Origin: Aequorivita lipolytica
Lineage (GTDB): Bacteria; Bacteroidota; Bacteroidia; Flavobacteriales; Flavobacteriaceae
Length of the DNA stretch: 64,000 bases
Direction: 5' to 3'
Assembly (NCBI RefSeq): GCF_007997135.1
Contig: NZ_VORU01000011.1
Location: 1 to 64,000, forward strand
The notes under the pieces are model-generated. The model had not been told where the DNA came from. It ran no database searches and was given only the letters and a program-made list of their open reading frames with translations. The position numbers and the translations under genes were made by a program. Of the stretch, positions 1-64,000 are shown piece by piece (the first letter of the stretch is position 1; every line of letters begins with the position of its first letter).

Positions 1-127
1 CTTAAATATGGGGGTTTTCTTTAGCCTTCGTTATAATAAGGGATTGTTGGATGTTAACGACATCGATGGTTATAATGGGAAAAACCAAAACAATGTTTTT
101 CAAGTATCAGCGGGATATTCGTTTTAA
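1..127 (+). CDS. Outer-membrane beta-barrel protein, C-terminal fragment (gene enters from the left edge)
   Basis: An open frame runs from base 2 to a TAA at 125-127. Its end (FFSLRYNKGLLDVND, then NNVFQVSAGYSF) matches the end of the next gene (FFGLRYNFGILDIND, then NNVFQISVGYLF). It is therefore the last beta-strands of a PorT-like (OMP_b-brl_2) barrel and a tandem paralogue of the gene at 223-819. The start lies outside the window. A terminal aromatic residue is typical of outer-membrane barrels. Function beyond membership of the family is unknown. Confidence 0.75.
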   Translation, partial: LNMGVFFSLRYNKGLLDVNDIDGYNGKNQNNVFQVSAGYSF

Positions 128-150
128 ATTGATCAACACTATATTTTATA

Positions 151-179
151 AAAGCAGGAAATATGTTCCTGCTTTTTTT
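151..179 (+). terminator. Intrinsic terminator after the partial barrel gene
   Basis: A perfect 10-bp stem, AAAGCAGGAA (151-160) with TTCCTGCTTT (166-175), has a 5-nt loop and runs into T residues. It lies 24 bp after the TAA of the preceding gene. Confidence 0.85.
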
Positions 180-222
180 AATTATATTTATTCCGCAACA
201 CTGCCAATTTAATTAACGAATT

Positions 223-819
223 ATGAAGAACAAATTTTTTACATTTATTTTAATAGCTCTAATTTATAGCACGGCCAATTCTCAAAGTTTAAAATATGGT
301 TTAAAGGCTGGTATGAATATTTCAAAATTTAGTAGCAATACTAATGATCCCTATTCAGATTATAATGGACGGGTAGGTTTTCACTTAGGAGGTCTTCTTG
401 AAGTTCCTCTAAATGACAAATTTTCAATACAACCAGAGCTTCTTTGTTCCTTTCAAGGAGCGAATATTAATTATGGCGAAAGAAAATTTACGCTAAACTA
501 TTTACAGTTGCCTATTTTGGGAAAGTACTATATCATAAATGGGTTGAGTGCTGAGGCTGGGCCTGTTTTAGGTTATTTGATATCTGCAAAATATAATGCC
601 ACATTAACTAGTGAAGGTGGAAGAGAAACTGTTGATGTTACCGAAAATTATAAATCTATTGATGTAGGCCTTGGTTTAGGTGCTTCTTATAAATTGAAAT
701 CGGATTTATTTTTTGGGCTTCGATACAATTTTGGAATCTTAGATATAAATGATGATAGTGTTAAAGATTCAAAAATTAAGAACAATGTATTCCAAATATC
801 TGTGGGATATTTGTTCTAA
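223..819 (+). CDS. Outer-membrane beta-barrel protein (PorT-like family)
   Basis: The 198-residue protein has an N-terminal signal peptide (about residues 1-20, ending ANSQS). Repeated amphipathic strands follow, with the family pattern YGLKAGMNIS near the start and GLGLGASYKL plus FFGLRYNFGI near the end, and a terminal phenylalanine. These are features of the OMP_b-brl_2 (PF13568-type) barrels that are abundant in Bacteroidota. It is expected to be an outer-membrane protein; the ligand or role cannot be read from the sequence. It sits directly behind a paralogue whose 3' end is visible at the window edge, so the pair arose by tandem duplication. The start ATG at 223 is chosen because it gives an intact signal peptide. 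Confidence 0.85.
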   Translation: MKNKFFTFILIALIYSTANSQSLKYGLKAGMNISKFSSNTNDPYSDYNGRVGFHLGGLLEVPLNDKFSIQPELLCSFQGANINYGERKFTLNYLQLPILGKYYIINGLSAEAGPVLGYLISAKYNATLTSEGGRETVDVTENYKSIDVGLGLGASYKLKSDLFFGLRYNFGILDINDDSVKDSKIKNNVFQISVGYLF

Positions 820-846
820 AAAAAATTTTCTATTTTTAATTTCACA

Positions 847-854
847 TATATTTG
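847..854 (+). promoter_or_regulatory. Bacteroidota -7 promoter box for aroQ
   Basis: TATATTTG is an exact match to TAnnTTTG and ends only 4 nt before the aroQ ATG at 859. Transcription would begin at or next to the start codon, so the mRNA may be leaderless. No good -33 TTG at normal spacing was seen. Confidence 0.4.
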
Positions 855-858
855 AAAT

Positions 859-1287
859 ATGAAAATAATAATAATCAACGGCCCAAACCTAAATCTGCTT
901 GGCAGAAGGGAGAACAATATCTACGGAGACGAAACTTTTAATGATTTTTTTGAAAGGTTGCAAAAGAAATATGCCAACCAGGAAGTTTCCTATTTTCAAT
1001 CCAACATTGAAGGCGAATTGATCGATAAAATTCAAGAAGTGGGCTACAAATTTGATGGCATCATTTTGAATGCCGCTGCATACACACATACTTCCGTAGG
1101 TATTGCAGATGCTGTGAAAGCAATAACCACGCCTGTGGTGGAAGTTCATATTTCCAACACTTTTTCAAGAGAAGATTTTAGGCATAAAAGCTACATTTCG
1201 CCAAATGCAAAAGGGGTGATCGTTGGTTTTGGATTGCAGAGTTATGAGTTGGCGTTGCAGAGTTTTCTCAAAAAGAGTCAAGAATAA
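859..1287 (+). CDS. aroQ: 3-Dehydroquinate dehydratase, type II
   Basis: It catalyses the reversible dehydration of 3-dehydroquinate to 3-dehydroshikimate in the shikimate pathway, in the cytoplasm. The 142 residues match the usual length of the dodecameric type II enzyme. Visible motifs are NGPNLNLLG near residues 7-15, AAAYTHTSV near 72-80, EVHISN near 94-99 and the conserved arginine in EDFRHKSY. Another shikimate gene, aroB, lies 20 kb away and is not linked to it. The last codons (KSQE) already fall inside a heptameric repeat that continues past the stop. The -7 box almost touches the ATG, and no later ATG would keep the NGPNLN motif, so this start is firm. Confidence 0.97.
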   Translation: MKIIIINGPNLNLLGRRENNIYGDETFNDFFERLQKKYANQEVSYFQSNIEGELIDKIQEVGYKFDGIILNAAAYTHTSVGIADAVKAITTPVVEVHISNTFSREDFRHKSYISPNAKGVIVGFGLQSYELALQSFLKKSQE

Positions 1288-1323
1288 AGACCCAAGAACC
1301 AAGAGCAAAGAAAAAAGACATAA
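1275..1323. repeat. Heptameric tandem repeat overlapping the end of aroQ
   Basis: Seven 7-bp units of the form GAnnnAA are in register: GAGTCAA, GAATAAA, GACCCAA, GAACCAA, GAGCAAA, GAAAAAA, GACATAA. The first two include the last codons and the stop of aroQ. One of several period-7 arrays in the window. Confidence 0.7.
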
Positions 1324-1325
1324 AA

Positions 1326-1353
1326 AAAACCGCAAGAATATTGCGGTTTTATT
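1326..1353 (+). terminator. Intrinsic terminator after aroQ
   Basis: The perfect stem AAAACCGCAA (1326-1335) with TTGCGGTTTT (1341-1350) has a 5-nt loop. It has A runs before and T runs after, so it could work in both directions between the convergent genes aroQ and lpdA. Confidence 0.85.
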
Positions 1354-1358
1354 ATTTT

Positions 1359-1421
1359 GCCTAATGCCTAATGCCTAATGCCTAATGCCTAATGCCTAAT
1401 GCCTAATGCCTAATGCCTAAC
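1359..1421. repeat. (GCCTAAT)9 heptameric tandem repeat
   Basis: Eight perfect copies of GCCTAAT are followed by one GCCTAAC, ending 2 bp before the lpdA stop codon. This is the purest period-7 array in the window and is likely to vary in copy number by slippage. Confidence 0.97.
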
Positions 1422-1423
1422 AT

Positions 1424-2800
1424 CTATAAGTGAATAACTTCCCCATAAGCATCAGCAACGGCTTCCATTACTGCTTCGCTCATTGTAGGGTGTGGGTGGA
1501 TTGTTTTTAGCACTTCGTGGCCTGTGGTTTCTAGTTTTCTTCCTAAAACTGCCTCTGCAATCATATCGGTTACGCCAGCGCCAATCATGTGGCAGCCTAG
1601 CCATTCGCCGTATTTGGCATCAAAAATTACTTTTACAAAACCATCCTTTTCACCGGAAGCACTTGCTTTTCCGCTAGCAGAGAAAGGGAATTTTCCAACT
1701 TTAATTTCGTAGCCAGCTTCTTTTGCTTGCTTTTCAGTCATACCAACGCTTGCAATTTCTGGCGAAGCGTAGGTACAGCCTGGAATATTTCCATAGTCAA
1801 TAGGTTCTACGTGCAGACCTGCAATTTTTTCAACGCAAGTAATACCTTCGGCAGAAGCAACGTGGGCTAGGGCAGGACCAGGGGTTATATCTCCAATAGC
1901 ATAATAGCCAGGAATGTTTGTTTGGTACCAATCATTCACCATTATTTTTCCTTTATCGGTTACAATACCCACTTCTTCCAATCCAATGTTTTCAATGTTG
2001 GTAGCAATTCCAACAGCTGAAAGTACTATTTCAGCTTCAATGGTTTCTTCACCTTTTGCTGTTTTTACGGTTGCTTTTACCAATTTTCCGGAAGTATCCA
2101 ATTTTTCTACGGAAGAATTCGTCATTACTTTAATACCTGCTTTTTTGAAGGATCGCTCAAATTGTTTTGAAACGTCTTCATCTTCCAGAGGAACAAGGTT
2201 TGGTAAAAATTCAACTATAGTAACTTCTGTTCCCATAGAGTTATAGAAATGTGCGAACTCAACGCCAATAGCGCCACTGCCCACAACTATCATACTCTTG
2301 GGTTGTTTTTTTAGGGTCATTGCTTCGCGGTAGCCTATCACTTTCTTGCCGTCCTGTTTCAGGTTTGGCAATTCGCGGGAACGTGCTCCGGTTGCAATAA
2401 CTATATGGTCTGCGGAGTATTCCTTTCCGTCAACATCTATTTTTTTTCCAGGTTTAATTTTTCCGAAGCCATTGATGACGTCAATTTTGTTTTTCTTCAT
2501 TAAAAACTGAACGCCTTTGCTCATACCGTCGGCTACGTTGCGGCTACGGTCAACTACTTTTGTGAAGTCTTTATCAAACTCCTTTACTGTAAGGCCGTAA
2601 TCATCTGCGTGTTTTAGATAATCAAAAACCTGAGCACTCTTCAAAAGCGCTTTTGTAGGGATGCATCCCCAGTTTAGGCAAACGCCCCCAAGGCTTTCTT
2701 TTTCAATAATGGCGGTCTTTAAACCTAATTGTGAAGCCCTTATGGCAGTAACATAACCACCGGGACCGCTTCCTAAAACTATTACGTCGTATTTACTCAT
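1424..2800 (-). CDS. lpdA: Dihydrolipoyl dehydrogenase (E3)
   Basis: This FAD/NAD flavoprotein reoxidises dihydrolipoamide in 2-oxoacid dehydrogenase complexes and the glycine cleavage system. In order it shows the FAD Rossmann motif GSGPGGYVTA (residues 10-19), the redox disulfide GGVCLNWGC (Cys41/Cys46), the ATGAR motif, the NAD-binding GSGAIGVEFA, a second FAD motif (AIGD) and the C-terminal dimer-interface pair His437/Glu442 in HPHPTMSE. All catalytic residues are present and the 458 residues match the family. It is a single gene, not in an operon with E1/E2 here, so it probably serves several complexes. Its 3' end abuts the (GCCTAAT)9 array and its 5' side holds another heptameric array. 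Confidence 0.97.
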   Translation of the reverse strand: MSKYDVIVLGSGPGGYVTAIRASQLGLKTAIIEKESLGGVCLNWGCIPTKALLKSAQVFDYLKHADDYGLTVKEFDKDFTKVVDRSRNVADGMSKGVQFLMKKNKIDVINGFGKIKPGKKIDVDGKEYSADHIVIATGARSRELPNLKQDGKKVIGYREAMTLKKQPKSMIVVGSGAIGVEFAHFYNSMGTEVTIVEFLPNLVPLEDEDVSKQFERSFKKAGIKVMTNSSVEKLDTSGKLVKATVKTAKGEETIEAEIVLSAVGIATNIENIGLEEVGIVTDKGKIMVNDWYQTNIPGYYAIGDITPGPALAHVASAEGITCVEKIAGLHVEPIDYGNIPGCTYASPEIASVGMTEKQAKEAGYEIKVGKFPFSASGKASASGEKDGFVKVIFDAKYGEWLGCHMIGAGVTDMIAEAVLGRKLETTGHEVLKTIHPHPTMSEAVMEAVADAYGEVIHL

Positions 2801-2857
2801 TACTTAATTTTATGTATATTTTTATTGAAGCAACGAATTTACGAAATACTAAAGGAA

Positions 2858-2934
2858 AAATTCCAAATAACAAATTAGAAATGTGAAATTAGAAATGTGA
2901 AATTAGAAATCACAAATTCCAAATTCCAAATAAC
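2858..2934. repeat. Eleven-unit heptameric array (AAATnnn)
   Basis: The units are in perfect 7-bp register: AAATTCC, AAATAAC, three AAATTAG alternating with two AAATGTG, AAATCAC, two AAATTCC and AAATAAC. It fills much of the gap between msrB and lpdA. AAAT is constant and the last three bases vary, so this is not one simple unit copied. Confidence 0.9.
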
Positions 2935-2956
2935 TTCCAAAACGGAAAAATTAATA

Positions 2957-3003
2957 AAAAAACCAAAAATCCAAGGGGCGCTCCTTTGGATTTTTGGTTT
3001 TTA
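2957..3003 (-). terminator. Intrinsic terminator after the msrB pair
   Basis: A long hairpin has arms AACCAAAAATCCAA (2961-2974) and TTGGATTTTTGGTT (about 2986-2999), with a GC-rich apex. On the minus strand it is followed by a T-rich run, downstream of the msrB stop at 3051. Confidence 0.7.
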
Positions 3004-3013
3004 AGTTTTGTTA

Positions 3014-3048
3014 TTTATTTGGAACTTGGTGCTTGAAATTTGAAATTT
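3014..3048. repeat. Heptameric array just after msrB
   Basis: Five 7-bp units each end in TT: TTTATTT, GGAACTT, GGTGCTT, GAAATTT, GAAATTT. The array ends 2 bp from the msrB stop codon at 3051. Confidence 0.65.
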
Positions 3049-3050
3049 CT

Positions 3051-3461
3051 TTATTCGTTGTTTTTCTCAAATCCCAACGAAAGCGAATTTACACAATACC
3101 GCTGTCCAGTTTCTGTTGGGCCGTCATTAAAGATGTGCCCTAAATGGCTTCCGCAGTTGGAACAAAGAATTTCTGTACGCATCATTTCGAGGGTAGTGTC
3201 TTTAATATATTCAACAGCACCTTCAATTGAATCATCAAAAGAAGGCCATCCACAACTGCTCTCAAATTTGTTGTTGCTTTTGAAAAGGGGTGTGTGGCAA
3301 GCACCACAAACGTATGTGCCATCTTCAAAAGTTAGATTGTACTCTCCAGTTCTGGGAAACTCTGTACCTTTTTCACGAAGAATGTGGTAACGTTTGTCGC
3401 CTAACTCTTCGCGCCATTCAGCTTCAGATTTTTTTACGGGATATTTATTTGGACTCTCCAT
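3051..3461 (-). CDS. msrB: Peptide-methionine (R)-S-oxide reductase, cytoplasmic form
   Basis: It reduces methionine-R-sulfoxide in proteins. The 136 residues have no signal peptide. The structural zinc site is visible as CGAC (Cys52/Cys55) and CSNC (Cys100/Cys103). The catalytic cysteine is Cys123 in RYCVNS and a probable resolving cysteine is Cys70 in ESSCGWPSF. Its start lies inside the end of the upstream msrB-like gene (17-bp overlap), so the two are co-transcribed and probably translationally coupled. The pair would repair oxidised methionine on both sides of the inner membrane. Confidence 0.95.
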   Translation of the reverse strand: MESPNKYPVKKSEAEWREELGDKRYHILREKGTEFPRTGEYNLTFEDGTYVCGACHTPLFKSNNKFESSCGWPSFDDSIEGAVEYIKDTTLEMMRTEILCSNCGSHLGHIFNDGPTETGQRYCVNSLSLGFEKNNE

Positions 3462-3948
3462 TATCGGGAATAAAATTTAGTGCAACGCCGTTTATACAAT
3501 GTCTTTTGCCAGTGGTTTCTTTTGGTCCATCGTCAAATTCGTGGCCCAAGTGCCCGCCACAGGTGGCACAATGCTCTTCAGTTCTTGTATAGCCAAGTTT
3601 ATTATCGGTTGAGAACGCTACGTTTCCTTCAATTACGCGATCAAAGCTTGGCCATCCCGTTCCGCTTTCAAATTTATGTTCGCTTTCATAAAGCGGTGTT
3701 CCGCAAGCAGCACATACGTATGTTCCTTGTTTGTGATTATCATTCAGCGGGCTGGAGAAGGCGCGTTCTGTTCCTTCCTGGCGCATAACGTTATAGGCTT
3801 CTGGTGAAAGCTGTGCTTTCCATTCAGCATCGGTTTTAGTAATCTCAAAAGTTTGTTGTTTTGTTTCCTTACTTTTTTGTGCAGGAGAGTTACAACTGAT
3901 CAGGAAAGTACTCAATATAATAAGTGTGCTTAAAATTTTCATTCTCAA
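3445..3948 (-). CDS. msrB: Peptide-methionine (R)-S-oxide reductase, lipoprotein form
   Basis: This second MsrB is exported: a lipoprotein signal ends at Cys19 (FLISCN). A roughly 20-residue linker leads to an MsrB domain with both zinc pairs (Cys79/Cys82 and Cys127/Cys130) and the catalytic Cys151 in RHCIN. The position equivalent to the resolving Cys70 of its neighbour is threonine (ESGTGWPSF), so it probably regenerates differently. It is first in a two-gene operon and overlaps the cytoplasmic msrB by 17 bp. The start is MRMK or MK two codons later; both keep the signal. Envelope repair of oxidised methionine is inferred from the signal peptide. Confidence 0.93.
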   Translation of the reverse strand: MRMKILSTLIILSTFLISCNSPAQKSKETKQQTFEITKTDAEWKAQLSPEAYNVMRQEGTERAFSSPLNDNHKQGTYVCAACGTPLYESEHKFESGTGWPSFDRVIEGNVAFSTDNKLGYTRTEEHCATCGGHLGHEFDDGPKETTGKRHCINGVALNFIPDNGESK

Positions 3949-3999
3949 TTATTTAATTATTAGAAATGTTTCAAATGCGCTTTGCTTAATCATTTCATA

Positions 4000-4530
4000 T
4001 TAAAGTTCTATTTTTTCAATTTGTGAATTTTCTATCTGCATCATTTCCAAAACATCTTTCATTGAAGGATTGGTTCTTGCAAATTCGGCAGGAACCACTG
4101 CAATTCTAAAGATTTGGTTGGTCACATCCTCAGGAGCAATGTTGGTTAAATCAAAATTGCCTTCAATTGTAAACTGAACACTAACGAATGTATGGTTGAA
4201 ATTATATTGGAAAGTATCTCCAGTTCCATCTTGATAGAAAACATTTTGAGGTAATTGGGTCCAAACATCGGCCGGTGGATTTACGGTGGTATCTTGCCCC
4301 GATAAACGATAAGCCAATACAACATCACTTTCAAAAACATCAAATGGATATGAATATACTGGGCTAAAATAGATGTTAGCCGGATAATCATCGTAACTGA
4401 AATTAGGGCTAACTTCAAAAACCTGCCCTAAGAAAGAAGTGCCATCCAGTCCCGGAGGTCCCGGATCGCCTTCGCAGGAAGTGAATAATATGGTTGAAGA
4501 AAGTGCTAAAAAAAGAAATATATTTTTCAT
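4000..4530 (-). CDS. Lipoprotein with a collagen-like GPPG start, function unknown
   Basis: The 176 residues begin with a lipoprotein signal ending at Cys19 (FTSCEGD). A short glycine-proline segment follows (GDPGPPGLDG), as in other Bacteroidota lipoproteins that have a collagen-like tether after the lipid anchor. The rest is acidic and beta-rich with no motif I recognise. It is a single gene between the msrB pair and the M48 peptidase gene, which is divergent. Surface or periplasmic location is inferred; the function is not known. Confidence 0.7.
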   Translation of the reverse strand: MKNIFLFLALSSTILFTSCEGDPGPPGLDGTSFLGQVFEVSPNFSYDDYPANIYFSPVYSYPFDVFESDVVLAYRLSGQDTTVNPPADVWTQLPQNVFYQDGTGDTFQYNFNHTFVSVQFTIEGNFDLTNIAPEDVTNQIFRIAVVPAEFARTNPSMKDVLEMMQIENSQIEKIEL

Positions 4531-4739
4531 AATAAGTATTTTAAGATTACAACTTTAAGGTATTCAAAAGTCGTTCCAACTTTTAAAAGTGCATAAATTT
4601 AAAGGCTTCCATTGCATATCACTATTAAAGAAACATTAAAGTTTATAGTTAATTTTTTTGAAAATTCAATTTTAGAAAAATTTTGGGAGAATACTAATTT
4701 TATATTTCTAATTTTAACATTTAAACTAAACCATAGTAT

Positions 4740-5561
4740 ATGAAACTTAAGAAATCACTTTCCATATTATTATTAGGAGTGCTAGTAGTTGCCTGTAGTA
4801 CCAATCCGTTTACTGGGAAACAAACTTTAGCATTGGTTCCAAATTCACAGATCTTACCGATGGCTTTTCAGCAATACAATGAGTTTTTGTCTGAAAACAA
4901 AGTGGTAACGGGAACGGCCGAAGCGAATATGGTAAAGAATGTTGGACAAAAAATAGCTTCAGCAGCGGAAAGATATTTAACTGCGAATGGATACGCGGGC
5001 TATTTAACGGAATATCGTTGGGAATACAACCTGGTGAACAGTCCAGAAGTTAATGCTTGGTGTATGCCCGGCGGAAAAATTGTGGTTTATACTGGTATTT
5101 TGCCAATAACGAAGGATGAAGCCGGTTTAGCAGCAGTTATGGGTCATGAAGTTGCCCACGCACTTGCCAATCACGGACAACAACGCATGAGTGCGGGCCA
5201 ATTACAGCAACTGGGAGCAGTTGCGGGAAATATTGCATTGAGCGGTGACGCTCAAAACCAACAAATTTTTAATACAGCTTATGGATTGGGTTCAAACCTT
5301 GGGGTTATGTTACCATTTAGTAGAAGCCATGAAATAGAGGCAGACCATATTGGACTTATATTAATGGCAATAGCTGGTTATGATCCAATTGTTTCAGCAG
5401 AATTATGGCAACGTATGCAAGCACAGGAAAGTGGCAATAAGCCACCAGAATTTTTAAGCACACACCCTTCCAGTGCAACCAGAATACAAAATATTCGAAC
5501 CTGGGCACCTGAAGCTAGAGCAGAAGCCAGAAAGTTTGGTGTTACTACTTTTAAGAAGTAA
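4740..5561 (+). CDS. M48-family zinc metallopeptidase, lipoprotein (LoiP/BepA-like)
   Basis: The 273 residues begin with a lipoprotein signal ending at Cys19 (VVACST). The zinc protease motif HEVAH lies at His136-His140, with the third ligand region EIEAD near Glu200 and the conserved C-terminal block STHPSSATRIQNI. This is the single-domain M48 arrangement of periplasmic quality-control proteases such as E. coli LoiP and the protease part of BepA, which act on outer-membrane proteins. It lacks the BepA TPR domain. The substrate is unknown. It has its own terminator downstream. Confidence 0.93.
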   Translation: MKLKKSLSILLLGVLVVACSTNPFTGKQTLALVPNSQILPMAFQQYNEFLSENKVVTGTAEANMVKNVGQKIASAAERYLTANGYAGYLTEYRWEYNLVNSPEVNAWCMPGGKIVVYTGILPITKDEAGLAAVMGHEVAHALANHGQQRMSAGQLQQLGAVAGNIALSGDAQNQQIFNTAYGLGSNLGVMLPFSRSHEIEADHIGLILMAIAGYDPIVSAELWQRMQAQESGNKPPEFLSTHPSSATRIQNIRTWAPEARAEARKFGVTTFKK

Positions 5562-5594
5562 AATAAGCGAAATAAATATTTAATTGAAAATTTT

Positions 5595-5622
5595 AAAATC
5601 CCACTTTGAGTGGGATTTTTTA
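5595..5622 (+). terminator. Intrinsic terminator after the M48 gene
   Basis: Perfect 11-bp stem AAAATCCCACT (5595-5605) with AGTGGGATTTT (5609-5619), 3-nt loop, then T residues. Confidence 0.88.
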
Positions 5623-5655
5623 TTAGTTTAGTAACCTTAAAACTAAATCATCACT

Positions 5656-6975
5656 ATGCCCAACTTACTTAAAGGAAGTAAAAAACTGCTAAATGCTTGG
5701 GCTTTTTACGATTGGGCAAACTCGGTTTATAGCTTGGTAATTGCATCAGCTATTTTTCCTATTTATTATCAGGCACTTTTTAAAGTTGCCGATATAACAA
5801 CGATTTCAATTTTTGGAGGGGCAATACGAAGCACACCTTTAATTAGTTATACCACTGCGGCAGCCTTTTTATTGGTTGCATTTATTTCGCCTTTACTTTC
5901 GGGGATCGCCGATTACGTTGGAAATAAGAAGAATTTTATGAAATTCTTCTGCTATTTGGGAGCGCTGTCATGTATGGGGCTTTATTTTTTCAGCCTAGAA
6001 AATATTCACATTAGTTTGCTATTCTATTTTTTTGGATTGGTAGGCTTTTGGGGAAGTCTTGTTTTTTACAATTCCTATTTACCCGATGTTGCATTTCCAG
6101 AACAGCAAGATAGAGTTAGCGCCCGGGGATATTCTATGGGTTATATAGGAAGCGTGATTTTATTGCTTTTCAATTTAGGGATGGTTATGTTTCCCAAATA
6201 TTTCGGTTTTGGTGAGGAGGAGGGAGCTAGCATGCAGGCAATGCGCTGGTCCTTTGTTACCGTCGGGATTTGGTGGATTCTTTTTAGTCAATATTCTTTT
6301 TATTTTCTTCCGAAGGGAAACAAAAGCGAAAAAAAGGTAACCGCTAAAATACTTTTGAACGGTTTCAGGGAATTAAAAAGTGTTTACAGTTCCCTTTCAG
6401 AGAATATTCAGTTAAAGAGATTTTTGGCGGCGTTTTTTGTTTACAGCATGGCTGTGCAAACCGTAATGCTCGTTGCCACCTATTTTGGCGAACAGGAAAT
6501 TGATTGGGGCGGTGATGATGCAAAACTTTTGGGATTGATTGTAAGTATTTTGATCATTCAATTAGTAGCGGTAATTGGGGCTGTTTTAACCTCACGTGCT
6601 TCAGAGAAATTCGGAAATATCCCCGTACTAATCGTAATAAATATTATTTGGGTGGGTATTTGTATCGTGGCGTTTTTTATTGAAATTCCCATTCAATTTT
6701 ACATTACTGCAGGGTTTGTAGGTTTGGTAATGGGAGGGATACAATCACTTTCGCGCTCAACCTATTCAAAATTTTTGCCAGAAACCAAAGACACCACTTC
6801 CTATTTCAGCTTTTATGATGTTGCTGAAAAAATAGGAATCGTAATAGGAATGCTTATTTATGGGTTTATTGATCAGATAACAGGAAGTATGCGTAACTCA
6901 ATCTTGTTTCTTATAATATTTTTTATAACCGGTGTATTTTTATTATTAAGAGTGCCAAGAAATAAAAACCATTAA
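5656..6975 (+). CDS. UMF1-family MFS transporter (Atg22-like)
   Basis: The 439-residue protein is strongly hydrophobic, with about 12 predicted membrane spans. The N-terminal signature NAWAFYDWANSVYS is diagnostic of the UMF1/Atg22-like branch of the major facilitator superfamily, and a conserved GGIQSLSRSTYSKFLP loop lies near residue 360. Fungal Atg22 exports amino acids from the vacuole; bacterial members have no firmly assigned substrate. It is in the same orientation as the following lipoprotein gene, with a 48-bp gap, so co-transcription is possible. Confidence 0.9.
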   Translation: MPNLLKGSKKLLNAWAFYDWANSVYSLVIASAIFPIYYQALFKVADITTISIFGGAIRSTPLISYTTAAAFLLVAFISPLLSGIADYVGNKKNFMKFFCYLGALSCMGLYFFSLENIHISLLFYFFGLVGFWGSLVFYNSYLPDVAFPEQQDRVSARGYSMGYIGSVILLLFNLGMVMFPKYFGFGEEEGASMQAMRWSFVTVGIWWILFSQYSFYFLPKGNKSEKKVTAKILLNGFRELKSVYSSLSENIQLKRFLAAFFVYSMAVQTVMLVATYFGEQEIDWGGDDAKLLGLIVSILIIQLVAVIGAVLTSRASEKFGNIPVLIVINIIWVGICIVAFFIEIPIQFYITAGFVGLVMGGIQSLSRSTYSKFLPETKDTTSYFSFYDVAEKIGIVIGMLIYGFIDQITGSMRNSILFLIIFFITGVFLLLRVPRNKNH

Positions 6976-7023
6976 ACAATTTTTGTTTAAGTTTGCGTTT
7001 ACTACCTACAAAACTACTTATTT

Positions 7024-8418
7024 ATGAAGAAAATGTATTTTTTGAAAGGAATGCTTTTAGCGTTTCTAGCATTTCAATTCTTTTCCTGTGAAAACGAACC
7101 CCTAACAGGCGAATTCATTCAAGAAGAACAAAACAACGCAGATGAAGGACAATTCAGAGCCCAAATTGAAGGTCAGGAGTTTATTGCAAATTCCGTTTCT
7201 GCTATTCTTACTACAGATAATGAATTAGTAATAACAGGTTCTAAACCTGGCGGCGAAAATATTTCTCTAGCAGTTACACAAGCAGCGGTTGGCTCTTTCA
7301 ATCTTTCGCTAGGTGGCGCTAATCTAAACGCAGGTACGTATTTCGATAGTTCTAATAATCCTCTACCATATATTTCTGCAGACGTTTTGGGTGGGTATGG
7401 GTTAATGAATATAACCTCCCTAGATGTTAGTGCACAGACGGTTACTGGAACTTTTAGTTTTGTAGGATCGCGCATAAAAGTTGATGGCGATGGAAACCCA
7501 ATTCTTGATGGAAACGGCGATCCTATAATGGAAGATATCGCAATAACTAATGGAGCTTTTAATGCAATTCCATTTATAATTGATGACACTGGCGGTGGAA
7601 CTGGAGGAGGAAATCCTGAGAACGAATTTTTCGCCAAAATAGACGGTGTTGATTTTGTTGCAGATAGCATATACGTTTCAGAACCAATGGTTGGTGATGT
7701 GCATATGATTAAAGTTGAAGCAAGATCCAATACAGGAGAGTTTATGCGCATTGACGTGCCACGTTCCTTGGGTGTCGGTACTTTTGATATGGTAAGGATT
7801 TCTGACGGAACAAAATTAATTGGTTTGTACAATGCAGGCGGCGGTGATGAAAACTTGACTTCTGATCCGGGAATAATTACTATCACTGAATTTGACTTGG
7901 AATTAGGTGTTTTAAAAGCAACTTTTGCTTTCACGGGAACTGATCCATTAAACCAACTTCCAGATGTTGTTGAAGTTACCGAAGGTAGTTTTACGGTTTA
8001 CTTTGAAGGTGTTCCTGGAGCAAATAATGTATTTAGAGCAAACGTTGATGGCGCAGCTTATAATGCAGAAGATCTTGTTATAACAACAGATGTTTTCAAT
8101 CAATACCCAACAATAACTATTACAACAACCGTAGGCGATCAAAGGATGATACTTACCTTTCCCGCAACGCTCACCGAAGGCACTTTTGAAATGTCTACTG
8201 AAGTAGTTATTGGAGATGAAATAGTAGGAACTTATACTCCCGAAGTTGGAACTTCAATCACGTATGTTTCAAACCCCGGGACTATCACAATCACCAATTA
8301 TGATATTGCCAATGGTATTATTGAAGGAACATTTAATTTTAGTGCCGTAGATGCAACAGGTCAAGATCCAACGGTTTATCAAATAACTGGCGGAGAATTC
8401 TTGGCAGTGCTTCCGTAG
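7024..8418 (+). CDS. Lipoprotein with three DUF6252-like repeats
   Basis: The 464 residues begin with a lipoprotein signal ending near Cys22 (FQFFSCENEP). Three copies of a roughly 140-residue beta-rich domain follow. They open with FRAQIEGQEFIA, FFAKIDGVDFVA and FRANVDGAAYNA and each closes with a GTFxF / ITxGxF strand pair. A glycine-rich linker (DDTGGGTGGGN) separates the first two. The F-x-A-x-x-x-G opening resembles DUF6252, a Bacteroidota surface-lipoprotein family; this is from memory, not a search. The function is unknown. It may be exported to the cell surface, since the signal is followed by acidic residues. Confidence 0.75.
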   Translation: MKKMYFLKGMLLAFLAFQFFSCENEPLTGEFIQEEQNNADEGQFRAQIEGQEFIANSVSAILTTDNELVITGSKPGGENISLAVTQAAVGSFNLSLGGANLNAGTYFDSSNNPLPYISADVLGGYGLMNITSLDVSAQTVTGTFSFVGSRIKVDGDGNPILDGNGDPIMEDIAITNGAFNAIPFIIDDTGGGTGGGNPENEFFAKIDGVDFVADSIYVSEPMVGDVHMIKVEARSNTGEFMRIDVPRSLGVGTFDMVRISDGTKLIGLYNAGGGDENLTSDPGIITITEFDLELGVLKATFAFTGTDPLNQLPDVVEVTEGSFTVYFEGVPGANNVFRANVDGAAYNAEDLVITTDVFNQYPTITITTTVGDQRMILTFPATLTEGTFEMSTEVVIGDEIVGTYTPEVGTSITYVSNPGTITITNYDIANGIIEGTFNFSAVDATGQDPTVYQITGGEFLAVLP

Positions 8419-8436
8419 TTGAAATAATTTTTACAT

Positions 8437-8476
8437 AAAGGCCGTTTTTAGTTCTTCTAAAGACGGCTTTATTATT
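8437..8476 (+). terminator. Intrinsic terminator after the DUF6252-like gene
   Basis: Stem AAAG-CCGT with ACGGCTTT, with one bulged G and an A/T-rich apex, followed by a short T-rich tract. Confidence 0.6.
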
Positions 8477-8684
8477 TAAACATCTCACCTCATAACTTAA
8501 TTAGATTTAGCTTTTTCTGAACGTCTTAAATTTGGATCGATGTGAAATTTCCACTTTTAAAGAAAGCTTGCGCGCCTGAAAGTATAACTGGCATAACTCT
8601 TGAATTATATTGAAAAAGAGCCAGTAAAACGCGTGAATGTCAATGCTCTTTTAGTTAATAAAACCTAAACTTTTAAATAAGAAC

Positions 8685-8716
8685 ACATTGTGTACGCTAC
8701 ATTTGTGACACAATGT
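8685..8716. promoter_or_regulatory. Inverted repeat enclosing the lon -7 promoter box
   Basis: ACATTGTGT (8685-8693) and ACACAATGT (8708-8716) form a perfect 9-bp inverted repeat. The 14-bp spacer holds TACATTTG (8698-8705), an exact TAnnTTTG box. A dimeric regulator bound here would cover the promoter. The lon ATG is 13 bp downstream. No promoter evidence was seen in the rest of the 311-bp gap beyond the upstream terminator. Confidence 0.6.
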
Positions 8717-8729
8717 CTTAAAACAATAT

Positions 8730-11180
8730 ATGGCGAATTCAAAACTTACATCATTAGACAAGTTGTCATTTCAGGATTTAAATGAGGATGCAGAATTTAT
8801 TCCGTTAATGTCCGCTGAAGATGAGGATGCTATGCACAAAGAAGAGCTTCCTGAAATACTTCCAATTTTACCCCTTCGAAACACAGTGTTGTTTCCGGGT
8901 GTAGTAATACCTATTACTGCGGGTCGCGATAAATCAATAAAACTTATCAATGAAACCAATAAAGGAAATAAGGTTATTGGTGTGGTTTCCCAAAGAGATG
9001 AGAACGAAGAGGAACCCGGAATTGAAGACATAAATACTATTGGTACTGTGGCGCAAATTCTGCGTGTCCTTAAAATGCCTGATGGTAATACTACAGTTAT
9101 TATTCAGGGGAAAAAACGCTTTGAGGTTACTGAAGTTATTACTACCGACCCTTATATGACCGCTACCATAAGGGAAGTTGCCGAAGCGCGTCCTGAAAAG
9201 GAAAGTGAGGAATTTAGGGCGATTATAGATTCCATAAAAGAAATGGCGCTGAAGATTATAAAGGAAAGCCCGAACATTCCTTCGGAAGCTGCTTTTGCAA
9301 TCAAAAATATTGAAAGCTCAAGTTTTCTGATAAACTTCGTTTCTTCTAATCTGAATATTGATGTTGAAGAAAAGCAAACGCTTTTAGAGATAAATAATCT
9401 GAAAGATCGGGCACTGGAAACACTGCGCTATATGAATATGGAAATTCAGAAGCTTTCGCTTCGAAATGATATTCAGTCTAAGGTTCAAAGCGATATAAAC
9501 CAACAACAGCGCGAGTATTTCCTTCAGCAACAGATGAAAACCATTCAACAAGAGTTGGGAGGTTCTTCTATGGAAGAAGAAATAGAGGAAATGCGCGAGC
9601 GTTCAAAGAAGAAAAAATGGAGTAAAGACGTTGAAAAACATTTTCTGAAAGAACTTTCAAAAATGCAGCGTATGAACCCACAGGTTGCGGAATTTAGTAT
9701 TCAGCGCAATTATTTGGACTTGCTTTTGGAACTCCCCTGGAATAAATACAGCAAAGATAAATTCGATTTAAAACGCGCCCGAAAAATATTGGATCGCGAC
9801 CATTATGGTCTTGATGATGTTAAAAAACGAATCATAGAATATTTGGCCGTTTTGAAACTTCGTAACGATATGAAATCGCCAATACTCTGTCTTTACGGAC
9901 CTCCGGGAGTTGGTAAAACTTCTTTGGGAAAATCTGTTGCAGAGGCCTTGGGCAGAAAATATGTACGAATGAGTTTGGGCGGACTTCGCGATGAAGCCGA
10001 AATACGCGGACACCGAAAAACATATATAGGCGCAATGCCGGGTCGAATTATTCAGAGCATTAAAAAAGCTGAAACAAGCAATCCCGTTTTTGTGTTGGAT
10101 GAAATTGATAAAATTTCAGCAAGTAACCAAGGAGATCCTTCTTCGGCTATGCTGGAAGTTTTGGATCCTGAGCAAAATAGTTCCTTTTACGACAACTTTT
10201 TGGAGTTGGGTTATGACCTTTCTAAAGTTATGTTTATTGCTACTTCCAATAGTTTGAGCACTATTCAGCCTGCATTGCTCGACCGGATGGAGATTATAAG
10301 TGTTACAGGCTATACAATAGAGGAAAAGGTTGAAATAGCAAAGCGTCACTTGCTTCCGAAGCAGCTAAAAGAACACGGACTGGACAGCAGTTATTTAAAA
10401 ATAGCAAAACCACAATTAGAGAAAATAGTTGAAGGTTATACTCGTGAAAGCGGTGTGCGTGGTTTGGAAAAGCAAATCGCCAAAATGGTTCGTTATGCAG
10501 CAATGAAAATTGCAATGGAAGAAGAATACAAAGTAAAAGTAACCAATGATATAGTTGTTGAAGTATTGGGCGCTCCGAAAATGGAACGCGATAAATATGA
10601 AAACAACGATGTGGCAGGAGTAGTTACAGGGCTTGCATGGACTAGAGTTGGCGGTGATATACTTTTTATAGAATCTACACTATCCAAGGGAAAGGGGACG
10701 CTGAATATGACCGGAAATCTTGGAAAGGTAATGAAGGAATCTGCAACTATTGCTTTGGAATACATAAAAAGTAACGCTGAAAAATTAGGTGTCAATCCCG
10801 ATATTTTTGAAAATTATAATGTCCACATTCATGTGCCTGAAGGCGCAACCCCAAAAGATGGACCAAGTGCGGGAATAACGATGCTAACTTCGCTGGTGTC
10901 GCTTTTCACCCAACGAAAAGTGAAGAAATCCATGGCTATGACCGGCGAGATTACGCTACGCGGAAAAGTACTGCCAGTGGGTGGAATTAAGGAGAAAATA
11001 CTTGCTGCAAAACGTGCGCGAATCAAAGAAATTCTTCTTTGTGAGGACAACAAACGCGACATAGATGAAATAAAACCTGAATACTTAAAGGGACTTACCT
11101 TTCACTATGTAAAGGACATGAGTGATGTTTTGGATTTGGCACTTACCAAAGAAAAAGTGAAAAATGCCAAAACACTTTAA
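8730..11180 (+). CDS. lon: ATP-dependent Lon protease
   Basis: This AAA+ serine protease degrades misfolded and regulatory proteins. The 816 residues show the substrate-binding LON domain (about 40-240), a coiled coil, the AAA+ module with Walker A GPPGVGKT near residue 390, and the peptidase domain. The catalytic dyad is Ser713 in DGPSAG and Lys756 in GGIKEK, 43 residues apart as in E. coli (Ser679/Lys722). The N-terminus has an acidic extension rich in D and E. It is a single gene with its own terminator. The promoter is enclosed by a 9-bp inverted repeat, suggesting control by a dimeric DNA-binding protein, perhaps for stress; the regulator is unknown. Confidence 0.98.
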
Positions 11181-11200
11181 GGATTAGGATATTAAAGAAT

Positions 11201-11250
11201 AAGGATTGGTGTACAAATACATAAAAAATTGTACGCTAATCCTTAATCGT
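11201..11250 (+). terminator. Hairpin terminator after lon
   Basis: A 16-bp stem of AAGGATTGGTGTACAA (11201-11216) with TTGTACGCTAATCCTT (11229-11244) contains two G-U pairs. A weak T-rich tail follows. It lies 20 bp after the lon stop. Confidence 0.55.
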
Positions 11251-11365
11251 TTTATGTGATTAAAATATTTGATTTCTATTGCATAGCTAGATGGAACATC
11301 ATTGCGATTTTCCAAATGTTATTAAAAATTAATAATGGATGTTTCTTTCCTCTACAAAAATAAAT

Positions 11366-11373
11366 TATACTTG
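11366..11373 (+). promoter_or_regulatory. Probable -7 box for porQ-cmk
   Basis: TATACTTG matches TAnnTTTG except at one base, 36 bp before the porQ ATG. The same variant octamer lies in front of mscL. Confidence 0.35.
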
Positions 11374-11409
11374 CATTCGTTTAGTTTTTAGTTACGGTAA
11401 CTCGCGTCT

Positions 11410-12429
11410 ATGACCCAAAAGGTTTTCTTAGTTGTTTCCCTGTTAGTATCTCAGCTTATAACAGCGCAGATAGGAGGTAAGGCAACCTATCAATTTTTAA
11501 ACCTTGTAAACAGCCCGCGAATGGCGGCTTTGGGAGGAAAAGTGGTTACTAATTATGACTACGATCCTACGCAAGCTTTATTCAATCCTGCAAGTATCAA
11601 TCCGGAGATGGATAATCAACTTTCGCTCAACTACACAAATTATATTGGCGATGTAAATTATGGAACTGCCACCTATGCCTACCTTTGGGACAGAAGAACG
11701 CAGGTTTTACACGGAGGTGTTACTTATGTTAACTACGGAAAATTTGATGGCTATGACGAAGCGGGAAACCCCACAAGCAGTTTCAGTGGAGGGGAAGTAG
11801 CACTTTCATTGGGACACGCACGAAATATTGCTTTTACAAACTTTCACGTAGGCGTGAACTTAAAATTAATATCTTCAACATTAGAGAATTATTCCTCATT
11901 TGGAGGTGCTTTGGATATTGGGGTTATGTACGTTTACGAAGATTGGGATCTTAATATTACAGGGGTTGCCAGAAATATTGGAACTCAGTTTACGCCTTAT
12001 TTTGAGGATTACGAACCTTTGCCTTTTGAACTTATCTTTGGAATTTCACAAACACTGCAGAATGTACCTATTCGTTGGCATTTCACTTTGGAAAATATGC
12101 AACAATGGAACGTTGCGTTTTCAAACCCTGCAAGAGAAGAAACCGACTTGGAAGGAAACACCAAAAAAGAAAATATAAATTTTATCGACAACGCTTTTCA
12201 GCATATGATTGTAGGAATTGAATTATTTCCAGAAAGCGGTTTTAATATTCGGCTCGGGTATAATTTCAGGAGAGGCCAAGAATTGCTAATAGTCGAGAAA
12301 CGTGCATTTGCAGGATTGAGCGCCGGTTTTGCTATTAAGCTGAACAAACTAAGATTGAGTTATTCTTATTCAAAATACAGCACCGCAGCCTCATCGAGCT
12401 TTTTTGGGCTAAACATAGATCTTCAGTAA
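11410..12429 (+). CDS. porQ: Type IX secretion system protein PorQ
   Basis: The 339-residue protein has a signal peptide (cut near ITAQ) and the PorQ/PorV-type opening FLNLVNSPRMAALGG, followed by FNPASINPEM and a long series of beta strands ending in ...FFGLNIDLQ. PorQ is an outer-membrane barrel of the Bacteroidota type IX secretion system. From knowledge of Porphyromonas, it works with PorU, PorV and PorZ in the attachment complex that processes and anchors secreted cargo. The gene overlaps cmk by one base (TAATG), so the two form an operon. The T9SS regulator gene porX lies 16 kb away in this window. Confidence 0.92.
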   Translation: MTQKVFLVVSLLVSQLITAQIGGKATYQFLNLVNSPRMAALGGKVVTNYDYDPTQALFNPASINPEMDNQLSLNYTNYIGDVNYGTATYAYLWDRRTQVLHGGVTYVNYGKFDGYDEAGNPTSSFSGGEVALSLGHARNIAFTNFHVGVNLKLISSTLENYSSFGGALDIGVMYVYEDWDLNITGVARNIGTQFTPYFEDYEPLPFELIFGISQTLQNVPIRWHFTLENMQQWNVAFSNPAREETDLEGNTKKENINFIDNAFQHMIVGIELFPESGFNIRLGYNFRRGQELLIVEKRAFAGLSAGFAIKLNKLRLSYSYSKYSTAASSSFFGLNIDLQ

Positions 12430-13124
12430 TGAAAAAAATTACCATAGCCATTGATGGATATTCCTCTACAGGGAAAAGTACGGTTGCAAAGCAGCTGGCA
12501 GATCATTTGGGCTATGTGTACGTGGATAGTGGTGCGATGTACCGTGCGGTCACTCTTTATGCTATGCAGCACGACATTATTTCAAAAAATCATTTTGATA
12601 CTTTAAAATTGAAACAGTCTCTTGGTTCGATTGATTTGAAATTCAAAAAAGAATACGTCTGGAGCAAAGCGCATATTTTTTTAAACGAACAAGATGTGGA
12701 AGATAAAATCCGAAATCTGGAAGTTTCAGAATTTGTTAGCCCGATTGCGACCATTCACGAAGTGAGAAAAAAATTAGTTGCCCAGCAACAACAGATGGGT
12801 CTCGAGAAGGGTGTGGTTATGGACGGTCGCGATATTGGAACTGTAGTATTCCCAAATGCTGAGCTTAAAATATTTATGAACGCATCTGCCCAAGAGCGTG
12901 CCCAAAGAAGATATAAGGAACTTTTAGAGCGCAGTGAAAACATTCAATTTGATGAAGTTTTAAAAAACATTCAGGAGCGCGACCATATTGATACTACTCG
13001 GCAAGACTCTCCATTAGTAAAAGCAGCTGATGCAATTGAGATTGATAATTCTGAAATGAATCTTGAAGATCAATTTCACACAGTACTCCAACTTGCAAAA
13101 GATAGAATTGCCGGCCGCATATAG
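12429..13124 (+). CDS. cmk: (d)CMP kinase
   Basis: It phosphorylates CMP and dCMP to the diphosphates for nucleotide recycling. The 231 residues carry the P-loop GYSSTGKST (about 9-17), the substrate motif DSGAMYRAVTLYA near 33-45, the GRDIGTVVFP block near 133-142 and the lid arginines in AQERAQRRYKE. The length fits the family. Its ATG overlaps the porQ stop codon, so it is translationally coupled to porQ; this coupling of a housekeeping kinase with a secretion gene is presumably historical. Confidence 0.96.
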   Translation: MKKITIAIDGYSSTGKSTVAKQLADHLGYVYVDSGAMYRAVTLYAMQHDIISKNHFDTLKLKQSLGSIDLKFKKEYVWSKAHIFLNEQDVEDKIRNLEVSEFVSPIATIHEVRKKLVAQQQQMGLEKGVVMDGRDIGTVVFPNAELKIFMNASAQERAQRRYKELLERSENIQFDEVLKNIQERDHIDTTRQDSPLVKAADAIEIDNSEMNLEDQFHTVLQLAKDRIAGRI

Positions 13125-13167
13125 GTTTGGCTGAATATTTTTCCTTTCCTATATCTGAAATCTTTAT

Positions 13168-13175
13168 TATACTTG
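13168..13175 (+). promoter_or_regulatory. Probable -7 box for mscL
   Basis: TATACTTG, the same octamer as before porQ. It overlaps the TTG at 13173, so that codon cannot be the translation start; the GTG at 13197 fits. Confidence 0.35.
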
Positions 13176-13196
13176 CGCTTTCCTAAAACTATAACA

Positions 13197-13637
13197 GTGG
13201 CTTCATTTTTTCAAGAGTTTAAGAACTTCGCCATAAAAGGCAACATGATTGATATGGCGGTAGGTATCGTAATAGGTACCGCCTTCAATAACGTTATCAG
13301 TACAATTGTAAAAAAGGTGGTGATGCCTCCGCTATCAATGCTTACCGACGGCGTTAAGCTTTCAGATAAAAAATACATACTCCGTACAGCTTCAGACACT
13401 GCAGAGGAGATTGCTCTCGGCTACGGTGAGCTATTGGAGGCTTTCATTGATTTCTTTATCATTGCACTAACCATTTTCATAGTTATTAAATTCATCAACC
13501 GTTTCAAGAAAAAATCTGAGGATCCGCACGATAAAACCGTGGAAACCCCTAAAAATATTCAGATTTTGTCTAACATTGAAAAACTGATGGAAGAACAGAA
13601 TTCCCTTATCAAAAGCAAAGACATCACCTCAAAATAG
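13197..13637 (+). CDS. mscL: Large-conductance mechanosensitive channel
   Basis: It opens under membrane tension to release solutes on hypo-osmotic shock. The family signature KGNMIDMAVGIVIGTAF is in the first transmembrane helix, then KVVMPPLSML, then the second helix after YGELLEAFIDFF, and a charged C-terminal helix. I set the start at GTG 13197 (MASFFQEFKNF, 146 aa), which matches the normal MscL N-terminus. An upstream in-frame TTG at 13173 overlaps a promoter box and adds eight residues with no family counterpart. The periplasmic loop is short (DGVKLSDKKYILR...). Confidence 0.95.
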   Translation: MASFFQEFKNFAIKGNMIDMAVGIVIGTAFNNVISTIVKKVVMPPLSMLTDGVKLSDKKYILRTASDTAEEIALGYGELLEAFIDFFIIALTIFIVIKFINRFKKKSEDPHDKTVETPKNIQILSNIEKLMEEQNSLIKSKDITSK

Positions 13638-13680
13638 AATTCATAAAGTTATTTTCAAAAATATTTTAGTAACTTTAAGA

Positions 13681-15318
13681 ATGCTATCTAACCATATAAT
13701 TGAATCTTTCCACAAATATAAATTTGGCTTGTTTTCATTGTTTTTGTTCTTGCTCTTGTCTGCACTATGTGTTCTGAGCTATTACAGAACTATCGATGAC
13801 CAAAAACAAGCCAAATTAGAGCGATTGGAGATTGCGGGCAAATTAACCTATCTGGATTTTAAGAGCATAATAAGGCGCAACGTTATCTCTTTGGAGGATT
13901 TGCGCGACCGGATTGTTGAGAGCAATGGCAACTTCAAAAGCTACTTGAATTCCGATACGGAAAGGATTATCAAACAAAATCAATCAATTAAGTTTATTGA
14001 GTATATAGACAGTACGGGAATTATAAACTTTGTAACTCCTTTTGAGGCGAATAGAGAAGTGCTCTATTTGGACCTAAAAAAAATAGGATATCGTTACCCA
14101 AGTTGGCTTGCAAACTCTAGAGATACCCTAACAAACATCACTTCCTGGGTAAATCTTACTCAGGAAGGAAAAGCATTTTTGGTAGATGTTCCAGTATATT
14201 ATGACAATAGTTTTCAGGGAACAATTTCTGCCGGTATGGATTTTAAAAAGGAGTTTGACAATATTAGTTCCAAACTAAACCTTTTCAGTGTGCAGGTTAC
14301 GGACAATTTAGGAAATGTTTTTTACAGTTCCAATAATCCAAAGCCTGATACTTTCAAGGGAGATCAGGTTTTTGAAAGGAAGTTAAAACCAATTTCGCAA
14401 AGATCAGCGGTCACTTGGAAATTTGAATTTATGTACTACACAAATAGCGAGTTGAGAGCTACTACATTGCAAAAGTTCATACTGGCACTGGGTATATTTT
14501 TGTCATTTCTTATTGGACTGCTAGCCTACTTTTTCATGTTAGCCAAAAAACAGTCACGTAATTATAAGCTTATAAACCAGAAGCTAAATGAGCTTAACGA
14601 AGATCTTGAAAAAGAAAGAATTAGAGCTGAGGATGCTTCTATTGCGAAATCGCAATTTCTTTCTAATATGAGTCACGAAATTAGAACACCGCTGAGTGCA
14701 ATCCTTAGTATTTCTGAAATTCTGGAAGGCAAACAACTTTCAGCAAGTGAGCTGGAATTTCTAAAATTAATGCAAAATTCATCAAGGATTTTGCTGCACT
14801 TAGTCAATAATATTCTGCATATAGACAAAATTGAGTCGGGAAAAATAGAGTTGTCAAAAGAAGTTTTCAGTCCATTTATAACGCTTCAAAAAATTGTTGA
14901 AATATACGCCCCAACGGTAAGAATGAAAGAGATTGAAATTATTACAAATTTCGAGCATATTAAAAATCCGAAAAATGTGATCGGTGATGTTTCACGCACC
15001 GAACAGATTTTTACGAATCTCATAAATAATGCTACAAAATTTACCGAAGTCGGAACAATTACAATTTTTTATAACGAAGAAGAGGAAAATGGAAAGCTAA
15101 AAATAAATTTTACGGTGGCCGATACAGGAATAGGGATTGATCCCTCCAAAATTGACGTTATTTTTGAAAGATTTAAACAATTGGATTTTGGAATTACAAA
15201 AAAGCATCAAGGAAGCGGTTTAGGTCTTGCTATCACAAAAACACTAGTAGAATTAATGAATGGAACGATTGAAGTGGAAAGCAAAGAAGGTAAAGAACCA
15301 CCTTTAAGGTATCACTAG
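13681..15318 (+). CDS. Hybrid sensor histidine kinase, N-terminal part (frameshifted before the receiver)
   Basis: The 545 codons encode a membrane helix (about 17-37), an extracytoplasmic CHASE-like sensor region, a second helix (about 262-286), a coiled coil, the HisKA domain with the phospho-acceptor His332 in SHEIRTPL, and the ATPase domain (N box FTNLINNATKF, DTGIGI, GSGLGLAI). The frame then breaks: the usual GKGTTF motif reads GKEPPLRYH and stops. Restoring one G near 15295 gives GKGTTFKVSLEFPKI and runs straight into the receiver ORF at 15333-15737. The intact gene was therefore one hybrid kinase, 13681-15737. The cause is either mutation, sequencing error or, less likely, recoding. 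Confidence 0.85.
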   Translation: MLSNHIIESFHKYKFGLFSLFLFLLLSALCVLSYYRTIDDQKQAKLERLEIAGKLTYLDFKSIIRRNVISLEDLRDRIVESNGNFKSYLNSDTERIIKQNQSIKFIEYIDSTGIINFVTPFEANREVLYLDLKKIGYRYPSWLANSRDTLTNITSWVNLTQEGKAFLVDVPVYYDNSFQGTISAGMDFKKEFDNISSKLNLFSVQVTDNLGNVFYSSNNPKPDTFKGDQVFERKLKPISQRSAVTWKFEFMYYTNSELRATTLQKFILALGIFLSFLIGLLAYFFMLAKKQSRNYKLINQKLNELNEDLEKERIRAEDASIAKSQFLSNMSHEIRTPLSAILSISEILEGKQLSASELEFLKLMQNSSRILLHLVNNILHIDKIESGKIELSKEVFSPFITLQKIVEIYAPTVRMKEIEIITNFEHIKNPKNVIGDVSRTEQIFTNLINNATKFTEVGTITIFYNEEEENGKLKINFTVADTGIGIDPSKIDVIFERFKQLDFGITKKHQGSGLGLAITKTLVELMNGTIEVESKEGKEPPLRYH

Positions 15319-15332
15319 AGTTTCCGAAAATA

Positions 15333-15737
15333 GTGGGTAGCAATGAAAATAAAGAATTAAGACAGTACCGAGATTTAAGTCATTTAAGTGTATTGATTGT
15401 TGATGACAATCTTCTGAATCAAAAAATCCTGGCAAAAATTCTTTCACGAAGTTATATAGAACCAGATTTCTCAAAAGATGGTGACGACGCTTTACTGAAG
15501 TGTGCTTCTAAGCATTACGACCTTATTTTTATGGACGTACACATGCCCGGAAAAGATGGATTTGAAATAGTTCAATATTTACGAAAAATTGATAATACGG
15601 CAGTTATCTTGGGATTCTCGGCTGATGTAACTAAAGAAGCCATTGAACGAGGCATAAAGGCAGGAATGAATGCGTATCTCACAAAACCAATAGAACAAGA
15701 AACATTATTTGCGGTTTTGAATCAATACTTCTCTTAA
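15333..15737 (+). CDS. Receiver domain, C-terminal part of the frameshifted hybrid kinase
   Basis: This is a CheY-like receiver with the acidic pocket VDDN, the phospho-acceptor Asp68 in MDVHMPGKDG, a conserved serine in GFSADV and the lysine in TKPI. The nominal GTG start at 15333 is only the first start-like codon in this frame; the frame is open from 15294 and joins the kinase ORF if one base is restored. There is no convincing independent ribosome entry site. I infer it is the receiver of the kinase at 13681, which would pass phosphate within the same protein. If the split is real, the receiver is probably not made. Confidence 0.8.
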   Translation: MGSNENKELRQYRDLSHLSVLIVDDNLLNQKILAKILSRSYIEPDFSKDGDDALLKCASKHYDLIFMDVHMPGKDGFEIVQYLRKIDNTAVILGFSADVTKEAIERGIKAGMNAYLTKPIEQETLFAVLNQYFS

Positions 15738-15851
15738 ATTAAGAATTTTAGTTATAATAATTTCTAAAATCCTACCGAAAAGTTACTTCACGGGAGAAAA
15801 TGTAGCTATGAGGACATAAACATTGATGCAAAATTTTTAGGAATTAAAATA

Positions 15852-16223
15852 TTATTTTATTTTCCTTGCGGTCGCTTTACTCTTTTGGGTCTTACCAACT
15901 TCACTAAACTCGAAAGTGTAATCGTCTTTGTCGGTTGTTAGAATTTTGATAAGAATGGCTTTTTTTTCGGCTTGGTTCTTTGGGTTTATCTTTTTCAGGA
16001 CATACTCACAGTCATTTATCCACCTAATGGAAGAGGTATCACTCTTTCCTTGAAAGAAATCTATCTCTATGGAATCGTTGCGAGTTATGGTTGTCTTAAA
16101 AACCTCTGTGCCCGATAGCGCTTCAAATTCGAAGGTTCCTGTTCTAAAGTCTGAGCATACCCGTTGTTTTTCGTAACAACCGGTACAAAGAAAATAACCC
16201 ATTAAAACTAGAAGAATACGCAT
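15852..16223 (-). CDS. Small lipoprotein, function unknown
   Basis: The 123 residues start with a lipoprotein signal ending at Cys16 (FLCTGCYEK). A compact domain follows with TGTFEFEAL, ITRNDSIEIDFF, SSIRWINDCEYVL and a C-terminal basic tail. I recognise this pattern as a conserved small flavobacterial lipoprotein, but no function is known to me. It lies downstream of the XRE regulator gene on the same strand with a 42-bp gap, so it may share its transcript. Confidence 0.75.
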   Translation of the reverse strand: MRILLVLMGYFLCTGCYEKQRVCSDFRTGTFEFEALSGTEVFKTTITRNDSIEIDFFQGKSDTSSIRWINDCEYVLKKINPKNQAEKKAILIKILTTDKDDYTFEFSEVGKTQKSKATARKIK

Positions 16224-16265
16224 ATTTTTATTTTATGCGAATTTCCGAAAAATTACTGAAACGGC

Positions 16266-16682
16266 TCAGTTTTGGTAAACATTAAAACTTCCATCCACAT
16301 AAAAAATTATAATTTTTTCAATCTGTTTTTGGTTTTTATTGGCATGAACGGCATTCGGTATTTCTGAAATATTCTCTTTAGAAAATAAATCCATCGTTGG
16401 CTCCTTTCGTATTACAGATTTTTCTTTGGGAGCTTTATCCAAATTATTATCCGAAGTAGAAGGGAAGTTTCCTTTTCCAAAAAGTAGCCAATCCATATCT
16501 ACCTCCGGAAATTTTTGATAGAGCTTCATTATAAATTCCAAGCTTGGTTTATTTCTCCCAGACAATAAATGTGAAATAGTGGAGCGGTTAAAATCAATTT
16601 CTTCGGCAAAGGCCGCCGCCGTTAGACTGTAATATTCCAGAATTTTTTCAAGTCTTTTAGTGAAATCAGAACCGTTTACCAT
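16266..16682 (-). CDS. XRE-family helix-turn-helix regulator
   Basis: The 138 residues open with a Cro/cI-type HTH (about 8-65: LTAAAFAEEIDFNRSTISHL, then SGRNKPSLEFIMKL). DWLLFGKG, common in flavobacterial XRE proteins, and a variable C-terminal half of unknown role follow. It is transcribed divergently from the M14 peptidase gene. Its own -7 box (CAAATGTA on the plus strand, 16713-16720) overlaps a GTTACAA site, and related sites lie in front of the peptidase gene. Autoregulation and control of the neighbour are therefore likely but inferred. Confidence 0.88.
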   Translation of the reverse strand: MVNGSDFTKRLEKILEYYSLTAAAFAEEIDFNRSTISHLLSGRNKPSLEFIMKLYQKFPEVDMDWLLFGKGNFPSTSDNNLDKAPKEKSVIRKEPTMDLFSKENISEIPNAVHANKNQKQIEKIIIFYVDGSFNVYQN

Positions 16683-16720
16683 TGTAACATAATTTTATTT
16701 TTATAATGGTTACAAATGTA
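16682..16720 (-). promoter_or_regulatory. XRE gene promoter with paired TTGTAAC/GTTACAA sites
   Basis: TTGTAAC (16682-16688) and GTTACAA (16709-16715) are inverted copies of one heptamer. The second overlaps an exact minus-strand -7 box (16713-16720, TACATTTG). This is the arrangement expected of an autorepressor operator. Confidence 0.5.
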
Positions 16721-16891
16721 TAATATTTTAAAATAACTACGTAAATAAATCTTACGGAATAAGTTATTATTTAAATTTTTACTTTAAATGAATATGCTTA
16801 ACTATATAGTTTTAAATAAACTAATATTGTTTTTGAAAATAAGGCGCTAATTAATATACTGTAGCGGTCAGTCAGAGAGAAACCTGTTTAC

Positions 16892-16962
16892 TGTTGTAAT
16901 CACAAATCTAAGATTATAACGGTTACAACTGTAAACAAGTCATTGTTTAACTTTGTAAACTA
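16892..16962 (+). promoter_or_regulatory. M14 peptidase promoter with GTTACAA-type sites
   Basis: TTGTAAT (16894-16900), GTTACAA (16922-16928) and TTTGTAAAC (about 16952-16960) surround the exact -7 box TAACTTTG (16948-16955), 18 bp before the ATG. The shared motif with the divergent XRE gene suggests common control. Confidence 0.5.
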
Positions 16963-16973
16963 TAATTAGAAAT

Positions 16974-18140
16974 ATGAAAATTGATCGTTGGTACGGTAAT
17001 CATTTTGAGACTCATTTAAGAGGTAGATATATATCCATGCAGAGCATATATCCATTGTTGGATCTCTATAAACGGACGTATGAAATTTCGGTGGAGGGAC
17101 TTTCGGAAATGGGTCAGGACATTCCGTTGATTAAAATTGGGGATGGTGATAAGATAGTTTTGGGCTGGTCCCAAATGCACGGAAATGAATCCACAACCAC
17201 CAAAGCAATTTTTGATTTTCTGAAATTTATAAATCAGAAGCAATTTTTCCAGTCAGAAATTGAAGGATTTTTAAATTCTTATACTTTTTACGTTTTCCCG
17301 ATACTTAATCCAGATGGCGCAGAACTTTACACGCGTGAAAACGCTAATGGCGTAGATTTAAATCGTGATGCCCAAGACTTGTCGCAAATGGAAAGTCAAT
17401 GTCTTCGAGGAGCTTTTGACAAGCTTCAACCCTCACTTTGTTTGAATCTTCACGATCAGCGTTCCATTTATGGATTTAAAGGAGGTAAACCGGCTACGGT
17501 TTCATTTCTATCGCCTGCTGCTGATAAAAACAGAACCGTAACCGATGCGAGAAAAATTGCAATGCAGTTTATATTAAAAATGAATCATACGCTTCAAAAA
17601 TACATTCCTGGGCAGATAGGCAGATATGATGATAGCTTTAACGAAGCCTGTGTTGGCGATACGTTTCAAAATATGGGTGTGCCAACTATTTTGTTTGAAG
17701 CTGGTCACTATGATCAGGACTATAACCGGGAAAAAACAAGAGAATATATATTTTATGCGCTGCTTGCGTTATTCAATATTACCGATAGGGATATTGACTC
17801 ATTAAATTATAAAGATTATTTTGGAATTCCTGAGAATAAAAAAAATTACAATGATTTTATTTTGAGAAATGTAAAATTGGAAAATAGGCAAGAAGTAGTT
17901 TCAATCACAATCCAATATCGTGAAATTTTGAGAAATGAAATAATTGTATTTGAGCCATTTATCGATAAAATTGGAAACTTGGAAAATCAATATGGCTATG
18001 TTGAGGAAAATGCGAAGGGTAGTGAAATTTTAACAAATCCGCAAGAAAATTTAACAGTTGGCACAAATATTTCAGAAATTATTGATAAAAAAGATAAATC
18101 AATGATTTATTTTCAAAAAATAAATTCATTTTTACAGTAA
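16974..18140 (+). CDS. M14-family zinc carboxypeptidase-like protein
   Basis: The 388 residues carry the M14 zinc ligands His69 and Glu72 in QMHGNES and His160 in LNLHDQ. The substrate-binding region is NGVDLNRD (Arg131) and the catalytic glutamate is Glu242 in ILFEAGHY. There is no signal peptide, so it probably acts in the cytoplasm. M14 members remove C-terminal residues or cleave amide bonds in peptides and cell-wall fragments; the substrate here is unknown. About 130 C-terminal residues beyond the catalytic domain match nothing I know. It is divergent from an XRE regulator that shares operator-like sites. Confidence 0.85.
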   Translation: MKIDRWYGNHFETHLRGRYISMQSIYPLLDLYKRTYEISVEGLSEMGQDIPLIKIGDGDKIVLGWSQMHGNESTTTKAIFDFLKFINQKQFFQSEIEGFLNSYTFYVFPILNPDGAELYTRENANGVDLNRDAQDLSQMESQCLRGAFDKLQPSLCLNLHDQRSIYGFKGGKPATVSFLSPAADKNRTVTDARKIAMQFILKMNHTLQKYIPGQIGRYDDSFNEACVGDTFQNMGVPTILFEAGHYDQDYNREKTREYIFYALLALFNITDRDIDSLNYKDYFGIPENKKNYNDFILRNVKLENRQEVVSITIQYREILRNEIIVFEPFIDKIGNLENQYGYVEENAKGSEILTNPQENLTVGTNISEIIDKKDKSMIYFQKINSFLQ

Positions 18141-18147
18141 AACTTGC

Positions 18148-18155
18148 TAGTTTTG
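18148..18155 (+). promoter_or_regulatory. -7 promoter box for the Lrp-type regulator
   Basis: TAGTTTTG is an exact TAnnTTTG match, 17 bp before the ATG at 18173. Confidence 0.4.
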
Positions 18156-18172
18156 CAAAAAAAATAAGAAAT

Positions 18173-18652
18173 ATGCCAAAGTTTAAATTAGACGAAACAG
18201 ATCACAAAATTCTTGACCTTTTAATAGACAATACAAGAATACCTTTTACTGATATTGCGAAGAAATTAGAAATATCTGCCGGAACAATCCACGTGAGAGT
18301 TAAAAAGATGGAAGAAGCAGGTATCATAACAGGATCATCTCTCCAGGTAGATTATAAAAAACTTGGATATTCATTTATAGCTTACGTGGGTGTTTTTATA
18401 TTCAAAACCTCACAGACCCAATTCGTTTTGGAACGTATCAGTGAGATTCCTTTCGTAACAGTTGCGCACGTAACTACCGGAAAGTTCAATATTTTCTGTA
18501 AAATTAGAGCACGTGATACTGCCCACGCAAAAGATATTATCTATCAGATTGATGATATTGAGGGAGTAAGCCGCACTGAAACTATGATTTCTATGGAAGA
18601 AAGCATTAATGACAAAAAGAGATTGCTGCATTCCATATTCAATGAAATTTAA
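18173..18652 (+). CDS. Lrp/AsnC-family transcriptional regulator
   Basis: The 159 residues have an N-terminal winged HTH (about 1-60: DETDHKILDLLIDNTRIPFT, then AKKLEISAGTIHVRVKKMEE) and a C-terminal RAM/AsnC ligand domain (about 70-150) with the VAHVTTGKFNIFCKIRA strand block. The family senses amino acids and forms octameric or larger assemblies that bend DNA. The effector and targets are unknown. It is a single gene with its own promoter box and terminator. Confidence 0.93.
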   Translation: MPKFKLDETDHKILDLLIDNTRIPFTDIAKKLEISAGTIHVRVKKMEEAGIITGSSLQVDYKKLGYSFIAYVGVFIFKTSQTQFVLERISEIPFVTVAHVTTGKFNIFCKIRARDTAHAKDIIYQIDDIEGVSRTETMISMEESINDKKRLLHSIFNEI

Positions 18653-18673
18653 TTTTCAAACTTATTTAATTGG

Positions 18674-18705
18674 AAACCTTTGCTTTGCGGCAAAGGTTTT
18701 TTTTA
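18674..18705 (+). terminator. Intrinsic terminator after the Lrp-type gene
   Basis: Perfect 10-bp stem AAACCTTTGC (18674-18683) with GCAAAGGTTT (18690-18699), 6-nt loop, then eight or more T residues. Confidence 0.9.
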
Positions 18706-18721
18706 TCTTTAAAATAAAACT

Positions 18722-19237
18722 ATGACAAGCACTGAGCTTAGTTCTTCAGAATATAATATTTATTATAAAGGATATATTGATTTGGTGAAGGAAGCTCCCC
18801 TAGTCCCGGTTTTGGAAGAAGGAATGGCAAAAGTTGTAGAGTTTTTTAAAGAATTACCCATTTCAAAATGGCAATACCGTTACGCTGAAAATAAATGGAC
18901 GCCCAAAGATATATTACAGCATATAATTGATACCGAAAGAGTTTTTGCATATCGAGCTTTATATTTTTCAAGAGCAGATGACGTTAATTTAATAGGTTTC
19001 GATGAAAACCTTTTTGCTGATAATGCATTGGCAAATACCAAAACTCCCGAAAATATTTTACAGGAATATATCGCAGTTCGGAATGCAAGTATTTGTCTCT
19101 TTAAAGCATTTGAAGATATCCAGCTTAAACGCACCGGAACAGCTAATGGCAGTGATATGTCCGTTGCTGCAATTGGTTTTATAATCTGCGGTCACGAATT
19201 ACATCATGTTAACATTATTAACGAACGTTACCTTTAA
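18722..19237 (+). CDS. DinB-superfamily protein
   Basis: The 171 residues form the four-helix bundle of the DinB_2/YfiT type. The three metal-binding histidines are visible in QHIIDTER, and in HELHHVNII near the C-terminus. Related proteins include thiol-dependent transferases (bacillithiol, mycothiol) and DNA-damage-induced proteins. No reaction can be assigned here. The TAA is directly followed by the ATG of the YihY gene, so they are co-transcribed. Confidence 0.88.
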   Translation: MTSTELSSSEYNIYYKGYIDLVKEAPLVPVLEEGMAKVVEFFKELPISKWQYRYAENKWTPKDILQHIIDTERVFAYRALYFSRADDVNLIGFDENLFADNALANTKTPENILQEYIAVRNASICLFKAFEDIQLKRTGTANGSDMSVAAIGFIICGHELHHVNIINERYL

Positions 19238-20194
19238 ATGAAATTTTTAAAACTTTTAAAAGATACCTATCTAAGTTGGGATAAAAATGATCCTTGGGCA
19301 AAAAGTGCTGTAATCGCCTATTATGCCCTATTTTCATTACCATCTCTGCTAATTATAACCGTTCATTTTGCGGGTGTATTTTTTGGTAGGGAAGCTGTAG
19401 AAGGTAGGATAACTGGTGAAATTAGTGGTCTAATAGGGCAGGGAAGTGCAGAGCTAATACAAGCTATGATCATAAACTCTGCATTATCAGAAAGTTCGGT
19501 TCTTTTTGTGTTATTTGGAGTAGGAGTTTTAATTTTTGGAGCAACAGGTGTATTTTTTCAACTTCAAAAAGCCTTAAATAATATTTGGAGCGTGCGCGCA
19601 AAAAAAAATACTTTATTAGATACATTAAAGCGAAGGGCTATCTCATTTGGAATGGTGTTAGCGATTGGGCTGTTGTTGTTAATTTCCTTAGTAATCACCA
19701 GCGCAATCAATGCCTTAAGCGATTTAATAGGAAATTATTACACCGATCTTTCATCTCAAGTAGTACAAATCCTGAATTTCCTTTTTTCACAAATAATAAT
19801 CACCGCTTTGTTTGCTACAATCTTTACTTTGTTGCCAGATGTTAAGATAAAGTGGAAAACTAATCTTATTGGAGCTTTTATGACTTCGCTACTTTTTCTT
19901 GCCGGTAAATATTTGATTGGTTTTTATTTTTCCGCATCAGACCCAGCTTCTGTCTATGGTGCTGCCGGAAGTTTGGTGCTTATCCTTCTGTGGGTTTATT
20001 ACACCTGTCTAATACTGTTCTTTGGAGCTGAATTTACGGTGAATTGGGCACTACTTCGAAATATTAAAATTGAGCCAAGCAGCAATGCTACATTATCCTA
20101 CGAGTTGGAAATGGAAAAACTTCGTGCATTCAAACAAAAAGTTGAAGAGGATAAAAAAAAAGCTCAAACCTTAGAGAATAATAGTTCTTCTTAG
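19238..20194 (+). CDS. YihY/virulence factor BrkB family membrane protein
   Basis: The 318 residues have six predicted membrane helices. Family hallmarks are WAKSAVIAYYALFSLPSL at the start, the FGATGVFFQLQKALNNIW segment near residue 100 and a YGAAGSLVLILLWVYYTCLI block near 245. The C-terminus is a charged, coiled tail (about 285-318). The family was once wrongly called RNase BN; its true function is unsettled. It starts immediately after the DinB stop codon, with no intergenic base. Confidence 0.92.
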   Translation: MKFLKLLKDTYLSWDKNDPWAKSAVIAYYALFSLPSLLIITVHFAGVFFGREAVEGRITGEISGLIGQGSAELIQAMIINSALSESSVLFVLFGVGVLIFGATGVFFQLQKALNNIWSVRAKKNTLLDTLKRRAISFGMVLAIGLLLLISLVITSAINALSDLIGNYYTDLSSQVVQILNFLFSQIIITALFATIFTLLPDVKIKWKTNLIGAFMTSLLFLAGKYLIGFYFSASDPASVYGAAGSLVLILLWVYYTCLILFFGAEFTVNWALLRNIKIEPSSNATLSYELEMEKLRAFKQKVEEDKKKAQTLENNSSS

Positions 20195-20301
20195 CATTTC
20201 TTAACAAAGATTAGTAAAAGATTAATACCATATAATTGATAAGACACAATCTCTACGTTATCTTTAATTTGAATTAATTGTTTAACTAAAAAGAAAAAAT
20301 T

Positions 20302-20850
20302 ATGAATAAGAGAATTGCAATTTTAGCTACAGACGGATTTGAAGAATCTGAATTGAAATCACCAAAAGAGGCGATGGAAAAAGAAGGTTTCACCGTAGAG
20401 ATTATAAGTGAAAAGAGTGGGAAAATTAAAAGTTGGGCAGATGGAAACTGGAGCAATGAGTATAATGTTGACAAAACTATTGAAAACGCATCTCCGGCAG
20501 ACTATAACGCACTGGTAGTTCCAGGAGGCGTAATAAACCCTGACAAATTAAGAAGAAACGAGAGTGCATTGAAATTTGTACAGCATTTCTTTGAGCAGAA
20601 AAAACCTGTTGCCTCAATATGCCACGGGCCACAAATACTAATTTCTGCTGGAGTAGTTAAGGGAAGAAAAATGACTTCTTTTAGCTCCATCAAAGATGAT
20701 TTGATAAATGCCGGAGCAAATTGGGTAGACCAGGAAGTAGTTGTAGATGAAGGTTTCGTTACAAGTAGAAACCCAAATGATTTACCAGCCTTCAATTCAA
20801 AATTAATTGAAGAGATTAAAGAAGGTAAGCACGAACTTCAACACGCTTAA
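20302..20850 (+). CDS. DJ-1/PfpI-family protein (YhbO-like)
   Basis: The 182 residues show the PfpI fold with Glu15 in DGFEESEL and the nucleophile Cys107 next to His108 in SICHGPQ. These proteins were described as intracellular proteases and more recently as protein/nucleotide deglycases or glyoxalases; stress protection is the common theme. The length is typical of the type I glutamine amidotransferase-like branch. It is a single gene. A TATCTTTA box, one mismatch from TAnnTTTG, lies at 20259-20266. Confidence 0.93.
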   Translation: MNKRIAILATDGFEESELKSPKEAMEKEGFTVEIISEKSGKIKSWADGNWSNEYNVDKTIENASPADYNALVVPGGVINPDKLRRNESALKFVQHFFEQKKPVASICHGPQILISAGVVKGRKMTSFSSIKDDLINAGANWVDQEVVVDEGFVTSRNPNDLPAFNSKLIEEIKEGKHELQHA

Positions 20851-20873
20851 TAGCAATAAAAGTTTATAAAAGT

Positions 20874-20901
20874 AAAAAAGAGGCTCTCTAGCCTCTTTTT
20901 T
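20874..20901. terminator. Bidirectional intrinsic terminator
   Basis: The perfect stem AAAAAAGAGGCT (20874-20885) with AGCCTCTTTTTT (20890-20901) has a 4-nt loop. A run on one side and T run on the other serve both the DJ-1 gene (+) and the convergent gene at 20917-21210 (-). Confidence 0.9.
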
Positions 20902-20916
20902 TATGGAAGGAAATTA

Positions 20917-21210
20917 TCATTCCTCCTCGTCCATTTTTTTTCTCTCTGGGATTTCGCTTATAGGTTCATTGAAGTCTGCATCATCGTAGTCATCTTCATC
21001 AAAATTGGCCATTGTTATTTCTAAACGAGAACTCACTTTTACTAGATAAATAGTGTCATCCGTTCTTACCTCAACAGCTTCAACGGTTTCATTCTTAGCA
21101 TTTTTAAAAGTTATAACATGGTCGTCATCATATCCATCGGGATACTTTTCCACTAATAAAGAAAGTATTTCTGGGGTTAACTTTCGGTAGTCTACAATAA
21201 TTCGCTTCAT
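20917..21210 (-). CDS. Conserved small acidic protein, function unknown
   Basis: The 97 residues start MKRIIVDYRKL and have a compact mixed alpha/beta N-terminal part (about 1-68). A very acidic tail follows (FDEDDYDDADFNEPISEIPE). There is no signal peptide or membrane segment, so it is probably cytoplasmic. It lies on the same strand upstream of nothing else and shares a bidirectional terminator with the DJ-1 gene. aroB is 77 bp upstream on the same strand, so read-through from the aroB promoter is possible. I do not recognise the family. Confidence 0.75.
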   Translation of the reverse strand: MKRIIVDYRKLTPEILSLLVEKYPDGYDDDHVITFKNAKNETVEAVEVRTDDTIYLVKVSSRLEITMANFDEDDYDDADFNEPISEIPERKKMDEEE

Positions 21211-21287
21211 TTACAATTCAATCTTAAGGTTTGTGGTTATAAAACTATTCAAAAATAGAGGAGATAAAAATATTTTCAAGAAAATTT

Positions 21288-22358
21288 TTAGAAATTTTTA
21301 TAATATTCAAAAGCACTGTAAATAAGCGTGTTATTTACCACACAGTCACTTTTGTAAAGCCCAATGTCCTCCAAAAGTACAAACAGCACTTTCCCATTCC
21401 GATTTTTTTTGTCGAAAACAAGCAGTTTTATCACTTCTTTAATATCATTTTGAGTAAACGTTTGCTTGGGGAAATGGTGCAGAATAGTTTGGGTAACATC
21501 TTTAAGAGTTTCCTTGGGAAACCCTAAACTTTCTTCTGAAATGTGAGTAGCCAAAACAATTCCAATTGCCACGGCTTCTCCGTGAAGCAAGGTTGGCTTG
21601 TTGTCGTTTTCAAGAAAATAAGATTCAATCGCGTGCCCGAGCGTATGGCCATAATTCAGGGTTTTACGAAGGTTTTTCTCCAAGGGATCTTTAGTTACTA
21701 TCTTCTTCTTTATTTCAACCGAATCCCAAATCAATTTTTCAAATTCAATTTTATTTGAAAAGTCAGCAGTTTTTATACGTTCCCAATAAGCTTTATCGTG
21801 AATCAGGCCGTGCTTTAGCATTTCGGCAAGACCTGATATAATATGTGCCTGAGGCAAAGTCTCTAAAAATTTAGTGTCCAGAATAACCATTTCCGGAAGA
21901 TTTATTACGCCGATTTGGTTCTTTATATGCCCAAGGTCAACTCCGTTTTTTCCTCCCACAGATGCATCTACCATAGCAAGAAGTGAGGTTGGAATATTAA
22001 TAAATTGAAGTCCGCGTTTAAAGGTTGAGGCTACAAAACCACCAAGATCGGTAACTACGCCGCCGCCCAAATTTATAATAAGACTGTTTCTATCAGCACC
22101 TTTTTCTGAAAGTGTATTCCAAACATTTAGACAGGTTTCAATGTTTTTAAACTTTTCACCTGCGGAGATAGTAATTGTTTCAAACCCATTTTCAGATGGA
22201 TAATTTTTATGGAAGTAGGGCAAACAATGTTTTTGAGTGTTTTCGTCAATTATGACAAAAACTTTTGTATTTCCCTGTTGGTCAAGGTGTTTTGAAAATA
22301 CCTCCCAAGCCATTCCATTGTTGTAAACCAGTCCTTTTTCCTCTAGGATATTTTCCAT
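21288..22358 (-). CDS. aroB: 3-Dehydroquinate synthase
   Basis: It converts DAHP to 3-dehydroquinate, the second step of the shikimate pathway, with NAD and a divalent metal. The 356 residues show GGGVVTDLGGFVASTFKRG near 98-116, the NIPTSLLAMVDASVGGK block, and the metal-binding histidines in NYGHTLGHAIE and LLHGEAVAIG. Its promoter box TAGATTTG (minus strand, 22391-22398) lies back to back with that of proline dehydrogenase. Confidence 0.97.
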   Translation of the reverse strand: MENILEEKGLVYNNGMAWEVFSKHLDQQGNTKVFVIIDENTQKHCLPYFHKNYPSENGFETITISAGEKFKNIETCLNVWNTLSEKGADRNSLIINLGGGVVTDLGGFVASTFKRGLQFINIPTSLLAMVDASVGGKNGVDLGHIKNQIGVINLPEMVILDTKFLETLPQAHIISGLAEMLKHGLIHDKAYWERIKTADFSNKIEFEKLIWDSVEIKKKIVTKDPLEKNLRKTLNYGHTLGHAIESYFLENDNKPTLLHGEAVAIGIVLATHISEESLGFPKETLKDVTQTILHHFPKQTFTQNDIKEVIKLLVFDKKNRNGKVLFVLLEDIGLYKSDCVVNNTLIYSAFEYYKNF

Positions 22359-22390
22359 TAATTATTGATTTAAGTCGCATATTCAGAATT

Positions 22391-22408
22391 CAAATCTAAC
22401 TATATTTG
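22391..22408. promoter_or_regulatory. Back-to-back divergent promoters of aroB and proline dehydrogenase
   Basis: CAAATCTA (22391-22398), read on the minus strand, is TAGATTTG for aroB. TATATTTG (22401-22408) is the plus-strand box for proline dehydrogenase. Both are exact TAnnTTTG matches, only 2 bp apart, each 20-33 bp from its start codon. RNA polymerase could not occupy both at once. Confidence 0.5.
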
Positions 22409-22427
22409 CACACTTTATTATAATTAT

Positions 22428-23600
22428 ATGATCTCAAATTCCCTATTCGATAATACTAAAACTGCTTTTAGGCTGAAGAGTGATTCCGAACTGGAAAGAG
22501 CCTATTTTCTTTTCAAAATGATTTCTAAAGAGCCGCTTGTAAAGATAGGTACGGCAGTAACAAAATTTGCGCTCAACATAAATCTTCCGGTTGAGGGACT
22601 TATTCGTTCAACGGTTTTTGACCATTTTTGTGGGGGAGTAAGTGAAACCGATTGCATGGCTACCGTTGAAAAACTTTCGGACGTTGGGGTTTGTTCGGTT
22701 TTGGATTTTTCTGTTGAAGGGAAGGAAGAAGAGAAATATTTTGATTCAGCTGCAGCTAAGGTTATAGAGCTTACACAGTTTGCTAAAAATAAAAAGACAA
22801 TGCCTTTTTCGGTATTTAAACCAACAGGCTTTGGGCGTTTTAAACTTTTACAGAAAGTCACTGAAAAACAGGATTTGACCGAAGCGGAAACGCTGGAGTG
22901 GCAAAAGCTGGAGGCACGATATGATCAGGTTTCCAAAGTGGCCCACGATTGTAATATTAGGTTGTTGATTGACGGAGAAGAATCCTGGATGCAAGATGCA
23001 GCAGATGATCTTTGCGAAAAAATGATGGAAAAATATAACAAGGAAAAAGCCATCGTTTTTAACACATTGCAATGTTACAGATGGGACCGATTGGATTATA
23101 TGAAAAAAATGCACAGACGAGCCAAGGAAAAAGGCTATAAGCTTGGTTTCAAAATTGTTCGAGGCGCCTACATGGAAAAGGAAAATGAACGTGCGGCAGA
23201 GAAAGGCTACAAAACTCCTATTTGTGAAAGTAAAAAAGCTACAGACGACAATTTTAATGAAATTATGAAATACATAATGGACAACTTAATAGATATACAG
23301 TTGTTCGTAGGTACACATAATGAATTGAGTAATTATCTGGCTATGGAAATGATGGAGGAAAAAGGTATTTCCAAGAGCGATAACCACATCTGGTTCGGGC
23401 AACTTTTTGGGATGAGCGATCATATTACTTTCAACCTTGGTGCAGAGGGATACAATGTTACAAAGTATATTCCATTTGGTCCCGTTAAAGATGTGATGCC
23501 TTATTTAATACGTCGTGCGGAAGAAAACACTTCGGTTGCTGGACAAACAAGTAGGGAGCTTACACTTTTGAAAAAAGAAAAGAAAAGAAGAAAACTATAA
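22428..23600 (+). CDS. Proline dehydrogenase
   Basis: This FAD enzyme oxidises proline to pyrroline-5-carboxylate, the first step of proline catabolism. The 390 residues form the PRODH TIM barrel. Visible blocks are RLLIDGEESWMQ near 175-190, FNTLQCYRWDRLDYM, GFKIVRGAYMEKEN near 240, VGTHNELSN and the C-terminal RRAEENTSVAGQTSREL motif, whose arginines bind the proline carboxylate. It is a stand-alone enzyme, not a PutA fusion. The next gene is convergent, with a 14-bp gap. Confidence 0.95.
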   Translation: MISNSLFDNTKTAFRLKSDSELERAYFLFKMISKEPLVKIGTAVTKFALNINLPVEGLIRSTVFDHFCGGVSETDCMATVEKLSDVGVCSVLDFSVEGKEEEKYFDSAAAKVIELTQFAKNKKTMPFSVFKPTGFGRFKLLQKVTEKQDLTEAETLEWQKLEARYDQVSKVAHDCNIRLLIDGEESWMQDAADDLCEKMMEKYNKEKAIVFNTLQCYRWDRLDYMKKMHRRAKEKGYKLGFKIVRGAYMEKENERAAEKGYKTPICESKKATDDNFNEIMKYIMDNLIDIQLFVGTHNELSNYLAMEMMEEKGISKSDNHIWFGQLFGMSDHITFNLGAEGYNVTKYIPFGPVKDVMPYLIRRAEENTSVAGQTSRELTLLKKEKKRRKL

Positions 23601-23614
23601 GTTGGTCTATATTG

Positions 23615-23992
23615 CTAGTTTTCATTGACTCTTGCTTCCAGAACGGTAGCAAGTTCTTCACAGTTTTCAATTGTGATTTTGATATTTTTTTCTGAAATTT
23701 CGCCTTCAATTACATAGATTCTACAGGAATCCAATTCGGTATTGCTTTCTGAAAAAAGCACGTCGCCATCCTTTAAAAGAATGGAAACTGCCGAAGTATC
23801 CATTTGATTGTCTCGAAGCGTATTCAGCGTTTTATCTGAAAAAGCGCGTTTCTTCAGACTAATATTTTTAAGAGTTCTCGATTCGGGACCATAAGAGCAA
23901 GATGTCTTTTTTCCACTTAGGATAAAAAACAAAAGGGCTATTCCAATTATAAAGCCACCTGAAAAGTAAACCAGTCTGTAAGCTAATTTCAT
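23615..23992 (-). CDS. Small membrane-anchored protein (possibly DUF4258-like)
   Basis: The 125 residues have one N-terminal membrane helix (about 8-28, FSGGFIIGIALLFFILSG). A soluble domain follows with SCSYGPESRTLKNI, LKDGDVLFSESN, SCRIYVIEGEI and a terminal ITIENCEELATV. Three cysteines are present (two conserved-looking). From memory it resembles flavobacterial proteins labelled DUF4258; this needs a domain search. It is convergent with proline dehydrogenase and lies 108 bp downstream of the ald start-to-stop unit. Function unknown. Confidence 0.65.
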   Translation of the reverse strand: MKLAYRLVYFSGGFIIGIALLFFILSGKKTSCSYGPESRTLKNISLKKRAFSDKTLNTLRDNQMDTSAVSILLKDGDVLFSESNTELDSCRIYVIEGEISEKNIKITIENCEELATVLEARVNEN

Positions 23993-24100
23993 GTTTGGGA
24001 ATTAGGGATTTGTCAATTTAGAATTTATACATCTATTAGCAATCCTTTTAGGATTTTGGATGCTGATTATTTTCAATTTAAAATAATTGTGGAATAATTT

Positions 24101-25300
24101 TTAAAAAATCAATAGGTTAAGATCGCTGTACGGCATATCAAACCAATCTGCGACAGCCTTATTTGTTAGAATTCCGCGGTAAAAGTACAAACCATTTTTC
24201 AAACCATTATCAAAGCGGATGGCATTTTCAAGTCCGCCGCTTTCTGCAATTTCTAAAATATAGGGAGTGAAGATGTTGCTTATTGAAACAGAAGCTGTTT
24301 TTGGATAGCGTGCAGGAATATTTGGAACTCCGTAATGGATTACTTCATGTTTTATAAATGTGGGGTTGTCGTGACTTGTCATTTCTGTAGTTTCAAAGCA
24401 GCCGCCCATATCTACGCAAACGTCAATAATAACAGCACCTTTCTTCATATTCCGAACCATTTCCTCAGTTACAATTATCGGCGCACGGTTGTGACCGCGC
24501 ACCGCGCCAATTGCAACGTCGCAGCGCAATAGTGCTTTCATCAAATTTTTTGGTTGTACTGTGGAAGTGTATAAAATTCTACCCACGTTGGTCTGAATAG
24601 TTCGCAGTTTTGTAATTGAGCTATCAAAGACTTTTACGTTTGCACCCAAGCCGAGGGCAGATCGGACGGCAAATTCACCTACGGTACCAGCGCCAATAAC
24701 AACTACCTCAATAGGAGGAACGCCACTGATGTTTCCAAAGAGCAAACCATTTCCCTTTTTCGCATTAACCATAAGTTCTGCAGCAATAAGTACAGATGCA
24801 GTTCCTGCTATTTCACTTAAAGCCTTTACAGCAGGGTAGCTGTGGTCTTCGTCCTTGATAAATTCAAAAGCTAAGGCGGTTATTTTCTTTTTCGCCAGTG
24901 CGTTAAAATATGATTTTTGCCTTGTCTTTAATTGTAGGGCAGAAATTAAAACAGTTTTAGGATTAATCAGTTCCAATTCTTCCAGGGTAGGGGGTTCTAC
25001 TTTCAGAACCATGGGGCAACCGAATACCTTTTTTGTATCGGAAGTCAATTCAGCACCAGCTTCAGAATAATCTTTATCTGAAAACCCGGCTTCATCGCCC
25101 GCGCCATTTTCTATAAGTACCCTATGGCCATTATTAACGATAGCATTAACGGCATCGGGTGTTAAGCATATACGCTTTTCTTGAAAATAAGCTTCTTTTG
25201 GAATTCCTATATAAAGTTCTCCGCGTTGTCTTGATATTTCGAGCGTTTCTTCCTGCGGAAGCAGTTGCGCTCTGGTAAATGGTGATTTTGGTTTAGACAT
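24101..25300 (-). CDS. ald: Alanine dehydrogenase
   Basis: It interconverts alanine and pyruvate plus ammonia with NAD. The 399 residues belong to the AlaDH/PNT family. The N-terminal domain holds GIPKEAYFQEKRICLTP near 33-49 and the substrate lysine in VLKVEPP. The NAD-binding domain holds VVVIGAGTVGEFAVR near 200, and the family block GAVIIDVCVDMGGCFETT lies near 300. An N-terminal extension of about 30 residues precedes the usual start, as in other Bacteroidota members. The gene order ald, tsaE, porX, HD gene is typical of Flavobacteriaceae, interrupted here by the duplicated lipoprotein cassette. Confidence 0.93.
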   Translation of the reverse strand: MSKPKSPFTRAQLLPQEETLEISRQRGELYIGIPKEAYFQEKRICLTPDAVNAIVNNGHRVLIENGAGDEAGFSDKDYSEAGAELTSDTKKVFGCPMVLKVEPPTLEELELINPKTVLISALQLKTRQKSYFNALAKKKITALAFEFIKDEDHSYPAVKALSEIAGTASVLIAAELMVNAKKGNGLLFGNISGVPPIEVVVIGAGTVGEFAVRSALGLGANVKVFDSSITKLRTIQTNVGRILYTSTVQPKNLMKALLRCDVAIGAVRGHNRAPIIVTEEMVRNMKKGAVIIDVCVDMGGCFETTEMTSHDNPTFIKHEVIHYGVPNIPARYPKTASVSISNIFTPYILEIAESGGLENAIRFDNGLKNGLYFYRGILTNKAVADWFDMPYSDLNLLIF

Positions 25301-25357
25301 AATAAAAACTTGGCAGCTTCAATTTACGGAATAATATTGAGAATTAAGAAAGTGTGA

Positions 25358-25891
25358 TTATCGAAAGAGATCCTTTAACTGTTGCCATAACGATTGCTTT
25401 TGTAAAAGTTCTTCTTCAAAAGATTTTAGATCATTCTGCCGCATTTGGCTGAAAAGTTTGGCGCGGATTAAATAAACAAATGGAACCAATACCATCATTA
25501 TAGGAACCACATAGATTATCTCCACTTCATCAACGTTGTAATTTTGTTTGATGATACTAAACATTTGAAAAACATACATTGAGAGTGGAACCAAAATAAT
25601 CCAGTGCCACCAATGTTTACAGGTAAAAAACCAAAGCATTAAAATAATTAAAGGAATTAATTTTCCAGTAAAAAACCAAGCAAATTGGTAAAAGGATGGG
25701 TATTTTGTGGTTAGTGTAAAAAAGGAAGTTTCCCAAACCTGGGAATTGGCCGGGAAACTTTCATATGCGTAATATATCAAAGGAGTGCAAGCAATTATCA
25801 AAACGATAATACCTCCCTGAATTAAACTCTTTCTATCCGTTTGGCGGAACGGTGACCGTCCTAACGTCGATTTGTTGTGGGGTTTGTTCAT
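25358..25891 (-). CDS. Three-helix membrane protein of a duplicated cassette, copy A
   Basis: I place the start at the ATG 25889-25891 (MNKPHNKS, 177 aa) rather than an upstream TTG. It has three membrane segments (about 23-42, 66-90 and 92-110), a fourth hydrophobic stretch near 130, and a cytoplasmic tail LKSFEEELLQKQSLWQQLKD. It is a paralogue of 26344-26856: shared ITCKHWW-type motif (FFTCKHWW), DEVEI motif and tail. Its first 59 bp overlap, in another frame, the 46-aa lipoprotein ORF at 25833-25973. The family is unknown to me. Confidence 0.75.
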   Translation of the reverse strand: MNKPHNKSTLGRSPFRQTDRKSLIQGGIIVLIIACTPLIYYAYESFPANSQVWETSFFTLTTKYPSFYQFAWFFTGKLIPLIILMLWFFTCKHWWHWIILVPLSMYVFQMFSIIKQNYNVDEVEIIYVVPIMMVLVPFVYLIRAKLFSQMRQNDLKSFEEELLQKQSLWQQLKDLFR

Positions 25892-25973
25892 CCTGGATTC
25901 CTTCTGGGGTGCAAGAAGCAAATAATCCTACGGCAAAAATTGCGGCTACAATAATAACTTTTAAATTTTTCAT
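25833..25973 (-). CDS. 46-aa lipoprotein of the duplicated cassette, copy A
   Basis: This short ORF runs from ATG at 25973 to TAG at 25833-25835. It has a lipoprotein signal ending at Cys21 (LFASCTP), followed by EGIQDEQTPQQI and a PPNG end. The paralogue at 26798-26938 has exactly the same length (46 aa) and the same SCTPExIQDEQTPQQ core. The two copies' base changes in the overlap with the membrane-protein frame are synonymous here (GAA/GAG, ACC/ACA) but change the other frame. That supports this as a translated gene. The role is unknown; the mature peptide is only about 26 residues. Confidence 0.7.
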   Translation of the reverse strand: MKNLKVIIVAAIFAVGLFASCTPEGIQDEQTPQQIDVRTVTVPPNG

Positions 25974-26343
25974 AATAATAAGTGTTTGTGAGGTTAATAT
26001 GGATCAAACTTACAATGAAAAAATTTAAATGTAATAATTATGTTAATTGTATCTTTACAGGTTATAATGCAATTAAATCCTTCGAAATTCATTTAAAATC
26101 TCAATATGGGCTTAATTTTTTAACAGATATTCAAACGCTGTTTATAATATACCTTGCCGGCAATATACTTTTTGCTTTATGTAGCTTCGTTTTTTTAGTT
26201 AGTAATTATCGTTTTTTTGTTAGGTACTATTTATTAATTTGAACTTCTAATTAATGCCTCAATGCTTTGGAGGGTTTAATTTTCAAACACAAATCGAGTA
26301 CCAAGGTACATATAAAATTTGAAATTTAACAGTGGTTAAATTT
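25974..26343. other. Gap between the two cassette copies
   Basis: This 370-bp AT-rich stretch holds the upstream region of copy A. TTTGTGAGGTTAATA (25985-25999) recurs identically upstream of copy B (26948-26962), so the duplication included the 5' control region. The 86-codon plus-strand open frame here looks spurious. I see nothing else. Confidence 0.6.
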
Positions 26344-26856
26344 TCAAAAAAGATCCTTTATCTGCTGCCAGAAAGATTTTTGAGCCCCAAGTTCTTCTTC
26401 AAAGCTTTTCAGATCTTTACCAATCAGTTTATTTGACAATTGAGCTTTAATAAGATAGACCAGCGGAACTATAACTAACATAATAGGGAAGAGCCACCAT
26501 ATTTCAACTTCATCGGTAATATGCACATCGTCATTAATGACATTAAAAAGCTGGAAGGCAAACATACCTGTCGGAATCAGGATAACGTGATACCACCAAT
26601 GCTTGCATGTTATGAACCAAATAACCAAAAGTAAAAGTGGTACAAATTTTCCCATCATCGTCCATACTGAAACTTGAACTTTTTGATACCAATCGGCGTG
26701 GTACGTAAATAAAAAAGTTTCCCACGTTTTGTCTTGTGGGAAACTTGTGTATGAATAAAAAATATAGGGTGTTGCTGCTATGATAAGCGCAATAATACTA
26801 CCCGTGACTAGGTATGATGATGTCGCTCTTTTTGATTTGTTGTGGTGTTTGCTCAT
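26344..26856 (-). CDS. Three-helix membrane protein of a duplicated cassette, copy B
   Basis: The start is set at the ATG 26854-26856 (MSKHHNKS, 170 aa). Membrane helices lie near 14-34, 64-82 and 86-104, with ITCKHWW between the last two, then ITDEVEIWW and a tail LKSFEEELGAQKSFWQQIKD. It is clearly paralogous to 25358-25891, although the middle has diverged. The first 59 bp overlap the 46-aa lipoprotein ORF in another frame, exactly as in copy A. The function is unknown. Confidence 0.75.
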   Translation of the reverse strand: MSKHHNKSKRATSSYLVTGSIIALIIAATPYIFYSYTSFPQDKTWETFLFTYHADWYQKVQVSVWTMMGKFVPLLLLVIWFITCKHWWYHVILIPTGMFAFQLFNVINDDVHITDEVEIWWLFPIMLVIVPLVYLIKAQLSNKLIGKDLKSFEEELGAQKSFWQQIKDLF

Positions 26857-26938
26857 CCTGGATGCTTTCTGGGGTGCAAGAAGCAAATGTTCCTAATGAA
26901 AAAATTGCTGCGATAAATAAGTACTTTACAGTTTTCAT
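26798..26938 (-). CDS. 46-aa lipoprotein of the duplicated cassette, copy B
   Basis: ATG at 26938, TAG at 26798-26800. The signal peptide ends at Cys21 (TFASCTP), followed by ESIQDEQTPQQIKKSD and a short end. Length, lipobox position and overlap with the membrane-protein gene (59 bp) are identical to copy A. Small flavobacterial lipoproteins of this size are common and usually uncharacterised. Confidence 0.7.
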   Translation of the reverse strand: MKTVKYLFIAAIFSLGTFASCTPESIQDEQTPQQIKKSDIIIPSHG

Positions 26939-27118
26939 AATATATGTTTTGTGAGGTTAATAACACTTCAAACCTACTATGAAAAAAGAAAAAAAAACCA
27001 ATTATTTTTACTATATATTTATAAATTTTTTTCTAAAATAATCCCTGCTTTATAATTTTTGCGATTTGGGGCAAACGATTAAAAAGGAAATTATAAACAA
27101 AAATGTCTCGCTACAATT

Positions 27119-27532
27119 TTATTCCATTGGCAAAATTTTTAGGGTTCTACTTCCGTTCTGGTTAATATTAATGATTAGTTTGTTTGCATTCTTTGGTAAG
27201 AGCGAATTTATTTTCTCAGGCCATTCTATAAATATATAATCTCCGCTATATAAATAATCCTCCAGGCCAATATCATAAGCCTCGGCAACATCGTTTATTC
27301 TGTAAAAGTCAAAGTGATAAATTGAACCCTGTGGCGTATTATATTCGTTTACTATTGAAAACGACGGACTGCTTGAAGTTTCTGAAACTCCAAGTTGCTT
27401 AACAAGCTCCTTTATCAAAGTGGTTTTCCCAACGCCCATGTCGCCATAAAAAAGGAAAATTCTTGTAAAAGAATTTTCTATAATTTCTTTAGCAACCTTA
27501 CTAATTTCGTTTTGAGTATATGTAAATTCCAT
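27119..27532 (-). CDS. tsaE: tRNA threonylcarbamoyladenosine biosynthesis ATPase TsaE
   Basis: It supports the TsaB-TsaD complex that makes t6A at position 37 of ANN-decoding tRNAs. The 137 residues show the P-loop YGDMGVGKTTL near 29-39, the SSPSFSIVNEY switch region near 57-67, HFDFYRI and FIEWPEK near 101. All key residues of the family are present. It lies downstream of porX on the same strand, a common flavobacterial arrangement. Confidence 0.96.
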   Translation of the reverse strand: MEFTYTQNEISKVAKEIIENSFTRIFLFYGDMGVGKTTLIKELVKQLGVSETSSSPSFSIVNEYNTPQGSIYHFDFYRINDVAEAYDIGLEDYLYSGDYIFIEWPEKINSLLPKNANKLIININQNGSRTLKILPME

Positions 27533-27626
27533 AGTAAAAACGGAACGAATATAGATAATTTATCGATTATAACCGAAATTATCAATTAATTCCATAATGC
27601 TTATTGTGCAATTATTTTAAAAAGAA

Positions 27627-29177
27627 TTACTTAGGTGTAAACACAGAAAAAGGAATTATCATCTCTTCCAAAGAAACGCCACCGTGTTGGTACGTATTTC
27701 TATAGTAGCTAACGTAGTGATTGTAATTATTGGGATAGGCGAAGAAGTAGTCGCCTTTTGCAAAAATGAAAGAACTGCTCATGTTAATCGTCGGCAAATA
27801 AATTGTCTTAGGGTCTTTTGCCGCCAAAACTTCTTTGTCTTCGTAGGTTAAGCTTTTGCCCGTTTTATAGCGGAGATTAAGGCTTGTGTTTTTATCTCCA
27901 ATAACCTTTGATGGGTTTTTAACATTGATAGTTCCGTGATCAGTAGTTATAATTAACTTAAAGCCCAAACGAGCCGCCTGCTGAATAATCTCTAACAAGG
28001 GTGAATTTTTGAACCAGCTCTGCGTAAGGGATCGGTATGACTTGTCGTTTGAGGCCAGCTCCTTTATAACCTCCATTTCAGTTTTGGAATGGGAGAGCAT
28101 ATCCACAAAATTGTATACAACCACCGTTAGGTCCTCATCCTTATGGCTTTTGAAATTTTCTACAAGTTTTTTGCCTTGCTTTAGGCTGGATATTTTATGG
28201 TAGCTCCAGTTAAGTTTAAGTCCCAAACGTTTAAGTTGGGCTTCCAAAAACTCCGCTTCTTTCATGTTTTTTCCACCCTCTTCAGTATCGTTCAGCCAAA
28301 GATCTGGATGCAATTTTTCCATCTCGCTGGGCATTAGTCCAGAAAAAATAGCGTTACGTGAATATTGCGTGGCCGTGGGCAGAATACTGCAGAAAAGTTC
28401 CTCTTTGGTTTTTTTGTAAATATTTGCAACAGTAGGCTCAAAAGCTTTCCATTGATCAAATCGTAAATTGTCAACTACAATTAATAATGTAGGAGTTCCC
28501 TGTTGTAACTGTGGCTGGATTTTTTCTTTGAATAGCGTGTGAGACATGGTAGGCGCATCGCTTGGATCTTCAAACCATTTGGGATAATTCTTGTCAACGA
28601 ACTTACAAAACTGGTTATTAGCCTCGGCTTTTTGTGATTCAAGAATTTCAAACATTCCGGAATCTTCAATGTTTTCAAGTTCCAATTCCCAATAAATCAG
28701 TTTTGTGTAGAGGTCTTTCCACTCTTCAAAACTGTTAACCATAGAAAGATCCATTGCAATTTTTCGGAATTCCTGTTGATAGTTTGAAGTGGTCTTTTCT
28801 GAAATTAACCTGCTGTGGTCTAAATTCTTTTTTAAACTCAGCAATATTTGGTGCGGGTTTACAGGCTTAATTAGGTAATCGGCTATTTTAGAACCTATAG
28901 CTTCTTCCATTATATATTCCTCTTCACTTTTGGTTATCATCACCACCGGAATGGAGGCTTGTTGCTCCTTAATTTCAGCAAGTGTTTCCAGGCCTGTAAG
29001 CCCGGGCATATTTTCATCCAGAAAAACAATATCGAAGTTTTCTTTTTTTATTTCTTCCAAAGCTTCTGTACCGCTCTGTGCCGTAGTCACTTTATAATTT
29101 CTATTCTCAAGAAACAGAATATGTGGTTTAAGCAAATCAATCTCGTCATCTACCCATAGTACTTTTATGTCGCTCAT
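27627..29177 (-). CDS. porX: PorX: response regulator with PglZ/alkaline-phosphatase-like domain
   Basis: The 516 residues have an N-terminal receiver (about 4-120) with the acidic pair Asp10/Asp11, phospho-acceptor Asp54 in FLDENMPGL and the lysine in LIKPV. A helical linker and a C-terminal PglZ-type alkaline phosphatase superfamily domain follow (LLIVVDNLRFDQW near 220, ITTDHGTINVKNPS near 415, QHGGVSLEEMIIP at the end). In Porphyromonas, PorX with PorY and the sigma factor SigP controls the type IX secretion system, and its effector domain cleaves oligoribonucleotides. That knowledge is transferred here by homology. porQ is also in the window. Confidence 0.95.
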   Translation of the reverse strand: MSDIKVLWVDDEIDLLKPHILFLENRNYKVTTAQSGTEALEEIKKENFDIVFLDENMPGLTGLETLAEIKEQQASIPVVMITKSEEEYIMEEAIGSKIADYLIKPVNPHQILLSLKKNLDHSRLISEKTTSNYQQEFRKIAMDLSMVNSFEEWKDLYTKLIYWELELENIEDSGMFEILESQKAEANNQFCKFVDKNYPKWFEDPSDAPTMSHTLFKEKIQPQLQQGTPTLLIVVDNLRFDQWKAFEPTVANIYKKTKEELFCSILPTATQYSRNAIFSGLMPSEMEKLHPDLWLNDTEEGGKNMKEAEFLEAQLKRLGLKLNWSYHKISSLKQGKKLVENFKSHKDEDLTVVVYNFVDMLSHSKTEMEVIKELASNDKSYRSLTQSWFKNSPLLEIIQQAARLGFKLIITTDHGTINVKNPSKVIGDKNTSLNLRYKTGKSLTYEDKEVLAAKDPKTIYLPTINMSSSFIFAKGDYFFAYPNNYNHYVSYYRNTYQHGGVSLEEMIIPFSVFTPK

Positions 29178-29195
29178 ATATGTATATTTGTCTTT

Positions 29196-29260
29196 ATACT
29201 CCGAAGCCTTTGGCCTTTATAGCAATTCTTTCACAGCGAAAGAGGCTAGCATAGGAGTAT
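29196..29260. other. Palindromic, possibly structured element between porX and the HD gene
   Basis: Outer arms ATACTCC (29196-29202) and GGAGTAT (29254-29260) enclose AGCCT/AGGCT, a GCC-TTT-GGC hairpin and CTTTC-ACAGC-GAAAG. The 65-nt unit can fold as a branched structure. It lacks a T-arm or anticodon arm and is not a tRNA. It may be a dispersed palindrome or a 5'-leader structure. Confidence 0.4.
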
Positions 29261-29369
29261 GGTTAAATTATATTTATAAATAATTCTGCACCGTTGCGAA
29301 GAATTTTCTTCAAAAATAAACCTGAATTATTTTAAACAATTTTTGAGGCTACTAATTTAAAGTTAAAGT

Positions 29370-30614
29370 TTGAAAACCCTTCCTAAGCACAAAATTATAA
29401 ACGATCCTATCTATGGTTTTATTACCATACCCAGCAAGTTGGTTTTTGATTTAATGGAACATAAATACTTTCAACGGCTGCGTAGAATTTCACAGATGGG
29501 GTTTTCATATATTGTATATCCGGGCGCCCATCATACGCGTTTCCATCACGCGCTGGGAGCAATGTTCTTGATGCAAAAGGCTGTGCAAGTACTTAAATCA
29601 AAGGAAGTTCACATTTCTGAAAAGGAGGAGGAAGCGCTCTATGTAGCCATACTTTTGCACGATATTGGGCACGGTCCTTTTTCACATGCTATGGAAAACA
29701 GCATTGTTGAAAACGTGAGTCACGAGGAAATCTCTCTGCTTTTTATGGAAGATTTAAACCAGAAATTTAACAAGCAATTAACGCTTGCCATTCAAATTTT
29801 CAAAGACGAGCATCCTCGGAAATTTTTTCACCAATTGGTTTCTGGGCAGCTTGATATGGATCGTTTGGATTATTTAAAACGTGATAGCTTCTACACCGGC
29901 GTGCCTGAAGGTACGGTAAACGCACAGCGCTTAATAGCAATGCTGAATGTAAAAAATGATGAACTTGTAGTGGAGGAGAAGGGTATCTATTCTGTTGAAA
30001 ATTTTCTCGTTGCTCGCCGTTTAATGTATTGGCAGGTCTACCTTCACAAAACGGGCATAGTGGCTGAACAGTTATTGGTTCGAGTGCTTAAACGCGCGAA
30101 GCAACTTTCGGTAATGGGTGTTGAGCTACCGGCGAGTCAGGGTTTAAAATTTTTTCTGAATAACAACATAAATTTGAGCGACTTTTCAGAAGAAGTACTT
30201 GATACCTTTTCAAAGTTAGACGATTACGATATTATTTCAGCAATGAAAATATGGGTGGGCAATGATGACTTCGTATTAAAAAATCTTTCAAAAATGCTTC
30301 TCAACCGCGATTTATTGAAGGTGAAGGTGAAATCGGAAGACTTTTCACTTCAGAAGGTGAATGAGAAAAGAATCCAGCTGGTTGAAAAATATAATATTTC
30401 TGAAGAGGAGGCCTCCTTTTTTGTTTTCACCGGAAAACTTGAAAACCAAGCCTACAGTATGGAAAAAGACACTATAAACCTCCTAAAAAGAAATGGAAAG
30501 ATTATAGAGGTAGCAAAGGCCAGCGATCAGCTGAATTTGGAGGCACTTTCCAAGTCTGTGGTAAAATACTATATGTGCTATCCAAAAAACAATAAAGATA
30601 GCTATCAAGGCTAA
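29370..30614 (+). CDS. HD-domain phosphohydrolase (SAMHD1/dGTPase-like)
   Basis: The 414 residues start at TTG 29370 (MKTLPKHKIINDPIYGFI), which gives the normal family N-terminus; no nearby ATG does. The HD metal motif is spread over RFHHALGAMFLM (near 59), LLHDIGHGPFSHAME near 96-110 and QLDMDRLDYLKRDS near 168. This COG1078-type family hydrolyses dNTPs or related nucleotides; the true substrate is unknown here. It is divergent from porX, with a palindromic element between them, and faces into the lpxD gene. Confidence 0.9.
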   Translation: MKTLPKHKIINDPIYGFITIPSKLVFDLMEHKYFQRLRRISQMGFSYIVYPGAHHTRFHHALGAMFLMQKAVQVLKSKEVHISEKEEEALYVAILLHDIGHGPFSHAMENSIVENVSHEEISLLFMEDLNQKFNKQLTLAIQIFKDEHPRKFFHQLVSGQLDMDRLDYLKRDSFYTGVPEGTVNAQRLIAMLNVKNDELVVEEKGIYSVENFLVARRLMYWQVYLHKTGIVAEQLLVRVLKRAKQLSVMGVELPASQGLKFFLNNNINLSDFSEEVLDTFSKLDDYDIISAMKIWVGNDDFVLKNLSKMLLNRDLLKVKVKSEDFSLQKVNEKRIQLVEKYNISEEEASFFVFTGKLENQAYSMEKDTINLLKRNGKIIEVAKASDQLNLEALSKSVVKYYMCYPKNNKDSYQG

Positions 30615-30626
30615 ATCCTTTTTTTC

Positions 30627-30634
30627 TATTTTTG
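30627..30634 (+). promoter_or_regulatory. -7 promoter box for the lpxD cluster
   Basis: TATTTTTG, an exact TAnnTTTG match, lies about 100 bp before the lpxD ATG and 5 bp before the start of a 32-codon upstream frame. Confidence 0.45.
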
Positions 30635-30639
30635 CAGCA

Positions 30640-30738
30640 ATGAAAATTAACGGCCGAAATTCAATTCGCTTAAAAAATGCTATTTTGCAGTTGCCAATTA
30701 TATGTAATTCAATTATAAAAAACCCGAACACCCAATGA
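30640..30738 (+). CDS. Possible 32-codon upstream ORF coupled to lpxD
   Basis: ATG at 30640 opens a frame whose TGA (30736-30738) overlaps the lpxD ATG (30735-30737) as ATGA. It sits right after the -7 box, so it is the first frame on the transcript. The peptide ([19 protein letters not shown]...) has no known relatives in my memory. It may act as a translational coupler or may be chance. Confidence 0.3.
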
Positions 30739-31760
30739 AATTTACAGCAGCCCAAATAGCAGGAATATTGAACGGCACCGTAGATGGAGATGAAGGGGCA
30801 GAGGTTTCGCAACTGGCAAAGATTGAAGAGGGCTGTAAGGGCAGTTTAACCTTTTTGGCCAATCCAAAATATACGCACTACATATATTCCACTCAGGCTT
30901 CCATTACAATAGTTAACAATGACTTTGTTCCGGAAAATAAAATTGAAACTACATTAATTCGGGTGGATAATGCTTACAAAGCGTTTTCGCAACTCTTGGA
31001 ATATTACAACCAAGTGAAAATGAACAAGACGGGAATTGAACAGCCGGTCTATATTTCAGAAAGTGCCAAGTACGGTGAAAATTTGTATTTAGGCGCTTTT
31101 TCATATTTAGGAGAAAATGTAAAAATAGGAGATAATGTGAAAATATATCCCAATGTGTATATTGGCGATAACGTAACTGTGGGTGACAATTCTATTTTGT
31201 TCACTGGCGTTAAGCTCTATTCAGAAACAGTTATTGGAAAATCTTGCGTTATTAATAGCGGTGTGGTTATAGGCGCCGATGGCTTCGGCTATACCCCAAA
31301 TGAAAAAGGAGAATACCACAAAGTGCCGCAAACAGGCAACGTTATAATTGAAGACAATGTAGATGTAGGTCCGGGCACAACAATAGATCGTGCAACCTTG
31401 GGCTCGACCGTAATAAAAAAAGGCGTAAAGCTAGACAATCAAATTCAAATTGCCCACAACGTGACTATTGGTGAAAATACTGTGATTGCTGCACAAACGG
31501 GCATTGCGGGTTCCACTAAAATAGGAAAAAACTGCATGATAGGTGGGCAGGTAGGCATTGCGGGCCATATAGTTATTGGCGATAATGTAAAAATCCAGGC
31601 CCAAAGCGGAATTGGAAGAAATGTAAAAGACAACGAAACCTTGCAGGGTTCCCCCGCATTCGGTTATGGTGATTTTAATAAAAGTTATGTGTATTTTAAA
31701 AATCTTCCTAAAATAATGGAAAGGTTTAGTATAGTTGAAAAAAAGCTTGATAATGAATGA
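30735..31760 (+). CDS. lpxD: UDP-3-O-(3-hydroxyacyl)glucosamine N-acyltransferase
   Basis: It adds the second acyl chain in lipid A synthesis. The 341 residues have the N-terminal uridine-binding domain (about 1-95) and a left-handed beta-helix of hexapeptide repeats (about 100-300, such as [20 protein letters not shown]). The catalytic histidine lies in [14 protein letters not shown] near 240 and the GADGFGY motif near 177. It is the first gene of the lipid A cluster lpxD, lpxC-fabZ, lpxA, and overlaps the next gene by 8 bp. Confidence 0.97.
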
Positions 31761-33159
31761 ATGTTTGGTAAAACAGCGCACCATTGGTAAGGAAATTTCC
31801 CTTACCGGTGTGGGATTGCATACAGGGAAAGAAGTTACAATTACCTTTAAACCCGCACCCGAAAATCATGGATATACTTTCGTAAGAACCGATTTGGAGG
31901 GACATCCAGTAATTGAAGCAGATGCTAGTTATGTGGTGAATACCCAACGCGGTACCAATCTGGAAAAGCACGGGGTAAAAATACAAACATCAGAACATGT
32001 GCTTGCTGCATTGGTGGGACTTGAGGTTGATAACTGTATCATGGAGCTCAATGCCTCCGAGCCTCCAATTATGGATGGTTCCTCAAAGTTTTTTGTTGAA
32101 GCCATTGAAAATGCTGGAGTAGTGGAGCAAAATGCCGCACGGAATGAATATGTGGTAAAAGAAGTAATTTCGTATTTAGATGAGGAAACAGGAAGCGAGA
32201 TAATCGTCATGCCTTCTGATGAATACCAAGTTACCACTATGGTAGATTTTGGCACAAAGGTTTTGGGCACGCAGAATGCTTCACTTAAGCATCTTTCAGA
32301 TTTTAAAGGTGAAATTGCAAATGCGCGAACCTTCAGCTTTCTTCACGAAATTGAAATGTTGCTTGAGCACGGTTTAATAAAGGGTGGCGATTTAAACAAC
32401 GCTATTGTTTATGTAGACAAGGAGCTTTCGCCAAGCACAATGGATAAGCTGCGTACCGCTTTTGGGAAAGACTCCATTTCGGTTAAGCCTAATGGTATTC
32501 TGGATAACCTTACCCTACATTATCCAAACGAGGCCGCAAGACATAAACTTTTAGATGTAATAGGCGATTTAGCTTTGGTAGGTACACGCATTCGCGGAAA
32601 GGTGATTGCAAACAAACCTGGCCATCACGTAAATACACAGTTCGCCAAAAAGCTTTCAAAAATCATAAAAATTGAAGCTCGAAACAATATTCCTACTTTT
32701 GACATCAATAAACCTCCAGTTAAGGATGTAAACGAGATAATGGCTATGCTTCCGCATAGACCGCCATTCTTGCTTGTAGATAAAATCATGGAGATGACAG
32801 AAACTAGCGTTGTAGGTTTGAAAAATGTTACGATGAACGAACCGTTTTTCGTAGGCCATTTTCCTGGCGCGCCTGTAATGCCTGGAGTATTGATTGTAGA
32901 AGCAATGGCCCAAACCGGTGGTATTCTAGCTCTTAGCACTGTTCCAGATCCTGAAAATTATCTGACATATTTTATGAAAATAAATAATGTGAAGTTTAAA
33001 CAACAGGTAAATCCGGGCGATACCCTTATATTTAAACTTGAACTTATGTCGCCAATTCGCCGCGGAATTGTTCATATGAGCGGAAACGCTTATGCAAATG
33101 GCAAATTGGTTACAGAGGCCGAACTAATGGCCCAAATGGTAAAAACAAAAAATCTATAG
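31753..33159 (+). CDS. lpxC: LpxC-FabZ fusion: UDP-3-O-acyl-GlcNAc deacetylase / 3-hydroxyacyl-ACP dehydratase
   Basis: A single 468-residue protein joins two enzymes, as is known in Bacteroidota. The LpxC part (about 1-300) commits lipid A synthesis and shows the zinc histidine in [26 protein letters not shown] and [10 protein letters not shown]. The FabZ part (about 320-468) dehydrates 3-hydroxyacyl-ACP and shows [23 protein letters not shown] and EAMAQTGG. Linking them balances hydroxyacyl-ACP use between lipid A and phospholipid. I chose ATG 31753 (MNECLVKQR), which overlaps the end of lpxD; an upstream in-frame TTG at 31735 would add six residues. Confidence 0.96.
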
Positions 33160-33231
33160 ATGAATTGGAAACCGTGTCAAAATTTTATGGCGAAAATACA
33201 TTTCAACTATAAAAATCTATAAACGAGAGAA

Positions 33232-34017
33232 ATGAACCAACCACTTGCATACGTCCATCCGGGCGCTAAAATAGCCAAAAACGTTGTGATTGAACCTTTC
33301 ACAACCATTCATAACGATGTTGTGATTGGGGAGGGAACTTGGATAGGCAGTAATGTAACGATTATGGAAGGTGCCCGTATCGGTAAAAATTGCAATATTT
33401 TTCCCGGGGCTGTAATTTCTGCAGTTCCGCAGGATTTAAAATTTAAGGATGAAGATACCACTGTTGAAATAGGCGACGGAACTACAATTCGCGAATATGT
33501 CACTATTAATCGTGGTACTATTGACCGCGGAAAAACAGTAGTTGGTAAAAACTGCTGGATAATGGCTTATTGCCACATTGCACACGATTGCATAGTGGGC
33601 GACAATTGTATTTTCAGCAACAACAGTACGTTGGCTGGACACGTAACCGTAGGCGATTACGTAATTTTGGCAGGAATGACTGCAGTACATCAGTTTTGTA
33701 TGATTGGAAATCACGCCTTCGTTACGGGAGGATCTTTGGTGAGAAAAGATGTCCCTCCATTTGTAAAGGCCGCTCGTGAGCCGCTTAGCTACGTTGGTAT
33801 TAATAGTATTGGCTTAAGAAGAAGAGGTTTTACTTCGCAGAAAATTTCGGAGATTCAGAACATTTACAGACTTCTTTACCAAAAAAATTACAATACCACT
33901 CAGGCTACTGAAATTATTGAAGCCGAAATGGAAGCCACGCCAGAACGGGACGAAATACTCCAGTTCATCAAAAATTCCAAACGAGGAATTATGAAAGGCT
34001 ACTTTAAATCAAATTAA
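33232..34017 (+). CDS. lpxA: UDP-N-acetylglucosamine acyltransferase
   Basis: This first enzyme of lipid A synthesis transfers a 3-hydroxyacyl chain to UDP-GlcNAc. The 261 residues form a left-handed beta-helix (about 5-190) with hexapeptide repeats. The catalytic histidine lies in AYCHIAHDCIVGDN near 120. The helical C-terminal domain begins near GLRRRGFTSQKI and ends KNSKRGIMKGYF. It follows lpxC-fabZ after 72 bp, in the usual Bacteroidota order. Confidence 0.97.
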   Translation: MNQPLAYVHPGAKIAKNVVIEPFTTIHNDVVIGEGTWIGSNVTIMEGARIGKNCNIFPGAVISAVPQDLKFKDEDTTVEIGDGTTIREYVTINRGTIDRGKTVVGKNCWIMAYCHIAHDCIVGDNCIFSNNSTLAGHVTVGDYVILAGMTAVHQFCMIGNHAFVTGGSLVRKDVPPFVKAAREPLSYVGINSIGLRRRGFTSQKISEIQNIYRLLYQKNYNTTQATEIIEAEMEATPERDEILQFIKNSKRGIMKGYFKSN

Positions 34018-34030
34018 ATTTAAAATTTTT

Positions 34031-34079
34031 ACGATTAACGATTGATTGAAAAACAATTAACAGATAACAATTAACAGAT
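34031..34079. repeat. Heptameric array between lpxA and efp
   Basis: Seven units in 7-bp register: ACGATTA, ACGATTG, ATTGAAA, then AACAATT and AACAGAT twice alternating. It begins 13 bp after the lpxA stop. Confidence 0.8.
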
Positions 34080-34096
34080 ACCCGCCGAAGTTTATA

Positions 34097-34111
34097 TTGA
34101 GCGGAGTCGAA
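34097..34111. repeat. Dispersed GAGC-type element, core only
   Basis: TTGAGCGGAGTCGAA is the core of a flavobacterial dispersed repeat (compare 37223, 41036, 48163 and 51671). Here it lies 14 bp upstream of the efp ATG. Confidence 0.55.
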
Positions 34112-34125
34112 AATACGGCAATACT

Positions 34126-34692
34126 ATGGCTACATCATCAGATATTAGAAAAGGACTTTGCATCCGCTATAACAACGACATTTTTAAAATTACTGAATTC
34201 CTTCACGTAAAACCGGGAAAGGGACCTGCATTTGTGCGCACTAAAATGAAAAGTGTAACCACGGGCAAAACCCTCGATAATACTTTTTCCGCAGGTCATA
34301 AAATAGAAGATGTGCGGGTTGAAACACATAAATTTCAGTACTTATACAGCGAGGGAGATATGTACCATTTTATGAACACGGAAGATTATTCCCAAATTCG
34401 TTTGATGAAAGAAATTCTAGACACGCCAGAATTGATGAAAGAAGGCGAAGTTGTTACCGTGCTTATAAATACTGAAGACAGTTCTCCGCTCTCTGTTGAA
34501 ATGCCCGCCCACGTTGTTTTGAAAGTAACTTCCACCGAACCTGGCGTGAAAGGAAACACAGCTACAAACGCTACAAAACCTGCAATTGTTGAAACAGGAG
34601 CAGAAATAAATGTACCGCTTTTCATTAACGAAGGTGATAAAATAAAAATTGATACAGAAAAGGGTCAATATCAAGAACGTGTGAAGGAGTAG
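34126..34692 (+). CDS. efp: Translation elongation factor P
   Basis: It helps ribosomes through polyproline stretches by binding between the P and E sites. The 188 residues show the three-domain EF-P fold. The tip loop KPGKGPAF near 31-38 holds the lysine that is modified in many bacteria, and domain III carries ETGAEINVPLFINEGDKI. A C-terminal GQYQERVKE end is typical. It lies between lipid A genes, a linkage common in Bacteroidota. Confidence 0.97.
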   Translation: MATSSDIRKGLCIRYNNDIFKITEFLHVKPGKGPAFVRTKMKSVTTGKTLDNTFSAGHKIEDVRVETHKFQYLYSEGDMYHFMNTEDYSQIRLMKEILDTPELMKEGEVVTVLINTEDSSPLSVEMPAHVVLKVTSTEPGVKGNTATNATKPAIVETGAEINVPLFINEGDKIKIDTEKGQYQERVKE

Positions 34693-34742
34693 ATTAACGA
34701 TCTATCGCGTGCATTCAGCATTGAGTTGTGTCTTTATGTTGA

Positions 34743-34777
34743 AATTATTCATTATTCATTAAACATTATTAATTATT
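34743..34777. repeat. Heptameric array abutting a TTG start codon
   Basis: Five 7-bp units (AATTATT, CATTATT, CATTAAA, CATTATT, AATTATT) end directly against the TTG start at 34778, so the whole ribosome-entry region of this gene is repeat DNA. Confidence 0.8.
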
Positions 34778-35716
34778 TTGAAATTCCCAACTCCCCAGAC
34801 TCTTGAAAATATTGCCGTCATAATCGGTTCAGATTATGTGGGTGAGCCTAATTTCCCAGTTTTTGGGATGAATGAAATTCACGTGGTTCAGCCGGGAGAT
34901 ATAGTATTTGTAGACCATCCGAAGTATTACGACAAAGCGCTGGAATCTCAAGCAACCGTAATTCTTATAAACAAAGAAGTGGAATGCCCCGTTGGGAAAG
35001 CGCTTCTTATTTCCGAAGATCCCTTTCGTGATTTTAATAAGCTCACTCATTATTTCAAGCCTTTCCGAAGTTCTAACAGTGCAATTTCAGAATATGCAGA
35101 AATAGGCGAAGGCACCATTATTCAACCAAATGTTTTTGTTGGCAATAATGTAAAAATAGGCACAAATTGTGTTATTCACTCAAATGTTTGCATTTACGAC
35201 AACACGATTATCGGCAATAATGTGACTATCCATGCCGGCACTGTGTTGGGTAGCGATGCATTTTATTATAAAAATCGTCCCGAAAAGTTTGATAAACTTC
35301 TAAGCGGTGGCAACGTAGTTATTGAAGACAATGTAGATCTGGGCGCTTTATGCACTATAGATAAGGGCGTAACAGCTTCAACCACCATTGGTGAGGGTTC
35401 CAAACTGGACAATCAGGTTCACGTTGGGCACGATACCGTTATAGGTAAACGCTGTTTGATCGCTTCACAGGTTGGTATAGCGGGCTGCGTTTTGATTGAA
35501 GATTTTGTAACCATTTGGGGACAGGCTGGAATAACCAGCGGAATCACAATTGGTGAAAAAGCCGTTATTTCGGGGCAAAGCGGAGTTAGTAAATCATTGG
35601 TGGGGAACAAGGCATATTTTGGCACGCCTGCAGATGATTTCAGAACTAAATACAAGGAATTAGCTTCCATAAAGCTTATTCCGGACATAATAAAAAAATT
35701 GGATGAATTATCATGA
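34778..35716 (+). CDS. Second LpxD-like left-handed beta-helix acyltransferase
   Basis: The 312 residues are homologous to LpxD: a uridine-binding-like N-terminal domain (about 1-95) and a hexapeptide beta-helix (about 100-290), with the conserved histidine in NQVHVGHDTVIGKR and LGSDAFYYKN in place of the GADGFGY motif. It is a paralogue of lpxD at 30735. The altered motif suggests a different nucleotide-sugar or acyl donor. The start is TTG 34778 (MKFPTPQTLENI), because the next ATG would remove about 30 residues of the first domain. The stop overlaps the next gene as ATGA. Confidence 0.85.
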   Translation: MKFPTPQTLENIAVIIGSDYVGEPNFPVFGMNEIHVVQPGDIVFVDHPKYYDKALESQATVILINKEVECPVGKALLISEDPFRDFNKLTHYFKPFRSSNSAISEYAEIGEGTIIQPNVFVGNNVKIGTNCVIHSNVCIYDNTIIGNNVTIHAGTVLGSDAFYYKNRPEKFDKLLSGGNVVIEDNVDLGALCTIDKGVTASTTIGEGSKLDNQVHVGHDTVIGKRCLIASQVGIAGCVLIEDFVTIWGQAGITSGITIGEKAVISGQSGVSKSLVGNKAYFGTPADDFRTKYKELASIKLIPDIIKKLDELS

Positions 35717-36126
35717 GTAAGAAAGCAAAAGACATAGTAAGAGACTTTTATAAGTCAGATATTTTAAAGGATGATACGGTAATGGAGCGTTTTTTCCATC
35801 CAGAATTGGTCCTTATTTGGAACAGCGCTAACGGTTTATCAATTATGAATTATGAGGATATTGTAAAATTCTTCGACGAAGTGAAGCGTTCTTATAATGA
35901 TTTAAGGATAGAGGTAAGTCATTTACTGGCTGATGACAATCATGTAACCATTCGCTATAAATATTATATCCGCACTATGGAAAACGAAGATGAAGAGTTG
36001 GGCATTGCTCATTTTATCGCAATTTGGGAGGTGAAAGATGATAAGCTATACAGAGGCTACCAAGTGAGCCAGCCTGTAACAGATAAAGATGATACCAATG
36101 AAAGCTATCACAGAGTTAAAGTGTAA
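35713..36126 (+). CDS. NTF2-like (SnoaL-type) protein
   Basis: The 137 residues have the cone-shaped NTF2-like pattern: helices at the start (VRDFYKSDILKDDTVMERFF), then strands HVTIRYKYYIRTMENED and HFIAIWEVKDDKLYRGYQVS. No catalytic set can be assigned. It overlaps the upstream LpxD-like gene by four bases (ATGA), so it is translationally coupled and possibly works with it. It probably acts in the cytoplasm. The family includes binding proteins and small isomerases. Confidence 0.8.
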   Translation: MSKKAKDIVRDFYKSDILKDDTVMERFFHPELVLIWNSANGLSIMNYEDIVKFFDEVKRSYNDLRIEVSHLLADDNHVTIRYKYYIRTMENEDEELGIAHFIAIWEVKDDKLYRGYQVSQPVTDKDDTNESYHRVKV

Positions 36127-36154
36127 TATCTTTTAAAACCCTTGCCAAAAGCTG

Positions 36155-36162
36155 TATCTTTG
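36155..36162 (+). promoter_or_regulatory. -7 promoter box for sucD
   Basis: TATCTTTG is an exact TAnnTTTG match, 75 bp before the ATG at 36238. Confidence 0.4.
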
Positions 36163-36237
36163 CGATAATTCTGATAAAAAATTCAAAACATTTCTTTTGA
36201 ATAATAAATATAAATAAACAATAGAAAATACTTAAAA

Positions 36238-37110
36238 ATGAGCGTTTTAGTTAATAAAAATTCAAAAATAATTGTTCAGGGTTTCACAGGAAGCGAAGGT
36301 ACTTTTCACGCCGAGCAAATGATTGAATACGGAACCAATGTAGTAGGAGGGGTTACTCCAGGGAAAGGTGGTCAAAAGCATCTTGACCTACCTGTCTTCA
36401 ATACGGTTTCTGAAGCAGTCGAAAAAACTGGTGCAGATACATCTATTATTTTTGTACCGCCAGCATTTGCTGCAGACGCCATTATGGAAGCTGCTGATGC
36501 CGGTATTAAAGTAATCATTACTATCACCGAAGGAATTCCAGTGAAAGATATGATTATCGCTTCAGATTATATAAAAGATAGAGATTGTCGTCTTATTGGC
36601 CCTAACTGCCCAGGCGTTATCACTCCGGGTGAAGCAAAGGTTGGTATTATGCCAGGTTTCGTTTTCAAAAAAGGAACGGTGGGTATTGTTTCAAAATCAG
36701 GAACACTTACTTATGAAGCAGCAGATCAAGTGGTGAAGCAGGGTCTTGGAATCACTACCGCAATAGGTATTGGTGGAGATCCAATTATTGGAACATCAAC
36801 AAAAGAAGCACTAGAAATGCTGATTATGGATCCCGAAAGTGAAGCTGTAGTAATGATTGGAGAAATTGGCGGTCAACTAGAAATTGACGCAGCCAACTGG
36901 TACAAAAACAGCGGCATTAAAAAACCTGTAATTGGCTTTATTGCTGGTGAAACAGCGCCTGCGGGACGTACTATGGGTCACGCTGGAGCAATTGTTGGCG
37001 GAAGTGATGACACAGCACAAGCAAAGAAAAAAGTAATGCGAGAATGTGGCATCCACGTAGTGGAATCTCCAGCGGAAATTGGAAAGAAAGTAAAGGAAGT
37101 TTTAGGTTAA
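36238..37110 (+). CDS. sucD: Succinate-CoA ligase, alpha subunit
   Basis: It makes succinate and ATP/GTP from succinyl-CoA in the TCA cycle. The 290 residues show the CoA-binding Rossmann part with GFTGSEGTFHAEQMIEYG near 15-32, the GPNCPGVITPGEAKVGIMP block near 120, GIGGDPIIGT near 178 and the phospho-histidine in MGHAGAIVGG near 246. The beta subunit gene (sucC) is not adjacent, as is usual in Bacteroidota. It is a single gene with its own terminator. Confidence 0.97.
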   Translation: MSVLVNKNSKIIVQGFTGSEGTFHAEQMIEYGTNVVGGVTPGKGGQKHLDLPVFNTVSEAVEKTGADTSIIFVPPAFAADAIMEAADAGIKVIITITEGIPVKDMIIASDYIKDRDCRLIGPNCPGVITPGEAKVGIMPGFVFKKGTVGIVSKSGTLTYEAADQVVKQGLGITTAIGIGGDPIIGTSTKEALEMLIMDPESEAVVMIGEIGGQLEIDAANWYKNSGIKKPVIGFIAGETAPAGRTMGHAGAIVGGSDDTAQAKKKVMRECGIHVVESPAEIGKKVKEVLG

Positions 37111-37126
37111 TTCTTCGAAATTATAC

Positions 37127-37165
37127 AAAAAAAGCTCTGCGAAATTCGCAGGGCTTTTTTTATGG
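37127..37165 (+). terminator. Intrinsic terminator after sucD
   Basis: Stem of 15 bp with one mismatch: arms 37127-37141 (A-run then GCTCTGCG) and 37147-37161 (CGCAGGGC then T run), 5-nt loop. Confidence 0.88.
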
Positions 37166-37222
37166 AGAACCCGCAACCTTTTGTTATATTTGAATCCCCG
37201 TCTTTTTTGCGGTTTTTTAAAT

Positions 37223-37267
37223 GTCACACTGAGCGCAGGCAAAGTGCAATCGAAGCGAAATCGAGAA
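37223..37267. repeat. Dispersed GAGC-type element between sucD and fabG
   Basis: GTCACACTGAGCGCAGGC followed by AAAGTGCAATCGAAGCG and ATCGAGAA. It is a longer, rearranged member of the repeat family seen at 41036, 48163 and 51671. Confidence 0.6.
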
Positions 37268-37294
37268 TTTTAGTTTAAATCGAAATATTTTTAT

Positions 37295-38041
37295 ATGAAA
37301 TTATTAGAAGGAAAAACAGCAATCATCACCGGCGGTAGCCGCGGAATAGGAAAAGGAATTGTTGAAACATTCGCGCAACACGGCGCCAATGTAGCTTTTA
37401 CATATAGTTCCTCGGCTGAAGCTGCAAACGCTTTGGCAGACGAAGTTTCAAAAACTGGAGTAAAAGCAAAAGCCTATAAAAGTGACGCAGCTTCTTATGA
37501 CGAATCCCAAAAACTGGCTGAAGAAGTTTTAAAAGATTTCGGAAGTATCGACATTCTTGTGAACAACGCCGGAATCACCAAAGACAACCTCCTAATGCGT
37601 ATTTCCGAAGAAGATTTTGATAAGGTGATAGAAGTAAACTTAAAGTCAGTTTTCAATATGACCAAAGCTGTTCAGCGTGCAATGCTGAAACAACGCAAAG
37701 GTTCAATCATAAATATGAGTTCCGTAGTTGGTGTAAAAGGAAACGCTGGACAAACAAATTATGCAGCCTCAAAAGCAGGTATAATAGGCTTTACAAAATC
37801 GGTTGCTTTAGAACTTGGTTCCCGCGATATTCGCTGCAACGCAATTGCCCCTGGGTTCATAGAAACTGAAATGACTGGAAAGCTTGACGATGCCACCGTC
37901 CAAGGCTGGCGTGATGCCATTCCGTTAAAACGCGGCGGCTCTCCCGAAGATATTGCAAACGCCTGCGTTTTCTTCGCAAGCGACCTCTCTGCCTACGTTA
38001 CCGGCCAAGTGCTGAATGTTGATGGAGGAATGCTTACTTAA
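37295..38041 (+). CDS. fabG: 3-Oxoacyl-[acyl-carrier-protein] reductase
   Basis: This NADPH-dependent reductase of fatty acid elongation is a classical short-chain dehydrogenase. The 248 residues show [11 protein letters not shown] near 11-21, [14 protein letters not shown] near 88-101, the catalytic Ser in [12 protein letters not shown], Tyr and Lys in [15 protein letters not shown] near 155, and the C-terminal [12 protein letters not shown]. All catalytic residues are present. FabZ is encoded 4 kb upstream as a fusion with LpxC. Confidence 0.95.
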
Positions 38042-38043
38042 TA

Positions 38044-38071
38044 GGCATTAGTTAATTGGTAATAGATAATA
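38044..38071. repeat. Degenerate heptameric repeat after fabG
   Basis: GGCATTA, GTTAATT, GGTAATA, GATAATA: four related 7-bp units starting 2 bp after the fabG stop. Confidence 0.4.
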
Positions 38072-38100
38072 TAAAACACAAAAATTTCTTTAATTTCTAG

Positions 38101-38149
38101 ACTTCTCAACGCCCAACTCATCGACTTTAAACATTTAAACACATAAACT
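38101..38149. repeat. Degenerate heptameric repeat before the VWA gene
   Basis: ACTTCTC, AACGCCC, AACTCAT, CGACTTT, AAACATT, TAAACAC, ATAAACT: loosely related units in 7-bp register, ending just before the GTG start of the next gene. Confidence 0.35.
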
Positions 38150-38155
38150 CTTTTA

Positions 38156-40189
38156 GTGTCCACAGAAACCATACTTTACATAATTCTCGCCGGAGTAATA
38201 TCAATTGCTTTGGCGGTTTTTATGTATGGCTACAGGTCAAAACAGAAAGCTTCGTTGCGATGGATTTTTGGAGTGCTGCGGTTTATCACACTTTTTTCTA
38301 TTCTAATTTTGCTCATTAATCCAAAATTGAAAAGCGAAACCTATATCATTGAAAAGCCGAAACTACCTGTGCTGATTGATAATTCGGCTTCGGTAGGGGA
38401 GTTGAACCAAAAAGAAAATGTTTCACAGTTTCTACAAAAGCTGAAAGAGAACAGTGAGCTGAACGATAAATTTGACATATCGTATTATTCCTTTGGAAAT
38501 GATTTCCGCGAAAGCGATACTCTTTCTTTTGAAGAAAAAAATACCAATATTTCAAAAGCACTTACTTCGGCTAATGAGCTTTTCAAAAATCAAACTGCGC
38601 CAACAATCCTGATTACCGACGGAAACCAAACCCTTGGGAATGATTATGAATTTTCTTCGGCAACTTTTAAAAATCAAATATTTCCAGTAGTTCTGGGTGA
38701 TTCCATAAAATATACCGACTTAAAAATTGAGCAGCTAAACACCAATCGTTACGCTTTCTTAAAAAATCAATTTCCCGTTGAAGTTATTTTAACTTACAGT
38801 GGCACAAACCCTGTGAATTCAGAGTTTGTCGTTACCCAGGGCCCTTCAGCTGTTTACAGAACAAATGTTTCCTTCTCTGAAAATGAAACCTCAAAAACGC
38901 TGAATTTTACGCTTTCTGCTAATAGCGTCGGACTTCAAAAATATACGGCACAAATACTACCGCTTGCAGACGAAAAAAACAAAACCAATAACAGCAAGCA
39001 GTTCGCCGTTGAAGTGATAGACCAAGCTACTAATGTTTTGGTAATAAGCAAAATTACACATCCAGATTTGGGAGCCCTAAAGAAGGCAATTACCACCAAC
39101 GAGCGGCGTACGGTTACTTTCAAAAAGCCAGCAGAAGCTACTAGCATTTTGAATGATTATCAGCTTGTGATGCTTTATCAACCTGACAGAAGTTTTGCAG
39201 CGGTATTTTCAGAAATTGAAAAACTCAATAAAAACACTTTAGTATTTTCAGGCCTGCAAACAGATTGGTATTTTTTGAACGGAGCACAGGATAATTTCAA
39301 CAAAGAGGCCTCAAACCAAAGCGATAACGTGCAAGCCTTGCTCAATAGCAATTATGGTACCTTTGCTGTGGATGATATTGGTTTTGATAATCTTCCGCCC
39401 CTGCATACAGCGTTTGGAACATTAACTATAAGCGCCCCGAACGAAGTAATGCTGGAACAAACCGTAAGTGGCATTACTAACGGTAATCCTTTACTGGCCA
39501 CAATGGAAATAAACGGCAAACGAAATGCTATTTGGGATGGTGAAGGTTTTTGGCGTTGGCGAGCACGCAGTTTTATTGAAACGGAAAGCTTTCAGAATTT
39601 TGATGATTTCATAGGTAATCTTGTTCAATACTTGGCTTCAAACAAAAGACGAAGTAGGCTGGAAGTTTCTTCGGAAACATTTTATTATAATAACAATCCC
39701 ATCAAGATTTCCGCGCAATTTTTTGATAAAAACTATGTGTTTGACGGTCGTTCCTCGCTAAATATTTCAGTGAAAGATAAAGAGACCGAAAAACAGACCG
39801 TTTTCCCGATGCTCTTACGCAACAATTATTATGAAGTTGATCTTAACAGTCTGCCGGCCGGAGAGTACAGCTATACTGTTTCGGTTTCAAATGAAGCGAT
39901 TTCCAGCAGTGGAAGCTTTACCATTTTAGATTTCAATGTAGAGCAGCAATTTCTTAATGCTGATGTTTCCAAACTTCGGCGGCTTGCAGAAAATACCAAG
40001 GGAATGGCATATTTCGCAACACAGAGCGATTCATTAATTAATGCGTTAATTGGGAATACTAACTACCAAAACATTGAAAGAAGCGAGCAAAAAGTAGTAC
40101 CTTTGATCGATTGGAAACAGCTACTTGCACTTATCGTTCTTGCCCTCGCTGCAGAATGGTTTATCAGAAAATATAACGGACTTATTTAA
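38156..40189 (+). CDS. VWA-domain membrane protein
   Basis: The 677 residues begin with two membrane helices (about 5-25 and 38-60). A von Willebrand A domain follows with the metal site DNSAS near residue 76 and TDGNQT near 145. A long extracytoplasmic region with beta-sandwich and glutamine-amidotransferase-like folds comes next, and a final membrane helix (LLALIVLALAAEWFIRKY) ends the protein. It resembles Bacteroidota BatA/B-like and YegL-type proteins of unknown role. The start is GTG at 38156, which gives a normal first helix. The next gene starts 23 bp later, so an operon with the SPFH protein is likely. Confidence 0.85.
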   Translation: MSTETILYIILAGVISIALAVFMYGYRSKQKASLRWIFGVLRFITLFSILILLINPKLKSETYIIEKPKLPVLIDNSASVGELNQKENVSQFLQKLKENSELNDKFDISYYSFGNDFRESDTLSFEEKNTNISKALTSANELFKNQTAPTILITDGNQTLGNDYEFSSATFKNQIFPVVLGDSIKYTDLKIEQLNTNRYAFLKNQFPVEVILTYSGTNPVNSEFVVTQGPSAVYRTNVSFSENETSKTLNFTLSANSVGLQKYTAQILPLADEKNKTNNSKQFAVEVIDQATNVLVISKITHPDLGALKKAITTNERRTVTFKKPAEATSILNDYQLVMLYQPDRSFAAVFSEIEKLNKNTLVFSGLQTDWYFLNGAQDNFNKEASNQSDNVQALLNSNYGTFAVDDIGFDNLPPLHTAFGTLTISAPNEVMLEQTVSGITNGNPLLATMEINGKRNAIWDGEGFWRWRARSFIETESFQNFDDFIGNLVQYLASNKRRSRLEVSSETFYYNNNPIKISAQFFDKNYVFDGRSSLNISVKDKETEKQTVFPMLLRNNYYEVDLNSLPAGEYSYTVSVSNEAISSSGSFTILDFNVEQQFLNADVSKLRRLAENTKGMAYFATQSDSLINALIGNTNYQNIERSEQKVVPLIDWKQLLALIVLALAAEWFIRKYNGLI

Positions 40190-40212
40190 AACTTAATAAT
40201 TTAATAATATAT

Positions 40213-41028
40213 ATGGAAAAATTACCAAAACTCACAATACCCGTAGTCGTAGGGGTCATTCTACTCATTATTTTAGTAGCAAAATCGTCGGTCACTATTA
40301 ACTCTGGTCACGCCGGAGTGCTCTATGAAACATTCAGCAATGGTGTGGTTACTGATGAGCCGCCACTTGGCGAAGGTTTTCACATAATCGCACCTTGGAA
40401 CAAAGTTTTTGTTTACGAAATACGTCAACAGGAACTTAGCGAAAAAATGCAAGTACTTTCTTCTAACGGACTTGAAATAAAGCTTGATGCCTCTGCGTGG
40501 TATCAACCTATAGCTACAGATGTTGCAAAACTGCACCAAGAGAAGGGTGAAAACTACCTGCAACGCGTTATCCAGCCTGCAATTAGAAGTGCGGCAAGAA
40601 GTGTTGTAGGACGTTATACTCCAGAACAACTTTACTCTACCAAGCGTGACGCTATTCAAACAGAGATTTTTGAAGAAACAAAGAAAATTTTAGACGAACA
40701 GCACATACAACTAAACCAAATTTTGGTTCGCGATGTAACGCTGCCTGCAACAATAAAAGATGCAATAGAGCGTAAACTGAAACAAGAACAGGAATCTTTG
40801 GAATATGAATTTAGATTGGTAACAGCAGATAAAGAAGCCCAAAAAGTACGTATAGAGGCACAAGGTAAAGCAGATGCAAACGCCATTTTGAGCGCCTCAC
40901 TTACAGATAAAGTTCTTCAAGATAAAGGTATTGATGCTACTTTAGAACTAGCCAAATCACCAAATGCCAAAGTGGTAATTGTTGGTTCTGGCGATAGTGG
41001 AATGCCATTGATTTTGGGGAATAACTAA
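40213..41028 (+). CDS. Prohibitin-like SPFH/Band 7 membrane protein
   Basis: The 271 residues have one N-terminal membrane helix (about 7-26) and the SPFH domain (about 27-200: SGHAGVLYETFSNGV, PLGEGFHIIAPWNKVFVYE, RSVVGRYTPEQLYSTKRD). A coiled-coil tail follows (KLKQEQESLEYEFRLVTADK). Prohibitins build large ring cages on the membrane that organise proteases and lipids. No HflK partner gene is adjacent, so it is more like a stand-alone prohibitin. It lies just after the VWA membrane protein. Confidence 0.92.
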   Translation: MEKLPKLTIPVVVGVILLIILVAKSSVTINSGHAGVLYETFSNGVVTDEPPLGEGFHIIAPWNKVFVYEIRQQELSEKMQVLSSNGLEIKLDASAWYQPIATDVAKLHQEKGENYLQRVIQPAIRSAARSVVGRYTPEQLYSTKRDAIQTEIFEETKKILDEQHIQLNQILVRDVTLPATIKDAIERKLKQEQESLEYEFRLVTADKEAQKVRIEAQGKADANAILSASLTDKVLQDKGIDATLELAKSPNAKVVIVGSGDSGMPLILGNN

Positions 41029-41035
41029 AATTTAT

Positions 41036-41060
41036 GTCAGGTTGAGCGCAGTCAAAACCT
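41036..41060. repeat. Dispersed GAGC-type element after the SPFH gene
   Basis: GTCAGGTTGAGCGCAGTCAA and ACCT: the simplest copy of the repeat that is found inside hisD and hisA. It starts 8 bp after the stop codon. Confidence 0.65.
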
Positions 41061-41085
41061 CTTTAAAATATTTTTACTAGAAACT

Positions 41086-41114
41086 AAAACCTTCCCTTAT
41101 GGAAGGTTTTTTTT
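41086..41114 (+). terminator. Intrinsic terminator after the SPFH gene
   Basis: Perfect 10-bp stem AAAACCTTCC (41086-41095) with GGAAGGTTTT (41101-41110), 5-nt loop, then T run. Confidence 0.9.
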
Positions 41115-41275
41115 GTCTATAGTTTTCTGAAATTCTTTATACTTATACTAGGGTTTGAATATTGTTTTGTTTTGCTAAATTTTAATATATTTAAAGTAAC
41201 TAGTTGCAGGTATTAGTTTCCCCTAAAACCTAAACTTTATGAATATACTCAAATAAATAAAAAACCAACCTATAA

Positions 41276-42154
41276 ATGACCACAGCCGAAATTGTAAGTA
41301 AAATATTCCTACCATTATCGCTCGCCATTATTATGCTAGGCATGGGAATGACTTTAATTTCAGCAGATTTTACAAGAATATTTAAATACCCCAAAGCCAT
41401 TTTAATAGGGCTTACAAATCAGCTTATTTTTTTGCCAATTATTGGTTTTTCATTGGCTATTGTATTTAATTTAGGTCCAATAATGGCAGTTGGATTGATG
41501 ATTTTGGCTTCTTGCCCGGGCGGTCCAACAAGTAATTTAATAACACAAGTTTGCAAAGGCAATATTGCATTATCGGTAACATTAACCGCTATTGCCAGTA
41601 TTGTTAGTATAATAACAATCCCTTTTATTTTGGCGTATGCTTTGGAATATTTTGCTGGTGGCACAGACGTTACCATAAAATTACCTATACTAAATACAAT
41701 TCTTCAAATAATGGTTATTACAGTTATTCCTATTGCAATTGGAATGATAATTCGTAAATACAAAAGAGACTTTGCAAAGCGAATGGAAAAGCCAATGCGC
41801 ATAGCTTCAACCGTAATTTTTATTTTAGTATTTATAGCGGTTATAGCTGCAAACTTCAAAATAATGGGTGCAGCAATGAAACAAGTGGGAATAGTTACTT
41901 TGCTATTAAATAGTATAACAATGGGATTGGGATATCTAACAGCTAGATTGTTTAAATTGAATTTAAAAAGTGCAATTTCAATTACTGTAGAAAGCGGAAT
42001 TCAGAACGGAACTTTAGCAATCATAATAGCTACAACAATACTAAATAATGTAGAAATGGGCATTCCAACAGCTGCCTATGCAATATGGATGTTTATAACT
42101 GGTGGAATTTTAATGTGGCTATTTGGCAAAAGAACCAAGGTAACATCTAAATAA
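41276..42154 (+). CDS. Bile acid:sodium symporter (SBF) family transporter
   Basis: The 292 residues have about nine to ten membrane helices. Family motifs are visible: MLGMGMTLISADF near 21-33, ASCPGGPTSNLITQVCKGN near 78-96 (sodium site and discontinuous helix) and ESGIQNGTLAIIIA near 239-252. SBF proteins import bile acids, steroids or organic anions with sodium; some bacterial members take up pantoate or pyruvate. The substrate here is unknown. It is a single gene, ending near the relic of a second symporter gene at 42221. Confidence 0.92.
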   Translation: MTTAEIVSKIFLPLSLAIIMLGMGMTLISADFTRIFKYPKAILIGLTNQLIFLPIIGFSLAIVFNLGPIMAVGLMILASCPGGPTSNLITQVCKGNIALSVTLTAIASIVSIITIPFILAYALEYFAGGTDVTIKLPILNTILQIMVITVIPIAIGMIIRKYKRDFAKRMEKPMRIASTVIFILVFIAVIAANFKIMGAAMKQVGIVTLLLNSITMGLGYLTARLFKLNLKSAISITVESGIQNGTLAIIIATTILNNVEMGIPTAAYAIWMFITGGILMWLFGKRTKVTSK

Positions 42155-42220
42155 TAAATCGAGCGTTTTAAGCATATTTTAGTATTCTAAAAAATATTTT
42201 CAATTAGATTTTTCTACACC

Positions 42221-42265
42221 TTACAAATCAGTTTTCTGAAAAGATTTTATTATCACCAACAAGCT
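42221..42265 (-). pseudogene. 3'-end relic of a second sodium:solute symporter gene
   Basis: On the minus strand the sequence encodes LVIIKSFQKTDL and a stop, identical in protein to the last 12 residues of the symporter gene ending at 43827. The 39-bp alignment has five differences, all synonymous (K AAA/AAG, two I ATA/ATT, L TTG/TTA, stop TAA/TAG). This indicates two once-functional homologous genes rather than a fresh duplication. No more of the gene remains upstream. Confidence 0.6.
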
Positions 42266-42388
42266 CATAAATATTATATTGTTATGTTAAAATTGAAATT
42301 AAACAATGCGTTACGGAGTATATTTATGAAAAATGTGATTTAGATGTTTTTATCTACACTCTAGCACTCATTTAAAAGAAACTGATAT

Positions 42389-43462
42389 ATGAACATTACA
42401 TTAAAAGAACTTAAAAACATCAATTCTGAAAGCTGTATTACAATAATATTAAATACACACAGAACCAGTCCCGACAGTGCAAAAGATGCCATAACTTTGA
42501 AAAATCTCTGTAAACAAGCAGAAGATAGGCTTTTGGTAGATGAAGACAAAAGAGATGCGAAAAATTTAATAAAACGGATGCATGAATTAACATCACAAAT
42601 AGACCATAATTATAACTTGGAAAGTTTGGTTTTATTTGTAAATGAAAATATTGCGGAATATACACGCTTACCCATTTCAGTAGAAGATCGCGTAATAATA
42701 GATAACACCTTTGCTACAAGAGATTTAATTAGGGCATTACACCAAGAGGCAAATTACCTCATTCTTTTGTTAAGTCATCATAAAGTTAGATTAATTGAGG
42801 CTTTTAATGGTAAGGTTGTAAAGGAATATGACGATAGCTTCCCCATGGAAAACAGCCAATTTTATTCTACTAACAAAGTAGAATTATCAAACGCAAGCAG
42901 GCAAACAAACTTGATTGCAGAATTTTTCAATAGGGTTGATAAAGAAGTAAATAATATAAGAAATGAAAACCCACTTCCAGTACTCATTTGCTCTGAAGAA
43001 AGTAATTACCACGAATATTTAAAAATAGCTGACCAAAAACAAAGCATTTTTGAAGCGTACCTCAACAAAAATAGATTGGACGAAAAAGCACACCAAATTG
43101 TAGAACACGCTTGGGAAATAGTGAAAAAGCTAACCGTTGAAAAAAATAATTCTAGAAAACAAGAATTGCTAAACGCACAAAACAGCGACAAATTTTTTAG
43201 CGATATTAATGACATTTATAGGGCAATTCTTGAAGGTAAAGTTCAAACACTGTTTTTAGAGGAAGGCCTATTTCAGCCTGGTATTATAGATGGCAATAGT
43301 ATAAGCTTTGTTACAGAAGAAGAAAGAACCAAAAAATCCGTAACTGATGATATATACGACGAACTAATTGAAGCCAATATGAAATTTGGAGGTGATACGG
43401 TGTTCTTGCCAAAAGGAGAATTAGCAGATTTCAATGGCTTTGTAGCTATAACTCGCTATTAA
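42389..43462 (+). CDS. Bacterial aeRF1-like (baeRF) protein, possible ribosome hibernation factor
   Basis: The 357 residues resemble the bacterial archaeo-eukaryotic release factor group: ITIILNTHRTSP near 18-29, a middle domain with LILLLSHHKVRLIEAFNG near 119-136 (the eRF1 domain 2-like fold) and a C-terminal L7Ae-like domain with VQTLFLEEGLFQPG near 280. There is no GGQ motif, so it is not a release factor. Relatives include Balon, a hibernation factor that occupies the ribosomal A site; that role is inferred from family membership, from memory. The gene lies between two relics and looks like an inserted unit. Confidence 0.7.
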   Translation: MNITLKELKNINSESCITIILNTHRTSPDSAKDAITLKNLCKQAEDRLLVDEDKRDAKNLIKRMHELTSQIDHNYNLESLVLFVNENIAEYTRLPISVEDRVIIDNTFATRDLIRALHQEANYLILLLSHHKVRLIEAFNGKVVKEYDDSFPMENSQFYSTNKVELSNASRQTNLIAEFFNRVDKEVNNIRNENPLPVLICSEESNYHEYLKIADQKQSIFEAYLNKNRLDEKAHQIVEHAWEIVKKLTVEKNNSRKQELLNAQNSDKFFSDINDIYRAILEGKVQTLFLEEGLFQPGIIDGNSISFVTEEERTKKSVTDDIYDELIEANMKFGGDTVFLPKGELADFNGFVAITRY

Positions 43463-43511
43463 AATAAAATAGGCAACACTATACCACAAAGAGTGTAGGT
43501 TGAAAAAACAG

Positions 43512-43545
43512 GGGTTAGACTTTTTTAAAGTCTAACCCTTTTTTA
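43512..43545 (+). terminator. Intrinsic terminator after the baeRF gene
   Basis: Perfect 12-bp stem GGGTTAGACTTT (43512-43523) with AAAGTCTAACCC (43527-43538), 3-nt loop, then T residues. Confidence 0.9.
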
Positions 43546-43586
43546 ATAATTAATCTGGAGACCTAACCATAATTATTAAAAGTGGA

Positions 43587-43695
43587 TTACGCCACGTTAA
43601 ATTGAGATTCGTTCATTTTAACGCTAAATTTTACATTGGTTTTTAATGCACCAAATACTTTCAATATCGTTTTTATAGTTACGTTTTTAGTATTT
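43587..43695 (-). pseudogene. C-terminal remnant of an XRE/antitoxin-type regulator
   Basis: The minus strand, from an in-frame stop near 43696 to the TAA at 43587-43589, reads NTKNVTIKTILKVFGALKTN and then VKFSVKMNESQFNVA. The pattern (V-x-I-K-T-I-L-K-V-x-x-A-L-x-x-x-V-x-F-x-V) is the end of an HTH domain in HigA-like antitoxins. There is no start codon and no HTH core. It lies in the 364-bp gap between the baeRF and symporter genes. The rest of the gap has a plus-strand TATTTTTG box (43717-43724) before a 20-codon frame (43758-43820), with nothing recognisable. Confidence 0.4.
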
Positions 43696-43826
43696 CATTC
43701 AAATTTAAAGATTTGCTATTTTTGCACTCAAACTATTTCAATAAGTTGTTCAAGGGATGAATTTTGTCTACAACTATAACCTACAGTTGAATGATGATAT
43801 ATTTGATATTATAAAATAAATTCTAT

Positions 43827-45557
43827 CTATAAATCAGTCTTCTGAAAAGATTTAATAATCACCAATCCACAAACTACAGCCACAGCAGATAAACTGAAGG
43901 CTAAAATATTGTTTCCATAAATGAAATTTCCAATGGCAAACAACGTGCAATAAACCCCAACAACACCAGCAAAGAATCCAAGTATCTTCATTCCAAAACC
44001 TTTAAATTTAGATTCATTTCCAAAGATTAAGCTATTAAAACTGTTTAAGGTTTCTGCTTTTGATGGTTTTGTTAAAAGCGTTACAGCTACCCAACCAATT
44101 GTTGTTACTACGACGCCTAAAACCAATTGCCAATGGCCAGCCAATTCAAACATAGGTGTTTCCATTTTTCCGTTTATAAAGAAGAAAGCTGCGATTATAA
44201 AAGAAATTAGCATTGCAGCAATTTCACTATAAGGATTTATTCTGCTCCAAAACCAGCGTAGAATAAATAGCAAACCAGTTCCAGCGCCAATTGAAAGCAG
44301 CAAATTAAAACCATCCCGAGCTTCTTCTAAAACGAGTGCTAGTAATCCTGCAAAAATCATCATTACAACCGTAGAAATTCTTCCAACGGCTACTTGTTCT
44401 TTACCTGTTGCTTTTTTCCGAAGAAAGCGAACATAGAAATCGTTTACTACATAAGAACTTCCCCAGTTTAAGTGTGTTGATATGGTACTCATAAATGCCG
44501 CAATGAGCGATGTTATAACAATTCCCAATAAACCCGCCGGTAAAAACGTAAGCATTGCAGGATACGACAAGTCATTTTTCACAAAAGCGGGATTCAAGTC
44601 TGGGAAAGCTGCTTGTAAACTTTCAAGATTTGGAAAAACTATTATTGACGCCAACCCAATAACAATCCAAGGCCACGGACGAATTGCATAATGCGCAAAA
44701 TTGAAAAATAGGGTTGCATAAGTAGCGTGTTTTTCATCTTTTGCCGCAAGCATTCGCTGGGCAATATAACCACCACCGCCAGGCTCTGCACCCGGATACC
44801 AAACGCTCCACCATTGCACAGCAAGCGGAATTATTAACAACGGAATCAATAATTCAGGTTTTGAAAAATCTGGAAGCATCGCTGTTTTAGCTGCAACAGC
44901 AGGGGTGGAGAGTAGTTTTTCAATTCCGCCAATTTCAGGCATATTTACAATATAAATGGTTGCCCAAATGCTACCAACCATCGCAATAATAAACTGAACA
45001 AAATCTGTCAACAAAACGCCTTTAAACCCACCAAAAGCTGAGTAAATTACCACTACTGGGGAGGCAATCAATAAAACTTCATAAGAAGATAAGCCGAACA
45101 TTACGTGGCCAATTTTAATAGCAGCCAAGCAAACATTTGCCATAATAATGATATTGAAAAACACCCCAAGATAAATTGCTCTAAATCCTCTTAAAAAAGC
45201 GGCGCTTTTGCCACTATAGCGCAATTCATAAAACTCCAGATCTGTTGTTATTCCACTTCTGCGCCATAGTTTGGCGTAAAAAAACACGGTCAACATTCCC
45301 GTTAATAAAAAACTCCACCAAATCCAGTTTCCAAAAACGCCATCCTCGCGAATAACGCCAGCAACAAAATTGGGCGTATCGGCCGCAAAGGTTGTCGCAA
45401 CCATACTTACCCCAAGCAACCACCAAGGCATATTTCTATCTGAAAGGAAAAAGGATTTTGAATCTTTCCCAGATTTTTTTGCTACAATTAATCCTATAGC
45501 AATGAAAACAATAAAAAAAGAAATAATAATTATCCAATCGATGGTGCTTAGTTGCAT
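43827..45557 (-). CDS. Sodium:solute symporter family protein
   Basis: The 576 residues have about 13-15 membrane helices of the LeuT-fold SSS family. The N-terminus has YVAKKSGKDSKSFFLSDR-like FLSDRNMPWWLLGVSMVATTF (near 37-58, first sodium site region), EFYELRYSGKSAAF near 105-118 and LAAFMSTISTHLNWGSSYVV near 350 (second sodium-site serines). These members carry sugars, amino acids or vitamins; the substrate is not clear. It is transcribed away from the histidine operon. A relic of a homologous gene lies 1.6 kb downstream. Confidence 0.92.
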   Translation of the reverse strand: MQLSTIDWIIIISFFIVFIAIGLIVAKKSGKDSKSFFLSDRNMPWWLLGVSMVATTFAADTPNFVAGVIREDGVFGNWIWWSFLLTGMLTVFFYAKLWRRSGITTDLEFYELRYSGKSAAFLRGFRAIYLGVFFNIIIMANVCLAAIKIGHVMFGLSSYEVLLIASPVVVIYSAFGGFKGVLLTDFVQFIIAMVGSIWATIYIVNMPEIGGIEKLLSTPAVAAKTAMLPDFSKPELLIPLLIIPLAVQWWSVWYPGAEPGGGGYIAQRMLAAKDEKHATYATLFFNFAHYAIRPWPWIVIGLASIIVFPNLESLQAAFPDLNPAFVKNDLSYPAMLTFLPAGLLGIVITSLIAAFMSTISTHLNWGSSYVVNDFYVRFLRKKATGKEQVAVGRISTVVMMIFAGLLALVLEEARDGFNLLLSIGAGTGLLFILRWFWSRINPYSEIAAMLISFIIAAFFFINGKMETPMFELAGHWQLVLGVVVTTIGWVAVTLLTKPSKAETLNSFNSLIFGNESKFKGFGMKILGFFAGVVGVYCTLFAIGNFIYGNNILAFSLSAVAVVCGLVIIKSFQKTDL

Positions 45558-45675
45558 AATATATAGTGATTTTTCAGCAGTTCAAAATTGCTCGGGTGAA
45601 AGTAAAGAAATTGCATTAAAAATTAATAAACCGTTAAAATTTTATATTCACAGTTTTTTAAACATAATTTTTGTT

Positions 45676-45683
45676 TAGATTTG
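45676..45683 (+). promoter_or_regulatory. -7 promoter box of the histidine operon
   Basis: TAGATTTG is an exact TAnnTTTG match, 11 bp before the leader-peptide ATG. It fixes transcription to start just in front of the leader. Confidence 0.5.
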
Positions 45684-45694
45684 CCCTCGCTATT

Positions 45695-45751
45695 ATGAAC
45701 AAAACAATTTTACATCATCATCATATTTTTTTCCGCGCGCTCGCGAGGTGA
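45695..45751 (+). CDS. hisL: Histidine operon leader peptide
   Basis: An 18-codon ORF encodes MNKTILHHHHIFFRALAR, with four consecutive CAT (His) codons, and ends in TGA. It is followed 29 bp later by a strong terminator and then hisG. This is the classical attenuation layout. When charged tRNA-His is scarce, ribosomes stall on the four His codons and the terminator does not form. When it is plentiful, transcription ends. A GC-rich hairpin around CGCG-CGCT-CGCG (near 45734-45745) lies in the peptide's last codons and may act as a pause or anti-antiterminator structure. It is too short for standard gene finders. Confidence 0.88.
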   Translation: MNKTILHHHHIFFRALAR

Positions 45752-45780
45752 TATGGCTGTTGTATAACTTAACAATATTC

Positions 45781-45818
45781 AAAAACCCGTTTGAGCAATC
45801 AAACGGGTTTTTTTTATT
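45781..45818 (+). terminator. His operon attenuator terminator
   Basis: Perfect 14-bp stem AAAAACCCGTTTGA (45781-45794) with TCAAACGGGTTTTT (45799-45812), 4-nt loop, then T run. It lies between the His-rich leader peptide and hisG. Confidence 0.93.
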
Positions 45819-45820
45819 CC

Positions 45821-45848
45821 CTCAACTCAAAACTCAAATAAAATATCA
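45821..45848. repeat. Degenerate heptameric repeat just before hisG
   Basis: CTCAACT, CAAAACT, CAAATAA, AATATCA in 7-bp register, ending 2 bp before the hisG ATG. Confidence 0.4.
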
Positions 45849-45850
45849 AA

Positions 45851-46708
45851 ATGAAAAAGTTAAAAATTGCGGTACAAAAATCAGGAAGACTTCACGATGA
45901 ATCGCTTGCCTTGTTAAAGGATTGCGGGATTTACATAGACAATGGCCGTGAACAATTAAAGGCTACATCCACTAATTTTCCTCTGGAAATATATTACCTG
46001 CGCAATGGTGATATTCCACAATACTTAAAAGATGGCGTGGTAGATTGTGCTATTATTGGCGAAAACCTCCTGGTTGAAAAAGGCGAAGAAATTTCAATAG
46101 TAGGCCGATTGGGTTTTTCAAAATGTAGAGTTTCCCTCGCAGTGCCAAAAACTTTTAAATACAATTCCATCAACGATTTTAACGGAAAACGAATCGCCAC
46201 TAGCTACCCTGAAACAACACGAAATTACCTAAAAGAAAAAGGAGTAGAAGCAGAGCTGCACATTATTAACGGTAGTGTTGAAATAGCACCAAATATAGGC
46301 CTGGCAGATGCAATTTGCGATATTGTGAGCAGTGGCAGCACCCTGTTCAAAAACAATTTAAAGGAAGTGGAGGTAATTCTGAAAAGTGAAGCCGTGCTTG
46401 CCGTATCTCCAAATATTTCAGAAAGCACAAATAATATCTTGGACAAACTTCACTTCAGAATTCAATCGGTTTTACAAGGCCGTGATTCTCGTTACGTGCT
46501 CTTAAATGCTCCCAACAATAAAATTGACGATATAATCAAAATCCTCCCCGGAATGAAAAGTCCCACTGTACTTCCCTTGGCCGAAGAGGGCTGGAGCAGC
46601 ATCCATTCCGTTGTTAACAGAGATACTTTTTGGGAAGTAATTGAAGAACTGAAAGAAGCCGGCGCAGAAGGAATTCTAGTTTGCCCAATTGAAAAAATGA
46701 TATTTTGA
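45851..46708 (+). CDS. hisG: ATP phosphoribosyltransferase (long form)
   Basis: It joins ATP and PRPP, the committed step of histidine synthesis. The 285 residues show LKIAVQKSGRLHDESLALL at the start, the PRPP loop DAICDIVSSGSTLFKNN near 156-172 and a C-terminal PII-like regulatory domain (about 210-285), so it is the long, histidine-inhibited form that needs no HisZ. It is the first structural gene of hisGDCBHAFIE behind the leader attenuator. Its stop codon is the first base pair group of a 20-unit heptameric repeat. Confidence 0.97.
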   Translation: MKKLKIAVQKSGRLHDESLALLKDCGIYIDNGREQLKATSTNFPLEIYYLRNGDIPQYLKDGVVDCAIIGENLLVEKGEEISIVGRLGFSKCRVSLAVPKTFKYNSINDFNGKRIATSYPETTRNYLKEKGVEAELHIINGSVEIAPNIGLADAICDIVSSGSTLFKNNLKEVEVILKSEAVLAVSPNISESTNNILDKLHFRIQSVLQGRDSRYVLLNAPNNKIDDIIKILPGMKSPTVLPLAEEGWSSIHSVVNRDTFWEVIEELKEAGAEGILVCPIEKMIF

Positions 46709-46846
46709 ACGACGAGGTGCGAACGACGAACGACGAGGTGCGAACGACGAGGTGCGAACGACGAGGTGCGAACGACGAGGTGCGAATGACGAACGACGAG
46801 CGACGAACTACGAGCGACGAACGACGGGCGACGAACTACGAAATAG
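46707..46846. repeat. Twenty-unit heptameric array between hisG and hisD
   Basis: The units are GAACGAC, GAGGTGC, GAATGAC, GAGCGAC, GAACTAC and GGGCGAC, twenty in perfect 7-bp register. GAACGAC and GAGGTGC alternate five times, then the pattern mixes. It begins inside the hisG stop codon. The minus strand stays open through it, giving a false repetitive protein (46492-46857). Confidence 0.95.
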
Positions 46847-46876
46847 GCTTTAAGCAATAAACTTTAAATTGAAAAA

Positions 46877-48217
46877 ATGAACAAAATATACAATCCAAAA
46901 CCTGAAACTTGGAGAGATTTTTTAAAAAGGCCCACCAAAACCATTGCCGATATAGAGGCGACGGTAAAAGAAATATTTTCTGAAGTAAAAACCAAAGGCG
47001 ATGAAGCTGTAACGAAATACACCCAACTTTTTGATGGAGTTTCAATAGAAGAATTATTGGTTTGTGAAGAAGAAATTAATTCTGCAAAAAATGAAGTTTC
47101 CGAAGAATTGAAAGACGCTATCAATCTTGCAAAAGGAAACATTGAAAAATTCCACAGCGCACAAAAAACTGAAAGAATAACCATCGAAACTACGGAAGGC
47201 GTCAGTTGTTGGCAAGAAAAACGGCCAATTCAAAAAGTGGGTCTTTATATTCCCGGTGGTTCTGCGCCTTTATTTTCAACGGTTTTAATGTTGGCTATTC
47301 CAGCAAATATTGCAGGTTGCAACGAAATTGTTCTATGTACGCCACCCGATAAAAATGGTAGTATCAATCCTGCTATTTTATATACAGCCAAGCTGTGCGG
47401 AGTCACCAAAATTTTTAAAATCGGCGGAATCCAAGCCATTGCCGCAATGACTTTTGGCACAGAAAGCGTTGCTCCTGTTTATAAAATTTTCGGACCGGGA
47501 AATCAATTTGTAACCGTTGCAAAACAGATTGCCACCAAATATGGCGTGGCAATCGATATGCCTGCTGGCCCTTCGGAATTATTGGTATTTGCAGATGAAA
47601 CCGCCAATCCATCTTTCGTTGCTTCAGATCTTTTATCGCAAGCGGAGCATGGCGCTGACAGCCAAGTAATTTTGGTTACAACTTCCGAAAAGCTTTTGAA
47701 TTCAGTAGAAAAGGAGATTGAAAAACAACTTCAAGTGTTACCGCGTAAATTAACGGCTGAGCAAGCTATTGACAACTCAAAATTGATTTTGGTAGAAACA
47801 GTTTCTGAAGCCATCGATTTGATAAATGAATACGGCCCAGAACACTTTATAGTCGTTTCAAAAGACGAAGACTTCTTCCTCAAAAACATTCAAAATGCAG
47901 GTTCGGTTTTTATAGGAAACTACACCCCCGAAAGTGCGGGTGACTATGCTTCGGGCACTAATCACACTTTGCCCACCAATGGATATGCAAAGCAATACAG
48001 CGGTGTAAACCTAGACAGTTTTATGAAAAGTATGACCTTTCAGAAAATTTCAGAAAAGGGAATTCAAAATATTGGGAAGGCAATAGAAATAATGGCCGAA
48101 GCCGAAGGACTGCAAGCGCACAAAAACGCTGTTACTTTACGATTAAAGAGCTTAGAGAAAATGTCAGGTCGAGCGCAGTGTCATCCTGAGCCTGTGAAGG
48201 GTCGAGACCTTAATTAA
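46877..48217 (+). CDS. hisD: Histidinol dehydrogenase
   Basis: This zinc enzyme oxidises histidinol to histidine in two NAD-dependent steps. The 446 residues show LYIPGGSAPLFSTVLMLA near 124-141, FGPGNQFVTVAKQ near 208, AGPSELLVFAD near 228, SQAEHGADS (zinc ligand) near 255 and the C-terminal block ESAGDYASGTNHTLPT near 353. The normal end is NAVTLRLKSLE; the last 18 residues (from Met429: MSGRAQCHPEPVKGRDLN) are encoded by a dispersed GAGC-type repeat. The catalytic core is intact. Confidence 0.97.
   Translation: MNKIYNPKPETWRDFLKRPTKTIADIEATVKEIFSEVKTKGDEAVTKYTQLFDGVSIEELLVCEEEINSAKNEVSEELKDAINLAKGNIEKFHSAQKTERITIETTEGVSCWQEKRPIQKVGLYIPGGSAPLFSTVLMLAIPANIAGCNEIVLCTPPDKNGSINPAILYTAKLCGVTKIFKIGGIQAIAAMTFGTESVAPVYKIFGPGNQFVTVAKQIATKYGVAIDMPAGPSELLVFADETANPSFVASDLLSQAEHGADSQVILVTTSEKLLNSVEKEIEKQLQVLPRKLTAEQAIDNSKLILVETVSEAIDLINEYGPEHFIVVSKDEDFFLKNIQNAGSVFIGNYTPESAGDYASGTNHTLPTNGYAKQYSGVNLDSFMKSMTFQKISEKGIQNIGKAIEIMAEAEGLQAHKNAVTLRLKSLEKMSGRAQCHPEPVKGRDLN
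48163..48210. repeat. Dispersed GAGC-type element translated as the HisD tail
   Basis: GTCAGGTCGAGCGCAGTGTC, then ATCCTGAGCCTGTGAAGG and GTCGAGACCT. It is homologous to the copy in hisA (51671-51720): both have the order GTCAG, GAGC, CAG, GAGCCTGT, GAAG, GTCGA, ACCT. Confidence 0.8.
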
Positions 48218-48222
48218 GATAT

Positions 48223-49272
48223 ATGATGAACAAATTTGATATACAAACTTTCATCCGTCCAAACGTGGCCAAAATGAAGCCGTATAGCTCGGCTCGCGAT
48301 GAATTTAAAGATTTTGATAGTGAAATGATTTTCCTTGATGCAAACGAAAATCCTTTTGAAACTAATGTGAATCGCTATCCCGATCCGCAACAGCGAAAAC
48401 TGAAAAGCATACTCTCAAAACAAAAAAATATTACTACCGATCAAATACTCTTGGGGAACGGAAGCGACGAAGTGCTCGACTTAATTTTCCGGGCATTCTG
48501 CGAACCTTCTAAAGACAACATAATCACTTTGCCGCCAACCTATGGAATGTACAGCGTTTTAGCAAATTTGAACGATATTGAAAATAGAGAAGTGCTGCTC
48601 GATTCAGATTTTCAACCCAATATGGACGAAATTTCAAGAACAGCAGATACTCGTACCAAGCTTTTGTTTATCTGCTCTCCCAATAATCCAACGGGTAATT
48701 TAATAGCTTCGGAAAAGATTTTAAAACTGTTGAAAACCTTTAATGGCTTGGTAGTAATTGACGAGGCTTACATTGATTTCGCAAACGAGGAAAGTTGGAT
48801 TACAAAACTGCATGAATTCCCTAATTTAATTATTACCCAAACACTATCAAAAGCATACGGATTGGCAGGAATTCGATTAGGGATATGTTATGCTTCCGCA
48901 GAAATAATTTCGGTATTAAAAAGAATCAAACCTCCATACAACATCAATGAACTTACGCAACAAAGTGCAATTGAACAACTTCAGAATACTGTGAAGTTAA
49001 AAAATGATATTTTTTCATTATTAGAGGAAAAGTTAATATTACTTAAAGCTTTAGTTAAAGTCAAATTCGTTGAAAAAGTTTATCCAACAGATGCTAATTT
49101 CATACTTCTAAAGGTTGACAATGCTGAAAAGCGCTACACACAATTGTTGGAAAATGGCATCGTAGTGCGAAACAGAAGTTCGCAACCGCTTTGTGAGAAT
49201 ACACTTCGTATAACTATTGGCGCAAATGCAGAAAATAAAAAACTAATCACCACTCTAAAAACATTTAAATAA
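48223..49272 (+). CDS. hisC: Histidinol-phosphate aminotransferase
   Basis: This PLP enzyme makes histidinol phosphate from imidazole-acetol phosphate and glutamate. The 349 residues show [10 protein letters not shown] near 37, [14 protein letters not shown] near 82-95, [10 protein letters not shown] near 150, [10 protein letters not shown] near 180 and the PLP lysine in [14 protein letters not shown] near 206-219. The start is ATG 48223 or 48226 (MMNK). Its stop overlaps the hisB ATG by one base. Confidence 0.97.
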
Positions 49273-50408
49273 TGAAGAAACGCGTACTGTTTATAGACCG
49301 TGACGGCACCATCATAAAAGAAACCGTGGATGAACAAATTGATGCTTTTGATAAAATGATTTTTTATCCTAAAGTGTTCACCTATCTCGGAAAAATCGCA
49401 AAGGAATTAGATTTTGAATTGGTTATTATAACCAACCAAGACGGTTTGGGAACAGACTCTTTTCCTGAAGTTACCTTTTGGCCAGTACATAATTTTATAA
49501 TGAAAGCTTTTGAAAACGAAGGTGTTGTTTTTAAAAATGTGTTGATTGACAGAACATTTCCACATGAAAATGCTGATACCCGCAAGCCTGGAACGGGATT
49601 ATTGCAGCAATATTTTTCAGCAGATTATGATCTTGAAAATTCTTTTGTAATCGGGGATAGGCTTACCGATATAGAACTGGCCAAAAACCTGGGTTCCAAA
49701 GGAATTTTTATTAATGATAATACCAACTTGGGAACTGATGAAGTTTCAGTAAAAGCTGAAGAACTTCAAAAATACATCGCTTTGGAAACAAACGATTGGC
49801 AATATATTTATGAATTTTTAAAACTAAATAAACGTGTTTCTGAAATCTATCGCAAAACAAACGAAACCGATATTTCAATAAGATTGAACTTAGACGGAAC
49901 TGGAAAAAGCGTAATTAACACTGGTATTGCGTTCTTTGACCATATGCTTGACCAATTAGCACGGCACGGTCAAATGGACTTAGAAATCACCGTAAAAGGC
50001 GATTTAGAAGTAGACGAGCACCACACCATAGAAGATACAGCTATTGCGCTAGGTGAAGTTTTCAACAAGGCTCTGGGAGATAAGTTGGGAATGGAGCGTT
50101 ACGGTTTTTGTTTGCCAATGGATGATTGTTTGGCGCAGGTGGCTATTGACTTCGGCGGACGAAATTGGTTGGTTTGGGATGCAGATTTTAAACGCGAAAT
50201 GATTGGCCAAATGCCTACTGAAATGTTTTACCATTTTTTCAAAAGTTTTACCGATGGCGCAAAGGCAAACCTCAACATTAAAGCCGAAGGAACCAACGAG
50301 CATCACAAGATTGAGGCAATATTCAAGGCTTTTGCAAAAGCAATAAAAATGGCAGTGAAACGCGATGCTGAAAAAATGATTTTGCCAACTACTAAAGGAT
50401 TGTTGTAA
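49272..50408 (+). CDS. hisB: Bifunctional histidinol-phosphatase / imidazoleglycerol-phosphate dehydratase
   Basis: It is a fusion of two histidine-pathway steps. The N-terminal HAD phosphatase (about 1-165) shows the nucleophile DRDGT near 9-13, [12 protein letters not shown] and [14 protein letters not shown]. The C-terminal dehydratase (about 185-378) has the metal-binding histidines in [29 protein letters not shown] and [15 protein letters not shown]. The gene starts inside the hisC stop (TAATG). An inverted CCCCC-rich repeat begins 1 bp after its stop. Confidence 0.97.
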
Positions 50409-50497
50409 AGCCCCCTAACCCCCGAAGGGGGAACTCTTATGAAAAAGGAATTAAAAAAAATAATGGAAAATACTCCCCCTTTGGGGGTGGGGGGACT
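50409..50497. repeat. CCCCC/GGGGG inverted repeat spanning hisB stop to hisH codons
   Basis: The left arm AGCCCCCTAACCCCCGAAGG (from 50409) and the right arm CCCCCTTTGGGGGTGGGGGG (in 50471-50497) are inverted copies of one element, about 30 bp apart. Similar CCCCTAACCCC elements are scattered in flavobacterial genomes (from memory). The right arm is translated as PPLGVGG in HisH. Confidence 0.8.
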
Positions 50498-51083
50498 CGT
50501 AATTATTAATTATGGCGCAGGGAATATTCAAAGTATCAAATTTGCTTTGAAACGACTGGGCGTGGAAGCTATTTTGACCGACAATGAAACTGAAATCCGA
50601 AATGCAGATAAGGTAATTTTTCCAGGTGTTGGCGAGGCGAGTAGCGCGATGCAAAAGTTGAAAGCTAGTGGACTGGACAAAGTAATCCCCACATTAAAAC
50701 AACCCGTTTTGGGAATCTGTTTGGGAATGCAGCTGCTCTGCAATTCTTCCGAAGAAGGAAATACTAAAGGTTTGGGAGTTTTTGATGTAGATGTAATACG
50801 ATATTCTAACGAAGTAAAGGTGCCGCAAATAGGGTGGAACCAAATTCAGAATCTTAAATCAGGCCTGTTCAAAAATGTTTCAGAAAATGAGTTTATGTAT
50901 TTGGTGCATAGCTATTACGCGCCGCTATGTGAAGGAACGATTGCAAGCAGTGAATACGGAATTCAATATTCATCGGCTTTACAAAAGGGCAATTTTTACG
51001 GGGTACAATTTCACCCTGAAAAAAGCAGCACTGCAGGAGAACAAATTTTAAAGAACTTTTTAAATCTAAAATCTAAAATCTAA
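50439..51083 (+). CDS. hisH: Imidazole glycerol phosphate synthase, glutaminase subunit
   Basis: It supplies ammonia from glutamine to HisF. The 214 residues show the nucleophile cysteine in GICLGMQLL near 90 and the His/Glu pair in GVQFHPEKSS near 193. HisH normally begins at about VIINYGAGN; the first 19 residues here (MKKELKKIMENTPPLGVGG) come partly from the inverted repeat. An internal ATG at 50463 would shorten the extension. The last residues (NLKSKI) come from an AAAATCT heptameric array. The catalytic triad is intact. Confidence 0.95.
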   Translation: MKKELKKIMENTPPLGVGGLVIINYGAGNIQSIKFALKRLGVEAILTDNETEIRNADKVIFPGVGEASSAMQKLKASGLDKVIPTLKQPVLGICLGMQLLCNSSEEGNTKGLGVFDVDVIRYSNEVKVPQIGWNQIQNLKSGLFKNVSENEFMYLVHSYYAPLCEGTIASSEYGIQYSSALQKGNFYGVQFHPEKSSTAGEQILKNFLNLKSKI

Positions 51084-51102
51084 CGTCTAAAATCTAAAAT
51101 CT
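51061..51102. repeat. Heptameric (AAAATCT)n array joining hisH to hisA
   Basis: TAAATCT, two AAAATCT, AACGTCT, two AAAATCT. It encodes the last HisH residues and ends directly against the hisA ATG at 51103. Confidence 0.9.
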
Positions 51103-51882
51103 ATGAGAATAATACCAGCAATAGACATTATAGACGGCAAATGTGTTCGCCTTTCAAAAGGCGATTACAGTACAAAAAAGATTTACAATGAAAATCCGCT
51201 AGAGGTTGCCAAACAGTTTGAAGCACACGGAATTCAATATTTACATTTGGTGGATTTGGACGGCGCCAAAAGTAAACACATCGTAAACCATAAGGTTTTG
51301 GAAGAAATCGCTTCAAATACCAAATTAAAAATTGACTTTGGTGGGGGGTTAAAAACTGATGAAGATTTAAAGATAGCCTTTGAATGTGGCGCGAGTCAAA
51401 TTACCGGCGGCAGTATAGCTGTTAAAAATCCAGAAGTTTTTAAAAGTTGGTTGCAAAAATTCGGAAATGAAAAAATAATTTTGGGAGCGGATGCCAAAGA
51501 TGAAAAAGTAGCAATAAGCGGTTGGACCGAAGATTCAAATGAAGCCCTCATTCCATTTATCCAAAAATACGTTGAAGAAGGCATTAGCTATGTAATCTGT
51601 ACAGACATCAGCAAAGATGGAATGTTACAAGGCCCTTCGTTTGAGTTATATAAAAAAATAATTAGCGAATGTCAGTCTGAGCTCAGCGCCGCACCGAGCC
51701 TGTCGAAGTGTCGAAGACCTAATGGAAACAGAATTAAACTAATCGCTTCCGGTGGAATATCAACTTTCGAAGAACTTCCAAAACTTGCAGAAATAGGTTG
51801 TGAGGCAACAATAATAGGGAAAGCAATTTATGAAAATAGAATAAGTTTAAAACAACTTGAAAACTATATACTAAATGCTTAG
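51103..51882 (+). CDS. hisA: ProFAR isomerase (HisA) with a repeat-derived insertion
   Basis: It isomerises ProFAR to PRFAR in histidine synthesis. The 259 residues form a TIM barrel with catalytic Asp in [18 protein letters not shown] near 4-21 and the second Asp in CTDISKDGM near 167-175. The phosphate site is IASGGIS near 213. The usual length is about 240. Residues 190-206 ([17 protein letters not shown]) match no HisA and are exactly the in-frame translation of a dispersed GAGC element (51671-51720). The insertion lies in the loop before the strand IKLIASGG, away from the active-site face, so function is probably kept. It overlaps hisF by 8 bp. Confidence 0.95.
51671..51720. repeat. Dispersed GAGC-type element inside hisA
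   Basis: GTCAGTCTGAGCTCAGCGCC, then GCACCGAGCCTGTCGAAG and TGTCGAAGACCT. It is 50 bp, in frame with no stop, and homologous to the element at the hisD 3' end. Confidence 0.85.
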
Positions 51883-52672
51883 TAAAAGGATAATACCCTG
51901 TTTAGATATCAAAAACGGAAGAACCGTAAAAGGAATCAATTTCCTGGATTTACGCGATGCTGGAGATCCTGTGGAGTTGGCAAAATTCTATTCCGAAAAC
52001 GGAGCGGACGAGTTGGTTTTTCTGGATATTTCAGCAACCGAAGAACGCAGAAAAACATTAGCAGATTTGGTATTAAAAGTAGCCGAAACAATCAATATTC
52101 CTTTTACGGTGGGAGGCGGCATTTCTTCCGTGGAAGACGTAGAAATTCTTTTAAATAACGGTGCAGACAAGGTTTCGGTGAATTCTTCCGCAGTAAAAAA
52201 TCCGCAGTTGATTAATGAGCTGGCTTCAAGGTTTGGATCACAGTGCATAGTTGTTGCCATTGACGCAAAACAGATTGACGGGAACTGGAAGGTTCATTTA
52301 GTAGGAGGGAAGGTGCCAACCGAGTTGGATTTGTTTGATTGGGCAAAAGAAGTGGAACGTCGCGGTGCTGGAGAAATTCTTTTCACTTCTATGGATCACG
52401 ACGGCACCAAAAATGGTTTTGCAAATGAAGCCTTGGCAAAACTTTCAACAGATTTAAATATTCCGATAATCGCCTCAGGTGGAGCAGGAACTATGCAGCA
52501 TTTTACTGATACTTTTATTGAAGGAAAGGCAGATGCGGCTTTGGCTGCCAGCGTTTTTCATTTTAAGGAGATTACCATTTCAGATTTAAAAAATGAATTA
52601 TTAATTCAGGGAATTCCAATGCGATTGATGAACGACGAGCGACGAATGACGAATGACGAAAAAATAAATTAA
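51875..52672 (+). CDS. hisF: Imidazole glycerol phosphate synthase, cyclase subunit
   Basis: It uses HisH-derived ammonia to make imidazole glycerol phosphate and AICAR. The 265 residues form a TIM barrel with catalytic Asp in [14 protein letters not shown] near 7-20 and the second Asp in [11 protein letters not shown] near 170. Phosphate sites are VGGGISS and IASGGAG. The normal end is near the AIPMR/GIPMRL motif; the last 13 or so residues ([13 protein letters not shown]) are the translation of a GAnnGAC heptameric repeat. It starts inside the end of hisA. Confidence 0.97.
52630..52664. repeat. Heptameric array forming the HisF C-terminus
   Basis: GAACGAC, GAGCGAC, two GAATGAC, GAAAAAA, in 7-bp register; the same unit family as the 20-unit array before hisD. 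It is translated as part of the HisF tail. Confidence 0.85.
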
Positions 52673-52710
52673 GAATTCTGAAGTTTTATTTTGCTATTTG
52701 AATTAATAAG

Positions 52711-52786
52711 ATATGCCTACCGTATATTGATTTTATTATGGTTATTAATAATGCGTACCACAAGGAAGGAATGCCGTTAGGCATAT
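52711..52786. repeat. Inverted-repeat (MITE-like) element between hisF and hisIE
   Basis: Terminal perfect 9-bp inverted repeats ATATGCCTA (52711-52719) and TAGGCATAT (52778-52786) bound a 76-bp element. Inside are GCGTACCA and GGAATGCCGTTAGGCAT. I recall similar GGAATGCCGTAGGCAT sequences scattered in Bacteroidota genomes. It has no coding capacity. Confidence 0.6.
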
Positions 52787-52816
52787 AATTTGGGTAAAAA
52801 GTAAAAAAAGTAAAAT

Positions 52817-53422
52817 ATGAATATAGATTTTAAAAAATACAACGATAGGCTTGTTCCTGCAATAATTCAAGATAACACAACGAATAAAGTGCTGATGCTT
52901 GGCTATATGAACGAAGAAGCGTTTCTAAAAACCAATCAGTCAAAAAAAGTTACTTTTTATAGTAGAAGCAAACAAAGGCTTTGGACAAAAGGGGAGGAAA
53001 GTGGCAATTTTTTAAATCTGGTTTCCATTGCGGTAGATTGTGATAATGATGCGCTATTAATAAAAGTAAATCCTCAAGGCCCCGTTTGCCACAAAGGTAC
53101 TGATACTTGCTGGCAGGAAGAAAATGTTTCAGATTTTGGCTTTCTTTCAGAATTAGAAAATATAATTCAAAATAGAAAAGAAAATGCTGAAAATGAAGAT
53201 AGCTATGTTGCTTCACTTTTCAGAAAAGGCATCAATAAAATTGCTCAAAAAGTAGGAGAGGAGGCTGTGGAAGTGGTTATTGAAGCGAAAGATAATAATG
53301 ATGATCTTTTTCTAGATGAAAGCGCAGATTTGCTTTTTCACTATTTGATTTTGCTTCAGGCAAAGGGTTTCACACTTCAAGATGTTGAGAAAATTCTTCG
53401 GCAGCGTCATAAAGCCGAATAA
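52817..53422 (+). CDS. hisI: Phosphoribosyl-AMP cyclohydrolase / phosphoribosyl-ATP pyrophosphatase
   Basis: This HisIE fusion performs the second and third steps of histidine synthesis. The N-terminal HisI part (about 1-105) shows MLGYMNEEAF near 27, YSRSKQRLWTKGE near 48-60 and the zinc and magnesium ligands in VDCDNDALL and CHKGTDTCW. The C-terminal HisE part (about 110-201) shows KVGEEAVEVVIEAK near 142 and the DLLFHYLILL helix. It is the last gene of the operon, 144 bp after hisF, with a MITE-like element in the gap. Confidence 0.96.
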   Translation: MNIDFKKYNDRLVPAIIQDNTTNKVLMLGYMNEEAFLKTNQSKKVTFYSRSKQRLWTKGEESGNFLNLVSIAVDCDNDALLIKVNPQGPVCHKGTDTCWQEENVSDFGFLSELENIIQNRKENAENEDSYVASLFRKGINKIAQKVGEEAVEVVIEAKDNNDDLFLDESADLLFHYLILLQAKGFTLQDVEKILRQRHKAE

Positions 53423-53464
53423 TCTTTATACTTTTTCCTACCTTTAAAAAATAATCCACTTTTT

Positions 53465-54550
53465 ATGGCTGCAAAAAGAAGAAAAAAGGCTCAAACTACA
53501 AAAATACAACCCAAAAGAGCCAGGAATCTTTCGCCGGGAACCGTTGCCTATACCGGAAAAAAAACTACTACGGTTACGGAACTTGATATAATAGATTATT
53601 CCTTAGATACGTATGACCGTTTTGAAACAAACAATATTGAAGACGTATTTAAGTATGAAGACTCAACACGCATTACTTGGATAAACGTAAACGGACTAAG
53701 CAATACAGAAGATATTATTACCCTCGGAAATCATTTTGAGCTGCACCCACTTATTCAGGAAGATATAGTTTCTACCAACCAACGCCCAAAGATAGATGAG
53801 TACGAAGAGTATTTGTATATAGTTTTCAAAATGCTGCACTATGATGAAGAACACCTCACAATTGAGCATATAAGTATGGTAGTTGGCCAAGATTACGTGC
53901 TCACGCTTCAAGAAGCCGAAGGTGATGTTTTTGGAGACCTTCGGGAACGTTTGGAACACGGCAAAGGGAGAATACGAGGCGCTGGAGCAGATTATTTAAT
54001 GTTCGCGATTCTTGATGCTGTGGTTGATAATTACTTCACCGTTATTGAATTTCTGAGCAATAAAGTAGAATTGCTAGAGGACAAACTTTTTGACGATAAA
54101 GAAGATTCAAACATTACAGAGGAAATCCAAGAACTTAAAAAAGAAATACTAAAAATTCGTCGCGCCGTACTGCCTTTACGTGAAGTAATAAATAGATTGG
54201 AGAAAATAGAAACCCCACTTATTCAAGAACGTACCAATAAATACATCCGCGATTTGTATGACCACATTATTCAGGTGAATGAAAGTGTAGAGATTTACCG
54301 CGATATGATCTGGGGCTTGATGGATATGTATATGACCACTATCAGCAACAAAATGAACGAGGTGATGAAAGTATTGACCATTATGGCTTCCATTTTCATT
54401 CCCCTCACATTTATGGCTGGTATTTATGGGATGAATTTTGACCATATGCCCGAACTACACTTTAGATACGGTTACTATTACCTCTGGGGTGCAATGATCG
54501 TGGTGTTTATTGGGATGCTTTGGTATTTTAAAAGGAAGAGATGGTTGTGA
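53465..54550 (+). CDS. corA: CorA-family magnesium/cobalt transporter
   Basis: It is a pentameric inner-membrane Mg2+ channel. The 361 residues have a very basic N-terminus (AAKRRKKAQTTKIQPKRARN), a large cytoplasmic funnel domain with long helices (about 150-300) and two C-terminal membrane helices. The signature GMN is in FMAGIYGMNFDHMPEL near 320, and the basic end is FKRKRWL. The last acidic loop (HMPEL) matches the family MPEL motif. Confidence 0.95.
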   Translation: MAAKRRKKAQTTKIQPKRARNLSPGTVAYTGKKTTTVTELDIIDYSLDTYDRFETNNIEDVFKYEDSTRITWINVNGLSNTEDIITLGNHFELHPLIQEDIVSTNQRPKIDEYEEYLYIVFKMLHYDEEHLTIEHISMVVGQDYVLTLQEAEGDVFGDLRERLEHGKGRIRGAGADYLMFAILDAVVDNYFTVIEFLSNKVELLEDKLFDDKEDSNITEEIQELKKEILKIRRAVLPLREVINRLEKIETPLIQERTNKYIRDLYDHIIQVNESVEIYRDMIWGLMDMYMTTISNKMNEVMKVLTIMASIFIPLTFMAGIYGMNFDHMPELHFRYGYYYLWGAMIVVFIGMLWYFKRKRWL

Positions 54551-54694
54551 TAAGATAAACTAACAATTCATTTCGACCAAATGTGAAATTCAGAATGCTT
54601 AACAGAAATATTCATTTCAACGCCAGTTAAAATCGTTTAAATTGATCTATTTTTATAAATTCGTTAAAATGAAACAGTACATAAATAAAGACCA

Positions 54695-55084
54695 ATGGAC
54701 CTAATTGACTACATAATTATTGCATTAAAAGTAATTGTTGGAATCAGCATTTTAAATGTGTGGTTAATCCAGCCAAAAAAACCTTCAAAGTGGAGAGGCG
54801 GTGACGCAAAAACTATTGTTGAAGAATTTGAAGTTTATGGTTTATCAAAGACATTTTGTTACATCATTGGCTTTTTAAAGGTAAGTTTAGCATTAATTCT
54901 GCTGGCTTCAATTGCCTTTGTGAACTTAACTTTAATTGGAAGTTTAGGATTGGCCGTTTTATTGTTAGGATCAATAATTATGCATCTTAAAGTAAAAGAC
55001 GAATTGTATAAATCATTTCCTGCCTTTTTATTTATAGTAATGAATCTTGTTATAGCGTTGCACTATTTAAAAGTATTTAGTTAA
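54695..55084 (+). CDS. DoxX-like small membrane protein
   Basis: The 129 residues have four membrane helices (about 6-24, 52-73, 76-96 and 107-126). A YGLSKTFCYIIGFLKVSLAL segment after a cytoplasmic loop resembles the DoxX-like family. The function is unknown; DoxX relatives are linked to redox and sulfur chemistry. Its last 18 bp overlap tail to tail with the gene at 55067-55417, and both end in an almost identical region (ALHYLKVFS against ALITLTKYF). Confidence 0.75.
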   Translation: MDLIDYIIIALKVIVGISILNVWLIQPKKPSKWRGGDAKTIVEEFEVYGLSKTFCYIIGFLKVSLALILLASIAFVNLTLIGSLGLAVLLLGSIIMHLKVKDELYKSFPAFLFIVMNLVIALHYLKVFS

Positions 55085-55417
55085 GGTTATTAAGGCAATA
55101 ATTAAATTTAGAACTGCAAAAGTAAAAGCTGGTGAAGATTTAATAAAATTATCTTTAATTTTTAATCTAACTATAAATCCAGCCAGCATTAATAAACACA
55201 ATCCTAGGGAAGCTGCTACGAGTAATATTGGACTGAAATAAAGACCAATCAACAATCCCATTGATCCTATTAATTGAAGAAATCCAGCCAGTTTTCTAAA
55301 CGTCGGCAACCCATACCTACTAAATTCTGAAATAATAAACTGTGAATAAAAGCAGTTAATACCGAAGTAAATAAATGCTAGACTTGAGAACCAAGTTAGT
55401 ACAGTAAGTAAATCCAA
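55067..55417 (-). CDS. DoxX-like small membrane protein, convergent with its neighbour
   Basis: The 116 residues have four membrane helices. YGLPTFRKLAGFLQLIGSMG, LKIKDNFIKSSPAFTFAVLN and the end resemble the neighbour's YGLSKTFCYIIGF, LKVKDELYKSFPAFLFIVMN. The two are therefore homologues in opposite orientation that share 18 bp at their 3' ends. The function is unknown. Confidence 0.75.
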   Translation of the reverse strand: MDLLTVLTWFSSLAFIYFGINCFYSQFIISEFSRYGLPTFRKLAGFLQLIGSMGLLIGLYFSPILLVAASLGLCLLMLAGFIVRLKIKDNFIKSSPAFTFAVLNLIIALITLTKYF

Positions 55418-55924
55418 TTGTTTTTATCAAAGATACGTAATTCTATTGCGCGTATCAGGATTGATATAATATGCTTAATGGTAGATTAATAAAGTTAATC
55501 TTCAATTAAAGAAAAGAAAATTTCTAAGCAATTCAAATTAATATTTATAGTACAAAAACGATTAATTGGTATGGAACTAAACCTTTTAAAAAACCAATCG
55601 GCTATAATCCCGAGCCTTATTTTCAAAACAGACTTTCTTTGGGTATCTTAAAAGATAGCCAGTAGGTGTGCAAATTCCTTATATGTGAAATATCTAGGAA
55701 TAGGCGAAATTTAAAGCCAATATTTTTTTATGAAATTTTCTGATTCAATATTTTAGGAGATTAGTTTAAACTAGGGTTTAGTACAAACTATGTATTGCTT
55801 AAGGAGCATAAATTTCGAATACAAAAATATGAAAGCTTAATAATTTTGTTTAATCTTTTGTTAAATAGTTTAAACAAATAAAAAGTCCGTGTATCTTTAA
55901 CACAACTTAAAAACCTTAAATATT
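55418..55924. other. 507-bp gene-free AT-rich stretch
   Basis: I see no open frame of family character, hairpin terminator or repeat array. The right end holds TATCTTTA (55892-55899), one mismatch from the TAnnTTTG box, 25 bp before the fasciclin gene, and is its likely promoter. Confidence 0.5.
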
Positions 55925-56503
55925 ATGAGAACAATGAAAGTACTAAGCTTTTTCGCTCTTTCGGGACTATTATTTTTGTCCTGTGGCGAAAAACAAAAAG
56001 AAGTTACAGAAGAGCCTGTTGCTCAAGTTACAGAAATGGAAGTTCAGGAACAGAAAGCACCTAATATTGTAGAAGTTGCCGCAGGAAATGAGAACTTTTC
56101 CACCTTGGTGGCTGCGGTAAAAGCTGCAGGATTGGTTGAAACGTTAAGTAGTGATGGTCCGTTTACGGTATTTGCTCCAACAAATGAAGCTTTTGCAAAA
56201 TTACCTGCTGGAACAGTAGAGAGTCTCTTACTGCCTGAAAATAATGCAACACTATCTAAAATTTTGACCTACCATGTGGTATCGGGAAAATTTGAGGCAG
56301 CGGCGGTTATTGAAGCCATTAATTCAAACAAAGGCAAATTTACGGTAACTACTGTTCAAGGGGATAATATTGTTTTGAGCCTAAAAGATGGTAATGTAAT
56401 ATTGACAGATGCCCAGGGCGGAACCGCTACGGTGGTTATGGCCGATGTTGCAGCCTCAAATGGGGTTATTCACGCACTGGATGCTGTGGTGATGCCGAAA
56501 TAA
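55925..56503 (+). CDS. Fasciclin-domain lipoprotein
   Basis: The 192 residues start with a lipoprotein signal ending near Cys20 (LLFLSCGEK). A charged linker leads to one FAS1 domain (about 55-192) with FSTLVAAVKAAGLVETLSS, the hallmark GPFTVFAPTNEAFAKLP, ILTYHVVSGK and NGVIHALDAVVMP. FAS1 domains act in adhesion and surface binding. It is expected in the periplasm or on the surface. It is a single gene with its own terminator. Confidence 0.93.
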   Translation: MRTMKVLSFFALSGLLFLSCGEKQKEVTEEPVAQVTEMEVQEQKAPNIVEVAAGNENFSTLVAAVKAAGLVETLSSDGPFTVFAPTNEAFAKLPAGTVESLLLPENNATLSKILTYHVVSGKFEAAAVIEAINSNKGKFTVTTVQGDNIVLSLKDGNVILTDAQGGTATVVMADVAASNGVIHALDAVVMPK

Positions 56504-56531
56504 GAAACGCAGTCTGAAAAAGAAGATTAAG

Positions 56532-56560
56532 GCCATTGCATTCCAGCAATGGCTTTTTTT
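56532..56560 (+). terminator. Intrinsic terminator after the fasciclin gene
   Basis: Stem GCCATTGC (56532-56539) with GCAATGGC (56546-56553), extended by A-T pairs, 6-nt loop, then T run. Confidence 0.88.
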
Positions 56561-56684
56561 ATTTAATTGTGTAGTGATTCCATTTGGAATAAAATACATT
56601 TCTAAAATTCAAATAGGTTTTCGTGAATTCAACTTCCTTTTAAAAATTCAATTGGTATTCATTTCTATTCCAAATATGAATTTA

Positions 56685-56792
56685 TTAAATCATTAAATTA
56701 ACTACAAAACCAAGATATATGGATGTAACAAGCGTTAAGGCATACTCGCAGAATTTGGTGTAGCCTTTCGCCGCAAAATCAAAATCCTCCAT
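56685..56792 (-). CDS. Possible 35-aa membrane peptide downstream of tspO
   Basis: ATG at 56792, 35 nt after the tspO stop on the same strand, opens a frame of 35 codons. It reads MEDFDFAAKGYTKFCEYALT, then one hydrophobic helix (LVTSIYLGFVVNLMI) to TAA. The composition (acidic start, single membrane helix) is protein-like, but I know no relative. The rest of the 324-bp gap between the fasciclin gene and tspO holds only the terminator. Confidence 0.25.
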   Translation of the reverse strand: MEDFDFAAKGYTKFCEYALTLVTSIYLGFVVNLMI

Positions 56793-56827
56793 ACTAAAGA
56801 TCCTTATACCTACGGAGATTTTTCTGA

Positions 56828-57286
56828 TTAGTTTTTTATTAAAGAATACGCATTTAAGGAAGTAGCAATAAGCAACCAAATAAAATATGGAGCTACTAAA
56901 AGGGATTTATACGTTACTTCTGGCCAATAGAAAAACATAAAAAACGCAATAACTAGCGTTAACGCCGATATTATAAAGAGTCCCGCCAAAAGTTGGTGGT
57001 AATAAAAGAAAACTGGATTCCAGGCTAGATTTAAAATATAGTGAAGAATCAACATTCCGATAAGCAGTTTTTTATTCTCCACCACAGGCCATAAATACGC
57101 CAGATAAATACTAAAGCAAATCATAATTACGGTCCACGAGGCACCAAAGACCCAACCTGGGGGAGTCCAAGGGGCTTTATTAATACCGGCATACCATTCA
57201 GACCGTGGACCTTTTCCTGCCATTAAACTTCCAAGGCCAATGGAACCAAAATTAAGTATTAAGAATAGTATAAGTCTGTAGATCAT
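56828..57286 (-). CDS. tspO: TspO/MBR family protein
   Basis: The 152 residues have five membrane helices. The family tryptophan-rich motifs are WYAGINKAPWTPPGWVFGAS near 31-50 and NLAWNPVFFYYH near 88-99. TspO binds tetrapyrroles and sterol-like ligands and is linked to stress and porphyrin handling; the role here is unknown. It may be co-transcribed with the 74-aa gene 50 bp upstream. Confidence 0.93.
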   Translation of the reverse strand: MIYRLILFLILNFGSIGLGSLMAGKGPRSEWYAGINKAPWTPPGWVFGASWTVIMICFSIYLAYLWPVVENKKLLIGMLILHYILNLAWNPVFFYYHQLLAGLFIISALTLVIAFFMFFYWPEVTYKSLLVAPYFIWLLIATSLNAYSLIKN

Positions 57287-57335
57287 TTAAATGTTCTTTT
57301 TTGAATTCTAAGTAATTTGAAAATAGTAATTTAAT

Positions 57336-57560
57336 TCATTCTATAATCTCATAGTCAATAGCTAGTTTTCGCAGTGCTCTCAAAGCAGAACCACTGTCTT
57401 TGTCTTCCACTTCAATTTCTACAGCGTCTCCTTCTAAGAGGATATCTGTAAGTTCATTGGCTAAGGATTCGTTTATGTTTAATGAAATCGCTACAATAGA
57501 TTGGGCTATCGCTCTTCTATCTGGCCGCTGCGCATCACAAGACAATAATTTTAATTTCAT
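57336..57560 (-). CDS. Small conserved-looking protein, function unknown
   Basis: The 74 residues have an alpha/beta pattern: MKLKLLSCDAQRPDRRAIAQ, a helix NESLANELTDILLEGD, an acidic strand AVEIEVEDKDSGS and a final helix ALRALRKLAIDYEIIE. The helix-loop-strand order recalls the fold of ribosomal protein L7/L12 C-terminal domain; this is a resemblance only. There is no signal peptide. It lies 50 bp upstream of tspO on the same strand. Confidence 0.6.
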   Translation of the reverse strand: MKLKLLSCDAQRPDRRAIAQSIVAISLNINESLANELTDILLEGDAVEIEVEDKDSGSALRALRKLAIDYEIIE

Positions 57561-57688
57561 AATACCGATTTATTAATGCAAGATACCAAAATTGAAGAAG
57601 GTGAATAATTCAAAATTTCGTCGCTCTTATTTCGTACTTTCAACAAATCAACAATCCAGAACTATTATTGGAGAAGACGAATTTTTCA

Positions 57689-57744
57689 TAATTCATAATC
57701 TCGTCGCTCGTCGTTCATAGCTTGTCGTTCGTAGCTCGTACTTC
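57689..57744. repeat. Eight-unit heptameric array beside thiE
   Basis: TAATTCA, TAATCTC, GTCGCTC, GTCGTTC, ATAGCTT, GTCGTTC, GTAGCTC, GTACTTC. Read on the minus strand the core units are GAGCGAC, GAACGAC and GAGCTAC, the same as in the hisG-hisD array. It ends 4 bp from the thiE stop. Confidence 0.8.
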
Positions 57745-57748
57745 CAAT

Positions 57749-58390
57749 TCACTCAAACGTATACCGTTGCTCCGCAGTAGAAGATGCATTAAGCAATTGG
57801 TTAAGTACTTTTATAGTATTAAAATCGCGGGTAATTTCGCCGGAAACAGCAATTCCAGAAATACCCGTTTCTAATATGGCTGTAACATCTGCTGTTGTAA
57901 TACCTCCAACGCCAATAATAGGTGTGCCGGTTTTCAATATATCCGTAATGGCAGTATAGCCCGCTAAGCCTAAAGCTGGCGGTAAGTTAGCTTTAGTTGC
58001 TGTGTCTCTAAAGGGACCTAAACTAATATAATTCACTTGTTTGTCAAGCAGTGTTTCGCAATCCTGCATCGTATTTGCCGTGCCACCAATAATTTGCCAC
58101 GAGTATAAATGTTTACGAGCTATAGTAGGGCAGGAGTCTATTTTTCCCAAATGAACACCGTCTGCTTTAACTTCTCTTGCTATTTTATAATGATCATTTA
58201 TAATCAATCTTGTTTGAAAATGGGAAGTGATTTCTCTAGCATCATGGGCTGTTTTTAAAAAGTTCTTTTCTGAAACATTTTTTAAACGCAATTGCACCAA
58301 CTCCGCACCAGAGTTACAAGCCTTCTGAATATTCTCCAAATGCGCTACCGGCGAACTCCCTTGGGATATATAATGTAGTTTAGGTATCAT
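57749..58390 (-). CDS. thiE: Thiamine phosphate synthase (ThiE-like)
   Basis: It joins the thiazole and pyrimidine halves of thiamine. The 213 residues form a TIM barrel with VQLRLKN near 32-38, INDHYKIAREVKADGVHLGK near 63-82, ISLGPFRDTATK near 126 and the phosphate motif GVGGITTADV near 163. The usual SVFPT/TTTK diphosphate motif appears as RDTATK. No other thiamine gene or TPP riboswitch is near, so it could be the TenI-like branch or a salvage enzyme; all key residues for ThiE look present. Confidence 0.85.
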   Translation of the reverse strand: MIPKLHYISQGSSPVAHLENIQKACNSGAELVQLRLKNVSEKNFLKTAHDAREITSHFQTRLIINDHYKIAREVKADGVHLGKIDSCPTIARKHLYSWQIIGGTANTMQDCETLLDKQVNYISLGPFRDTATKANLPPALGLAGYTAITDILKTGTPIIGVGGITTADVTAILETGISGIAVSGEITRDFNTIKVLNQLLNASSTAEQRYTFE

Positions 58391-58398
58391 ATTTTTTT

Positions 58399-58433
58399 AA
58401 TATTCAATTCACAATACTCAATTCTCAATTCTC
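58399..58433. repeat. Five-unit heptameric array at the end of the half-helicase gene
   Basis: AATATTC, AATTCAC, AATACTC, AATTCTC, AATTCTC. The array starts 8 bp upstream of the thiE ATG and supplies the last codons and stop of the gene at 58418. Confidence 0.75.
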
Positions 58434-59035
58434 ACTACTTTAGAATATTCCATAAAATAGGATTCAAAGCGTTTTAGTACTGGGTGCATTTTCTCTGAAT
58501 ACAGCACATACTGGCATTTTTGAATACTTTGAGTGATGGACATAATAGCCTCATAGGTTGATTTTTGAGTTAGAAACTCAGCGTCGTCTATGCTAAATAT
58601 TTTAAAGTCAGCGATACTAACCCCATTTGTTAAAAACAACTTGTTCATTGACTTTGGTGTGGAAATAAGAATATCAACCCCCATAGCGATTTCAGATTTT
58701 TGCACATCAATATGAAGCTCTTCATAGCCTACATAAACTCGCAAGGAAGTATATTTAGTGTACAATAAAAAAGCATCATATAACTCCATGGCCTTTTCCT
58801 TATTTTCTACAAGAACTACCGCCCTTGGGGCATTTCCGATCTCTCTACATTTTAATGCGTGCATTGTAGTAAGGATAATCGTGGTGGTTTTCCCGCTAGC
58901 TGCTGGGGATACGCAATACACATTCGCACCACTTTTTATTACAGGAATACTGCTACTCTGAAAAGGAGTAGGGGTTGATATTTCTAGAGTCGCTAGCCGC
59001 TCTTGTATTTCAGGATGTAATTTTTTAAAAGGCAT
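58418..59035 (-). CDS. Divergent half DEAD-box helicase (N-terminal RecA domain only)
   Basis: The 205 residues (start set at ATG 59033-59035, MPFKKLHPEI; a further ATG at 59065 adds ten) cover only the first RecA-like domain. The Q motif is TPTPFQSSSIP and Walker A is SPAASGKTT. The Ia-like block is AVVLVENKEKA. Walker B reads IDDAEF instead of DEAD, and the SAT motif is replaced by LYSEKM. There is no helicase C-terminal domain. ATP binding is plausible but unwinding is not. It may be a regulator, an RNA binder or a remnant stabilised in this lineage. A minus-strand TATCTTTG box lies at 59084-59091. Confidence 0.75.
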   Translation of the reverse strand: MPFKKLHPEIQERLATLEISTPTPFQSSSIPVIKSGANVYCVSPAASGKTTTIILTTMHALKCREIGNAPRAVVLVENKEKAMELYDAFLLYTKYTSLRVYVGYEELHIDVQKSEIAMGVDILISTPKSMNKLFLTNGVSIADFKIFSIDDAEFLTQKSTYEAIMSITQSIQKCQYVLYSEKMHPVLKRFESYFMEYSKVVRIEN

Positions 59036-59065
59036 AGAAAGTATTGAGATTGTAATTGAATGCAC

Positions 59066-59643
59066 TAATTATATTAATTATTGCAAAGATACTATCTGTA
59101 GACCATTTAAATGGGCGTAGTTGCTTTTTCTATTTTTTTCTTATTTAGTTTTTTCCATTTGGTAATGAAACGCTTTTATATTCAAAATGCTAAATGAGGA
59201 ATGAATAATTTCTATGAAATGTTTGTTATGTTGAATATCAATAAATACTTTATTTTTTTCTTTATAAATGGTCTAATATTTAAATTTTCAATTGGTTAAA
59301 TACTTGTATAAACTTTTAATATCTATTTAAAAAATCAAACAAATAAAAATAATTTATATAGAAATATTAGTGTTAATCACCGTACACAAATGTTTAGGTT
59401 TAAAATTATTGGCTAACTGTAGTATCAAGTTCATGATTTTGAAACTTAAAAAAAGTTATTTAATTTTTATATATTAAATCGTTAGTATATCCAACTCCAT
59501 TTTCATCCCTTAAATTTCGCTTCTATCCCAATTTTTTTTTCGCAGTTAAAGCTATTGCTACTTTTATATCAGGATAAAATTCCTTGTAAAAAGTAGTAAG
59601 CCGAAAATACTTTTCTTAGAGTAGGCACAAAACAATTTTAACC
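59066..59643. other. 578-bp gene-free AT-rich stretch
   Basis: It holds the minus-strand -7 box of the half-helicase gene (59084-59091) and a perfect 12-bp palindrome CCATTTAAATGG (59103-59114), 68 bp upstream of that gene. The remainder is very AT-rich and I see no gene, terminator or array. It presumably contains the promoter of the lectin gene. Confidence 0.5.
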
Positions 59644-61104
59644 ATGAAAAAAAATACATTTATTTCGCTTTTTGTGTTGCTTATCATTTTTTCAGCAACC
59701 TCAATTGCACAAACTACAATGAGTTCTTGGCAAGTTAATGACGGCTCAGAAGGTGTTTTGAAAATTCCAACCTCAAGCGATGCGCAACGCAGCGAAGCAT
59801 TTAACAGCGCTACAGTTCCTTCACAAAATGATCAAGCTTGGAATAATCTTGAAAAGGATAAAAACGGATGGGTAAATTTTAAAAAGACATCTGATGTAAA
59901 ATCTTGCGGGCAACAAGTTGACTTTACCTATTTTCAACTACTCGCAAATGTGCCAGCAAACGTGAATATAAGTTCATTTGCAGTAACATATAATGCTGGA
60001 GATGATGCTAACCGTATAGCAATTTACAACAGCAAATATCCAAATGGGAAGTTTGATCAGTCTAAAGACCAAATAAAAGTTTCACAGCGAGGTCCTTTTG
60101 TTATAGATATTAAAGACTGGATTGTAAAAGGAGAAGAAAACCGCATTGTGGTTATCCATTACGATCAATGCTCACCTGGCAATAATTTATCTGGCTTGCG
60201 GGTTACCATAAAAGAAGAAGTTATGATGGCTGAAGCTACTTCAGTGACGCTTCCCGATACCTTTAGACTGCACGCATATTCTATTAACGGCAAACGTGTT
60301 GAAAGTGGTAGTGATTATTGGATGGGTTTTAATCCAAATGAAGCTGGTGCCTCAAAAGTAGGTAGAATACTAAATGCAAAAACCGGAACTGTATTAGATG
60401 TTGAAAAAGTAGATATCGACAAAGCTAAAGGTATTATTGCCCTTAAAGTTACCAATGCGCCAGGCGCCAGTTCATTTTTGGTTATTGGAGATAACAAAAA
60501 CGTAAGCATTGCAGTTATTACTGGTAATACTAACAGACACCATTTCATAATTCGCAATCCTGAGGAAAAAGAAGGCTCTTCAAAAAAGTATGTTTCATTT
60601 GAATCTGTAGCATTTCCGGGATGGTTTCTTCGTCACCAAGGTTTTCAGTTAAAAGTTACCCAAGCAACAGATAATGCCAGAAAGGATATTGTATATCGCC
60701 AAGATGCAACCTGGCTTTTTGAACCTATTAAAAATGAAAAAATGGTCAGGAATCAATCTGCTAATGAGTTTTTAGGTGTAACGCAATCCTTAACTGTAAA
60801 TCAAGAACTTGTTTCTAAAAACGGACAGTACAATTTAATTTTACAACCCGACGGAAATCTATGTATCTACAAGAACAAGAAAGATTTTGTTTGGTGTACA
60901 ATGACTAACGGCAAGAATACTGCACAGCTTATTTTACAGGATGATGGCAATTTATGCCTTTATAACACAACGGGTGGTCATATTTGGAGCACAGACACGT
61001 ATAGAGGCGACATCAAAGAGGTTGGTTCTTTATTAGTGCTTGAAGACAATGGCATCTTAAATCTATACAATGCCAACGGCGGTGTTGTTTGGAGCAGTAA
61101 ATAA
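59644..61104 (+). CDS. Secreted protein with ABFB-like and bulb-type lectin domains
   Basis: The 486 residues have a signal peptide (cut near ATSIAQ). An N-terminal beta domain of unknown type (about 25-200) follows, then a middle region, then an ABFB-like beta-trefoil (about 300-365: YVSFESVAFPGWFLRHQGFQ, then the DATWLFEP pattern) and a bulb-type lectin domain (about 370-486). The last has repeated LQPDGNLCIY, LQDDGNLCLY and LEDNGILNLY mannose-type sites. This suggests polysaccharide or glycoprotein binding outside the cell. There is no type IX C-terminal sorting domain. The adjacent TPR kinase and LytTR regulator genes are downstream of its terminator. Confidence 0.85.
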   Translation: MKKNTFISLFVLLIIFSATSIAQTTMSSWQVNDGSEGVLKIPTSSDAQRSEAFNSATVPSQNDQAWNNLEKDKNGWVNFKKTSDVKSCGQQVDFTYFQLLANVPANVNISSFAVTYNAGDDANRIAIYNSKYPNGKFDQSKDQIKVSQRGPFVIDIKDWIVKGEENRIVVIHYDQCSPGNNLSGLRVTIKEEVMMAEATSVTLPDTFRLHAYSINGKRVESGSDYWMGFNPNEAGASKVGRILNAKTGTVLDVEKVDIDKAKGIIALKVTNAPGASSFLVIGDNKNVSIAVITGNTNRHHFIIRNPEEKEGSSKKYVSFESVAFPGWFLRHQGFQLKVTQATDNARKDIVYRQDATWLFEPIKNEKMVRNQSANEFLGVTQSLTVNQELVSKNGQYNLILQPDGNLCIYKNKKDFVWCTMTNGKNTAQLILQDDGNLCLYNTTGGHIWSTDTYRGDIKEVGSLLVLEDNGILNLYNANGGVVWSSK

Positions 61105-61115
61105 TAAAAATTTAG

Positions 61116-61151
61116 CGTTTGCGTGTCTCTATGGCACGCAAACGTTTTTTT
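61116..61151 (+). terminator. Intrinsic terminator after the lectin gene
   Basis: Perfect 10-bp stem CGTTTGCGTG (61116-61125) with CACGCAAACG (61135-61144), 9-nt loop, then seven T residues. It lies inside the nominal upstream extension of the kinase ORF, showing that ORF starts later. Confidence 0.9.
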
Positions 61152-61274
61152 AAACCGGCAAAGAATAACATATTTCTGTTTACATTCTGCCTTTTATTTT
61201 TTGTTCTAAATCGCCAACCATTTTTCAATTATATTACACCTGTTTTATATTTCGCATACATCACAATTAAGGCA

Positions 61275-63068
61275 ATGAGAATGTTCAAACAGATTTCTGT
61301 AGTATTACTTATTATTTATTGCCAAGTTTCAATTGGCCAGAATATAGCGGTGGACAAAGAAATTCAAAAAATAGATACCCTTATAGAATACAATCAGTAT
61401 GATAAGGCCCGAAAAAAAGCAGACAGCTTGTACCAGGTTTTGGTGAAAATTAATAGGGGAGAAGTATTAGAACAAAGATTGGAAGTACGTCTTCAGCAAG
61501 GCATTATATTCGACAATCAATTTGAACACAAAAAAGCACTTGAAATTTTTTTAGAGGTTGCACAAAAGGCCGAGACCAATAATTTATATCGCATTCTTTG
61601 CATCAGTTATATCAAAATTGCATTACAACAAGAAAAAACAGACAACTTTTACTTGGCTTACGATTATATAAAAGCTGCCCGAAAGATTGCTGATAAATAT
61701 AAATTTACAGATTTATATAGTAAAATATATATAAGATATTCTTTTCTGCACAGGTATATTGGAGATGTAGAAGACACTAATGTTAACCAAGGATTAAACC
61801 AGCGTTTATTGGATAAAGGTTTTATAGGAAGTATAGATTCTGCCGTTTATTATGCAGACAAGAGTATTGAATACGCAACTATGTTTAATAATGTAAGCGA
61901 CCTTAAGGATGGTTATCTTACATTGGGTAGCCTTTACGGCAAGAATAGAAAAAATAATGTTTCACTTTCAACAGAATATTTTTTGAAAGCATTGCGCTAT
62001 GACAAGAAACTGAATAATACAGAAAATATAGGGGCTCTGTATCGCAATATCGCCGTTAACTATCTAATAAGTGGAGATTTTAATACCGCCTTAAAGTATA
62101 ACGATTCGTCATATATGTCTTATGATAATGTGAATTTGTTTTACAAATATATAATTCCACAAAATAGAGCAGACATATTTGAGGCAATGGGAAAAACAGA
62201 TTCTGCATATCATTATTTAAAAATAGCCTATGTTGATGTAGTAGAAAAATATAATTTGGAAGAGGTTGGCGAAACTAAAAAACTAGAAGAACAATTTCAA
62301 AATGATAAAAAAGAAGCGATTATAAAAAACAAAAACCAGCTATTAATCTTCATTTTAATACTCGTAATTGTAATTGCAGGCGCATCCGTTCTGTTAATTC
62401 TAAAAAACAGAAAGATAAATACACAAAATAAAACCATTAACAAACAGCTGGAAGAATTAGTCACAACCCTAGACCAAAAACAAGTACTATTATCAGAGCT
62501 TCAACATAGGGTTAAGAACAATCTTCAACATGTAATAAGCATTCTTGAAATACAGAAAGAATCTATAGATTTCAACAATATAGATGAGGTAATACGCAGC
62601 AACCAAAACCGCATTCATTCCATGGCGTTGCTCCATAAAAAATTGAACATTTCTGAAAGTGTAAATGACATAGACCTGAAAAGATATGTTACTGAACTCT
62701 CGGAATTGGTAAAAGAATCGTACGATACATACAATAAAAAAATACAGCTAAATATAAGCTGCGAGGTAGAAAATATAACTATTGAAAATGCACTTCCCAC
62801 AGGTTTGATTATTGTTGAATTGCTTAGCAACAGTATAAAGCATGCATTCAAAGATCGTGCTGTCGGAATTATAACTATAGCTATTACAAAGGATGAAAGC
62901 ACACAAAAAACCCAATTGTACTATGCAGATAATGGAAACGGTTTCGACTTTAACACCACTTCTAAAAAAGGATTGGGACTGGAAATAATAGTAGGGTTGA
63001 TTGATCAATTAAATGGTGAAATAGATAGTAAAAACAACGCAGGATTCGAAATAACCATTTCGTTTTAA
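61275..63068 (+). CDS. TPR-containing sensor histidine kinase
   Basis: I set the start at ATG 61275 (MRMFKQIS), which begins a clear signal peptide (ending near SIGQN). The frame upstream to 61119 crosses a terminator. The 597 residues contain TPR-like helical repeats (about 30-330), one membrane helix (about 353-373), a coiled coil, a HisKA_2-type dimerisation domain with phospho-His411 in ELQHRVKNNLQ and an ATPase domain (ELLSNSIKHAF, DNGNGFDF, GLGLEIIVGL). The partner is almost certainly the LytTR regulator starting 11 bp after its stop. The signal is unknown; TPR domains usually bind proteins. Confidence 0.92.
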   Translation: MRMFKQISVVLLIIYCQVSIGQNIAVDKEIQKIDTLIEYNQYDKARKKADSLYQVLVKINRGEVLEQRLEVRLQQGIIFDNQFEHKKALEIFLEVAQKAETNNLYRILCISYIKIALQQEKTDNFYLAYDYIKAARKIADKYKFTDLYSKIYIRYSFLHRYIGDVEDTNVNQGLNQRLLDKGFIGSIDSAVYYADKSIEYATMFNNVSDLKDGYLTLGSLYGKNRKNNVSLSTEYFLKALRYDKKLNNTENIGALYRNIAVNYLISGDFNTALKYNDSSYMSYDNVNLFYKYIIPQNRADIFEAMGKTDSAYHYLKIAYVDVVEKYNLEEVGETKKLEEQFQNDKKEAIIKNKNQLLIFILILVIVIAGASVLLILKNRKINTQNKTINKQLEELVTTLDQKQVLLSELQHRVKNNLQHVISILEIQKESIDFNNIDEVIRSNQNRIHSMALLHKKLNISESVNDIDLKRYVTELSELVKESYDTYNKKIQLNISCEVENITIENALPTGLIIVELLSNSIKHAFKDRAVGIITIAITKDESTQKTQLYYADNGNGFDFNTTSKKGLGLEIIVGLIDQLNGEIDSKNNAGFEITISF

Positions 63069-63079
63069 AAACAGATTGA

Positions 63080-63775
63080 ATGGAGAAAAAAACAATATTA
63101 CTGGTAGAAGATGATTTCCTGAACCGGCGCGTAACAAAAAAAGCTTTGACCGAAAACGGCTATAATGTTGCCGAAGCCAAAAACAGCGAAGAAACTTTTA
63201 AAATATTAGAAAGTCAATTGGTACACCTGCTAATATTGGACATCAATCTCGGCAAGCTTGAACAAGATGGTATAAACCTCGGGCAGCAAATACAAAATAC
63301 ATTCAAGATTCCGTTCATCTATCTTACCGCCTATGAAACTGCAGAAATAATTAATAGGGCTGCGACAACTTCGCCTTATTCCTATTTAACCAAGCCATTC
63401 AAAAATGCAGATTTGGTAGCCGCCATTCAAATAGCCTTACAGCAATCATCCAAAAAGAGCAAACCAGAGCCTACCATTCTTTTAAAAGACAACGAATACC
63501 ACGTTGAGGTTTTTATAAATGAAATAGATTATATAGAATCTGAAGGCAATTACCTGCTGGTTTACACAGGAAAGAAGGTTTACAAATGCCGTTCCACCAT
63601 CAAACAAGTATTGGAAACCCTACCCGAAGCCACTTTTATACAAACGCATAGAGCCTTTGTAGTAAATAAAACCAAGATTGATAAATTCAATATTAAAAAT
63701 GTGGTGGTAAAAGGAAATTTAATCCCGGTATCCAAGAGGTATTCAGATTTAAGTGGGTTGTTTAAAAACTTTTAG
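63080..63775 (+). CDS. LytTR-family response regulator
   Basis: The 231 residues have a receiver (about 1-120) with Glu10/Asp11/Asp12, phospho-acceptor Asp54 in LILDINLG and lysine in LTKPF. The C-terminal LytTR DNA-binding domain (about 130-231) shows INEIDYIESEGNYLLVY, FIQTHRAFVVNKTKI and LIPVSKRYSDL. It forms a two-gene operon with the TPR kinase. LytTR regulators bind pairs of direct repeats; the targets are unknown, but the neighbouring lectin gene is a candidate. Confidence 0.95.
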   Translation: MEKKTILLVEDDFLNRRVTKKALTENGYNVAEAKNSEETFKILESQLVHLLILDINLGKLEQDGINLGQQIQNTFKIPFIYLTAYETAEIINRAATTSPYSYLTKPFKNADLVAAIQIALQQSSKKSKPEPTILLKDNEYHVEVFINEIDYIESEGNYLLVYTGKKVYKCRSTIKQVLETLPEATFIQTHRAFVVNKTKIDKFNIKNVVVKGNLIPVSKRYSDLSGLFKNF

Positions 63776-64000
63776 CAGAAAATTATGCTGATTGGTGTGC
63801 AGGATTAAATTTTTTCACATTTAAGGAAAGCTATCCTAAATGTTCCTCAAAACTTTTTACAGCAATATTATTCTTATTAAAACCAAATAATTATTTAAGA
63901 AGAATGTTTGCTATTGCGCGGCTGGCTTAAGAGTAACAAGTAATAAAACCATAACAGAATAATCTGAAAGAGCAGAATTAATCAATCAAGCACAATGAGC
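63776..64000. other. Right-hand edge, possible start of another gene
   Basis: There are 225 bp with no recognisable feature. ATG at 63995-63997 is the only start codon near the edge and could open a gene beyond the window; two codons are not enough to say. Confidence 0.2.

Follow-up and report, generated by a model that had tools for sequence, protein, structure and literature searches.

Heptanucleotide repeats are over-represented in many bacteria, an excess that has been explained by slippage (PMC4692102 and PMC4679880, in the excerpts available), and the same excerpts carry conjectures of slippage together with regulatory roles for such repeats. Within the flavobacteria and their relatives, heptamer arrays have been reported in Aequorivita sublithincola and Gramella forsetii (PMC4679880, excerpt), and a minisatellite within a MITE has been described in Porphyromonas gingivalis (PMC4596501). 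The rRNA intervening sequence (IVS) of Coxiella has a terminal stem, is cleaved by RNase III and carries variable-number heptamers ahead of an S23 gene (PMC4990558, excerpt). Our literature search found no published link of heptamer arrays to PF05635 (S23) genes. It also found no established function for the S23/IVP family of small four-helix-bundle proteins, although structures have been solved and a genome can carry many copies.

A sequence-only reading of the window, the whole 64-kb stretch of DNA from a marine Aequorivita analysed here, had described many tandem arrays of differing sequence with a common 7-bp unit and had known of no description of this mixed-sequence class in flavobacteria. 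That novelty does not hold for the period itself, as the heptanucleotide excess and its explanation by slippage are already cited in the excerpts of PMC4692102 and PMC4679880.

Period 7 in the genome and in the window

The period-7 rule of the Aequorivita genome is genuine and genome-wide. In the 41.6 kb of noncoding DNA within 366.8 kb of genome sequence there are 32 exact runs of 10 or more at lag 7, with 19 at lag 14 and nine at lag 21, whereas each lag from 2 to 22 that is not a multiple of seven gives only 0–3, and ten dinucleotide shuffles leave 0.3 runs at lag 7. Chance is therefore ruled out as the source of the period. Because most of the counted sequence (302.8 kb) lies outside the window, the period is not a picking of examples either. 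Tandem 7-mers in noncoding DNA exceed both the shuffles and the other unit lengths, as expected of heptameric simple sequence repeats. The autocorrelation check put forward in the sequence-only reading thus returns a lag-7 excess that the other lags do not equal, and it favours the view that what the arrays have in common is a period and not a sequence. Called ORFs hold a further 13 lag-7 runs, but as arrays generate open frames, a part of these ORFs may be miscalls. Among the loci compared by genus (labelled after the titles of their records; Muricauda and Flagellimonas are pooled into Allomuricauda), lag-7 runs are common in Flavobacterium, Lutibacter, Gelidibacter and Aequorivita, and none occur in Allomuricauda or Arenibacter. 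In one other Flavobacteriaceae genome there are arrays with several different 11-bp units.

The arrays of the window are collected in Table 1, with genes that we take to be hisG, hisH, hisA and hisF, partly after the sequence-only reading. For each of the 11 arrays that had been called clear, Tandem Repeats Finder reports a period of 7 or 14 at its place or beside it, and the units can be read directly; those first placed at 3014 and 34031 are weak and correspond to the entries at 3019 and 34052. Of the three called degenerate, the one at 45821 is marginal, and for those at 38044 and 38101 Tandem Repeats Finder gives no repeat of period 7. The sequences are mostly unrelated, as had been said, except that by eye one family, ACGAnnn (= TCGTnnn), is common to the arrays at 46707, 52627 and 57700. 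Contact with gene ends was correctly described for the arrays at 1273, 34744, 51062–51103, 52627 and 58399.

Table 1. Heptad arrays and weaker period-7 segments of the window
Feature	Position	Strand	Remarks
AAGAnnn array, ~6.6 units	1273..1318	+	Overruns stop of ORF 859–1287; four constant and three variable columns
Perfect TGCCTAA array, ×9	1358..1420	+	Stops 3 bp short of end of minus-strand ORF 1424–2800
Mixed AAATnnn array, ~10.6 units	2858..2931	+	Weak inverted partner 85 bp off
TTGGAAC TTGGTGC TTGAAAT TTGAAAT, four units, weak	3019..3046	+	Tandem Repeats Finder and direct reading
AACAATT/AACAGAT twice (14 = 2×7), weak	34052..34080	+	Tandem Repeats Finder and direct reading
ATTATTC-type array, 4.9 units	34744..34777	+	Adjoins ORF start at 34778
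AACTCAA, 2.1 copies, marginal	45824..45838	+	Tandem Repeats Finder
Long mixed array, ACGAnnn family	46707..46845	+	Between ORF ending at 46708 and hisG (46877)
AAATCTA array, ×6	51062..51103	+	Spans hisH end (stop) to hisA ATG
ACGAnnn-family array	52627..52660	+	Within hisF 3' end; encodes most of HisF's last residues
TTCATAA ×2, then TCGTnnn (ACGAnnn on minus strand)	57685..57739	-	Downstream of minus-strand ORF 57749–58390
CAATnnn-type array	58399..58439	+	Between minus-strand ORFs 57749–58390 and 58418–59065; overlaps end of the latter

The units are organized as had been noticed: AAATnnn, AAGAnnn and GAnnnAC each consist of four cyclically contiguous constant bases and three variable ones. 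Adjacent columns resemble one another more than permuted columns do, the observed value being reached by two of 300 permutations for 24 arrays of this genome and by five of 300 for 67 arrays from relatives. Two arrays (L020:16781 and L026:14052) drift in unit and stay in phase, and the array at 46707 has higher-order periods of 14, 21 and 28 bp. The three-unit 21-mer of the TGCCTAA array recurs once elsewhere in the genome, at C45:9972.

Comparison between species shows that copy number and unit differ among relatives at the same site. Upstream of hisG, six relatives inspected by eye have ACGAnnn-like units (L027, L028, L029 and L032), a TTGAAAG array (L031) or a spacer of a few bases (L030). 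The hisH–hisA site was seen in 16 genomes; L329 and L332 carry a related array (ACATCTA/ATATCTA) there, and 13 of the 16 have no clear array. Alignments of orthologous spacers are too divergent for indel sizes to be read as 7-nt steps.

Tandem arrays flanking S23 genes

In Bacteroidota and on cyanobacterial plasmids, S23 genes are flanked by an excess of tandem arrays with short units; these arrays are mostly inverted, and their units differ between insertions. The Aequorivita genome has 21 copies of the PF05635 gene (S23, '23S rRNA intervening sequence protein'); this full set is used here, a search that scored fewer candidates having given 18. The flank sample comprises 89 loci: these 21, 29 from other genera, 29 from across the phylum Bacteroidota and 10 from cyanobacterial plasmids, and values below follow this order. 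For the other-genus and phylum-wide sets, 58 genomes contributed one locus each, the S23 match with the highest score. S23 matches were present in 19 plasmid records, of which 12 were retrieved; the 10 cyanobacterial ones were counted, and those of Azospirillum and Gemmatirosa were inspected by eye. The loci are not independent, since 176 of the 3916 locus pairs share outer flanks.

In the 100 bp flanking the genes, the lag-7 match is 0.442, 0.398, 0.367 and 0.469, compared with 0.299, 0.303, 0.277 and 0.300 after shuffling (z of 16.8–22.4) and 0.368, 0.306, 0.302 and 0.339 in control spacers of the same loci; the cyanobacterial control spacers are themselves elevated at lags 7, 14 and 21 (0.331–0.339). 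Lag 7 is the best lag, with a score of at least 10, on both sides of 12/21, 7/29, 6/29 and 6/10 S23 genes and on neither side of 4/21, 7/29, 12/29 and 2/10. By the same two-sided measure, ordinary genes give 0/375 in 25 foreign genomes and 6/104 in the Aequorivita genome. Plasmid-borne S23 genes of Nostoc and Calothrix are accompanied by terminal arrays in several cases, and two loci of one genome (L367 and L374 of G068) have no clear array.

Each of the 21 Aequorivita copies is flanked on either side, within 400 bp, by a co-directional ORF of 300 nt or longer, and does not lie in a 23S rRNA helix; by eye, the Azospirillum locus resembles the rRNA case. Phage relatives of S23 gave no match at E 1e-5, and Rfam at its gathering threshold returned only the DUF805b RNA, which is unrelated to the arrays. 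The solved S23 relatives 2gsc and 2rld have five chains per entry, and XCC0516, the name of an S23 relative in the PDB, presumably denotes a protein of Xanthomonas campestris. An array length of about five units was considered as a match to a pentamer and set aside, as the score threshold alone would yield about such a length.

The two arms of one element match. Where both could be called, they have the same period in 37 of 40 cases (permutation maximum 33). The period is 7 in 101 of 122 called flanks, 8 in 15, 9 in five and 6 in one, so that with the 11-bp units noted above the period is not 'exactly seven' throughout, as had been claimed. The inverted alignment of an element's own arms scores 14.8, 13.1, 13.5 and 16.9, compared with 7.4–8.1 for arms of different loci, but taken singly only 16/21, 12/29, 14/29 and 5/10 loci exceed the cross-pair 95th percentile. 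Arm duplex energies are below those of cross pairs and of shuffled arms in all four locus sets. The arrays follow the site: at a protein identity of 0.4–0.5, similarity is 23.9 where the outer flanks match and 9.25 at different sites. S23 protein phylogeny was also considered as a predictor of unit class and showed no correlation; at different sites, unit similarity and S23 protein identity are nearly uncorrelated (Spearman 0.11). Matching inverted arms at the S23 genes of such distantly related bacteria suggest a shared, little-studied genetic element.

Solo arrays and variable sites

The window (C2:1-64000) has no PF05635 match, and its arrays are not complete S23 elements with a gene between two arrays. 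Only one of eight window array segments, that at 2858, has an inverted partner, and weakly (score 13.0 versus a cross-array 95th percentile of 11.5). The solo arrays nevertheless resemble the S23 arms of their own genome: across 35 arrays the mean match to own arms is 17.8, and the maximum among 40 random foreign sets, which were not composition-matched, is 15.0. As a set they thus share a unit class with the own arms (0/40 foreign sets reach the own mean), and 26 of the 35 individually exceed the foreign mean. It is likely that the solo arrays of the window originate from S23 elements. The sequence-only reading had preferred a length-measuring mechanism to the spread of one element; the enrichment of arrays at S23 ends in two phyla and the closeness of solo arrays to own arms speak against that preference.

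An inverted partner lies within 350 bp of five of 38 free arrays in the Aequorivita genome (about two expected), so that most free arrays are single-armed. For the same reason, free arrays are mostly not ORF-less hairpins there, although six gene-less spacers of relatives do fit: in all six tested, inverted heptad halves are reached by 0–3 of 300 shuffles. Nine of 32 free arrays lie between convergent genes. In co-directional spacers the sense strand is C-rich in 11 of 19 cases and G-rich in six, unlike the upstream arms of S23 genes.

An explanation of free-array density directly by the number of S23 copies was tried and rejected. Across 26 genomes the Spearman correlation is 0.40 (p 0.04), with 0.38 (p 0.06) for control lags, and S23-rich genomes are not clearly richer when the Aequorivita genome is left out: array runs per 10 kb noncoding are 1.4, 2.6 and 0 in genomes with 16, 13 and 12 copies (G007, G054 and G073), and 4.4 in G033, in which no S23 gene was found.

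Presence and absence can be followed at single sites. The hisA–hisF spacer holds S23 and arrays in nine of 17 Aequorivita genomes and neither in the other eight. Three S23/array families occur at the one paaB–paaC spacer, where L321 retains only a left arm of L319 type.

Interpretation and comparison with known systems

On balance, we lean towards placing the arrays in a class of tandem arrays with short units, mostly of 7 bp, of which the organized form is the S23/IVP element. Such an element would consist of a small PF05635 gene in an operon spacer, flanked by two inverted arrays of one unit and period. By analogy with the rRNA intervening sequences cut by RNase III, the arms could pair in the transcript as a stem with the S23 gene as its loop, and this pairing would maintain an equal unit and period on both sides. 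Duplication or loss of whole units would lengthen or shorten the arms, either of which may template the other. Solo arrays would be lone arms whose S23 gene has been lost, or would have been seeded by such arms, and would then have expanded and drifted by whole units. Several observations count against this reading: free-array density does not follow S23 copy number, most free arrays are single-armed, the window has no S23 gene, free arrays also lie between convergent genes and differ from upstream S23 arms in strand composition, a number of S23 loci show no arrays, the loci are not independent and the cyanobacterial control spacers are themselves elevated.

The strongest competitor, though rather unlikely in our estimate, is slippage during replication in general, with a preference for steps of 7 nt (the polymerase-footprint idea of a 2007 study, as relayed in excerpts of papers citing it), S23 spacers being merely tolerant of repeats. 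It agrees with the excess of heptamers in unrelated bacteria (PMC4692102 and PMC4679880, excerpts), the plentiful free arrays without S23 in the Aequorivita genome, the division between genera with frequent lag-7 runs (Flavobacterium, Lutibacter, Gelidibacter and Aequorivita) and those with none (Allomuricauda and Arenibacter), and the arrays that drift in unit and hold phase. Array-poor genomes, however, still carry arrays at their S23 genes, and mere tolerance would not yield inverted arms matched in unit and period. Nor can the 7-nt step be one universal footprint, because there are elements with periods of 8 or 9 and a genome with 11-bp arrays.

The contiguous block towards which the constant columns tend, and the five chains in 2gsc and 2rld, would suit selection for binding at a pitch of about 7 nt by S23 or by a cold-shock protein, with the constant bases as contacts; CspB is reported to bind heptamer repeats (PMC4679880, excerpt). 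We consider this improbable, as the constant bases vary among arrays, unit similarity at different sites barely tracks S23 identity and periods of 8, 9 and 11 exist. It is more improbable still that S23 genes inserted into heptad arrays already present. Two loci 31 kb apart (L120 and L122), with proteins 85% alike, unrelated outer flanks and a common unit class, look as if a kind of target were shared, but insertion into one array would leave direct and not inverted flanks, the eight empty hisA–hisF sites have no array and arrays are few at ordinary genes of foreign genomes.

Returning to the S23/IVP element, we tentatively extend the proposal, with less than even confidence: S23/IVP genes may be the core of widespread small mRNA intervening elements, selfish or domesticated, that make their own ends (inverted arms of a fixed unit length, 7 or more rarely 8 or 9, and an insertion-specific unit sequence), and the cyanobacterial heptamers and mixed arrays of Flavobacteria may be their products or relics. 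The link between S23 and heptamers makes both testable, as it offers a candidate protein, a defined anatomy of a gene in a loop between matched arms, and sites like hisA–hisF at which natural presence and absence can be compared.

REP/RAYT and MITE systems comprise small intergenic palindromic elements, some with a protein gene and others with none; S23 elements differ from them in having no recognised transposase or common end sequence, their ends being arrays of varied unit. The heptamers of Calothrix and Nostoc and the GGGAATC repeats of Xanthomonas (PMC4692102, excerpt) are alike in their period of 7, intergenic position, variable length and imperfect units; the excerpt reports no S23 link for them, whereas here several of the S23 genes from plasmids of Nostoc and Calothrix have such arrays at their ends. 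Direct repeats of TAACTGA, reported from Beggiatoaceae, cyanobacteria and some Bacteroidetes, among them Aequorivita sublithincola (PMC4679880, excerpt), are likewise heptamers near starts and stops whose presence varies among close relatives, but that system has one sequence, whereas the arrays described here differ in sequence, agree in period and form matched inverted arms around S23 genes. The Coxiella 23S rRNA IVS (PMC4990558, excerpt) has an ORF that by name belongs to the S23/IVP family and lies within inverted termini capable of forming a stem, and it carries two or three sets of heptameric repeats before the ORF, depending on the strain. Unlike the rRNA IVS, the elements described here occupy operon spacers between protein-coding genes, with as many as 21 in one genome, and their arms are tandem arrays with insertion-specific units.

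Period-7 arrays in the window, the genome and related lineages

The sequence-only reading had described eleven clear and three degenerate arrays in the window as unrelated sequences with a period of exactly seven. Each of the 11 clear arrays, whose units were read out, coincides with or adjoins a period-7 or period-14 row of Tandem Repeats Finder; among the degenerate arrays one has such a row and the other two have none; the description as unrelated is weakened by the ACGAnnn unit family that three arrays have in common. The own genome (3.31 Mb in 47 contigs) was sampled as the window and 18 more stretches (302.8 kb), in which 37 period-7 arrays were found, some of them passing through a series of different units with the phase kept. 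With ORFs called simply (at least 80 aa, greedy), the noncoding total was 41.6 kb. Here the suggested comparison with other lags and with shuffles revealed the excess. When exact noncoding runs of 10 or more matches were counted, lag 7 gave 32, lag 14 gave 19 and lag 21 gave nine, against 0-3 at each remaining lag from 2 to 22 and 0-0.6 in dinucleotide shuffles. With the threshold lowered to runs of at least 8, lags 8 and 15 gave 11 and 12 runs (shuffles 2.4 each). The observation of period 7 stands, with 'exactly seven' replaced by a strong preference. The arrays were rarest in divergent (promoter) spacers (3/32, in 10.1 kb); convergent spacers held nine of the 32 in 7.8 kb and co-directional spacers 19 in 24.5 kb, with the remaining one within an ORF.

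Lag-7 runs of at least 10 were also counted at 80 loci covering the his operon in named relatives. Flavobacterium had 18 (29.4 kb noncoding), Lutibacter 11 (7.8 kb), Gelidibacter four (2.5 kb) and Aequorivita eight (13.1 kb); there were none in Allomuricauda (13.7 kb), Arenibacter (19.5 kb) or four Aquimarina loci, the last with three lag-14 runs. Another Flavobacteriaceae genome, G023, has arrays of several different 11-bp units and just three lag-7 runs: another lineage, with another preferred length.

Coordinates of features in the window, in other loci (L) and on contig C14 of the own genome (G000)
Feature	Position	Remarks
ACGAnnn array	window 46707	
ACGAnnn array	window 52627	
ACGAnnn array	window 57700	
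HisA	window 51103-51882	extra stretch ahead of IKLIASGG; residues 190-211 skipped in G368 and G374 matches, ~70-84 in G375 (relatives)
DUF805b RNA	window 59591-59627	RF02914, 37.6 bits; sole window match at Rfam gathering threshold
Array	L020:16781-16955	unit drifts, phase kept
Array	L026:14052-14408	unit drifts, phase kept
TTACTGC array	L019:695-797	contig without PF05635 match
TTACTGC array	L019:1324-1392	same orientation as preceding, ~530 bp apart
Five PF05635 copies	G000:C14:370345-377652	7.3 kb; L110, L126, L127, L117, L125; array units differ
11-bp array (G023)	L185:3630-3716	
11-bp array (G023)	L185:13623-14007	
11-bp array (G023)	L186:1694	
11-bp array (G023)	L186:1899	
11-bp array (G023)	L187:12685	
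11-bp array (G023)	L188:1673	
11-bp array (G023)	L188:12927	

S23 genes between inverted arms

The own genome has 21 matches to PF05635 (23S_rRNA_IVP, here S23), none of them in the window. Loci from four sets were turned to the direction of the S23 gene; the 89 loci are interdependent, with outer flanks alike in 176 of 3916 pairs.

Arrays (arms) flanking S23 genes; energies in kcal/mol
Measure	Own	Other-genus (same family)	Phylum-wide	Cyanobacterial plasmids
Loci	21	29	29	10
Lag-7 match, 100-bp flanks	0.442	0.398	0.367	0.469
z against shuffles	19.1	19.9	22.4	16.8
Lag-7 match, control spacers elsewhere in loci	0.368	0.306	0.302	0.339
Lag 7 best, score at least 10, either side	17/21	22/29	17/29	8/10
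Same, both sides	12/21	7/29	6/29	6/10
Inverted alignment, arms of one locus/cross-locus mean	14.8/7.4	13.1/7.9	13.5/7.7	16.9/8.1
Loci above cross-locus 95th percentile	16/21	12/29	14/29	5/10
Inverted above direct alignment	15/21	25/29	25/29	8/10
Arm duplex energy	-31.9	-28.9	-36.1	-47.1
Cross-pair energy	-19.1	-19.1	-25.4	-29.8
Shuffled-arm energy	-21.1	-20.8	-26.5	-31.5
Loci below cross-pair 5th percentile	9/21	14/29	12/29	3/10
Both neighbours co-directional (of loci with both called)	21/21	27/27	25/27	5/9

In the S23 flanks, lags 14 and 21 follow lag 7. There is a slight rise at lag 8 (z 2.0-4.2) and, in the cyanobacterial set alone, at lags 6, 13 and 16 (z 2.8-3.1), with no excess at the remaining lags reported. 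Because the control spacers of the own and cyanobacterial sets reach 0.368 and 0.339, their signal lies partly outside S23. By the per-locus measure (lag 7 best, score at least 10), ordinary genes of 25 foreign genomes of the family qualify on either side in 21/375 cases and on both in 0/375, and those of the own genome in 31/104 and 6/104. In all four S23 sets, G outnumbers C in the upstream arm and C outnumbers G in the downstream arm; the mean duplex energy of 396 ordinary genes (own and 25 foreign genomes) is -19.2 kcal/mol.

The period could be called in 122 of 196 flanks of 98 loci (the 89 and nine more): it was 7 in 101, 8 in 15, 9 in five and 6 in one. Where both arms were callable (40 loci), they had the same period in 37 (permutation maximum 33). 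The three S23 copies of G023 have arms of period 7, 9 and 8, and the arms of a Gemmatirosa locus are, by eye, inverted and of period 8.

Adjacent gene pairs are co-directional in 202/284 cases in the own sample and in 62/67 elsewhere within S23 loci, so the S23 loci lie in operon-rich stretches. On two cyanobacterial plasmids (L287, L291) S23 lies between cas6 and cas4, and on a third (L294) between cas10 and a cmr3-family gene.

Presence and absence at orthologous spacers

The HisF of the window matches an Aequorivita metagenome bin at 96% and A. antarctica at 95%. In the his operons of six Aequorivita relatives, arrays appear and vanish between unchanged genes, and in four of the six hisA is separated from hisF by an extra ORF, which ACGAnnn arrays precede and TCGTnnn arrays follow; in both cases tested (L027, L028) this ORF is PF05635 (57.9 and 58.5 bits). 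The hisA locus was readable in 17 of 28 Aequorivita genomes. Nine have S23 at this position, with arrays on both sides in eight; the ninth, L338, has arrays on the downstream side alone, and its S23 is 56% alike. In the eight genomes lacking S23 there, hisA and hisF abut or overlap with no array between.

A tblastn search with five own copies as queries found S23 at 13 of 25 paaB-paaC loci, which fall by eye into three unit families: GAAATCG-type at seven loci, TTAGGnA-type at five and GATGAAG-type at one. L321, which has no S23, retains the left arm found in L319 (one difference in 34 bases), immediately followed by the start of paaC. In six eye-picked S23-less spacers (L300 twice, L309, L301, L311, L314), the observed score of inverted heptad halves was reached by 0-3 of 300 shuffles, and each half of every spacer scored highest at lag 7 among lags 5-9. 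Some of the five clustered copies on C14 are flanked by genes that we take to be paaA, paaB and paaC. At corresponding operon spacers, further Aequorivita species have (by eye) CTGAGCGCAGTCGAAGG-type repeats (L310, L313, variants L299, L315, L322) or TTCCCGC..GCGGGAA-type repeats (L305, L308, L316, L334) in place of arrays; exact copies of the three words tested were absent from the window.

Among the 89 loci, the 38 pairs with S23 identities of 40-50% and outer flanks alike have an arm similarity of 23.9, compared with 9.25 for 1829 pairs at different sites; for identities of 60-70% the values are 41.0 (36 pairs) and 11.5 (40 pairs). Where outer flanks are alike but S23 identity is below 40% (n = 30), scores are 8-10, the different-site level. 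One insertion therefore long retains its units, and separate insertions mostly differ in units, even within one spacer (paaB-paaC). The closest moved pair in the own genome, L120/L122 (85%), has a unit class common to both.

Solo arrays and known systems

Arrays without an S23 gene are likely to derive from S23 loci. The mean match of 35 own solo arrays to own S23 arms is 17.8, compared with a mean of 13.4 and a maximum of 15.0 for 40 randomly drawn sets, each of 21 foreign loci and not matched in base composition. Three observations count against such a derivation: an inverted partner lies near only 5/38 free arrays; in 26 genomes, the density of free arrays does not go with the number of S23 copies when the own genome is set aside; and of 19 co-directional free arrays, 11 have a C-rich and six a G-rich sense strand. 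The solo arrays of the window are linked to S23 by unit similarity only.

Solved S23 relatives are 2gsc (XCC0516) and 2rld, with five chains each. The bAvd protein is an accessory protein of diversity-generating retroelements; L109 matches it weakly (27 bits, below the cut-off of 40), in keeping with a possible distant kinship.

The length preference is real and strong and, in general terms, was known before: PMC4692102 and PMC4679880 (citing a 2007 study) describe heptamer over-representation and heptamers in Aequorivita, so novelty does not extend to the period itself. The new part is the link to S23, which so far is an association, anatomical across phyla and of presence and absence within one genus, and not yet a mechanism; among the matches listed, mostly non-subscription literature, there was no recognisable report of S23 genes with bounding arrays outside rRNA. 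Within rRNA, PMC4990558 describes a Coxiella intervening sequence that has an S23 ORF, with a variable number of heptamers ahead of it, and a terminal stem that RNase III cuts.
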